The notes under the pieces are model-generated. The model worked only from the letters and a program-made list of their open reading frames with translations, did no database searches and was not told where the DNA came from. This document shows, one piece after another, positions 1 through 23,695 of a stretch of DNA of 23,695 bases. The stretch comes from a virus. The stretch is taken from positions 1 to 23,695 of IMG/VR virus record IMGVR_UViG_3300046680_000668. One strand, given 5' to 3'. The position numbers were made by a program, and so were the translations under genes. Within the stretch, counting starts at the first letter, position 1. Every line of letters starts with the position of its first letter.

Positions 1-3
1 GAA

Positions 4-27
4 TAAATCCGCACCGGTGCGGATTTA
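4..27. terminator. Perfect 24-bp palindrome, possible bidirectional terminator
   Basis: The two 12-nt halves are exact reverse complements (arm TAAATCCGCACC). As RNA it would form a 10-bp stem with a CCGG loop, with A/T-rich stem ends and a short T-rich flank on the minus strand. It lies 45 nt past the stop of the minus-strand gene ending at 72, where a terminator is expected. The second copy of that gene (end at 23289) lacks this palindrome. An operator is the alternative. Confidence 0.5.
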
Positions 28-71
28 GCAGGACACAGCACTTACGGTGCCGATTGAGACATCAACGCGCT

Positions 72-413
72 TCAGTTGGGCTTCGGCGCAGCTCCAGACT
101 CATCGGGCGTCCCGGCTGCCCGGGTAGCCAACAGTAGCGCGGCGTCAAGTGCTGCCTTCAGTGAGTGCGCCGCGGGGATGTTCATACGGAGATGGGCGAC
201 AATCACGCGGTCGTTTGCCACACCGTCCTGAGGCATGGGCACGTCGCGTGAAGCCTCGAGCGTGACGCGAATGATTCCAGTCAGGCACCCGATCGCGGAG
301 GCCTGCTCAAAATACAAGAACGGGGCGTGCGCACTTGCCAGCGCTGAAATCCCCCCTTCGAGGCTCGATATTGTCTCGACGACTTGCGGCTTCGTGCGGG
401 ACTCGTCGGTCAT
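72..413 (-). CDS. Hypothetical phage protein, copy 1 of a duplicated gene
   Basis: A 113-aa protein with a conserved-looking core from 'FLYFEQASAIG' to 'MNIPAAHSLKAALDAALLLA', i.e. beta strands followed by an amphipathic C-terminal helix. The layout is reminiscent of small DUF3467-type proteins but I cannot assign a family firmly. The start is well set: AGGAGG lies 5 nt before ATG on the minus strand. A second copy (23289-23633, 114 aa) differs by one inserted Val codon and scattered substitutions concentrated around 'GCLTGII' and 'MPQDG', so both copies look protein-coding and under constraint. It is transcribed away from the ejection protein genes. Function unknown. Confidence 0.75.
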   Translation of the reverse strand: MTDESRTKPQVVETISSLEGGISALASAHAPFLYFEQASAIGCLTGIIRVTLEASRDVPMPQDGVANDRVIVAHLRMNIPAAHSLKAALDAALLLATRAAGTPDESGAAPKPN

Positions 414-533
414 GGCATCCTCCTGTTTCGCGTCCTATTAGCGCAACGGCACGGACACGGAATATCTGCGATTTCTGCTGTGCGACACTGTGCGAAAGGC
501 GTCATAGTCCGCGGCGCCACAGGGGAGGCCGTC

Positions 534-716
534 ATGGCCCGCACACCACCGCCCGCTAGTTCCAGCACCACCACGCGGATCGCGCCTCGGCCGAACACTG
601 CAATCGGACATTCCGCGATGGCTCGCGACCACGCCAAGGCCGCCGCTGCACACGCCTCCAAGGCTGAGCAACTGAGCCGCGATGCGCGACGCACCATGCC
701 GAAGAGCGCGCGGTAG
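534..716 (+). CDS. Small basic phage protein
   Basis: A 60-aa ORF starting at an ATG with a strong GGGGAGG ribosome site 5 nt upstream; longer upstream in-frame starts overlap the promoter region of the divergent gene and are less likely. The N-terminus is Pro/Ser/Thr-rich, followed by an Ala/Lys/Arg-rich stretch (AMARDHAKAAAAHASKAEQL) likely to be helical. It sits directly upstream of the first ejection protein gene in the same direction, so it may be a minor virion or morphogenesis protein. No family recognised. Confidence 0.55.
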   Translation: MARTPPPASSSTTTRIAPRPNTAIGHSAMARDHAKAAAAHASKAEQLSRDARRTMPKSAR

Positions 717-781
717 CCACACACGGAGGCGGACGGGCCTGCGGTGGCCGAGGAACATACCCTGCATTTAGGAGAACTGAG

Positions 782-1504
782 GTGCCCTTCTCTGTCGCTG
801 CGATCGGAGCTGGTGTGAGTGCTGCTGCTGGCATTGCCGGCGGCATCATGCAGAAGAACGCCGTCGACAAAGGGGCGTCGCAGGCCAGGGATGCGCTCAA
901 TCAGGGCGTCACGACTGCCACCAACCAGCTATCGCCATGGGCCACCTCGGGGCAGCCGGCGAACGCCGATCAGGCCGATCTGCTGGGACTGAACGGGCAG
1001 CCTGCGGCTGACGCAGCGATGGCGAAGTTCCAGAGTTCGCCTGGATATACCTGGCAGCTCGGCGAGGGATTACGTGCGGTGGACGCCGGTGCTGCGGCAA
1101 ACGGGCTGCTGCGCTCGGGCGCGGCGCTGAAGGCGGAGCAGACGTTCGGCAGCGGGTTGGCGGCGACCGATTTCGGCAACTACTGGAACCGACTACAGCA
1201 GCTCAGCGGGAGCGGCCTGACGGCGGCCGGCGGCATTGCCAACGCGGCGACCGGAGGTGCTGCGAACATCGCGAACGTCGATACCGGCCAGGCGAGTATG
1301 GACGCTAGTATCTACGGCAATATGGCGAAGGGCGTCAGCACGGGCGCCAACCAACTGATGAGCAACACGGCGTTTCAGAATGCCATCGGGGGCGGTGGCG
1401 GTAGCGGTGCTCCGCAAATGACCGGCTTCGCGCCTAGCCTGCAGGTAGGCCAGGAATACACTGGCGGCTTTGTCGCGCAGCCGCCGCGAACACAGGGCTA
1501 CTGA
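782..1504 (+). CDS. Ejection / DNA transfer protein (P22 gp7 / p32-like)
   Basis: A 240-aa Ala/Gly-rich protein starting at GTG with AGGAG 7 nt upstream. The N-terminus is a Gly/Ala hydrophobic segment (residues about 5-22) as in podoviral ejection proteins. The central 'SPGYTWQLGEGLRAVDAGAA' followed by 'GLLRSGAALKAEQTFGSGLA' and 'FGNYWNRLQQLSGSG' matches the pattern I know from phage 'DNA transfer protein p32' annotations. Such proteins are packaged inside the capsid and leave with the DNA to form a conduit across the cell envelope. The next gene begins 5 nt after its stop, so the three ejection genes form one transcription unit. Family call from memory; the exact role in the conduit is inferred. 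Confidence 0.8.
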   Translation: MPFSVAAIGAGVSAAAGIAGGIMQKNAVDKGASQARDALNQGVTTATNQLSPWATSGQPANADQADLLGLNGQPAADAAMAKFQSSPGYTWQLGEGLRAVDAGAAANGLLRSGAALKAEQTFGSGLAATDFGNYWNRLQQLSGSGLTAAGGIANAATGGAANIANVDTGQASMDASIYGNMAKGVSTGANQLMSNTAFQNAIGGGGGSGAPQMTGFAPSLQVGQEYTGGFVAQPPRTQGY

Positions 1505-1508
1505 TCCA

Positions 1509-3749
1509 ATGTCAGGATTTTTCTCTGCCAACGTCACCTCCCCGTTCCCTGATCAGAACGCGCTATTCGATGCCGCCAAAGTGGCGAACGCGGGGCAGGC
1601 GTATCAGAGCAACCAGTTGCACCTGCAGGGCCAGCAGATGGATCTGACCGCGGCTGACCACGAGCAAGTGGCGCGGCTGTCGGCGGCGTTGCTGAACGAA
1701 CCGGACCTGGGCAAGCGGGCAGATCTGTATTCGCGCGGGGTGGGGATGCTGCAGTCGCAGAACCTTGCCAAGTACGCGCCACCGACGCTGCCCGACGAGA
1801 GCACGCTGCGGATGCTGGCGGCGCAGGGCGTGTCGAGCGAGAAGCAGTACGAGTATGGCGCTGGCCGCTCGGCGGCACAGGGCGCGCTCGGGGCGCTGGG
1901 CATCGGTAGCACCGGGACGGGGACTGGCACGACAGGGGCGGCGCCGGCTGGCAGCGTGGCGACAGCACCATCAGGAACGATCGAACCGGCCGCCTTCAAC
2001 AACGCCACCGCCGTCCGCGACGGGTTAATCAAGCGCGGCATGGACCCAGACACGGCAACGGGAGCGGCAGCCAATGCGTTGCACGAAAGCGTTGCCAATC
2101 CTCGCACCGGACGGGGCGACAAGGGCAATGCCGCCGGCATCTTCATGTGGACGGGGCCGCGCCTCCAGGCATACATCGACAAGACCGGCCATCCGCCTGA
2201 CGGCGCTCCTCTCGATGAGCAACTCGACTTCCTGATGTCGGAGTGGAACGGCTCTGAGGCTGATGCTGCCGCGAAGGTCGCGGAGGCGAAGGGGCCGGCC
2301 GCCAAAGCGGCTGCGTTCTCGCAGTATTTCCTGCGGCCGAAGGACACACAGGGGGAGATGCAGCGGCGCTCGGCCACCGCGCTGCAACTGCAACAACAGA
2401 TCGGCGGGGGCGCCACGACTGCCAGCACAGCGCCAACGGGAGGCGTTGCTGCGCGCACAGGCGGGACCGACACGGCCGGACCTGGTGCAGGCCCGGTAGC
2501 GCCACCAGGGCCCACAGCGACGCCTGGCGGCGATCTGATGGGGCCTCGGGCGCTGCCCAGCATAGGCCCTGGATCGCCCGTCGTGACGCCGCAGTCACTG
2601 GCCAACACGCCAGTCCCACAGAACGGGCTTGCCCCGCCACCATCCGCCCAGGCCCCAACTCCCGCACAGCCAGGCCAGCCAGCACAGCCACAGGCGGCGC
2701 CGACACCAGCGCCAGCGCCTGTAGCGCCCCAGGTGCCGCTGGAGCCGTTGCTGGACCTGAAGCCGTCTGGCCTGACGGCGCAGCAGGAGGCGGCGGCCAA
2801 GAACGACCTAAGCCGGCAGGGACTAACGCCGGCCGCAGTGACGGCGATCACCGCGCACTACCAGCAACTCGCGGCCAGCAACGTGACGGCGAACCAGTCT
2901 ATCCGGTCAGCGAACAGGCAGGCGCAGAACGACGCGCAGGCGCAGCAAGAAAAGGCGCTTGCCGATACGCGGGCGGCGGAAACGCAGCGGTTGGCGCAGA
3001 TTACCAGCCAGAGGGAGCAGGAGGCGGCTCAGCGCGATACTGAGCGGCTGGCATTGCAGAAGAAGCAGGCCGAACAGGGGTCCACTCAGAACAGCCGGGA
3101 CGACTACACCCTTCGCACCGAAGACCCTTCAAGCCAGCAATACGCGGACGCCTACGTCAGGCAAAAGTGGACGATCGCGCCGAATGGCAACGTCATCGAG
3201 AATGACATATCGCGGTATCCTGCGCCAAACCGCAACATACAACGGCCCACCTTCCTGCCGGCGCCGACACCGCAGGGGCTGGACGAGGTTCGCAAGGCGG
3301 ATACCGATGCCAAGGTCATTACCTCTGCCATCGATCATTACACCGATGTCTTCGAAGCCACCGGTGGCGGTGGCTGGGATGCTTATTTCGCCAACCCGAC
3401 CGACCCGAAGACACAGCAACTGCTTGGCGCATTTGATCGGATGAAAACCGTCCTGCGGAGTCCGCAGTATTACAATACCGGGGTACTGCAGCCTGCCGAG
3501 ATCAAGCTGATGGGCGAGGATCTGGTGTCTCCGCAGTCGCTGCGCGGGGTATTTGCCACCCCGCAAGCGCTCGCAACCAGGCTGGGAGAAATCAAGCTTG
3601 CCGTTTTGACTCGGCAGGATGCGGAACTGCGTTCTGTCGGCAAGGATGGGGTGATTGTTCGTGACAAGGCAGACTATGCCAAAGTCCCCGATGGGGGGAG
3701 GTATTATGACGAGGAAGGCCATCTGAAAATTAAGTCGGGGAAGCAATAA
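1509..3749 (+). CDS. Ejection protein with phage tail-lysozyme-like domain
   Basis: A 746-aa protein read from ATG 1509; a start at 1470 is possible but would overlap the upstream gene by 35 nt. Residues about 163-292 form a lysozyme-like domain: 'ATGAAANALHES' with a candidate catalytic Glu193, then 'AAGIFMWTGPRLQAYID', the signature of the phage tail-lysozyme family (Phage_lysozyme2 type), and a helical end at 'FSQYFLRPKD'. A Pro/Ala/Gln-rich linker (about 300-425) and a charged Gln/Ala/Glu coiled-coil-like stretch (about 480-535) lead to a globular C-terminal region of unknown fold. Likely role: injected with the genome, opening peptidoglycan and forming part of the ejection tube. The low-complexity linker makes long false ORFs on the other strand. 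Stop and next start overlap by 1 nt (TAATG). Confidence 0.85.
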   Translation: MSGFFSANVTSPFPDQNALFDAAKVANAGQAYQSNQLHLQGQQMDLTAADHEQVARLSAALLNEPDLGKRADLYSRGVGMLQSQNLAKYAPPTLPDESTLRMLAAQGVSSEKQYEYGAGRSAAQGALGALGIGSTGTGTGTTGAAPAGSVATAPSGTIEPAAFNNATAVRDGLIKRGMDPDTATGAAANALHESVANPRTGRGDKGNAAGIFMWTGPRLQAYIDKTGHPPDGAPLDEQLDFLMSEWNGSEADAAAKVAEAKGPAAKAAAFSQYFLRPKDTQGEMQRRSATALQLQQQIGGGATTASTAPTGGVAARTGGTDTAGPGAGPVAPPGPTATPGGDLMGPRALPSIGPGSPVVTPQSLANTPVPQNGLAPPPSAQAPTPAQPGQPAQPQAAPTPAPAPVAPQVPLEPLLDLKPSGLTAQQEAAAKNDLSRQGLTPAAVTAITAHYQQLAASNVTANQSIRSANRQAQNDAQAQQEKALADTRAAETQRLAQITSQREQEAAQRDTERLALQKKQAEQGSTQNSRDDYTLRTEDPSSQQYADAYVRQKWTIAPNGNVIENDISRYPAPNRNIQRPTFLPAPTPQGLDEVRKADTDAKVITSAIDHYTDVFEATGGGGWDAYFANPTDPKTQQLLGAFDRMKTVLRSPQYYNTGVLQPAEIKLMGEDLVSPQSLRGVFATPQALATRLGEIKLAVLTRQDAELRSVGKDGVIVRDKADYAKVPDGGRYYDEEGHLKIKSGKQ

Positions 3750-5455
3750 TGTCCGAGGATAAGCCATGGTTAGATGATCCGGTTGTTCGACCTCTCGTTC
3801 CGACCGATCTACCGAAGGCATCGGATGAGAAGCAGACAGGGACAACTGCGCGCGGCGGCATGGTCCGAAACACAGCCGCTGGGGTTCTGGAAGGTGACGC
3901 GGCGGCTCTTAACACCCTGTCCGATCCGTTCGGCAACATCATCGGCAAGCCGGTCGAGACTGCCGCCATGTTCCTGCACGACGCGCTGGCACCAGTGTTC
4001 GGCTATGATCGATTTTCCGAAGAGGATCGCAAGACTCTGTCCGGCGATCCCGTGCCGCAACCTGGCACGCGCATTATCTCCGCTCTACCGGGCGCCAATC
4101 CGGCTGACGTGCCGGCCAACACGACGGCTGAACAAATCGCGCGCAAGACTGCTGCTGCTACCACTGCCGCCGGCACGCTAGGTGCTGGCGTCGGTCCAGC
4201 GCTGGTTGGCGCGGGTGGCGCGGTGACGGGGGATGTGGCGAGCCGGTTCGTGCCAGACTGGGCAAAGGACGCGACCGAATTGGCTGGTAATGTGGTGGGC
4301 GGCAAGGTGGCAACTAATGTTGTCTCGCCTGGCCGTACGGTCACGACGCCAGCGCGGCAGCGGTTGGTTGAAGCGCTGGATACCGAGGGCGTCCCACTGT
4401 CGGCTGGCGAACGGACCGGCAGCAAGCCGCTGATAAAAACCGAACAGATGCTTGGCCAGACGCCAGGCTCTGCGGGTGGGATTGCGGAGGACGTGGCAAC
4501 ACAGCAGCGCGCGGTAAACAAGGCAGTAGCGAGCAAGGCTGGGCTTGATTCCGAAACGCTCGACCCGACAGTGCTCAACAAGCACATGGACGGCCTGGGT
4601 ACGCAGATCGACACACTTGTATCAAACAACAACATGCCGATCGACGCGCCCTTCGCGCAGACGCTGGGCCAGATCAAGGCATCGCTGCAAAATATGAAGA
4701 CGGATGCGGCGCAGGAAATCCAGGCGAGGCTTGGCCAGCTAAACCGCATGATAACCGTTGACGCCAACGGAAACCCTATCGTCCCGGGCCGCGCTTTCCA
4801 AAGTCTCATCAGTGACCTGAACGACGCTATACGGGGTGCGAGTGGAACGACCCAGACCACGCTGCTGCAGTTTAAGGACACCCTGCGCCAGCAGATGGAA
4901 TCGGGTATGTCGCCGGACGACCAGACGCAGTACCGGCAACTGAACCGGCACTATGCAAATGGCAAGGTTATTCAGGACGCGATGGGGGCGGCGGGAACGA
5001 AGCCGGCAGAGGGCGACATCTCGCTGCCTCAGTTACGCGTCGCCATCAACCATTCACTTGGCAAGGACGCCTACGCGAAAGGCTATGGCGATCTGAACGA
5101 CATGGCACGGGCAGGCCAGAGCGTGTTGCGCAAGCCCCCGGACAGCGGCTCACCACAAGGAATGCTGATCAATGCCCTGATGAAGGGAGTACCACTCGCC
5201 CTTGGCGGCGCTGGGGGGTATCTGGGAGGGGTGGAGGGCTTTGCGGCTGGATTGGCCACGCCATGGGCGATCGGCACAGCGATGCGTGCGCGTATTCCCG
5301 GCACGAATTACAGCCCAGGTCAGGCTTATCTGACGAACCAGCTTACGCGAAATGTCGATCCGAAAATTGTCGCGGCGATCACGCAGGCGGCGAACGAGGA
5401 AGACCGGCGCAATCAGATGATGCCTACCATCACTGTCAGGCCGCAGCCTCAGTGA
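3749..5455 (+). CDS. Third ejection / internal virion protein
   Basis: A 568-aa protein whose ATG shares one base with the preceding stop, so translation is coupled. The N-terminus is acidic and Pro-rich. Residues about 130-165 are an Ala/Gly/Thr-rich hydrophobic stretch, the middle is helical (190-430), and residues about 471-512 are Gly-rich and membrane-like (near 'PLALGGAGGYLGG'), followed by 'YLTNQLTRN'. Size, position as the last of three and hydrophobic tail fit podoviral ejection proteins such as P22 gp16/gp20 types. No enzymatic motif seen. Its stop region overlaps a convergent membrane protein gene by 7 nt, an arrangement repeated at 8598-8610. Confidence 0.75.
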   Translation: MSEDKPWLDDPVVRPLVPTDLPKASDEKQTGTTARGGMVRNTAAGVLEGDAAALNTLSDPFGNIIGKPVETAAMFLHDALAPVFGYDRFSEEDRKTLSGDPVPQPGTRIISALPGANPADVPANTTAEQIARKTAAATTAAGTLGAGVGPALVGAGGAVTGDVASRFVPDWAKDATELAGNVVGGKVATNVVSPGRTVTTPARQRLVEALDTEGVPLSAGERTGSKPLIKTEQMLGQTPGSAGGIAEDVATQQRAVNKAVASKAGLDSETLDPTVLNKHMDGLGTQIDTLVSNNNMPIDAPFAQTLGQIKASLQNMKTDAAQEIQARLGQLNRMITVDANGNPIVPGRAFQSLISDLNDAIRGASGTTQTTLLQFKDTLRQQMESGMSPDDQTQYRQLNRHYANGKVIQDAMGAAGTKPAEGDISLPQLRVAINHSLGKDAYAKGYGDLNDMARAGQSVLRKPPDSGSPQGMLINALMKGVPLALGGAGGYLGGVEGFAAGLATPWAIGTAMRARIPGTNYSPGQAYLTNQLTRNVDPKIVAAITQAANEEDRRNQMMPTITVRPQPQ

Positions 5456-5682
5456 GGCAGGAACGGCGCCAGGATCAACGTGACTGCAAGGATGGCGCCA
5501 AGGGCCAGGAGCAAATCCCGCAAGCCACCCTCCGCAAGGAAAGCACGATAGCTTGGGACGACAAATGGTGGCAGGTGAAACAGCTCCTTGAGGCATGACT
5601 TCAGGAACAGCAGGGAGCCTACCACCACCAGAGCGAGCAGGACGCCTGCACAGGCTTCGTAAAGTATCTTAGCCATCGTCAT
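5449..5682 (-). CDS. Small two-TM membrane protein
   Basis: 77 aa from ATG 5682 (a GTG at 5685 is also possible; GGAGGG lies upstream). Hydrophobic segments at about residues 9-24 ('GVLLALVVVGSLLFL') and 55-72 ('LLLALGAILAVTLILAP') predict two membrane spans with a short charged loop between. The start overlaps the stop of a 19-aa ORF (TGATG), which overlaps the stop of the 111-aa gene in the same way. The last 7 nt overlap the end of the ejection protein gene on the other strand. Could be a holin-like or envelope-modifying phage protein; no family recognised and no endolysin nearby. Confidence 0.6.
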   Translation of the reverse strand: MTMAKILYEACAGVLLALVVVGSLLFLKSCLKELFHLPPFVVPSYRAFLAEGGLRDLLLALGAILAVTLILAPFLPH

Positions 5683-5741
5683 CACGCCCCGCCCTCCAGC
5701 TTCCTGAGGCAGACCGCAACACCGATGACGAAATGCAGCAT
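5682..5741 (-). CDS. 19-aa coupled micro-ORF, hydrophobic
   Basis: MLHFVIGVAV then CLRKLEGGA. It starts at an ATG overlapping the stop of the 111-aa gene (TGATG) and ends at a TGA overlapping the ATG of the 77-aa gene (TGATG), so it fills the gap between them exactly. A GGGAG ribosome site precedes it. The N-terminal half is hydrophobic and the rest basic, so it could be a membrane micropeptide. It may instead serve only to carry ribosomes to the downstream start. Confidence 0.45.
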   Translation of the reverse strand: MLHFVIGVAVCLRKLEGGA

Positions 5742-6076
5742 CACGCCGCTCCCTGATCGTGGTGCGGCAGAAACCAGAGCACGGACCGGGTTTTGAGGCT
5801 TCTGGCGGCCTCCGCTTGGCTCTCTGTGCTGCTGTCGTCTTGCGCCCGAGGTGGCTGTAGCGAGGCGCTTTCTCTGGACATCAGGCGGATAAGGATGATT
5901 GCGAAGACGCAAACGCCGCCCCAGCCCACGACGGGGTTAGTCTCAATGTTCACCAGCAGCAGGACCGCCAGCCCGAGCACGCTGAGCACCGGTAAGATTA
6001 AAACCAACAATCGGAGCAGCGTCAGGATAAGTCCGGCGACTATCAAGAAGACGAAAAAGCCGATGATGATGCTCAC
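5741..6076 (-). CDS. Membrane protein with C-terminal LPHHDQG motif
   Basis: 111 aa from GTG 6076, chosen because AGGGA lies 7 nt upstream and the protein then begins directly with a membrane segment; a longer ORF reaches 6154 without a good ribosome site and would run into the operator of the divergent antitoxin gene. Hydrophobic spans at about residues 2-20, 22-46 and 54-70 predict three membrane passes. A polar Ser/Gln/Ala tail ends in 'LKTRSVLWFLPHHDQGAA'. The membrane protein at 8598-8837 ends in 'LKPQRTVFWWLPHDQGP', so the two share a C-terminal motif although their spans differ. First gene of a coupled minus-strand trio. Function unknown. Confidence 0.65.
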   Translation of the reverse strand: MSIIIGFFVFLIVAGLILTLLRLLVLILPVLSVLGLAVLLLVNIETNPVVGWGGVCVFAIILIRLMSRESASLQPPRAQDDSSTESQAEAARSLKTRSVLWFLPHHDQGAA

Positions 6077-6127
6077 GCCGTATCCCTTCCGCGCCGCGAC
6101 CGTTGACGGCGATCTGCGGGCGCCGTA

Positions 6128-6145
6128 TCTAGTGAACTCACTAGA
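6128..6145. promoter_or_regulatory. Inverted repeat, probable antitoxin operator
   Basis: Arms TCTAGTGA and TCACTAGA are exact inverted repeats around a 2-nt centre, 14 nt before the antitoxin start codon. Phd/YefM-type antitoxins commonly bind such palindromes to autoregulate their operon; binding here is inferred from position. Confidence 0.6.
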
Positions 6146-6159
6146 CAAAGGCAAGCGCT

Positions 6160-6441
6160 ATGTCGATCACGGTCAACGCAACGGACGCTAATCAGCGTTT
6201 CGCGGAGTTATTGGGCAAGGTGGCCGCCGGCGAGACCGTCATCATCACCAAGCGCGGGGAGCCGGTGGCACAGCTCACCAGCTATCGTCCCGAGGCTGCC
6301 TCGCCTGCGCGCAAGGCGGCATGGGACAAGCTCATCGCCCGGTTGGGCAGCGTCCCTATGCCAGCCGGAGGTTTTGTCTGGAACCGAGATGAGTTGTACG
6401 GGGACCGGGAGGTAAAGGCGTTGGGCAAGCGCGGACGCTAA
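6160..6441 (+). CDS. Type II antitoxin, Phd/YefM family
   Basis: 93 aa. The N-terminal half ('NATDANQRFAELLGKVAAG' then 'ETVIITKRGEPVAQLTSY') is the classic Phd/YefM DNA-binding fold: short strand, helix, 'G-x-x-V-I-I-T-x-R-G-x-P-V-A' strand turn. The C-terminal part (after about residue 45) is the toxin-contacting tail, with 'MPAGGFVWNRDELYGDRE'. The stop is 3 nt before the GTG of the PIN-domain toxin gene, giving the usual antitoxin-first operon. A palindrome just upstream is the likely autoregulatory operator. Expected roles: neutralise the toxin, repress the operon and stabilise the element in its host. Confidence 0.9.
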   Translation: MSITVNATDANQRFAELLGKVAAGETVIITKRGEPVAQLTSYRPEAASPARKAAWDKLIARLGSVPMPAGGFVWNRDELYGDREVKALGKRGR

Positions 6442-6444
6442 GAC

Positions 6445-6900
6445 GTGGTCAGGTTTACGCTCGACACCAACATCCTGATCTATGCCTTGGCCAAGCAGGA
6501 CGACGCTAAAGCCAGCACCGCCCGCAAGCTGGTGCAGCGAGCCCGCGCGCAGGATTGCGTCATCACCATGCAGGCGCTCGGCGAGCTGTTTCACGTGCTC
6601 ACCGGCAGATTACGCAGGCCCGTGGCTGAGGCCGTCGCCGCAGTCGAGGAATGGCGCGCTGCCGTGCCCGTGGTAACGGCCGATGAAGCCTGCATGGTCG
6701 ACGCCATGGATGCGGTCGTGGGGCATAGCTTTTCGTTCTGGGACGCCATGCTGTGGATGACCGCCAAGCGCGCGGGCTGTCAGCTGTTGCTCAGCGAAGA
6801 CGGCGACGACGGGCGCTCGCTGCGCGGGGTGACGCTGGTCAACCCATTCGCCTCACCCCGCGCGCCGCTGCTGTTGCAAGCGCTCGGAGGCAGGCGATAG
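6445..6900 (+). CDS. vapC: PIN-domain toxin (VapC-like ribonuclease)
   Basis: 151 aa from GTG. PIN-domain acidic residues are visible: Asp7 in 'FTLDTNILIYAL', Glu47 in 'MQALGELFHVLTG', Asp100 in 'FSFWDAMLW', and Glu118/Asp119 in 'LLLSEDGDDG'. This is the Mg-dependent RNase core of VapC toxins, which typically cut tRNA or rRNA. It is paired with a Phd/YefM-type antitoxin. The protein looks full length and the active-site residues are intact. It is followed after 84 nt by tnpB, so the pair may have travelled with that transposon or be independent phage cargo. Confidence 0.9.
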   Translation: MVRFTLDTNILIYALAKQDDAKASTARKLVQRARAQDCVITMQALGELFHVLTGRLRRPVAEAVAAVEEWRAAVPVVTADEACMVDAMDAVVGHSFSFWDAMLWMTAKRAGCQLLLSEDGDDGRSLRGVTLVNPFASPRAPLLLQALGGRR

Positions 6901-6942
6901 GGCTTGGAACTGCTGCCCGAAAGCTAATGAAATCTCATGATC

Positions 6943-6957
6943 CCTGATGTTCTCATT
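6943..6957 (+). repeat. Left inverted repeat flanking tnpB
   Basis: CCTGATGTTCTCATT matches the reverse complement of 8153-8169 (CCTGATGATTTCTCATT) apart from a 2-nt gap. The pair brackets the tnpB gene almost exactly, so it may mark element ends or form a stem. IS200/IS605 elements normally have subterminal hairpins rather than long inverted repeats, so the meaning is uncertain. Confidence 0.45.
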
Positions 6958-6984
6958 CTGGCGACGGACCGGTAGTAGGCCACG

Positions 6985-8136
6985 ATGCTGCTCGCCCAAC
7001 GAATTGCGCTCTACCCGACGCCCGCGCAGGCCGATTACCTGGACCGTGCCTGCGGCTCGCGGCGGCATTGCTACAATCAACTGCTGGCACACTTCTGCCA
7101 GCCGGGGGTGAAATGGTCCAAGGCAGCAGCGTTCATTCACTACACCAAGGTCATCAAGCCGCAATTCCCCTGGTATGGCGAGGTGTCCTCGCGCGCCACC
7201 CGCAACGCCATCGATGACCTGGACAACGCCTTCAGGCATTTCTTCCGGCGCTGCAAGCTGGGCCAGAAGCCCGGATTTCCCCGGTTTCACAAGAAAGGCG
7301 TGAATGACGGCTTTGCCATGCGTGAGAAGCCGAAGTTCAATATCGATGGCAGGACGCTGCGCATCGAGAAGTTGCCCACCCGCATCAAGCTGCGCCAGTT
7401 GCCGCGCTTCACCGGCACCCACTGTCAGGTCACCGTCGCGAAGCAGGCCGGCAAGTTCTACGCGTCCATCCTGACCGACACGCAGGACTATGACCGCAAG
7501 GACGATGACCGTGAGCCTGCGGTCGGGGTGGACTTTGGTATCACCTCGCTGGCCACGCTCTCGACCGGCGAAGTGGTGCCCGCCAACCAAAAGCTGAAGG
7601 CCAATCTAAGGAGATTGAAAAGGAAGCAACGCAGACTGTCCCGCAAACAGCGCGGGTCGAACCGGCGGGCGAAAGCCAAGCTCGTCGTAGCAAAGCTGCA
7701 CAAGCGGATTGCCGATCAGCGCACGGCGGTCCTGCACGAAGTGTCGGACAAACTGACCGAGCGCTTCGATACCATCGTCATCGAGGACTTGGCCGTGAAG
7801 AACATGGTCAGGAATCGCTCGCTGTCACGGGCGATTTCGGATGCCGGGTTCGGCACGCTGCGACGGATGATCGAATACAAAGCCGCATTGCGCGGCTGCG
7901 AGGTGGTCATCGCGCCAAGGTTCTACCCTTCGTCCAAGACCTGCTCCGACTGTGGTGTCGTCAAGGACGCCCTGTCGCTGGGGGAGCGCGTCTACCGGTG
8001 TGAGGACTGCGGCCACGAGCAGGACCGCGATCTGAATGCCGCGCTGAACCTGCTACGACTGCACACGTTTCGGGCGGTCGCTAAACGGACACAAGAGCCG
8101 CGTCAGACGGTGGGCTTGCCCGCCGCAGCGGCGTAG
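6985..8136 (+). CDS. tnpB: TnpB-family RNA-guided nuclease (OrfB, IS200/IS605 or IS1341 type)
   Basis: 383 aa, full length for TnpB. The N-terminus has the 'RIALYPTPAQADYL' start and 'CGSRRHCYNQLL' helix typical of OrfB. RuvC-like catalytic residues: Asp183 in 'VGVDFGITSLATLS', Glu267 in 'TIVIEDLAVKNM', and Asp in 'DRDLNAALNLL' (347/349). The zinc finger between them is intact (Cys320, Cys323, Cys339, Cys342). TnpB uses an RNA from the transposon's right end to cut DNA next to a short TAM motif and aids transposon retention. No tnpA is present, so this is a solitary TnpB. The last residues are shorter than in many relatives. The guide RNA would be expected over the 3' end of the gene and the following about 100 nt. 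Confidence 0.93.
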   Translation: MLLAQRIALYPTPAQADYLDRACGSRRHCYNQLLAHFCQPGVKWSKAAAFIHYTKVIKPQFPWYGEVSSRATRNAIDDLDNAFRHFFRRCKLGQKPGFPRFHKKGVNDGFAMREKPKFNIDGRTLRIEKLPTRIKLRQLPRFTGTHCQVTVAKQAGKFYASILTDTQDYDRKDDDREPAVGVDFGITSLATLSTGEVVPANQKLKANLRRLKRKQRRLSRKQRGSNRRAKAKLVVAKLHKRIADQRTAVLHEVSDKLTERFDTIVIEDLAVKNMVRNRSLSRAISDAGFGTLRRMIEYKAALRGCEVVIAPRFYPSSKTCSDCGVVKDALSLGERVYRCEDCGHEQDRDLNAALNLLRLHTFRAVAKRTQEPRQTVGLPAAAA

Positions 8137-8180
8137 ACGGTGTCAACAGACCAATGAGAAATCATCAGGTTTTTAGGAAC
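8050..8180 (+). ncRNA. Candidate right-end RNA (omega/reRNA) of TnpB
   Basis: Known TnpB loci transcribe their guide RNA from the 3' end of tnpB through the right transposon end, with the guide taken from flanking DNA. By position that is this stretch. It includes an inverted-repeat arm (8153-8169). I cannot place the exact 3' boundary or prove a scaffold fold, so the coordinates are approximate. Confidence 0.3.
8153..8169 (+). repeat. Right inverted repeat flanking tnpB
   Basis: AATGAGAAATCATCAGG, partner of 6943-6957 (15 matching positions plus a 2-nt gap). It begins 17 nt after the tnpB stop and ends just before the reading frame resembling a broken ejection protein starts, so it may lie near the right element boundary. 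Confidence 0.45.
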
Positions 8181-8183
8181 GGA

Positions 8184-8610
8184 ATGAACAGCCTGACGGC
8201 GACGAGAGGAACTGCTTGATGCTGCTGGGGGCACGTCTGGCGTGCGCGCTGTTCGTGGGATCGGAAACCTGCTTGGACCGCGTGTGCTGTATACGCTCAC
8301 GGATGCCGCCAACGGCATTGCCGATTGGATGACAACGCGGAACGTGGCGAAGTTCGCTGACCGCATCTTCGGCAATCCGGATGCTGGCCTCAGTGCAGAG
8401 AGCGGTATGAAGTTCCTGCGGGAAGCCGCACGGCTGTCGCCGGGCAGCCGAGAACTCATTACGCGAACGGCTGAGTTTGTCGGCCAACAGATCGGCGGCA
8501 CTGATGTTGTGAGCGGTCGCCAACCAACTCCTGGCTCAGACCGACCCGGACCGGGCTTCAATCTGCCGCCGGCGCCGCGCAACCAGTTCGCGCCAGTCTA
8601 TGGGCCCTGA
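8184..8610 (+). pseudogene. Broken C-terminal fragment, ejection-protein-like
   Basis: The long open frame (from about 8197; GTG 8242 is the first usual start) reads 'DAAGGTSG...RAVRGIGNLLGPRVLYTLTDAANG' and ends Pro-rich. Just upstream, in another frame, 'MNSLTATRGTA' (from 8184) runs to a stop at 8217. Joining the two by a single-base shift near 8214-8217 gives a continuous Gly-rich, membrane-like tail of the kind that ends ejection proteins such as 3749-5455. It has no recognisable start region, directly follows the tnpB element, and ends in a 13-nt convergent overlap with a minus-strand membrane protein gene, as 5455 does. I read it as the remnant of a gene cut by the tnpB insertion or brought in by recombination. 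It could still be expressed from GTG 8242. Confidence 0.5.
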
Positions 8611-8837
8611 TCGTGCGGCAGCCACCAGAACACAGTGCGCTGTGGCTTGAGCGCGGCACGGGCGGCGTGATCATCGTAGGGACGGTATCGTTGAGGAATG
8701 ACCTCTGATACCGCCTCACCTATGCCTTTAACCAAAACGATCAGCACGACAACTGGCAACACCAGTCCCAGCGAGACACTCGCCAGCGCCAGCCATATCT
8801 GGAACAGCACGACGAACAGCGCGATTATCAGGCCCAT
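8598..8837 (-). CDS. Small membrane protein with C-terminal LPHDQG motif
   Basis: 79 aa from ATG 8837; AAGGA lies about 9 nt upstream, inside the end of the HNH-like gene. Two hydrophobic spans (about residues 2-22 and 24-40) precede a charged tail ending 'ALKPQRTVFWWLPHDQGP'. The ending matches that of the membrane protein at 5741-6076 ('LKTRSVLWFLPHHDQGAA'), a shared motif of unknown purpose. Last gene of the minus-strand operon that starts at 9823; its stop overlaps the end of the broken plus-strand fragment. Possible envelope or superinfection-exclusion protein; not recognised. Confidence 0.65.
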   Translation of the reverse strand: MGLIIALFVVLFQIWLALASVSLGLVLPVVVLIVLVKGIGEAVSEVIPQRYRPYDDHAARAALKPQRTVFWWLPHDQGP

Positions 8838-8840
8838 CAA

Positions 8841-9438
8841 TTACATTCCTTGACGCATTTGCAGTCGCGTTCGTCTGTTTTTTGCTTGTTGCACCCAGGT
8901 TGCCCATCGGCAATTGCCCGGCTCGTAACCGCCGTCATTGTCGATGCGATCGAGCGTCAGGCCGGGCGGACACTCGCCCATGTCGGTGAGGAAGTTTGCG
9001 AAGCCGTCTGGGCCTTGCCAACGCTGACAAACGATGACGCCTCTGTCGAAGTAATAAGGGTGTGCCGTATGACCGGGCTTACAGCGTGCAAGCATGTATC
9101 TCCATAGTCTGCAGGTTCGTGTTTCATGCCCCATGCTGGTGGATCTGACTGCGTAAGTTCCGCACTGTTCGTTCTTTGCGCACCTACATTGCGTACCGTG
9201 CCGTTTCATGCTTCCCATGCCGGGTCATCAGCTCCCGTTGTAGACAACCGCAAGAACGGGTGTTTCCTTTGCGCAGCCTGATCGCTGATATGTCTTTTAC
9301 CGTGCCACACCGACAGCGGCATTTGACCGCAGGGCTTGTAACACCGCTTGGTGCCTTTTTTGCTGGCGCCGCCTCTAACACGGTCCAGCGTCCGAACACT
9401 GTGCCTGCTTCGGGCAGCGGCAACCGTGGGTGCCTCAT
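8841..9438 (-). pseudogene. HNH/AP2-like phage DNA-binding gene interrupted by an 82-nt insertion
   Basis: The start at 9438 overlaps the upstream HNH stop (ATGA). The first part reads 'GTVFGRWTVLEAAP...CRCRCGTVKDI' to 'RSCGCLQRELMTRHGKHET' and hits TAG at 9184. The second part, in another frame, reads 'HETRTCRLWRYMLARC...YYFDRGVIVCQRWQ' and 'LTLDRIDNDGGYEPGNCRWA'. Together these are the halves of a common phage family (often annotated HNH endonuclease or AP2-like). Removing 82 nt (9121-9202) between two copies of CATGAAAC joins 'RHGKHE' to 'TRTCRLWRYM' in frame and leaves exactly 171 codons plus stop. As it stands the product is truncated, unless ribosomes bypass the insert. Confidence 0.75.
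9121..9202 (-). other. 82-nt insertion flanked by CATGAAAC repeats
   Basis: On the minus strand CATGAAAC occurs at 9210-9203 and again at 9128-9121, exactly 82 nt apart, each preceded by a CATGGG-like sequence. The extra 82 nt shift the frame by one and add an in-frame TAG. The insert is not similar to anything else I notice in the window. It could be a small insertion with target duplication, an imperfect tandem duplication, or a bypassed segment. Confidence 0.6.
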
Positions 9439-9731
9439 CGGGCACATTCCCATTTGTCTTTCGCCGCTGCATCGGCCTTCGTCTGCCATTGCATGTTGGC
9501 AACATCGTCAGGGCCGCCATGACAAAGCGGCTTGACGTGGTCGATCACGTAGCCCGGCCGGCCGTGCGGATAGCCGGTCTCGCGCATAAACTGCTCGCGC
9601 ACTTCCGGGCTGCGGGCGATGCGGCCGTGGCTGTCGCGAGCGCACGAGGCGCAGTAGCTGGAGCTGCGCGCATGAACGGCGGTCGTGGCCAGCACTGCGG
9701 TGAGCGCGAGGGCGATGGGCGAGAGGCGCAT
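9435..9731 (-). CDS. Secreted HNH endonuclease
   Basis: 98 aa from ATG 9731, overlapping the stop of the 30-aa gene (TGATG). Residues 1-22 are a signal peptide ('LSPIALALTAVLATTAVHA', cleavage probably after AHA-like VHA). The mature part has 'SYCASCARDSHGRIARS' with a Cys-x2-Cys, then 'GYPHGRPGYVIDHVKPLCHGG' and 'ANMQWQTKADAAAKDKWE', which is the HNH arrangement (DH ... N ... KxxKD) of a well-known small family of exported HNH nucleases in proteobacteria and their phages. It likely nicks or cuts DNA in the periplasm or outside. A longer in-frame ORF to 9890 lacks support. Its stop overlaps the next start (ATGA). Confidence 0.82.
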   Translation of the reverse strand: MRLSPIALALTAVLATTAVHARSSSYCASCARDSHGRIARSPEVREQFMRETGYPHGRPGYVIDHVKPLCHGGPDDVANMQWQTKADAAAKDKWECAR

Positions 9732-9823
9732 CAGCAGTCGTGGTGGTGGTGGCCGCCGCACAGCAGCAGCCAGATCATGACGCCGGGCCAGCCAGCGATC
9801 AGGAATGCGAGCAGGAAGTGCAT
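9731..9823 (-). CDS. 30-aa His-rich membrane peptide
   Basis: MHFLLAFLIAGWPGVMIWLL then LCGGHHHHDC. The ATG at 9823 has a perfect AGGAGG 7 nt upstream, one of the strongest ribosome sites in the window. One membrane span covers nearly the whole peptide, ending in Cys-Gly-Gly-His4-Asp-Cys, a possible metal-binding tip. Its stop overlaps the ATG of the secreted HNH nuclease (TGATG), so the two are made together. Function unknown; links to metal supply for, or export of, the nuclease are speculation. Confidence 0.65.
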   Translation of the reverse strand: MHFLLAFLIAGWPGVMIWLLLCGGHHHHDC

Positions 9824-9830
9824 GTTCGAT

Positions 9831-9843
9831 CCTCCTGAGGAGG
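9831..9843. promoter_or_regulatory. Ribosome site inside an inverted repeat
   Basis: CCTCCTGAGGAGG: the Shine-Dalgarno AGGAGG of the 30-aa gene faces its own complement across one base. In mRNA the partial hairpin could hide the ribosome site and so tune translation of the downstream minus-strand operon. Only the arms are visible; regulation is inferred. Confidence 0.35.
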
Positions 9844-9911
9844 CTGAGCAAAGGAAGCGCAGTGCGCAGCGCAAAAAAGGGGTTGGACATCTACATGTCA
9901 AGTGATAAAAC

Positions 9912-9931
9912 ATACTGGATTTAGCCAGTAT
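9912..9931. promoter_or_regulatory. Inverted repeat in divergent intergenic region
   Basis: Exact 7-bp arms ATACTGG and CCAGTAT around a 6-nt A/T-rich centre, between the minus-strand operon (start 9823) and the plus-strand RHH gene (start 9959). Position and size fit an operator for the adjacent ribbon-helix-helix protein. Confidence 0.45.
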
Positions 9932-9958
9932 TCCACCGACGCGGAGGAGCCGGGTAAC

Positions 9959-10168
9959 GTGGGTCACATGGGACGCCGGCCACAGGGGTTCACCGCGAAG
10001 ACGGTGATGCTACCGCCAGAGCTATGGGACCGCCTGGAGCGGTTCATGGTCGAGGAGCATCTGTCCAGCGTGGCAGAGGCGCTGCGCGTGTTGCTTTGGC
10101 GCGCACTTCCCGATGAGTCACCCAAGTCTGTGCCGGCACCGAGGAAGGGCAGGCGCAGTGGCGAGTAG
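9959..10168 (+). CDS. Ribbon-helix-helix regulator
   Basis: 69 aa from GTG 9959, chosen because GGAGGAG lies about 9 nt upstream; ATG 9968 is the alternative. 'FTAKTVMLPPELWDRLERF' then 'SSVAEALRVLLWRAL' has the strand-helix-helix layout of small RHH DNA-binding proteins. A basic tail follows. An inverted repeat 28 nt upstream is a candidate operator. The next gene carries a related C-terminal region with a zinc-like domain added in front, so the two look like relatives with different heads. The coding regions overlap by 11 nt. Confidence 0.65.
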   Translation: MGHMGRRPQGFTAKTVMLPPELWDRLERFMVEEHLSSVAEALRVLLWRALPDESPKSVPAPRKGRRSGE

Positions 10169-10550
10169 ATCAGTGCGAAACGCGGTAGCCAAGGCTATCC
10201 GCACTAGCGAGCTAGTTCGCCAACCGTGCGAGAAATGCGGCGCCAAGGCCGATGCGCATCATGATGACTATGACCGGCCGCTCGACGTGATCTGGCTTTG
10301 CCGCAAGCACCATCAACTCCGACACAAAGAACTAGGATGGGGAGTTAGCCACGGGCCATCAAAGTTTGTGTTCAAGGTCCCTATGGTTTTTCCCGAGGAG
10401 CAATGGCGGGCGATCGAGGCGTACCAGCGCAATCGGCGGATCAGCACGCTGACGGAAAGCATCCGCGCCCTGATCTGGCGGGGGCTGGAAGCCGAGGGCG
10501 CTGCTCCACCACCTGCACCAGCACCACGCCAGAAGCGCGGCTCCCAGTGA
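10158..10550 (+). CDS. HNH/zinc-like domain fused to an RHH-like domain
   Basis: 130 aa from GTG 10158 (AGG 4 nt upstream, overlapping the previous stop). Residues 24-56 hold 'CEKCGAKADAHHDDYDRPLD' and 'VIWLCRKHHQLRHKE': Cys24, Cys27, His34-His35, Cys48, His51-His52, His56, an HNH-like zinc fold of the type seen in small phage proteins. From about residue 74, 'VPMVFPEEQWRAIEAYQ' and 'STLTESIRALIWRGLEAEG' parallels the RHH core of the preceding protein. The C-terminus is Pro/Ala/Lys-rich. I infer a DNA-binding protein, perhaps a site-specific nickase or a zinc-stabilised regulator; catalysis is unproven. The recombinase operon at 14812-15731 has the same head-swap theme. Confidence 0.65.
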   Translation: MASRSVRNAVAKAIRTSELVRQPCEKCGAKADAHHDDYDRPLDVIWLCRKHHQLRHKELGWGVSHGPSKFVFKVPMVFPEEQWRAIEAYQRNRRISTLTESIRALIWRGLEAEGAAPPPAPAPRQKRGSQ

Positions 10551-10581
10551 GCAAGCAAGGTCACGCACTGGCCACGCCGAC

Positions 10582-10695
10582 GTGCTGAGGCAGCGAATTC
10601 CCGCTTGGCGCGGCTCGACGCGGCATGAAATCGTCACGCTGGCCGCACTGAACGCGGCCCGAGTCGCAAGGAAGATCCGGAACCCAGAACCCTAG
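10582..10695 (+). CDS. Possible 37-aa ORF
   Basis: A GTG-initiated frame ('VLRQRIPAWRGSTRHEIVTL', then an Ala/Arg-rich end). It overlaps a 13-aa frame (10547-10588) that begins at a GTG overlapping the stop at 10550. The only support is this chain of overlaps in an otherwise empty stretch; no family is recognised and the ribosome sites are weak. Confidence 0.25.
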   Translation: MLRQRIPAWRGSTRHEIVTLAALNAARVARKIRNPEP

Positions 10696-10697
10696 AA

Positions 10698-10844
10698 ATG
10701 CTGAAGCCCACCGGTGAGGGTGGGCCACGAACATCCGGCCAAGCCGGGGAAGCTGATGATCTCGCAAATCCAGCATCCCCGATTTCAGGCCCGTTTCGCA
10801 AGAGCCTATTTCTTGCCGTGGGGATGCTCGTGCCCGCGCCCTGA
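10698..10844 (+). CDS. Possible 48-aa ORF
   Basis: Starts at ATG two bases after the previous short frame and reads 'MLKPTGEGGPRTSGQAGEAD' to a hydrophobic end ('KSLFLAVGMLVPAP'). A 7-bp stem-loop (10706-10725) lies over its first codons and could affect translation. It precedes the winged-helix gene by 29 nt. No family recognised; may be non-coding. Confidence 0.3.
   Translation: MLKPTGEGGPRTSGQAGEADDLANPASPISGPFRKSLFLAVGMLVPAP
10706..10725 (+). promoter_or_regulatory. Stem-loop GCCCACC/GGTGGGC
   Basis: Exact 7-bp arms with a 6-nt loop, GC-rich. It resembles the stem of a Rho-independent terminator but no T run follows, so it may be an attenuator or part of a structured leader for the winged-helix gene at 10874. 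Confidence 0.35.
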
Positions 10845-10873
10845 CTGATGGGCTTCGGCAGGAGACCGCCGAA

Positions 10874-11353
10874 GTGACACCCAACCAATGCGCCTACCGC
10901 GCCGTCCAGGCCCGCCGCTCGCTGCCGCACGGCCAGCGCCCCACCGATCTGCATATCCGCGTCATGTTCGTCCTGGCGCGCTGGCAGCACCCCAGCCCCT
11001 GCCATGCCAAGCTGGCTCGAGCAGCGCACTGCCACCGCAACAGCGTGCTGAACGCGCTGCACCGGCTGCGCGATCTCGGGCTGCTGACCTGGGAGCGGCA
11101 GTTCACCCAGCTGCACGGCTGGCGGATCCAGACCGCGAACCGTTACTTGTTCGTGAGCAATCTTCCTTTGCCGCCAGCACGCTCGAGGCCGGTAGGGAAG
11201 GAAAGAAAACTGGCATCTTTACTTGGCCCGCAAAGCTTGTGCAGCGGACCTCGACCGGCAGCACTGGCAGCCATGCTGGCGGGTGCGGCGCGGCTGCCTG
11301 ACCTGCTCGCGGCGCGACGGGCTGCCTGGGAGGGCGGGCTGGTGCGGGGCTGA
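10874..11353 (+). CDS. Winged-helix/HTH DNA-binding protein
   Basis: 159 aa from GTG 10874 with AGGAG 9 nt upstream. Residues about 25-85 ('DLHIRVMFVLARWQHPSPCH', 'AKLARAAHCHRNSVLNALHRL', 'RDLGLLTWERQF') follow the winged-helix pattern seen in phage replication-initiation and regulatory proteins: a helix, 'K-L-A-R-A-A-x-C-H-R-N-S-V' recognition region, then 'L-R-D-L-G-L-L' wing. The rest is low-complexity and basic with an Ala-rich helical C-terminus. Its stop is in the same frame as, and directly precedes, the ParB-like remnant, suggesting a deletion junction. Exact role (replication helper or repressor) unknown. Confidence 0.6.
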   Translation: MTPNQCAYRAVQARRSLPHGQRPTDLHIRVMFVLARWQHPSPCHAKLARAAHCHRNSVLNALHRLRDLGLLTWERQFTQLHGWRIQTANRYLFVSNLPLPPARSRPVGKERKLASLLGPQSLCSGPRPAALAAMLAGAARLPDLLAARRAAWEGGLVRG

Positions 11354-11443
11354 ATTGTGGTGTCGAAGAACCTGCACCGGCGGCATCTGAACATGAGCCA
11401 GCGGGCGATGATTGCGTGCCAGATTGCTACCGCAGAAGGCGGT

Positions 11444-11511
11444 GGCGACCGCATGTCTGACCACCGGATACAAATATCCGGTGGTCCTGATGTGACTGCT
11501 GAACAGGCTGC
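11444..11511 (+). repeat. ParB-remnant repeat, copy A, with 12-bp hairpin
   Basis: Begins GGCGACCGCA and ends TGACTGCTGAACAGGCTGC. Inside lies an exact inverted repeat: 11459-11470 (GACCACCGGATA) pairs with 11475-11486 around the loop CAAA. Confidence 0.7.
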
Positions 11512-11604
11512 CAAGATGCTGGGCGTGAGTCGCGCCCTGGTTATTCGGGCGAAGACTATCTGGTGTCGTGGCACTGCAGAGGCTGCCTCCAGCGCGTTCG
11601 CGGC

Positions 11605-11673
11605 GGCGACCGCAAGAGCGATCAAGCGATACAAATATCACTTGATCCAGCCGTTGACTGCTGAACAGGCTGC
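11605..11673 (+). repeat. ParB-remnant repeat, copy B, with 12-bp hairpin
   Basis: Same ends as copy A, one nucleotide longer. Inside, 11620-11631 (GATCAAGCGATA) pairs with 11636-11647 around the same loop CAAA, with a single C/A mismatch. The stem sequence differs from copy A on both sides yet still pairs. Confidence 0.7.
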
Positions 11674-11824
11674 ATCGCCAGTTCAGCCACGGAACTCAGC
11701 GATCACTGTCAGTAGCCTGTCAGGATACCCCCGTGCGCATCGCAGTGGCAGCCTCAGCGGCCTCCCGGCTCATCGCGGCCTGGAAACCGCGATTGATGCG
11801 GCAACCCTGACGCAGGAGGCCGAG

Positions 11825-12304
11825 ATGCAGGACACACGAGACACCACCGCCAACCCTTCCCGCCGGCGCCTGATCGCGGGCAGCAGTGCTGCGCTGTTTG
11901 CCGGCGCTGCGCTCGCCACTTCGGTCCACGCTGAACCGAAATTCCCGGCGGCGAGCGGCGACGACGCGCAGATCCTGCGTTTGCTCGCAGAGTGGCTGCC
12001 ACTCCAGCGGCGGTATCACGCCCTGAGCGACCACACCGCGGAGATGGACCCCGTACCCGCCGAGATCGCTCGTGAACTGAGCCACGTCGTGACCGCGCAG
12101 CACGACCTGGCGGAGGAGATGGCCGAGCTGCGGGCGACCACGCTCGAGGGGCTGCGGGCGAAGGCGGCAGTGCTCCTGTCCTATAGCTCCTATCTGGCGG
12201 ACGGCGAGAGGCTGCTCTGGGAGAACCACGACGAGCTGATGGGCTGGAGCATTGCGCGCGACCTGTTGGGGGATGCGACCGCCAAGGCGGATTACCGGCC
12301 CTGA
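11825..12304 (+). CDS. Tat-exported hypothetical protein
   Basis: 159 aa from ATG 11825, chosen for its AGGAGG 5 nt upstream although the frame is open further back. Residues about 12-36 are a twin-arginine signal ('SRRRLIAGSSAALFAGAAL' then 'ATSVHA'), so the mature protein should be periplasmic and exported folded. The mature part is all-helical: 'LLAEWLPLQRRYHALSDHTA', 'ELSHVVTAQHDLAEEMAELR', 'ATTLEGLRAKAAVLLSY'. The last motif and the general layout resemble a helical protein common in Acetobacteraceae prophages. Function unknown. Confidence 0.72.
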   Translation: MQDTRDTTANPSRRRLIAGSSAALFAGAALATSVHAEPKFPAASGDDAQILRLLAEWLPLQRRYHALSDHTAEMDPVPAEIARELSHVVTAQHDLAEEMAELRATTLEGLRAKAAVLLSYSSYLADGERLLWENHDELMGWSIARDLLGDATAKADYRP

Positions 12305-12333
12305 GCCGGCGGCGGCGTCCCGCATCGATCCTG

Positions 12334-12558
12334 GTGACGGATCCGTCGGAGATCGTGTTCCTGCGGTGGGTCAGAACCCTGCCGGAGTCGTCGCTTCCGG
12401 ACCTGAGGAGGGCGATGCGGGCTCTCGCGGAGCAGCGGCCGGCGGAGAAAGCGCATGCTACGGTGCTGAAGTTCTTGCTTGCTGCCGGCTATCCGGACGC
12501 CAGCGATAAAGCCGCCGAATTGGTGCGGGCCGGTTGGCAGGTGGTGGGCGAGCGGTAA
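12334..12558 (+). CDS. Hypothetical small helical protein
   Basis: 74 aa from GTG 12334, 29 nt after the Tat-signal gene and in the same direction. The composition is helical and charged ('SSLPDLRRAMRALAEQRPAE', 'KAAELVRAGWQVVGER') with no recognisable domain. The ribosome site is weak. About 160 nt follow before the next confident gene; no convincing coding frame with a start is seen there. Confidence 0.5.
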   Translation: MTDPSEIVFLRWVRTLPESSLPDLRRAMRALAEQRPAEKAHATVLKFLLAAGYPDASDKAAELVRAGWQVVGER

Positions 12559-12716
12559 GGGACGACGGTCGGTGTCAGAGCCACCAGGCGTCCGCCCAAC
12601 GGAGGTCGATACGCTGCGGCGGAAGCGGAAGGGCATGGTCAGCCCCAGCAGATTGAATGGTGGACGCGGCTCGAAACCACGACATAGCCTACCCGGACAC
12701 AGCGAGGGAGAAGGCG

Positions 12717-12938
12717 ATGGCGGACAAGCCGACGGTAACTGTCACGGAGCGCGGGGAGATCATCCCTGGCACAGCTCGCACGAGTTATCGCCGTGGGTTC
12801 GCCGATCTGCTCGACTTCACCACACCGCCCGCCAGGGTCACTATCCTGCCTCCAGGTGCGCCGACCACGATTGGAGTTGCGCGAACCGGTCAGGCGATGC
12901 GTGAGGCAATGGCGGCCTTTGAGAAGGCCCGGCCGTAA
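12717..12938 (+). CDS. Hypothetical small protein
   Basis: 73 aa from ATG 12717; the upstream GAGGGAGAAGG supports this start over one at 12657. Sequence 'MADKPTVTVTERGEIIPGTA' then 'YRRGFADLLDFTTPPARVTI' shows a short beta-type N-terminus and an 'AMREAMAAFEKARP' helical end. No family recognised. It immediately precedes the frameshifted DUF2335 gene; its stop codon overlaps the region where that gene's start would be. Confidence 0.55.
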   Translation: MADKPTVTVTERGEIIPGTARTSYRRGFADLLDFTTPPARVTILPPGAPTTIGVARTGQAMREAMAAFEKARP

Positions 12939-13006
12939 GCGGCTCAGACCGCCCACCGACCGAGGACGGCAGGCAGCCACCGCCGGGCGCCGATCCACGG
13001 CAGCGA

Positions 13007-13388
13007 TTGCTGCCCATCTCTTTCGTCCAGCACCACGTCGGGCCGCTGCCACCGCCCGGCGGTGCTCGCGGATTACGAGGCGGCGCACCAGGGCGCGGCT
13101 CAGTGGATCATCGAACAGGCGGAGAAGAACGCCGCGCACGCCCGGGAGATGGAGCTCCGCGCGATCAGGCTGCAACGGCTGGATATGCTGCTGCACAGGT
13201 TACTGCCGTTCGGGCTGGTGGTCGCTTTTCTGATTGCCAGCCTCGCGCTCGCCTACTTCAACCCGGCAGCCGGAGCGGCGGGGGTGATCGCCACGTTGGG
13301 CACCGTGCTGATCGCCTATCTCACCGGCCGGGCGCCAAACATCCGGTCGGACCCGGCCCCGCCTACTCCCTCCGCACCACCGCCCTGA
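13007..13388 (+). pseudogene. DUF2335-like membrane protein with a +1 frameshift
   Basis: Frame one (from TTG 13007, and coding-like back to about 12935 as 'SGSDRPPTEDGRQPPPGADP') ends in 'FVQHHVGPLPPP'. Frame two (from 13062) continues 'AVLADYEAAHQGAAQWIIEQ', 'AEKNAAHAREMELRAIR' and two membrane spans ('LPFGLVVAFLIASLALAYF', 'GVIATLGTVLIAYLTG'). The DUF2335 family has exactly 'HH-x-GPLPPP' followed by 'L-x-x-Y' and 'G-A-A-x-x-I', so the gene is whole except for one extra C in CCC at 13055-13057. No normal start is found for the N-terminal part. Could be real decay, a sequencing error, or expression of a shortened form from GTG 13062. Confidence 0.65.
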
Positions 13389-13953
13389 GTCGCGCCAGTA
13401 GGCCCCTCGCCTTCCGGGCGTCGACGTCGCGCTGCAACGCCTCGGCTCGCTCACGCGCCGCCTTGGCCTCGGCCTGGGTGCGATCGAGCACCGCCTGACG
13501 CTCAGCAAGCTCGACCTGAAGCGCGGTGGCGTGGGAGCGCAACTCGCGGAGGTCGGACTTAGCATCGGCGATCGCAGCCTCAGCGCGCTCTGCCCTGTCC
13601 GTCAGTCCAGCGATCTGTCCATGGAGCGCTCCGACTTCGCCAGCATGGGCGGCTTCCACCGCGGCAAGTGCAGCGGCGAAGTCCGTCCGATCGCTGGACA
13701 GGTCCATGTCCCGGTCCTGCTGCTCCATAGGCAGGTCCATGGATTGATACCGTCGCGACAGCCACTCGGGCGGCACCAGCACGCGGACCACGCGGCGATT
13801 GTCACGCTGCCGGCGCCACTTCTTGCGGGTGGCCAATCGGATCGCCGACGGCTTGTCGATGCCGCGCACGGCCGCCAGTTCCGGGTAGGTGAGCCAGCGC
13901 CCCTCGTCCTGATCCATGGACCGGTCGGCTGACTGCTCGCTGGATTGGTCCAT
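13363..13953 (-). CDS. HTH plus coiled-coil protein
   Basis: 196 aa from ATG 13953 (a longer ORF reaches 14049 with a Cys-rich, unlikely N-terminus). Residues about 20-55 ('RWLTYPELAAVRGIDKPSAI', 'RLATRKKWRRQRDNRRVVRV') form a helix-turn-helix like that of a common alphaproteobacterial phage/plasmid family whose members read 'W-R-R-Q-x-x-N ... V-x-V-P'. From about residue 85 it is a long coiled coil (alternating Ala/Glu/Arg, 'AERAEAAIADAKSDLRELR'), ending in a basic 'LLARLRAVVRRE'. It lies divergent from the recombinase operon with a promoter and palindrome between, and convergent (26-nt overlap) with the DUF2335-like gene. A KfrA-like partition or regulatory role is possible but unproven. 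Confidence 0.68.
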   Translation of the reverse strand: MDQSSEQSADRSMDQDEGRWLTYPELAAVRGIDKPSAIRLATRKKWRRQRDNRRVVRVLVPPEWLSRRYQSMDLPMEQQDRDMDLSSDRTDFAAALAAVEAAHAGEVGALHGQIAGLTDRAERAEAAIADAKSDLRELRSHATALQVELAERQAVLDRTQAEAKAARERAEALQRDVDARKARGLLARLRAVVRRE

Positions 13954-14075
13954 GGATCGTCGCCCGTCGCAGTGACGGGGCACCCAGTTACCGGCCGCCT
14001 CGTGACCGCCGCAAGAGCCACCGCAGCAAATCTGCACAGCGGGGCACACGGTGGAACAGGCGGGGACGAATTAGC

Positions 14076-14103
14076 TTGTATATAAACCATACGAGCGTAT
14101 GAT
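14076..14103 (+). promoter_or_regulatory. Sigma70-like promoter for the recombinase operon
   Basis: TTGTAT, 16 nt, then TATGAT, in an A/T-rich island 30 nt before the recombinase ATG. A palindrome (14088-14101, arms CATACG and CGTATG) overlaps the -10 box, as expected of an operator for repression or autoregulation. Confidence 0.6.
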
Positions 14104-14134
14104 GAGTGCATATTCACCGACAGGCACCCCATCA

Positions 14135-14812
14135 ATGCGCCAGATCGTCAGCTACATCCGGGTCTCGACCCAGCAGCAGGGCAAGTCCGGCTTGGGCATC
14201 GAAGCCCAGCGCGAGGCCGTCGCCCGCTTCGCCGAGGCGGAAGGGCTCGAGCTGACCAGCGAGTTCGTGGAGGTCGAGACCGGCAAAGGCTGTGACGCGC
14301 TGGAGCGGCGGCCGCAGCTCGCCGCGGCGCTGGCCCAGGCCCGCAAGGCGAAGTGCCCGGTCGTGGTGGCGAAGCTCGATCGGCTGTCACGCGACGTGGC
14401 GTTCATCTCGGGCCTGATGGGAAAGCGCGTGCCGTTCGTCGTCGCCGAGCTGGGCGCCGACTGTGATCCGTTCATGCTGCACATCTACGCCGCGTTGGCC
14501 GAGAAGGAGCGGCGCCTGATCAGCCAGCGCACCCGTGCCGCGCTCGCGGCCAAGAAGGCGCAGGGCGCGCTGCTGGGCAACCGCACCAACCTGCCCGACG
14601 CCACCGCGCTGGCCGCCGCAAGCAACCGCCGCATCGGTGCCAGCTTCGCCGCCAATGTCGTGCCCGTCATGCAGCAGATCCGGGCGGCCGGCGCGACCAG
14701 CTACCACGCCATTGCCGACGCCCTGAACGCCCGCGGCATTCACACCGCCCGCGGTGGCGAGTGGCACGCCACCACCGTGCGCAACATTCTGCTGCGGACC
14801 GAGGTGGCGTGA
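14135..14812 (+). CDS. Serine recombinase (resolvase/invertase)
   Basis: 225 aa from ATG 14135. The catalytic domain is intact: '[20 protein letters not shown]' with Ser11 as nucleophile and Arg9, '[15 protein letters not shown]' with Arg83 and Arg86, and the long helix '[20 protein letters not shown]'. Residues 133-225 form a linker ('[11 protein letters not shown]') and a helix-turn-helix-like end ('[20 protein letters not shown]', '[12 protein letters not shown]') typical of small recombinases. It should cut and rejoin DNA at short paired sites through a covalent Ser-DNA link. Remarkably, residues from about 133 on are repeated in the next two genes behind a different head. The stop overlaps the next ATG (TGATG). 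Confidence 0.93.
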
Positions 14813-15279
14813 TGGCATATGGCCCCAAACGCTGCGCAAGCTGCGGATCCTCGACAGAGGTGCAGATACATCACCTTTACTCGCGCAAGCAGGGCTGTCC
14901 TGACAGCCTGACTATTTGGCTTTGTCTTGTGTGCCACGACGACGCGCATCAGCGTGTTCGCAAGCCGTCCGATCTCAGCCACAGCGCCCTGACCCGTGCG
15001 GCGCTGGCGCGCAAGAAGGCCGAGGGGGCGTTGCTGGGCAACCGGACCAACCTGCCAATGGCGCAGGCGAAGGCGGCGGCAGTAAGCCGGGCCAAAGGCG
15101 AGGCATTCGCCAAGAATGTGCTTCCCCTGGTCCGCCAGGCACAGGAGCGCGGGGCCCAGACCTACCGGGCGATCGCCGAGGAGCTCAATCAGCGGGGGGT
15201 GCGGACGGCACGTGGCGGCACGTGGCACGCGACCACGGTGCGCAACATGATGTTACGGCCAGACGGCGGGGTGGTGTGA
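14812..15279 (+). CDS. HNH/zinc-like head fused to recombinase C-terminal domain, copy 1
   Basis: 155 aa; ATG overlaps the recombinase stop. Residues 8-46 are 'CASCGSSTEVQIHHLYSRKQ' and 'GCPDSLTIWLCLVCHDDAHQ': Cys8, Cys11, His20-His21, Cys38, Cys41-His42, His46, the layout of an HNH fold. The central Asn of classical HNH nucleases is Leu here, so catalysis is doubtful. From about residue 61, '[20 protein letters not shown]' to '[20 protein letters not shown]' aligns without gaps to residues 133-221 of the recombinase, at more than half identity by eye. The protein thus keeps the recombinase DNA-binding end but has lost the serine catalytic domain. It may bind the same sites as an accessory, directionality or blocking factor. 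The stop overlaps the next ATG. Confidence 0.8.
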   Translation: MAYGPKRCASCGSSTEVQIHHLYSRKQGCPDSLTIWLCLVCHDDAHQRVRKPSDLSHSALTRAALARKKAEGALLGNRTNLPMAQAKAAAVSRAKGEAFAKNVLPLVRQAQERGAQTYRAIAEELNQRGVRTARGGTWHATTVRNMMLRPDGGVV

Positions 15280-15731
15280 TGGCGTATGGCCCCAAGCGCT
15301 GCGGTTGCTGCGGCGAGCTCAACGGTGTCGAGGCGCATCACCTCTATTCCACCCGCGATGGCTGTCCTGACGATCTGACGGTCTGGCTCTGTCACGACTG
15401 CCATCGGCGGGCACATGAATTGAAGCGTCGGGTCAACGTCAGCGAGTGCACGCGGGTGGCGTTGGCCGCGAAGAAGGCGCAGGGCGCGAAACTAGGCAAC
15501 CCCACCAACCTCGCGGCGGCCGGTGCGAAAGGACGACGGGTGGGGCGCGATGCGGCGGACCGGTTCGCGCGCAATGTCCGTCCGGTAATCGAGCAGATCA
15601 GGGCGAGCGGTGCCGCAAGCCTGCGAGCGATCGCGGCCGAGCTGAACGCGCGTGGCGTCGCCACCGCACGCGGAGGTGTCTGGGAAGCCCAGACGGTGAG
15701 GAACCTGTTGCTACGGACCGAGGCAGCGTAG
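15279..15731 (+). CDS. HNH/zinc-like head fused to recombinase C-terminal domain, copy 2
   Basis: 150 aa; ATG overlaps the previous stop (TGATG). The first 46 residues have every zinc-ligand candidate at the same position as copy 1 (Cys8, Cys11, His20-21, Cys38, Cys41-His42, His46) and the shared start 'MAYGPKRC'; the HNH Asn position is again Leu. The rest ('[20 protein letters not shown]' to 'GVATARGGVWEAQTVRNLLL') matches the recombinase C-terminal region. The two copies are diverged throughout, so the duplication is old and both appear maintained. Differences in the last helices ('WHATTVRN' against 'WEAQTVRN') might give each protein a different site preference. Third gene of the operon. 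Confidence 0.8.
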   Translation: MAYGPKRCGCCGELNGVEAHHLYSTRDGCPDDLTVWLCHDCHRRAHELKRRVNVSECTRVALAAKKAQGAKLGNPTNLAAAGAKGRRVGRDAADRFARNVRPVIEQIRASGAASLRAIAAELNARGVATARGGVWEAQTVRNLLLRTEAA

Positions 15732-15747
15732 CGAGGGCCCCGGCACA

Positions 15748-16131
15748 ATGCCGAGGAAACCGGGGCCGCCTCGCCGCAATCAATTTTTCCCGCCCGCGCC
15801 GGACAAGTCCGAGCTAGAGGCCTGGCTACGAGATTTTTTTGACCGTGCGAAGTTGTGGCTGGGGGAGAAGGATGCCCGACTCCTTTTTGCCAAGGTTCTC
15901 GAACGGCCAGCCGTTCGACCACCAGGATCAACCACCCCAGAACAGGACGATGAGTTGCTTGGAGAGATCCGGCGTCACCATGGGTCCATGCTGTCGCTGG
16001 CTCGTCGGCTTCTCCAAGAACACCCTGGCCGATACGGGCAGCCATCCGAAGATACCTTCGCGACCAGGCTGCGGCGGCTGAAAAAAGAATATGAACTCCA
16101 GATCGAAACCCTAATGAGGCCGGACATTTAG
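15748..16131 (+). CDS. Hypothetical helical protein
   Basis: 127 aa from ATG 15748, 16 nt after the recombinase-like trio, with GAGGG upstream. Basic Pro-rich N-terminus, then 'DKSELEAWLRDFFDRAKLWL' and 'EKDARLLFAKVLERP', and a C-terminal pair of helices ('SMLSLARRLLQEHPGRYG', 'FATRLRRLKKEYELQIETLM'). The last part could bind DNA but I recognise no family. Codon use and direction match the operon before it. Confidence 0.6.
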   Translation: MPRKPGPPRRNQFFPPAPDKSELEAWLRDFFDRAKLWLGEKDARLLFAKVLERPAVRPPGSTTPEQDDELLGEIRRHHGSMLSLARRLLQEHPGRYGQPSEDTFATRLRRLKKEYELQIETLMRPDI

Positions 16132-16230
16132 TCGGCCACTTTAAGTCCTTTGATAGCCCTGAGTCCGTTCCTCTATTTGGTTGCCCCGGCACGCCAAGGA
16201 ACGGCGTGGATACCGGAGGATCATCCAGCT

Positions 16231-16476
16231 ATGGGAATGACGGCCGAGGATCGCCGGCGCCTGAAAGGTGGCGGCACGGATGAGCGCCTGGGGGTAAAAC
16301 CTGTTGAGGCGGGCCGACTGATCGGCGAGAGCCGCAACACTGTCTATCGCCTTCTAGCGGCAGGCAAGTTGCAGGCTGTGAAGCGCGGTGCGTCGACAAT
16401 CGTGTTGATGAGCAGCATTCGCCAACACATGGCCAGCCTACCGCCCGCACAGTTCGGCACCGATCGCGCTGCCTGA
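16231..16476 (+). CDS. Excisionase-like MerR/HTH DNA-binding protein
   Basis: 81 aa from ATG 16231 (GGAGG about 11 nt upstream; ATG 16237 also possible). 'LGVKPVEAGRLIGESRNTVY' followed by 'RLLAAGKLQAVKRGASTIVL' is the winged-helix pattern of excisionase-family DNA-binding domains (HTH, 'L-x-x-G-K-L-x-A-x-x', then a strand). Proteins of this fold bend DNA and steer recombinases toward excision, or act as regulators. Being 500 nt downstream of the serine recombinase trio, it may be the partner that sets direction, but no attachment site is identified. Confidence 0.68.
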   Translation: MGMTAEDRRRLKGGGTDERLGVKPVEAGRLIGESRNTVYRLLAAGKLQAVKRGASTIVLMSSIRQHMASLPPAQFGTDRAA

Positions 16477-16564
16477 CCCTCAACGTGCAACCGCCCCAGC
16501 GACGCGCGAGGGCGAGCACCAGGGCGGCAGCGACAATTTCGAGCGGCACCACGAGCGAAATACG

Positions 16565-16852
16565 TTGTCGGGCCACACGGTGCAAGCGCGGAGCGGGGCT
16601 GAAGGACCTTCAGCTGTGGTTCACCTCGACGCTTTTACCAGGCTCCGTCTGCAACGTGGATGTGAGCATCTACACCGGTTAGGCCCTCGAGCGACGGCCG
16701 AGCTGCTCGCCGAAGTCGATCACCGGATCGGCGGAATGGCATGTATTATCAACCTTCTTACCGAGTACGAGCAGCGCCTGTCGCCTCGCCTACTCCGCGC
16801 TGCCGGTGGCGATCGCTTCCCGCCGCGCCAGCTTCATTCGGTGCCGCGATGA
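16565..16852 (+). CDS. Hypothetical protein upstream of the ProQ gene
   Basis: 95 aa as read from TTG 16565; GTG 16580 or GTG 16616 are alternative starts and none has a good ribosome site. The body 'RGCEHLHRLGPRATAELLAE' and 'IGGMACIINLLTEYEQRLSP', ending 'LRAAGGDRFPPRQL', looks like a small helical protein I associate with Acetobacteraceae prophages. Its stop overlaps the ProQ-domain ATG (ATGA), strong support that this frame is translated. It is the first of a chain of ATGA-coupled genes leading to the helicase. Function unknown. The stretch 16477-16564 holds nothing I can identify. Confidence 0.6.
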   Translation: MSGHTVQARSGAEGPSAVVHLDAFTRLRLQRGCEHLHRLGPRATAELLAEVDHRIGGMACIINLLTEYEQRLSPRLLRAAGGDRFPPRQLHSVPR

Positions 16853-17334
16853 GCATCGCAAACCGCCCCACCACCACCCTAACGCTATCGCGCCCGCTCG
16901 ATCGCCTGACCACTGAGCGGCTGGAGCAACTCGGTGTCGGCCAGGAGCACCACGTCGACAACGCGCATCATCGGCACGTCCCAGCCGATGCTGAAACGCT
17001 CGCATGGAATAGAGCGCGCGAAGCCGAGTGGCACGCCGCGCCGGCCGCACTCGAAGCAATGCTGCGCGAGCTCGCACCAGCGGTGTTCAACGACGCCCCA
17101 CCACCGCTCGCCATCGGCGTAGGCGCTGTGCTGATCGCCCTGCTGGCCGGCGAATTCGAGGCGGGGATGGTCAGCCGCTTCCTCGCGGACTGGACCCGCC
17201 GGAGGGCTTATCTCGAGGCCCTGGCGCGCGGTGACGTCAGGCGCGACCTGGATGGGTGTCCCACCGATGCACCGGACGCAGCGGCCTGCACATTCGCAGC
17301 GGTGCTGCTGGGGCGGCGAGGGGGTGCGGCATGA
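16849..17334 (+). CDS. ProQ/FinO-domain RNA chaperone
   Basis: 161 aa from ATG 16849, overlapping the previous stop. Residues about 65-140 ('AMLRELAPAVFNDAPPPLAI', 'GVGAVLIALLAGEFEAGMVS', 'RFLADWTRRRAYLEALARGD', 'VRRDLDGCPTDAPDA') match the ProQ/FinO pattern: P-x-x-F, 'P-L-x-I-G', 'W-T-x-R-x-x-Y-L', then 'R-x-D-L-D-G'. The family binds structured RNAs and intrinsic terminators, and in plasmids controls conjugation (FinO) or replication genes. The first 60 residues are a variable, partly disordered extension. Located at the head of the replication operon, it may regulate copy number or a small RNA. The stop overlaps the next ATG (ATGA). Confidence 0.82.
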   Translation: MSIANRPTTTLTLSRPLDRLTTERLEQLGVGQEHHVDNAHHRHVPADAETLAWNRAREAEWHAAPAALEAMLRELAPAVFNDAPPPLAIGVGAVLIALLAGEFEAGMVSRFLADWTRRRAYLEALARGDVRRDLDGCPTDAPDAAACTFAAVLLGRRGGAA

Positions 17335-17759
17335 GCGCCGGCAGCGCACGGCCTAATCCCTGGGTGGGCTGCGTCGTCATCAAGCTGACACCGATCCGCA
17401 GCGGGCGTCCGATTTGTTACTTCAGCGCAAGATTTCCGGTGCTCGAGCTGACGCTCGCCGGCTGCACGTTGTGGCTCACGCGGGCCGGCAAGCCCTGGGC
17501 CGCGCCGCCGAAACAGCGGCGGCAACTGCCGGACAACACAACCGAGTGGAGCGACCTCGTCTCTTGGGACAGTGGCCGCCCCGCTTCGATGTTCAACGAA
17601 GCATGTCTCACGGCGATCGCCGCACACTCACCGGAATTGCTGCAGCCGCTGATCGAGGGTCGTAGCGAGCCAGCTCCGCTCGCACTGCCGAGCCAGCAAC
17701 GCACCAGGCCAGCCGTGGCACCGCCGCATGCGCCGGACTGGTGGGAGCGCGATCGATGA
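17331..17759 (+). CDS. Hypothetical protein, SpoVG-like N-terminal strands possible
   Basis: 142 aa from ATG 17331 (ATGA overlap with the ProQ gene). The N-terminal half, 'VIKLTPIRSGRPICYFSARF', 'PVLELTLAGCTLWLTRAGKP', 'WAAPPKQRR', looks like an all-beta unit reminiscent of small phage SpoVG-like proteins (a strand with 'G', a hydrophobic 'L-x-L-x-G-C-x-L' strand and a 'P-x-K' end). The middle 'SMFNEACLTAIAAHSPELLQ' is a helix and the tail is Pro-rich and ends 'APDWWERDR'. The fold assignment is weak. Its stop overlaps a 12-aa ORF. Confidence 0.55.
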   Translation: MSAGSARPNPWVGCVVIKLTPIRSGRPICYFSARFPVLELTLAGCTLWLTRAGKPWAAPPKQRRQLPDNTTEWSDLVSWDSGRPASMFNEACLTAIAAHSPELLQPLIEGRSEPAPLALPSQQRTRPAVAPPHAPDWWERDR

Positions 17760-17794
17760 GCGGCGAACAACAACAACAGGGGGAACGCCGATGA
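17756..17794 (+). CDS. 12-aa coupling ORF (MSGEQQQQGERR)
   Basis: The start overlaps the upstream stop (ATGA) and the stop overlaps the downstream ATG (ATGA). It contains the Gln-rich codons and the GGGGGA ribosome site of the next gene. It most likely lets ribosomes step from one gene to the next; a peptide function cannot be excluded. Confidence 0.4.
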   Translation: MSGEQQQQGERR

Positions 17795-18036
17795 CCGAGC
17801 CTCGCGCATGGACGGATCGGCAACTAAAGGAGCTCGGCACGCGGCTACACACCGATGCCGGCATGGCCGAGCTGATGGACGAGTGCTTTGGCCAGGATGG
17901 CTGGGTCTATGACGCCAGCGACGAACTGTGGGTCGCTCAGGACCAGAGATACCAAGGAGAAGGGCGCAGCTATTACCTCGTCCGCCGCGGCGGAAATTGG
18001 ACCAAAGCCATCTTGCGCGACCAGGTGCTGTCATGA
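17791..18036 (+). CDS. Hypothetical small acidic protein
   Basis: 81 aa from ATG 17791, with GGGGGA upstream inside the 12-aa ORF. Sequence 'TDRQLKELGTRLHTDAGMAE' then 'DASDELWVAQDQRYQGEGRS' and 'YYLVRRGGNWTKAILRDQ' suggests a helix followed by a small beta unit. No family recognised. Its stop overlaps the ATG of the primase-helicase, so it is likely made at a fixed ratio with it and may assist replication. Confidence 0.6.
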   Translation: MTEPRAWTDRQLKELGTRLHTDAGMAELMDECFGQDGWVYDASDELWVAQDQRYQGEGRSYYLVRRGGNWTKAILRDQVLS

Positions 18037-20054
18037 GCGCGCACAGCAACTTCGTGCCCGATCCGTCATGGCCAACCATCGTGGAACTGGCGACCGAACT
18101 ATGGGGACAACCGACCGACCGGAGGCATGATGAGGTGCGCTGGGGCACCAATGGCTCGAAGTCGGTGAAGCCGTCCGCCAACACATTCTTCGATCACGAG
18201 TCCGGCGATGGTGGCGGCTATGTCGAGATGTGGCGGCTGGCGCGGCACGGTGCCCCGCTGCCCCCACGAGAGACCGCCAGGCCGAAACCGACTCCGGGCG
18301 GAGACCAGGTGCCGCCGTGGGAGAACATCGGGACCACCTACGACTATCGCGACGCCGGCGGCGATCTGGTGCTGCAAGTCATCCGCACGCTCACCGGCCA
18401 GCCGCGCTTCCTGCAGCGTGCACCGGACCCCAGCAGCCGCAGCGGCTGGAAGTACTCGGTCAAGCACATCCCCGACCACGATTGCCTGCTGTACCGGCTG
18501 CCCGGCCTACGCGCCTCCGGCGATGTGCCCGTGTTGATACCCGAAGGCGAAAAGGACGTTGATCGGCTGCATGATGAAGGTCAGGTCGCGACTTGCAACA
18601 TCGGTGGCGCGGGCAAGTGGCGCCCTGAATATGCCGAGCAATTCCGCGACAAGCATGTTGTCGTGCTGGCCGACAACGACCAGGCCGGACGCGACCACGC
18701 AGCCGCGGTGGCACGATCGCTGATTGGCATTGCTGCGTCGGTCAAAGTGCTGTCGCTGCCGGGACTGCCGGAAAAGGGCGACGTGTCGGACTGGCTCGAT
18801 AACAACGGCACGATCGAGGAGCTGATGCGGCTCGCCGGCGAGGCGGAGGAGTTCACATCACCGGACGCGGATGAGCCGCCGCCAGGCGATGCCCAGCTCG
18901 CCTGGGCCACCATCCGTCAGGTCAGCGCCATCCCGCCACGTCGATGGGCATACGGCCGGTTCCTGCTGTTCGGCTCCGCCGCCGTCATCGGCGCGGTCGA
19001 CGGCGCCGGCAAGGGCATGATCGCCACCGTAATGGCGCTGGCCATGATCTCTGGCCGGCCGCTACTCGGCGAGAAAGTCTGGCGCACCGGCCCGGTCGCC
19101 ATCATCACCTATGAGGACGATCAGGAGGAATGGGAACGCCGCTTCGCCGCCGCCTGCCTGCTCTATGAACTCGACTACATGACCATGATGAAAAGCGTCG
19201 CCTTCCTGCACAAGCCGAACGGCCGTGTCACCCTGGCCGAGCGGACGAAAGACGGCCTGAACTTCCCCGACACCGCCCGCATCGTCCACTTCCTGAAGGC
19301 GCACGGCTTCGTCCTGCTGATCATCGACCCGTTTAACAGCGCTCACGCGATGGATGACGGCAATAACAACGTCGCCATCGCAGCCGTTGCCCAGGAAGTC
19401 ACCACCATTGCCCACCGCGGCATCCTCGCCGTCTTGGTCCTGCACCACCTGCGCAAAGGCTCCACCGGCTCCATCGATGACCTCATGGGCGCCACCAGCC
19501 TGCGCGCCAACTTCCGGTCCTGCCGAATTATCCAGGGAATGGACGGACCCACCGCCATCGGCTTCGACCTCCCCGCCGCCGAGGCGTGGCGATACCTCTG
19601 GGTCGCCGGCACCACCGAAAACTACGCCCCGCCGGTCGCCGAACGCATCTGGTTTCACAAGCAAAGCATCGATCTGGGCAACCCAGGCGGTATCTACACA
19701 ACCGGCGACAGCGTCGGCGCCATCGAGCGCTGGACCCCGCCCGCCGCTTACGAGGGCATGGACCACGACAGGATGCGCGCCGTGTTCGACGCGCTCGCCG
19801 CCCAACCTCACGCCAAAAACCAACGCGCCTCCATCCCGTGGGCCGGCAAGCCGCTGATGAATGCCGGACGAACCGAGGTCCAGGCTAAAAAGATACTCGC
19901 GGATTGGTTGCAGTCCGATACGCTGATCCCAGGCGAGGAGGTCAAGGGCGAGAGCCGTCATCCCGTCCAGACGGTAATGCCAAACCCGACCAAGGTCGCC
20001 TCCATCCTGGCCGCGCTGGGTGGCGGAACCCGCTGGGAAGCAGCCCGTGCGTGA
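18033..20054 (+). CDS. TOPRIM domain plus RepA-like helicase (phage primase-helicase)
   Basis: 673 aa from ATG 18033 (ATGA overlap; a longer ORF from 17928 is unlikely). Residues about 165-235 are a TOPRIM fold: Glu171 in 'VPVLIPEGEKDVDRL' and Asp214/Asp216 in 'VVVLADNDQAGRD'. Residues about 305-480 are a RecA-like ATPase: Walker A 'GAVDGAGKGM' (320-329), Walker B 'FVLLIIDPFNSAHAMDDG' (426-443), and 'AVLVLHHLRKG'. The Walker A Ser/Thr after Lys is Gly. No zinc-binding primase motif is seen upstream (residues 1-160 contain 'FFDHESGDGGG', typical of this group). It should unwind, and perhaps help prime, the element's DNA. The iteron cluster lies directly downstream. Confidence 0.88.
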   Translation: MSAHSNFVPDPSWPTIVELATELWGQPTDRRHDEVRWGTNGSKSVKPSANTFFDHESGDGGGYVEMWRLARHGAPLPPRETARPKPTPGGDQVPPWENIGTTYDYRDAGGDLVLQVIRTLTGQPRFLQRAPDPSSRSGWKYSVKHIPDHDCLLYRLPGLRASGDVPVLIPEGEKDVDRLHDEGQVATCNIGGAGKWRPEYAEQFRDKHVVVLADNDQAGRDHAAAVARSLIGIAASVKVLSLPGLPEKGDVSDWLDNNGTIEELMRLAGEAEEFTSPDADEPPPGDAQLAWATIRQVSAIPPRRWAYGRFLLFGSAAVIGAVDGAGKGMIATVMALAMISGRPLLGEKVWRTGPVAIITYEDDQEEWERRFAAACLLYELDYMTMMKSVAFLHKPNGRVTLAERTKDGLNFPDTARIVHFLKAHGFVLLIIDPFNSAHAMDDGNNNVAIAAVAQEVTTIAHRGILAVLVLHHLRKGSTGSIDDLMGATSLRANFRSCRIIQGMDGPTAIGFDLPAAEAWRYLWVAGTTENYAPPVAERIWFHKQSIDLGNPGGIYTTGDSVGAIERWTPPAAYEGMDHDRMRAVFDALAAQPHAKNQRASIPWAGKPLMNAGRTEVQAKKILADWLQSDTLIPGEEVKGESRHPVQTVMPNPTKVASILAALGGGTRWEAARA

Positions 20055-20063
20055 ACCCTCGCA

Positions 20064-20189
20064 ACTGCGCAAACACTGCGCACTGACTGCGCTGCGCAGT
20101 GAATGGGGACCCCATAGTCCACTGCGCAACTGCGCACCCTCCATGACCGTGCAAACACTGCGCACTCACTACGCAAAAGACCGCGCAGT
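20064..20189. repeat. Iteron cluster, candidate replication origin
   Basis: Five exact ACTGCGCA copies (20064, 20075, 20121, 20129, 20157) plus near copies ACTGCGCT (20086) and ACTACGCA (20168) and inverted copies near 20092-20100 and 20183-20189. The first copies are 11 bp apart, one helical turn. A 13-bp palindrome (20103-20115, ATGGGGACCCCAT) separates two groups. The location immediately after the helicase gene fits a phage/plasmid origin bound by an initiator. Confidence 0.65.
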
Positions 20190-20206
20190 CTCGGGCGTGC
20201 CGCAGC

Positions 20207-20248
20207 GGGCAAGGTGCACGGCAGCGCGCCTCAAGCGCGCGCCTTGCC
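20207..20248. other. Nested GC-rich hairpin near the origin
   Basis: GGCAAGG pairs with CCTTGCC (20242-20248), and inside GCGCGC (20224-20229) pairs with GCGCGC (20235-20240) around CTCAA. It could be an origin structure, a strong helicase-operon terminator without a T run, or an RNA element. The rest of 20249-20435 holds no gene I can support; a GGCCTAGGCC palindrome lies near 20368. Confidence 0.4.
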
Positions 20249-20435
20249 GCGCAAGCCCGCCAGCGACACGTGGGCACCTCAAGTTCAAACCGCGCCACCG
20301 CGCAAGGCAACCGGTGGTTGAGAACCTCCACACGAGCCAGGAGGGTCAGACGGTGCGGCCCGCCGTGGCCTAGGCCTCGAACCCCGTCACGTACGCGCGC
20401 GCGACGGCCAACACCCCAGCGACAGGAGGAACCCG

Positions 20436-20663
20436 ATGACCGAGCTATGCCAGCGTTGCGGCGAACATCCGGTGGCAGACGAGGGGCCGCCACGCTTCCC
20501 GTTCTGCGAGGCCTGCTGGCCCACCGTCGGGGCGCACTACTCCGTCGACGAGAACGGCGACTTCATCGGCTTCATGACCGAGGCCGAGATCGCCGACAGT
20601 TACCGCCAAGCCGGCGAGGCCGCACTCCAGAGGGCCGAAGAGGAGGGAGAACTGCCATGCTGA
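20436..20663 (+). CDS. Small zinc-ribbon protein
   Basis: 75 aa from ATG 20436, with AGGAGG 6 nt upstream. The N-terminus 'CQRCGEHPVADEGPPRFPFC' then 'EACW' has two Cys-x2-Cys pairs (Cys5/Cys8 and Cys24/Cys27), a zinc ribbon. The rest is an acidic helix ('EAEIADSYRQAGEAALQRAE'). Such small ribbons often bind nucleic acid or a partner enzyme; the function here is unknown. It overlaps the next small ribbon gene by 7 nt. Confidence 0.72.
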   Translation: MTELCQRCGEHPVADEGPPRFPFCEACWPTVGAHYSVDENGDFIGFMTEAEIADSYRQAGEAALQRAEEEGELPC

Positions 20664-20788
20664 AGTGCCTCGACTGCGACATCCCACTGGAGGGAGCCAT
20701 GACGCCGGAGCATCCGCTGTGCGAGCGGTGTCTCAGGCGCGATCTCCACGACGGGAGGGGGTCGCCGTGGTTGCCGCCAGCACGCTAA
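20657..20788 (+). CDS. 43-aa zinc-ribbon protein
   Basis: Reads 'MLKCLDCDIPLEGAMTPEHP' and 'LCERCLRRDLHDGRG'. Two Cys-x2-Cys pairs (Cys4/Cys7 and Cys22/Cys25) match those of the preceding gene, so the two may share origin. The start at 20657 has GGAGGGAG upstream and overlaps the previous stop. A longer in-frame ORF (from 20270) is not supported by a ribosome site. Confidence 0.55.
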   Translation: MLKCLDCDIPLEGAMTPEHPLCERCLRRDLHDGRGSPWLPPAR

Positions 20789-20833
20789 TCGCCGCAGTAT
20801 CCGCGCCCGCCGGTCGGCACTAGGAGCTGCCCC

Positions 20834-21028
20834 ATGCCATCACCAGACGCTATCGACCACGCCGACATCATCGCCGGTGTCGAACGTGCCCTCGTCAGAT
20901 TGCTCACCGCGCCAGACACCGACGGTGCGTTTTATGATGCGGTTCGGCAAGGAACGCGCGATGCAATTTGGGCGATCGCCGCTCAATGCACTGACGCAGA
21001 CATACCGCCCGCTGGTCACGCGAACTGA
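20834..21028 (+). CDS. Hypothetical small helical protein
   Basis: 64 aa from ATG 20834 with AGGAG 7 nt upstream. 'DAIDHADIIAGVERALVRLL' then 'DTDGAFYDAVRQGTRDAIWA' predicts two helices with an acidic character. No family recognised. It lies just upstream of terS in the same direction, so it may be expressed with the packaging genes. Confidence 0.6.
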   Translation: MPSPDAIDHADIIAGVERALVRLLTAPDTDGAFYDAVRQGTRDAIWAIAAQCTDADIPPAGHAN

Positions 21029-21050
21029 GCCCCGCGCATAGCCGCCAGCC

Positions 21051-21470
21051 GTGGCATATCCGAGCTCCTACAGCGACGAGCTTGCGCTCGAGATCTGCAC
21101 GCGCCTTGCCGAGGGTGAGTCGCTGAAACGCATATGCAGCGACGAGGGCATGCCAAACCGCAGCACGGTCAACGCCTGGCGCCGCGACCATCCAGCGTTC
21201 AGTGCGATGTTTGCGCGTGCCCGGGAAGACTGCAGCGACACCATGGCCGAAGCTGCTGTCGCAGTGGCAATGACTGCCACGTCCGAGACCGCGCAGGCCG
21301 TGCGCGTTAAGTACGACGCGTTGAGATGGTACGCGTCAAAGTTGGGGCCGAAAATTTACGGCGACAAAGTCCAGCACGTCGGCGATGGCGGCGGTGCGAT
21401 CAGCCTGACGATCGAAACCGGCATCCGCCGCAGCAGCGACAGCAGCAGAGCCGACGGCGATGCATCTTGA
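21051..21470 (+). CDS. terS: Terminase small subunit
   Basis: 139 aa from GTG 21051. The N-terminal half is a helix-turn-helix ('ELALEICTRLAEGESLKRIC' then 'SDEGMPNRSTVNAWRRDHPA') followed by 'FSAMFARAREDCSDTMAEAA', and then 'AQAVRVKYDALRWYASKLGP' with 'KIYGDKVQHVG', the usual ending of Sf6-type TerS proteins. TerS binds the phage pac/cos site, assembles as a ring and hands DNA to TerL. It overlaps TerL by 11 nt, the standard arrangement. Confidence 0.9.
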   Translation: MAYPSSYSDELALEICTRLAEGESLKRICSDEGMPNRSTVNAWRRDHPAFSAMFARAREDCSDTMAEAAVAVAMTATSETAQAVRVKYDALRWYASKLGPKIYGDKVQHVGDGGGAISLTIETGIRRSSDSSRADGDAS

Positions 21471-22776
21471 TCTGGGCTACCGACCACGCCCTCAGTTCGA
21501 GGCATTTCACGCGCGCACGCAACGCTGGGCTTGCATCGTGGCTCATAGGAGAGCTGGCAAAAGTTTAGCGTGCGCTATGGACCTGATCGATGCGGCCCTG
21601 CGCTGCAAGAAACCAGACGGTCGTTTCGCTTATGTCGCACCGACATTCACCCAGGCCAAGGACGTGGTCTGGGGTTATATGAAGCGCTACACACAGCAGA
21701 TCCCGCAAATCGATGTGCGGGAGAGCGACCTGAGCGTCATTCTCCCCAACGGCGCGCGTGTCCGATTGTACGGCTCCGATAACTATGACCGGATGCGCGG
21801 CTTATATTTCGACTCCGTCGTGATGGACGAATACGCCGACCAGTATCCACAGGCGTGGTCACAGGTCATCCGTCCGGCGCTGACCGATCGCGGCGGCACA
21901 GCGGTGTTCATTGGCACACCGAAGGGGCGCAACGCGTTCTACGACGTCTATGACTACGCCAAGCGCCATCCGGCCGAGTGGTTTGCGCTGGAGCTGCGGG
22001 CATCCCAGACCGGGCTCCTGCCCAACGCCGAGCTGGAAAGCGCCCGCGCCACACTGACTCCCGAGCAGTATAGCGCCGAGTTCGAGTGTTCATTCGATGC
22101 AGCGGTTTTGGGTGCTTATTACGCCACGGAGATCGCCGAGGCAGAGAACGCCGGGCGTATCGGCGACGTGCCGGTCGATCCTGAACTGCCCGTTCACACC
22201 GCTTTTGACCTCGGCATCGGCGACTCAACCGCCATCTGGTTTTTCCAACTCCTAGGAAAGGAAGTCCGGGTCGTCGACTACTACGAGGCGTCCGGCAAAG
22301 GCCTTGCACATTATGCCGCCGTTTTGGAGGACAAGGGTTACAACTACGGCACCGACTGGCTGCCTCATGACGGCATGGCTCGTGAAATGGGCACCGGACG
22401 CAGTCGTTTCGAGACGTTGAAAGCGTTGACCGGTCGGCATCCGCGGATCGTGCGGAACCTCAGCGTGCCGGATGGCATCAACGCGGCGCGGGTGACGATC
22501 GCCTCGTGCTGGTTCGATGCCGAGCGCTGCCGCGACGGGCTCGAGGCGCTGCGTGCCTATCACGCAGACTTCGACGAACGGACCAAGGCGTTCGACGTTC
22601 GGCCGAAACATAACTGGGCGAGTCACGGTAGTGATGCGTTTCGCTATCTCGCGGTGGCCTGGCGCGAGATGCAGCCGGAGAAGCCCAAGGCACAACCACC
22701 GGTCGATCACTGGGATCGAGCTTTTGAGCGGGCGGCCGCCGGCGACGGCTACGCGACGTCGTGGCGCACGGCCTGA
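21460..22776 (+). CDS. terL: Terminase large subunit
   Basis: 438 aa from ATG 21460. ATPase: Walker A 'VAHRRAGKSLA' (residues 29-35), Walker B 'SVVMDEYAD' (120-124), coupling motif 'IGTPKG' (151-156). Nuclease (RNase H-like): Asp250 in 'HTAFDLGIGDSTAIWF', candidate Asp304 in 'WLPHDG', Asp392 in 'WASHGSDAFRYLA'. All key residues are intact, so it can presumably package DNA. In most podoviruses the portal gene follows terL directly; here a 512-nt non-coding stretch and a minus-strand gene follow instead. Confidence 0.95.
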   Translation: MHLDLGYRPRPQFEAFHARTQRWACIVAHRRAGKSLACAMDLIDAALRCKKPDGRFAYVAPTFTQAKDVVWGYMKRYTQQIPQIDVRESDLSVILPNGARVRLYGSDNYDRMRGLYFDSVVMDEYADQYPQAWSQVIRPALTDRGGTAVFIGTPKGRNAFYDVYDYAKRHPAEWFALELRASQTGLLPNAELESARATLTPEQYSAEFECSFDAAVLGAYYATEIAEAENAGRIGDVPVDPELPVHTAFDLGIGDSTAIWFFQLLGKEVRVVDYYEASGKGLAHYAAVLEDKGYNYGTDWLPHDGMAREMGTGRSRFETLKALTGRHPRIVRNLSVPDGINAARVTIASCWFDAERCRDGLEALRAYHADFDERTKAFDVRPKHNWASHGSDAFRYLAVAWREMQPEKPKAQPPVDHWDRAFERAAAGDGYATSWRTA

Positions 22777-22870
22777 CGACCGCCAAGGCCACGGCTGCCA
22801 GGCTGGACGATAACGAAAAGGGGGTCGCTACTACCGACACCCTTGGCGGCCAGCAATCAATGACCATCGC

Positions 22871-22898
22871 ACGCGAGAGATACCCTCCAGATTGCGGA
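22871..22898. repeat. 28-nt repeat, copy A
   Basis: Matches 22976-23003 at 25 of 28 positions; the shared core is CCCTCCAGATTGCGGA. The two copies are 105 bp apart, ten helical turns. Confidence 0.6.
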
Positions 22899-22904
22899 GG
22901 GTAT
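22880..22904 (+). terminator. Terminator-like hairpin after terL
   Basis: Exact 9-bp arms ATACCCTCC and GGAGGGTAT with loop AGATTGC. It lies about 100 nt after terL. The T-tract is short and imperfect, so termination is only suggested. Confidence 0.4.
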
Positions 22905-22975
22905 TCCTGGCAACCCAACGTCAGCGTCATCAGAGGGCCGAGTTTCGTTCCAACCCGGCGCACGCCTTGATGATG

Positions 22976-23003
22976 ACGAGAAAGATGCCCTCCAGATTGC
23001 GGA
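22976..23003. repeat. 28-nt repeat, copy B
   Basis: Second copy of the 28-nt repeat. It lacks the GGAGGGTAT arm that makes the hairpin in copy A, so the shared sequence is not explained by the hairpin alone. Confidence 0.6.
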
Positions 23004-23032
23004 CCCCATCGGACGCCCACAGGAAAGAGAAA

Positions 23033-23056
23033 TTCGGTCAAGTATACCTGACCGAA
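23033..23056. promoter_or_regulatory. 24-bp near-perfect palindrome with GTATAC centre
   Basis: Outer arms TTCGGTCA and TGACCGAA are exact inverted repeats; the centre GTATAC is itself palindromic; only one base pair breaks the symmetry. Candidate operator or recombinase site. Confidence 0.5.
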
Positions 23057-23250
23057 CGATCGGTTTGCATCGGCTGCGTGAGTGCGAAAGGGATGACGTC
23101 GCTCAGAGCGACGCCATCGGCAGGCCGCAGCACCGACATTGCCAACACGCTTCCCACTGTTAGGCTGTTCGAGCGTGTCTCGCGCAGCTTTCGCTGCCAC
23201 GGAGACGGCATTTCATCGGCTTGTGCAGTTTCCGCGCTGTGCTCTCGCTG

Positions 23251-23695
23251 CACAGCACTTACGGTGCCGATTGAGACATCAACGCGCTTCAGTTGGGCTT
23301 CGGCGCAGCTCCAGACTCGTCTGGCGTCCCAGCTGCCCGGGTAGCCAGCAGCAGCGCGCCTTCGAGAGCTGCCTTCAGTGAGTGCGCCGCGGGAATGTTC
23401 ATCCGGAGGTGCGCGACAATAACGCGGTCGTTGGCCACCCCGCCAAAGGGCATGGGCACGTCGCGTGATGCCTCCAGCGTAACGCGGATCATGCCGTTCA
23501 GGTGCCCAATCGCGGAGGCCTGCTCGAAGTAGAGGAACGGGGCGTGCGCACTGGCAAGTGCAGAGATGCCGCCTTCGAGGCTCGGTATTGTCTCGACGAC
23601 GACTTGCGGCTTCGTGCGGGACTCGTCGGTCATGGCATCCTCCTGTTTCGCGTCCTATTAGCGCAACGGCACGGACACGGAATATCTGCGATTTC
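23251..23695. repeat. Diverged copy of 34-475
   Basis: Homology with 34-475 begins at CACAGCACTTACGG and runs to the last base of the window. It includes a 3-nt insertion and scattered substitutions in the gene, but the final 99 nt (23597-23695) are identical to 377-475. Confidence 0.9.
23289..23633 (-). CDS. Hypothetical phage protein, copy 2 of a duplicated gene
   Basis: 114 aa, homologous along its whole length to the gene at 72-413. It has one extra Val ('QVVVETIPSLEGG') and substitutions such as 'GHLNGMIRV' for 'GCLTGIIRV', 'MPFGG' for 'MPQDG' and 'LEGALLLA' for 'LDAALLLA'. Start and AGGAGG ribosome site are identical. Many of the differences between copies are at third codon positions, so both look functional. 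It follows the non-coding stretch after terL on the opposite strand. Function unknown. Confidence 0.75.
   Translation of the reverse strand: MTDESRTKPQVVVETIPSLEGGISALASAHAPFLYFEQASAIGHLNGMIRVTLEASRDVPMPFGGVANDRVIVAHLRMNIPAAHSLKAALEGALLLATRAAGTPDESGAAPKPN

Follow-up and report, generated by a model that had tools for sequence, protein, structure and literature searches.

The window, by which we mean the whole stretch of 23,695 bases analysed here (the complete IMG/VR virus record IMGVR_UViG_3300046680_000668), is a soil-phage sequence that probably represents a phage-derived circle of 23.2 kb without the usual head genes. As assembled, it would trace a lariat through the graph of a genome that is circular or circularly permuted, 23,220 bp long, and derived from a phage; the junction would sit in a small gene that has the terminase on one side and the ejection genes on the other. 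On balance, we lean towards the view that the right end rejoins at position 476 and that the circle really exists as a phage derivative devoid of head genes, with a junction that varies. The exact repeat, the two gene versions, two contigs that cross the junction, and the lack of recognised head genes in the window are direct observations, from which we go further in proposing that closure would occur in one molecule, that the circle would have originated by loss of a head block, and that it would depend on a helper.

The first-pass annotation had proposed this topology from an exact identity of 99 nt between the window's end and an internal site, and the repeat is indeed as described: positions 23597 to 23695 equal 377 to 475, the 99-mer occurs only twice in the window (at 377 and 23597), extension to 100 bases leaves no repeat, and the preceding bases differ (T at 376, A at 23596). 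Chance is negligible as a source of such a match (expectation around 1e-48). The 99-mer, which contains the rejoining point, forms the last part of a direct repeat of 445 nt with copies at 34 to 475 and 23251 to 23695 that are 89.4% identical and differ in length by one 3-nt gap; a mere assembler overlap is insufficient to account for a match of this extent. The copies show no difference over the first block (34 to 101), 44 differences within 102 to 368, and none again up to the window end, and the 99-mer starts so abruptly because it abuts a 3-bp in-frame codon indel at 376/377. This is not a direct terminal repeat in the usual sense of at least 20 bp shared by the start and end of a contig, as the window's end recurs at 377 and not at 1, and none of the related loci examined for such repeats carries one.

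Each copy of the repeat holds one version of a small gene on the minus strand, an open reading frame of 113 aa for version A (72 to 413) and of 114 aa for version B (23289 to 23633), with 93% identity between the two proteins. With loci of the window's own lineage left out, 34 of the 44 differences were found at third codon positions, and dN/dS between the versions is 0.098, so both are real, maintained genes and not assembly or sequencing noise. The small gene matches no Pfam and no PHROG family, and it has homologues of 65%, 55%, and 47% identity in L085, L086, and L193, respectively. It comes after a helix-turn-helix protein in L085, and neighbouring open reading frames in the other two loci resemble helix-turn-helix regulators as judged by eye; plausibly, it is an accessory gene of temperate phages that may serve here as a stretch of homology for the exchange of upstream modules. 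Just beyond its 3' end, a strong hairpin is present in all three flanks observed (1 to 71, 23200 to 23288, and that of contig L083), and these hairpins, whose stem sequences differ, are probably terminators.

Two other contigs lead across the junction. L083 (IMGVR_UViG_3300046678_001109; 7,427 bp) runs, in window orientation, from another large terminase into version B, which is exact over the window's last 418 nt, and from there directly into 476 to 5682 with 7 differences. L003 (IMGVR_UViG_3300046517_001564; 14,718 bp) covers 13617 to 23250 including the window's own terminase and then enters version A, continuing through 34 to 5117, so that the same sequence of version A lies between the terminase and the first ejection gene, inj240. 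The earlier proposal that the right end rejoins at 476 thus draws its support from these contigs, through version B in L083 and from the terminase side in L003, rather than from the window's own reads. Since two separate contigs lead the right end to 476, a circle of 23,220 bp (23,695 minus 475) is the simplest closure, in agreement with the length first suggested. L003 (13.6 to 23.2 kb plus 0.5 to 5.1 kb) shows the junction, not a closed circle, and the window is the sole coverage of 5683 to 13616.

The suggestion that 1 to 376 form an alternative arm survives in part. Bases 1 to 33, the only ones with no counterpart in L003 or L083, are a different flank (f3) with a palindrome and a fold resembling a terminator hairpin, and the first 32 of them gave no exact match in a scan of viral contigs. 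Positions 34 to 376, by contrast, are version A of the same gene, and an arm unrelated to the right end is ruled out by their presence at the same place in L003, between terminase and ejection genes. The flank on the other side (f1; 22777 to 23250), between the window's large terminase gene and the small gene, is identical in L003. Four combinations of flank and version are therefore seen, namely f1 with A in L003, f1 with B at the window's right end, f2 with B behind the other terminase in L083, and f3 with A at the window's left end, and together they are the mark either of recombination at the small gene or of chimeras formed there. A search of viral contigs with the first 34 bases of the gene found L083 and L003, neither of which leads elsewhere.

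Downstream of the small gene, the three contigs are closely alike. From 476 to 817, L003 and L083 show no differences from the window; they carry the same six variants against it in 818 to 1514, and they differ from each other at a single position (3202) within 476 to 5117, yet they have different terminases and gene versions. Five of the six differences between the window and these two contigs within 476 to 5117 cluster in 12 nt at the start of inj240 (818 to 829), a pattern such as a small gene conversion would leave. Similarity at the DNA level to the closest inj240 relatives starts at 726 or 732, where 726 to 781 (plus strand) match the C-terminal end of a small gene that precedes inj240 in these relatives. 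A 2-nt gap keeps this decayed 3' remnant from being read through to the usual stop; the gene in question looks cupin-like by eye, and an intact relative gave no Pfam match. All three contigs have the boundary at 726 in common, and since L003 and L083 share it, the stretch from the small gene to inj240 is an old inherited arrangement and not an assembly join.

The window encodes a primase/helicase, a terminase pair, and three ejection-cluster proteins, all on the plus strand. The ejection side comprises inj240 (782 to 1504; DNA ejection protein, phrog_598), inj759 (1470 to 3749), which has a Phage_lysozyme2 domain and matches a tape measure family of the PHROGs over the same lysozyme-like part, and inj568 (3749 to 5455; DNA ejection protein, phrog_26400). 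A DNA primase/helicase (17928 to 20054) is followed by the small (21051 to 21470; phrog_1482) and large (TerL1; 21460 to 22776; phrog_2) terminase subunits. Not one of the 30 window proteins matched a portal, coat, or neck family in a PHROGs scan. Compared to headed P22-like phages, the terminase pair and ejection proteins are thus present while portal, coat, and neck are absent, and the virion gene set of the window as assembled is incomplete, as in a satellite.

For each of the two large terminases, 79 related loci were compared, of which 55 and 58, respectively, have a portal match (phrog_156). In these 113 relatives, the portal always lies downstream of the terminase, separated from it by 27 bp to 8.7 kb; the remaining loci (24 and 21), being short or divergent, gave no match at the cut-off, and the duplicate loci L084, L087, and L088 as well as the window pieces L001 and L002 were left out of this count. 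On the other side, a neck gene (gp10-type, phrog_578) lies upstream of inj240 in all 23 other loci with a relative of inj240, 18 of which also have a tail-fibre match, which makes its absence from the window genome odd; these 23 include the contig of L089 and several near-identical pairs, and L087 and L169, duplicates of L083 and L003, were left out. The distance from terminase to inj240 is 21.9 kb in IMGVR_UViG_3300045141_000187 and 20.0 kb in IMGVR_UViG_3300048891_000046, two relatives of 40 to 42 kb in total length, compared to approximately 1.2 kb in L003, 1.1 kb in L083, and 1.2 kb in the closed window. Relaxed selection after loss of the head genes finds no echo in the dN/dS of inj240 and TerL (0.16 to 0.29 in window pairs, 0.07 to 0.32 among relatives), a ratio that shows no sign of decay, although, as an average that includes the headed ancestry, it gives no date for the loss. 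Across the loci L004 to L168, the interval between terminase and portal varies in length as described, and two large-terminase types precede the same portal type; the interval is likely a hot spot where accessory genes settle and terminases are exchanged.

The strongest rival, which we nonetheless consider rather unlikely, is an intact phage of ca. 43 kb that carries version B between terminase and portal and version A between tail fibre and ejection genes, so that the repeat short-circuits assembly into a false head-less circle. Such a phage would explain why the window begins and ends at the two gene copies; the missing 20.0 or 21.9 kb plus 22 kb add up to ca. 43 kb, the size of complete-looking relatives, and the variable gaps between terminase and portal in the 113 relatives show that extra genes do settle there. 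The inherited boundary at 726 by itself is no proof of head-block loss, as version A could also occupy this place in an intact phage. Against this explanation, L083 leads from version B straight to 476, and L003 switches from f1 to version A within the identical block of just 68 nt (34 to 101). L003 begins with exactly 127 nt in common with the window, followed by a SNP, and its assembly thus probably used k=127; as the 68-nt block is shorter than this k, graph collapse at the switch seems unlikely. Terminal overlaps of 127 nt among the fetched loci are those of L003 with the window and of the same-sample pair L151 and L164, next to 123 nt for the same-sample pair L077 and L080 and many other values. 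Among the fetched terminase relatives, the small gene was detected (tblastn, E 1e-5) only in L003 and L083, and no contig was found that leads from the gene into a portal, although the collection may lack contigs of the intact form.

Less probable still is the coexistence of both forms, an intact helper phage with two copies of the gene and circles that arise from it by deletion between the copies, with the f3-A arm as the intact junction. This would account for f3-A beside f1-B in one contig and for hybrid junctions in both identical blocks, but the f3 bases, as noted, have no match, no intact counterpart was found, and TerL1 has no close relative except that of L003 (the next best being 69%). 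We give hardly any credence to the idea that the 99-nt overlap is just the last k-mer left where a circular contig was cut at random, with 1 to 376 as a meaningless strain tip: 99 is among the k-mer-like repeat lengths reported for public contigs (PMC8116208), but the cut falls in the two-version gene, where L003 and L083 diverge as well, and is therefore not random, and the missing head genes stay unexplained. A k of 99 for the window's assembly is nevertheless plausible, and it fits the account given in the CheckV paper (PMC8116208), where repeats in public contigs pile up at lengths such as 55, 77, and 99 bp that are likely assembler k-mers.

Elsewhere in the window, serine recombinase genes are present, and at 14099 to 15731 one of them is followed by two open reading frames, one of which has an HNH-type match, that repeat its C-terminal part at approximately 66% DNA identity; this region represents either a diversified cassette or fragments in tandem. 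At 6160 to 8136, genes for a Phd/YefM antitoxin, a PIN-domain toxin, and an IS605-type OrfB (TnpB-like) lie in a row, in a region covered by the window alone, and HNH/homing-type endonuclease genes are found mid-circle at 8841 to 9218 and 10113 to 10550.

Coming back to a real circle, the phage derivative would be a recombining one without head genes, either a deletion mutant or satellite-like. In the population, the small gene would have at least two versions and lie behind no fewer than three flanks, and homologous recombination in the identical blocks at both gene ends would generate the different combinations of flank and version. The circle would replicate by its own primase/helicase, and its own terminase would cut and package the circle or its concatemer. 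Because the genome is devoid of portal, coat, and neck genes, it would need a helper head, with a headed relative supplying portal and coat and each 42-kb headful taking up approximately 1.8 genome lengths. As a tentative proposal, held with less confidence than the circle itself, there may be a natural lineage of 23-kb head-gene-less circles derived from P22-like soil phages that use their own motor and ejection proteins together with helper heads and swap terminase modules at the two-version gene. No named phage among 50,697 records gave a megablast match, and scans of GTDB genomes detected relatives neither of the small gene nor of inj568, so that they gave no context of a host or prophage. 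A full-text literature search found no paper on satellites with a terminase but without a capsid, which we regard as weak evidence. A real circle would mean that a phage derivative has kept packaging and ejection while losing the head and has exchanged its large terminase, and its helper dependence and terminase choice would become testable. If the circle is false, the repeated small gene makes contigs resemble complete small circular phages and is a trap for completeness estimates.

Among the closest known systems are headed soil phages of 40 to 43 kb such as IMGVR_UViG_3300045141_000187, 3300046516_000571, and 3300048891_000046, which we take to be P22-like from their gene order. They share relatives of the window's terminase and of inj240 and inj759, but their terminase and inj240 are separated by a portal and neck genes, which are absent from the window, L003, and L083. 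Deletion or defective-interfering phage derivatives lose structural genes and keep those for replication and packaging. The window resembles them in just this respect, yet here three metagenome contigs carry two different large terminases. Like the contigs with direct terminal repeats treated in the CheckV paper (PMC8116208), the window has a repeat of k-mer length at its end that points to circular or permuted DNA; unlike them, it has the matching copy inside the contig (377), beyond a diverged arm, where the standard comparison of contig start and end misses it, and its 99-mer belongs to a longer repeat of a two-version gene. PICMI satellites (PMC10803314) likewise have a reduced gene content without head genes and package concatemers in unmodified helper heads, but the window differs from them in having both terminase subunits and ejection proteins, with no integrase-site or fis-linked context seen. 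By analogy, a helper head larger than the window's genome could be filled by a concatemer.

Follow-up and report, generated by a model that had tools for sequence, protein, structure and literature searches.

Several phage satellites are known that combine genes of their own with the particles of a helper. As outlined in the relevant parts of PMC10690885, PICIs borrow particles, in some cases with a TerS of their own; cf-PICIs have genes for capsid, portal and terminase and borrow tails; and two satellites of Streptomyces phages, Mulch and Flayer, have genes for capsid and packaging. In the portion of PMC11389934 that deals with their origin, satellites arise by reductive evolution from defective phages, which is a model there, and the frequency of mobilisation and the survival of such elements are given as not known.

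The element described here is close to each of these systems in part. Like cf-PICIs, it carries TerS and TerL and would need a helper for other virion parts; unlike cf-PICIs, which by the account in PMC10690885 encode capsid, protease, portal and connectors, it is without these genes and keeps ejection proteins instead. Mulch and Flayer are similar in being satellites with packaging genes, but as described in the same source they have a full capsid and packaging set and are without key replication genes, whereas the element has kept a replication gene and lost head and tail. In PICIs and SaPIs with their own TerS, this protein redirects packaging into a helper virion, a likeness to the element; however, TerS occurs there without TerL or ejection proteins, and such islands are not obviously phage derivatives formed by one deletion (PMC10690885, in the sections concerned). 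Also comparable is the proto-hitcher of the reductive evolution model, a defective phage that resembles its helper and depends on it; proto-hitchers are largely a model in that part of PMC11389934, while the element is a sequence in which the scar of the deletion can be seen, together with signs of an exchange at a later time. None of the PICIs, cf-PICIs or Mulch and Flayer, as portrayed in those sections, corresponds to terminase plus ejection proteins with no head and no tail. In the open-licence text of PubMed Central, as far as its retrieved excerpts extend, no phage satellite with ejection or injection proteins is described, and in PMC13216270 and PMC6893505 the term 'ejection protein' stands in the reference list. 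What is new here is the deletion scar; with the scar still legible and with signs of a later exchange of terminase, the element is a candidate for the origin of a satellite. The retention of ejection proteins without portal, capsid or tail would also put to the test the idea of a satellite that dresses a borrowed particle with its own entry machinery.

Ends of the record and the circle

The window, by which we mean the whole stretch of DNA analysed, is an entire IMG/VR virus record of 23,695 bases that originates from soil. Its ends share a repeat (34-475 versus 23251-23695) in which 400 of 446 positions are identical (90% overall), and within this repeat 377-475 and 23597-23695 agree over 99 bases with no mismatch, which is probably the usual k-mer-overlap signature of a contig end. 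Given this overlap, and given that a second contig (L004, below) crosses the junction, the sequence appears to be a circle of 23,220 bp (476-23695) closed via the 99 bases. The features of the ends are:

1-33, no strand: contig start, holding the perfect palindrome AAATCCGCACCGGTGCGGATTT; differs from the corresponding DNA of L004 and L002
34-475, no strand: end repeat, left copy (allele A), lying beyond the inferred circle up to 475
72-413, minus strand: small gene (allele A; 113 aa), with relatives on two further viral contigs
23289-23633, minus strand: small gene, allele B, 114 aa; protein identical to the L002 copy
23597-23695, no strand: circle-closing overlap, identical to 377-475; L004 crosses the junction unbroken

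The initial annotation had made its reading conditional on the circle being real, and contigs of two other metagenomes that span the critical junction without a capsid block support the circle; a contig linking the sequence to a portal and capsid cluster, named there as evidence to the contrary, was not found. Bases 1-33, with 0 matches in an exact IMG/VR search, may be either an end artefact or a different sequence context upstream of allele A.

Packaging and ejection genes

The genes for TerS, TerL and three ejection proteins, previously noted as intact, are all full-length open frames with clear family matches:

21051-21470, plus strand: TerS of the Sf6 type (Pfam Sf6_terminase PF20901, 4.3e-35; phrog_1482, 5e-36)
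21460-22776, plus strand: TerL, 438 aa (phrog_2, 1.5e-36); relatives at 62-69%
782-1504, plus strand: ejection protein 1, 240 aa (phrog_598 'DNA ejection', 2.1e-25); 84-85% to L098
1512-3749, plus strand: ejection protein 2, 745 aa (Phage_lysozyme2, a phage tail lysozyme domain, 4.6e-19; phrog_9570)
3749-5455, plus strand: ejection protein 3, 568 aa (phrog_26400 'DNA ejection protein', 6.3e-28); 80-83% to L086

Relatives of ejection protein 2 occur in L098, L097, L086 and G006. An alphaproteobacterial host is likely, since the relatives of ejection protein 3 in named genomes belong to Bradyrhizobium, Phyllobacterium and a Rhizobiaceae MAG, with 27-29% identity in bacterial genomes. No integrated copy was present in the bacterial genomes searched, in which only these distant ejection-protein relatives were found, and megablast against the phage collection gave 0 matches.

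Ejection protein 1 differs from its L098 relative with dN 0.13 and dS 0.70. In relative-rate comparisons it had 18 changes in the window only and 13 in L098 only, and TerL had 41 in the window and 42 in L012; these figures show no decay, but they mix time before and after the deletion and offer no proof of use. Four of the six comparisons were lopsided and left unused (83 versus 10 for the N-part of ejection protein 2, 73 versus 27 and 73 versus 20 for TerL, and 17 versus 60 for ejection protein 1 against L086), as G006 is closer to one member of the pair in these cases and is a valid outgroup only where it is the more distant sequence; three of the six, namely the N-part of ejection protein 2 and TerL twice, were lopsided against the window.

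Missing head-tail block and deletion scar

In agreement with the first reading of the sequence, profile scans of the open reading frames of the window gave no portal, capsid or tail genes. The portal profile A2 (phrog_156 type), the second portal type (phrog_12082) and the head-closure family (phrog_578) had no match in the window, L004 or L002, and the same profiles do match in ordinary relatives; a hidden portal or capsid gene was rejected on the two portal profiles together with the head-closure family. The other frames scanned contained no capsid, tail or endolysin family, apart from the lysozyme domain that forms part of ejection protein 2, a spanin-like match of low strength (0.0081) and a membrane ORF of the DUF2335 family. 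Portal and head-tail genes are absent after terL in the window and L004, and all three contigs are without the genes for a complete virion.

The expected arrangement can be seen in an ordinary podovirus of 40,057 bp (IMGVR_UViG_3300045141_000187, G006), in which TerL (65%), ejection protein 1 (73%) and ejection protein 2 (69%) are encoded in the same order as in the element. Unlike in the element, terL and ejection gene 1 of this phage are separated by a block of ~21.9 kb that includes portal and head-closure genes; in the circle their spacing is ~1.2 kb. Among 79 other contigs with a TerL relative, the portal gene lies downstream of terL in 52 of the 52 that have at least 4 kb of downstream sequence, and in 57 of the 58 with at least 3 kb. 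With terminases of the second type (terL2), a portal was found in 32 of 37 contigs with at least 4 kb downstream; in two of the five remaining contigs (L210 and L215) the portal lies at a distance of more than 8 kb, and L209 (7.1 kb downstream), L214 (4.8 kb) and L218 (6.0 kb) have none in the available sequence. In L209 and L218, contigs of 10,251 and 10,009 bp with a terL2 relative, the portal may come further on, as it does in L210 and L215. Head closure is present in five of the six other records with related ejection genes (G003, G004, G006, G012 and G013), and it is missing from the sixth (G005, the same as L088), an 18.6-kb fragment whose match to ejection protein 2 is only 34%. Further contigs considered as portal-free terminase carriers were rejected: antisense frames had hidden the portal gene in L033 and L035, and L064, L065, L066, L067, L069 and L077 have a large open frame at the place of the portal, which is the second portal type in the two that were scanned (L064 and L077); all six are included in the 52 of 52.

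Directly before ejection gene 1, an open frame of ~115-145 aa is found in L098, L097, L086 and G006, which we call cupin-like after weak, sub-threshold Pfam matches in two frames scanned. The window retains only the end of this gene:

726-781, plus strand: deletion scar, the last ~18 codons, frameshifted, of the cupin-like gene preceding ejection gene 1

This stretch matches the final codons of the cupin-like gene in all four relatives, with local alignments starting at 726 in three of them and at 732 in L098. When 3,377 stretches of 56 bases, taken from the window in 7-base steps, were compared with these relatives, none of them, those around 650-790 being excluded, reached the score of 726-781 against any relative. 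Read from the alignment, the remnant has one extra base and its end is out of frame. On this comparison the right breakpoint is shown to lie at ~725/726, inside the cupin-like gene; for the breakpoint on the left, only scattered weak matches resulted when the DNA after terL was compared by tblastx with terL relatives. The homologous TerL and ejection genes, their canonical order and the remnant of a neighbouring gene identify the element as a podovirus by descent, and the scar supports the earlier proposal of a deletion derivative.

Two further contigs and the small gene

An exact IMG/VR search with the 99-base overlap returned L002 and L004 only, and the set of contigs bearing the element consists of three members, including the window, from an uncurated metagenome collection. 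L004 (IMGVR_UViG_3300046517_001564; 14,718 bp) aligns to the window over its full length, its positions 1-10076 being 99.4% identical to 13617-23695 and its positions 9635-14718 being 99.9% identical to 34-5117. It leads without a break from terL to the ejection genes, with a single copy of the small gene (allele A) and no capsid block between them. Outside the small gene, nine differences from the window are located in 13744-14060 and six in 818-1514, and L004 is thus a separate genotype and not the same assembly repeated. In L002 (IMGVR_UViG_3300046678_001109; 7,427 bp) the same ejection genes are preceded, again in unbroken sequence, by a different intact terL (480 aa; phrog_2, 2.8e-34) and then allele B of the small gene. 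The middle of the circle (5.7-13.6 kb) is present in the window only.

As L004 and L002 are identical between the small gene and ejection gene 1, scar included, one deletion event appears to underlie all three contigs, and the swap of terminase in L002 probably came after the deletion. With the scar common to forms that have two different terminases, the deleted lineage, judging from these contigs, is one that survived beyond the deletion event.

The two copies of the small gene in the window may best be read as strain alleles of one gene, because L004 and L002 carry a single copy each, A and B respectively. Alleles A and B differ mostly at silent sites (dN 0.048, dS 0.494), and the structure predicted for the small protein has a mean pLDDT of 52.6 and a pTM of 0.35. 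A gene pair flanking the capsid block was rejected as the main reading on the grounds of these single copies, and the deletion by recombination between two flanking gene copies that the initial annotation had envisaged is not supported, since the copies behave as alleles of one gene. The small gene (43-383 versus 23251-23596) is ~12% divergent between strains and the ejection-gene flank is near-identical, a pattern as if the small gene had been exchanged alone.

Early region

The early region encodes replication and maintenance genes of the element's own, namely the primase-helicase, the serine recombinase and the toxin-antitoxin pair:

6160-6441, plus strand: Phd/YefM-type antitoxin (PF02604, 7.5e-10)
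6445-6900, plus strand: PIN-domain toxin (PF01850, 2.6e-12)
14099-14812, plus strand: serine recombinase of the resolvase/integrase type, 237 aa (PF00239, 1.3e-25; phrog_125/phrog_95)
16741-17334, plus strand: ProQ/FinO-domain protein, on a phage-derived element (PF04352, 7.4e-11, above cut-off)
18030-20054, plus strand: primase-helicase for replication (AAA_25, 3e-27; phrog_25693, phrog_239), scanned as 17928-20054

The gene order of PICIs is int-stl-alpA-rep-terS. The recombinase, HTH_17, primase-helicase and TerS genes of the element stand in this order, and its TerL and ejection genes do not fit it; no stl-like gene was called in the window, and integration was not seen.

The primase-helicase has distant matches in named phages and plasmids. 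Many other viral contigs (L113, L115, L118-L120, L122-L126, L140, L141, L148, L170 and L181) have a related primase-helicase (~31-36%) and a related serine recombinase (~39-43%) on opposite strands, separated by a few kb, as a shared early module. The recombinase gene is followed by two C-terminal partial copies, to 15731 (repeat family D2), and attached to each of these is a short segment containing CxxC and HHLYS...WLC..CH motifs, which we take to be HNH-like. After the primase-helicase gene, 20064-20174 contains a 29-base repeat in two copies, rich in ACTGCGCA, as possible origin or binding sites. Adjoining the toxin-antitoxin pair, 6985-8136 encodes a stand-alone TnpB/Cas12f-like protein (OrfB_IS605, 1.4e-24), next to which no TnpA was noticed. 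Beyond the TnpB gene, a 122-aa frame (8242-8610) resembles by eye the C-terminal end of a large ejection protein and had no family match. Two overlapping minus-strand frames at 8841-9489, in a region outside L004, presumably represent one phage endonuclease gene broken by a frameshift, to judge from a motif.

Origin and role of the element

The structure of the element and its scar are well supported. It is plausible that this podovirus-derived circle of ~23.2 kb, having lost the block from portal to tail, is a proto-satellite born by deletion and dependent on a helper; the helper-dependent role is a best guess, about even with all alternatives taken together. With regard to function, the best guess is that the element brings its own packaging and entry proteins to a borrowed particle, as this would be the most economical use of the kept TerS, TerL and ejection set. 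A more specific version, put forward tentatively, is that of a satellite lineage derived by one deletion, which has its own motor and injection proteins, takes its complete shell and tail from related podoviruses and switches terminase to suit different helpers.

The proposed course of events begins with a podovirus that would have lost the whole portal-to-tail block in a deletion, at the junction of which a small phage gene is now located. The lineage would later have exchanged its terminase, as L002 suggests, and from its gene content the circle may replicate with its own primase-helicase and be kept by the recombinase and the toxin-antitoxin pair. On infection by a related podovirus, TerS and TerL would dock on the helper portal and fill the helper head with satellite DNA, and the ejection proteins would join the helper-built particle, from which the satellite DNA could enter the next cell. 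Podoviruses with a related terminase and a portal are found in the metagenomes of L002 (3300046678_000514, L196, terL2 type) and L004 (3300046517_000265 and _000510, L018 and L040, terL type), but such phages are common in soil and their co-occurrence is weak support for a helper. The analysis turned up no helper, no packaging signal and no gene for capsid size or interference.

The main rival is a phage-derived plasmid or decayed phage-plasmid, a circle that persists inside cells and in which the terminase and ejection genes are unused, recent leftovers. The plasmid-like early parts, namely the Phd-PIN toxin-antitoxin pair, the resolvase-type recombinase and the ProQ/FinO domain, point to it and speak against a satellite, and are joined by a replication protein that distantly resembles RepA-family helicases/AAA ATPases of Methylobacterium and Microvirga plasmids and by the degenerate-looking region at 8.2-11.3 kb, most of which has little frame bias. 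The ejection genes, moreover, have no more than a handful of sites that differ between the three contigs, and the deletion may thus have happened too recently for any decay to be visible; if it is young, the plasmid reading fits nearly as well. On the other hand, the replacement of one intact terminase by another after the deletion would be odd for dead genes, the only match to ejection protein 3 in plasmid records is one of 28% on a 1.7-Mb replicon, and megablast against 72,556 plasmids gave 0 matches, so that we consider a plasmid rather unlikely, if the strongest of the alternatives.

A transient deletion derivative, that is, a defective genome of a co-resident full phage without a lineage of its own, would agree with a scar left by a simple deletion and with retained late genes that are ordinary phage genes in canonical order. 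It is improbable, as the same scar accompanies two terminases in different metagenomes, which implies a history of its own, and a pattern search of IMG/VR, which was non-exhaustive, found no parent above 85% for any ejection gene or above 69% for TerL. The window alone would also fit an assembly artefact, in which a full phage of ~45 kb with the small gene flanking its head-tail block twice was falsely joined: the repeat copies differ (90%), the contig stops at a 99-base identity and the start (1-33) is unaccounted for. However, the single copies in L004 and L002 are of different alleles and lie in unbroken sequence, for which two further false joins would be required, and the phage homology on the right side ends inside a gene at 726, past the repeat, where a join through the repeat fails to explain it; an artefact is accordingly very improbable. 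Still more remote is a divided phage genome with the head-tail block on a partner circle that is co-packaged or co-infecting. The clean loss of the whole block with terminase and ejection genes kept would suit it, but the 99-base search, with its two hits, gave no head-tail contig bearing the junction sequence.

DNA after terL

As first described, terL is followed by non-coding DNA (~510 bp) and then by a repeat copy:

22777-23288, no strand: non-coding DNA after terL, with the hairpin TACCCTCC-7-GGAGGGTA, a near-repeat at 22871/22976 and a palindrome at 23034-23055

The folding of 23000-23110 is no better than that of shuffled sequences (z 0.87). The palindrome, TCGGTCAAGTATACCTGACCGA, is a possible operator; among the loci compared it is otherwise found only in L183 (582-603), where the surroundings are 87% identical.

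Follow-up and report, generated by a model that had tools for sequence, protein, structure and literature searches.

The window analyzed here is a stretch of DNA of 23,695 nucleotides, a virus record from IMG/VR. Its ends (positions 34 to 475 and 23251 to 23695) are 89% alike, and a sister contig from another sample, IMGVR_UViG_3300046517_001564, reads across the window end into the window start, so the record is probably a genome of about 23.2 kb that closes into a circle and has redundant ends. Three overlapping genes on its plus strand, designated R1, R2, and R3, are the subject of this analysis.

R1 (positions 14135 to 14812) encodes a small serine recombinase of 225 amino acids, with an alternative in-frame ATG start at 14099. 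Its catalytic domain, approximately residues 1 to 130, is a Resolvase domain (Pfam PF00239, 1.1e-25; 90.8 bits, with a curated cut-off of 23.3), the translation contains the catalytic Ser and Arg motifs, and the sequence matches the structures of Gin invertase at 1.5e-7. The tail, approximately residues 131 to 225 (14525 to 14809), consists of the end of helix E, a minor-groove arm, a spacer helix, and an HTH, and is covered by PF07508 (6.6e-6).

R2 (14812 to 15279; 155 amino acids) and R3 (15279 to 15731; 150 amino acids) are each joined to the preceding gene by a TGATG overlap (14810 to 14814 and 15277 to 15281, respectively). Both combine an HNH-like head (residues 1 to 56 of R2, positions 14812 to 14979, and residues 1 to 54 of R3, positions 15279 to 15440) with a recombinase tail (approximately residues 60 to 155 and 57 to 150). 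The Pfam scan shows no PF00239 catalytic domain in either protein; PF07508 scores 25.5 bits in R2 and 24.1 bits in R3, the cut-off being 21.1. Residues 130 to 221 of R1 align with R2 and R3 without gaps, with tail identities of 62% (R1-R2), 63% (R1-R3), and 55% (R2-R3), and a search of the window with R3 as the query retrieves the R1 tail at 1e-30 and R2 at 9e-51. As judged from these alignments, the likeness of the three tails is far beyond chance. The preliminary description of this DNA, which saw here a recombinase followed by two TGATG-coupled, head-swapped paralogs, is thus borne out. It had also considered that the tail might be a generic domain of unrelated proteins; in the proteins examined, it is instead the DNA-binding tail that is usual for recombinases of this class.

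R1, R2, and R3 show zero differences from their counterparts in the sister contig, the two contigs being 99.4% identical over a shared 10 kb. Eight base differences between the two samples are clustered at 14010 to 14060, just upstream of R1, and the listed downstream genes are identical. A scan of positions 13950 to 15900 for sigma-70 promoters found none, which leaves the earlier claim of an operon with its own promoter without support, and no terminator pattern was found near the R1-R3 operon. Elsewhere in the window are a TnpB-like gene of the IS605 family (6985 to 8136; PF01385 and PF07282) and a separate HNH endonuclease-like gene (10113 to 10547; PHROG 2340, 9.9e-17).

Two types of HNH-like heads

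The head-tail junction maps, in an alignment of R1 with Gin invertase, to the C-terminal part of helix E of the recombinase family. A junction at this point means that the head replaces the catalytic domain together with the dimer part of helix E and that the minor-groove arm and the HTH are retained.

The R2 head contains the motifs CxxC, HHLY, GCPD, and WLCxxCHxxxH, and the R3 head has the same ligand pattern. As noted in the preliminary description, all zinc-ligand candidates (C8, C11, H20, H21, C38, C41, H42, and H46) are found at identical positions in both heads, and the Asn of the HNH motif is Leu in both. The predicted fold is beta-beta-alpha with a CxxC...CxxC zinc site, and the Cys pairs are intact in R2 and R3. 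The His-Asn-His triad is incomplete, with Asn replaced by Leu not just here but in every type-A head found. The R2 head alone scores 19.9 bits against the HNH family (PF01844), below the cut-off of 21.4.

Structure prediction, suggested earlier as a check on this layout, agrees with it. The AlphaFold2 model of R3 (pLDDT 89.7) has a beta-beta-alpha head (predicted elements E17-21, E34-38, and H39-51), a long helix, and a terminal HTH. The matches of the modeled head include HNH enzymes, of which 4h9d scores highest (Z of 4.3), along with T4 endonuclease VII, GVE2 HNH, McrA, and Cap5; the matches of the modeled tail include serine integrases, among them 9y66 (Z of 4.5 over 77 residues) and Bxb1. 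All these matches of the R3 model are of middling Z.

The heads fall into two lineages, type A (HHLYxxxxGCPD, with Asn changed to Leu), to which both window heads belong, and type B (HHLVTR...TNLITLC, with the full HNH). Type-B heads are found in two of the loci described below, L116 and L142, where they score 34.6 and 34.0 bits against Pfam HNH (cut-off, 21.4) and have the Asn in the TNLITLC motif. The type-B model most resembles HNH domains from IscB, McrA, and a Gme nicking endonuclease (Z of 5.1 to 5.5). An HNH domain followed by a C-terminal DNA-binding region is thus present in type B, whereas in the type-A proteins of the window the head is incomplete. Identity between the L116 and L142 type-B heads is 67%, compared with 35 to 44% between type A and type B within one locus. 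Between loci, the heads are constrained, with pN/pS values of 0.23 to 0.50 at partly saturated synonymous sites.

Recurrence of the head genes and histories of their tails

L116, a contig of 23,387 bases, contains a recombinase gene, a type-A fusion that overlaps it by ATGA, and then a type-B fusion. In the examined parts of this contig, the other window proteins have no match at 1e-6, which indicates that the cassette recurs in otherwise unrelated phages. In L142, retrieved with a DNA pattern built from the head alone, the order is a recombinase of another subclass, a type-B fusion with a 4-base overlap, and a type-A fusion, and the tail of the adjacent recombinase differs from those of the fusions. 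In L052, from a bacterial genome and also recovered using heads only, the recombinase gene is coupled through TAATG to a bare head of type A.

L153, retrieved by a head-only profile, encodes a resolvase-type recombinase and, starting 1 base past its stop, a protein that joins an HNH-like head to an HTH_7 tail. HTH_7 scores 36.9 bits in this tail and 28.0 bits in that of the recombinase (cut-off, 23.8), and the two tails align with a score of 99, compared with a maximum of 48 for shuffled sequences. L140 has a fusion and no recombinase in its 6.8 kb.

Of the six independent loci found, five therefore have a head gene immediately after a serine recombinase gene (the window, L116, L142, L052, and L153, but not L140), and the combination of head genes and recombinase is a unit that is not private to the window phage, in keeping with the earlier view that these genes form one system. 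As to how regularly they are neighbors in related genomes, the picture is mixed. The three-gene layout is rare: among 80 recombinase loci in viral contigs, it is found only in the near-identical sister of the window and in a single further contig, that of L116 (listed twice), and the mismatched recombinase tail of L142 and the missing recombinase of L140 are further weak points. Searches of phage and plasmid records with R3 found nothing, queries from L140 and L142 returned only recombinase tails or unrelated HNH genes, and head profiles run at four taxonomic levels (class, 385 genomes; order, 397; one family, 210; phylum, 218) yielded L052 and L153 as the only relevant loci. Three proteins that seemed fusion-like by coverage, H1 (Roseomonas plasmid), H34 (Methylobacterium), and H63 (Komagataeibacter), proved to be recombinase derived and to have no head, and L138 and L160 were ruled out as relatives, being unrelated HNH-like genes. 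A tail-only, recombinase-like HTH is encoded at 5894 to 6148 of L150, a Bradyrhizobium plasmid, with a full recombinase nearby.

The tails have a different history from the heads. Those of the three L116 proteins (recombinase, type A, and type B) are 57 to 74% identical, and the type-B tails of L116 and L142 are only 39% identical. In a tree of 71 tails, the 7 fusions do not form one clade (AU P value of 5.6e-9), and seven changes are counted for the seven fusions; R2 pairs with the recombinase of another phage locus, L055, at full support, and the L116 type-B fusion pairs with its own recombinase, although several placements in this tree are weak because the tail is short. With heads in two lineages and fusion tails scattered, the heads look inherited and the tails look re-acquired from recombinases.

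One of these exchanges can be followed at the DNA level. Comparison of the R2 tail with the L055 recombinase tail gives 88.9% DNA identity, which starts at the head-tail junction, with a dS of 0.48, a dN of 0.05, and a pN/pS of 0.14. The dS between the catalytic domains of R1 and the L055 recombinase is 1.27, so the two recombinases had already diverged when a tail was transferred between a fusion gene and a recombinase gene. By these values, the tail has been constrained since the transfer, for this one pair and with the constraint possibly in either gene.

In L116, the recombinase and type-B fusion genes share an exact run of 29 bases close to their 3' ends, which we read as gene conversion. 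Past the last fusion, at 1743 to 1790, the locus also carries a vestigial third head (MTHGPPICAACGARA), matching at 36 of 42 bases, a relic of a longer tandem array. In L055, the sequence past the recombinase stop (6676 to 6685; ATGGCATA) has the first 8 bases of a window head gene, with unrelated sequence beyond. Both remnants fit a process of tandem duplication and loss of tail-head units.

Candidate crossover site and possible roles of R2 and R3

A 28-bp candidate crossover site is found on the plus strand at 14081 to 14108, 26 bp upstream of R1. It consists of inverted half-sites around a 2-bp center, AG (14094 to 14095), with the core CATACG-AG-CGTATG at 14088 to 14101. Two half-sites around a 2-bp center are typical of the crossover sites of serine recombinases, such as Gin and resolvase. 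Within the 75 bases that precede related recombinase genes, inverted repeats show a signal for a spacer of 2 (z of 4.9 over 56 non-redundant loci, where z is the excess, in standard deviations, of the mean best arm match over random segments of the same loci); odd spacers give no signal, and spacers of 4 and 0 share the axis with the spacer of 2. The arms of the window site match at 8 of 13 positions, which is not significant alone. The repeat upstream of related recombinases and its 2-bp center make the segment from 14081 to 14108 the likely candidate for the R1 crossover site. The preliminary description had proposed an operator for the three genes; the inverted repeat is real, but a crossover site is its more likely meaning.

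The site is present in a single copy, and no second copy was found in the window or in the sister loci. One copy per locus points to a partner site elsewhere, in the host or on a second molecule; inversion between two sites inside the phage finds no support. Strong 28-bp inverted repeats with a 2-bp center are also found before the genes of several little-studied small serine recombinases, for example in L106 (1349 to 1376), L127 (5945 to 5972), and L058 (5958 to 5985); these are likely crossover sites and deserve a study of their own.

The tail HTHs are 62 to 79% identical within loci and 41 to 52% identical between loci, and the motif of the recognition helix goes by locus, with TVRN in R1, R2, and R3 and T/S-VMR in the three L116 proteins. 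This pattern makes common sites likely. Together with the shared tails and the parallel case of L153, it suggests that R1, R2, and R3 bind the same or related half-sites, as had been proposed from the window alone. The R2 tail matches the recombinase of the L055 phage, which suggests a foreign or second site as the possible target of R2. The mismatched recombinase tail in L142 and the lack of a recombinase in L140 show that coupling to the site of the neighbor is frequent and not absolute.

We tentatively interpret R2, R3, and their relatives as HNH-type proteins aimed at recombinase sites and acting in the manner of free-standing homing-type HNH nickases, a reading to which we give slightly less than even credence. 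R1 would act at the 28-bp site just upstream of its own gene. Because R2 and R3 carry the helix E end, minor-groove arm, and HTH of such recombinases, they would use these to occupy the same or closely related half-sites. The head, placed where a recombinase has its catalytic domain, would then lie over the crossover center, and nicking or cutting at this point is expected of the type-B partners in the sister loci. The window's type-A heads, which have kept the zinc site and the His pair and lost the Asn, might cut poorly, need help, or only block, and this loss leaves blocking or control of R1 a strong rival. The most likely use would be that of phage-borne, recombinase-guided nickases that attack the sites of competing or recombining elements. 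Replacement of the tail from a recombinase gene would re-aim a partner, and tandem duplication would multiply partners.

Several points count against guided nicking. The partners would endanger the intact site in the genome of the very phage that encodes them, the window heads lack the Asn and stay under the Pfam cut-off for HNH, the structure matches are of middling Z, and the crossover site is itself deduced from its sequence. L142 and L140 count against universal guidance by the site of the neighbor.

R2 and R3 could instead be non-cutting regulators that sit on half-sites as monomers or head-linked dimers and serve as competitors of R1, repressors of the operon, or factors of synapsis and direction. 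We regard this as possible but on the unlikely side. It would account for the lost Asn of all type-A heads, the candidate site is where one would expect an R1 repressor to bind, translational coupling sets the ratio of these proteins to R1, and L052 has retained a bare head behind its recombinase. However, type-B heads are true HNH domains above the cut-off, and a competitor needs no HNH head, as stand-alone recombinase tails such as those seen elsewhere would suffice. The family libraries searched gave no match to known directionality factors, which says little either way. Among the roles named in the preliminary description, nothing favors directionality over the others, and the bona fide HNH of type B leans toward cutting or nicking.

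An improbable alternative is that the fusions are bystanders, created when recombinase tails underwent unequal crossing-over with a separate HNH-like gene downstream and kept for a while with no function tied to the recombinase. The relics in L116 and L055 are of the kind expected from such events, L052 would represent the unfused state, and the layout is rare among relatives of the recombinase. Yet open frames, zinc ligands, and start/stop overlaps are intact in several diverged loci, the heads are constrained, and L153 shows this design built on a tail from an unrelated family. Very improbable is a role as RecA- or replication-linked HNH nucleases, with the tail only a loose DNA anchor: the R2 head weakly matches the RecA-dependent nuclease family PF16786 (0.056), and in Ref of phage P1 an HNH domain is accompanied by a distinct DNA-binding segment (PMC4330346), but that match is below the cut-off, the family scan of R3 has none, and the tail is a specific HTH common to recombinases rather than a charged, unstructured arm.

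Returning to guided nicking or blocking, the re-fitted heads are seen with two unrelated tail families. They may represent, with more doubt than confidence on our part, a new class of recombinase partners. Heads of the nuclease type would repeatedly have taken on a DNA-binding domain from a serine recombinase, in most cases the neighboring one, and a coupled protein would thereby come to nick or block the crossover site of that recombinase. If so, phages would re-aim a nuclease or blocker simply by taking over the DNA-binding tail of a site-specific recombinase, serine recombinases would be subject to an extra layer of control or conflict, and recombinase DNA-binding domains that serve foreign heads would exist in nature. 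Tail exchange and site specificity would be directly testable with these small proteins.

Comparison with known systems

Each piece of this arrangement is known, phage proteins with an HNH and a DNA-binding domain among them. To our knowledge, the pairing of such heads with recombinases and their repeated re-tailing with two tail families have no precedent. A literature search, largely without subscription papers, found no described system with this layout, in agreement with the preliminary description.

The directionality factors of serine integrases, such as SPbeta YotN (PDB 9dxd), are likewise small partners encoded by phages with serine recombinases. We know of none with an HNH head or with a copy of the recombinase DNA-binding tail, and no sequence match of R2 or R3 to such factors was seen in the family libraries searched. 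P1 Ref resembles R2 and R3 as a phage HNH-fold protein with a separate DNA-binding part; unlike them, it has no recombinase tail and no coupling to a serine recombinase, and the head match is subthreshold only.

Gin invertase and the Tn3-type resolvases share with this system the Resolvase domain of R1, the arm and HTH of R2 and R3, and a site, here a candidate, of two half-sites with a 2-bp center. They differ in that R2 and R3 have no catalytic serine domain and that the R1 tail is of the PF07508/HTH_62 kind, not HTH_7.

Among the closest systems are phage-encoded, free-standing HNH homing endonucleases, such as those of the T4 mob genes and the I-HmuI type. The T4 mob proteins combine an HNH domain with a distinct C-terminal region, nick DNA, and show high inheritance in mixed infections (PMC2988022). 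In contrast to these enzymes, the fusion genes described here are coupled in translation to a recombinase gene and often occur as a tandem pair, their type-A heads have lost the Asn, and their DNA-binding region is the tail of a serine recombinase, apparently re-acquired from recombinases.
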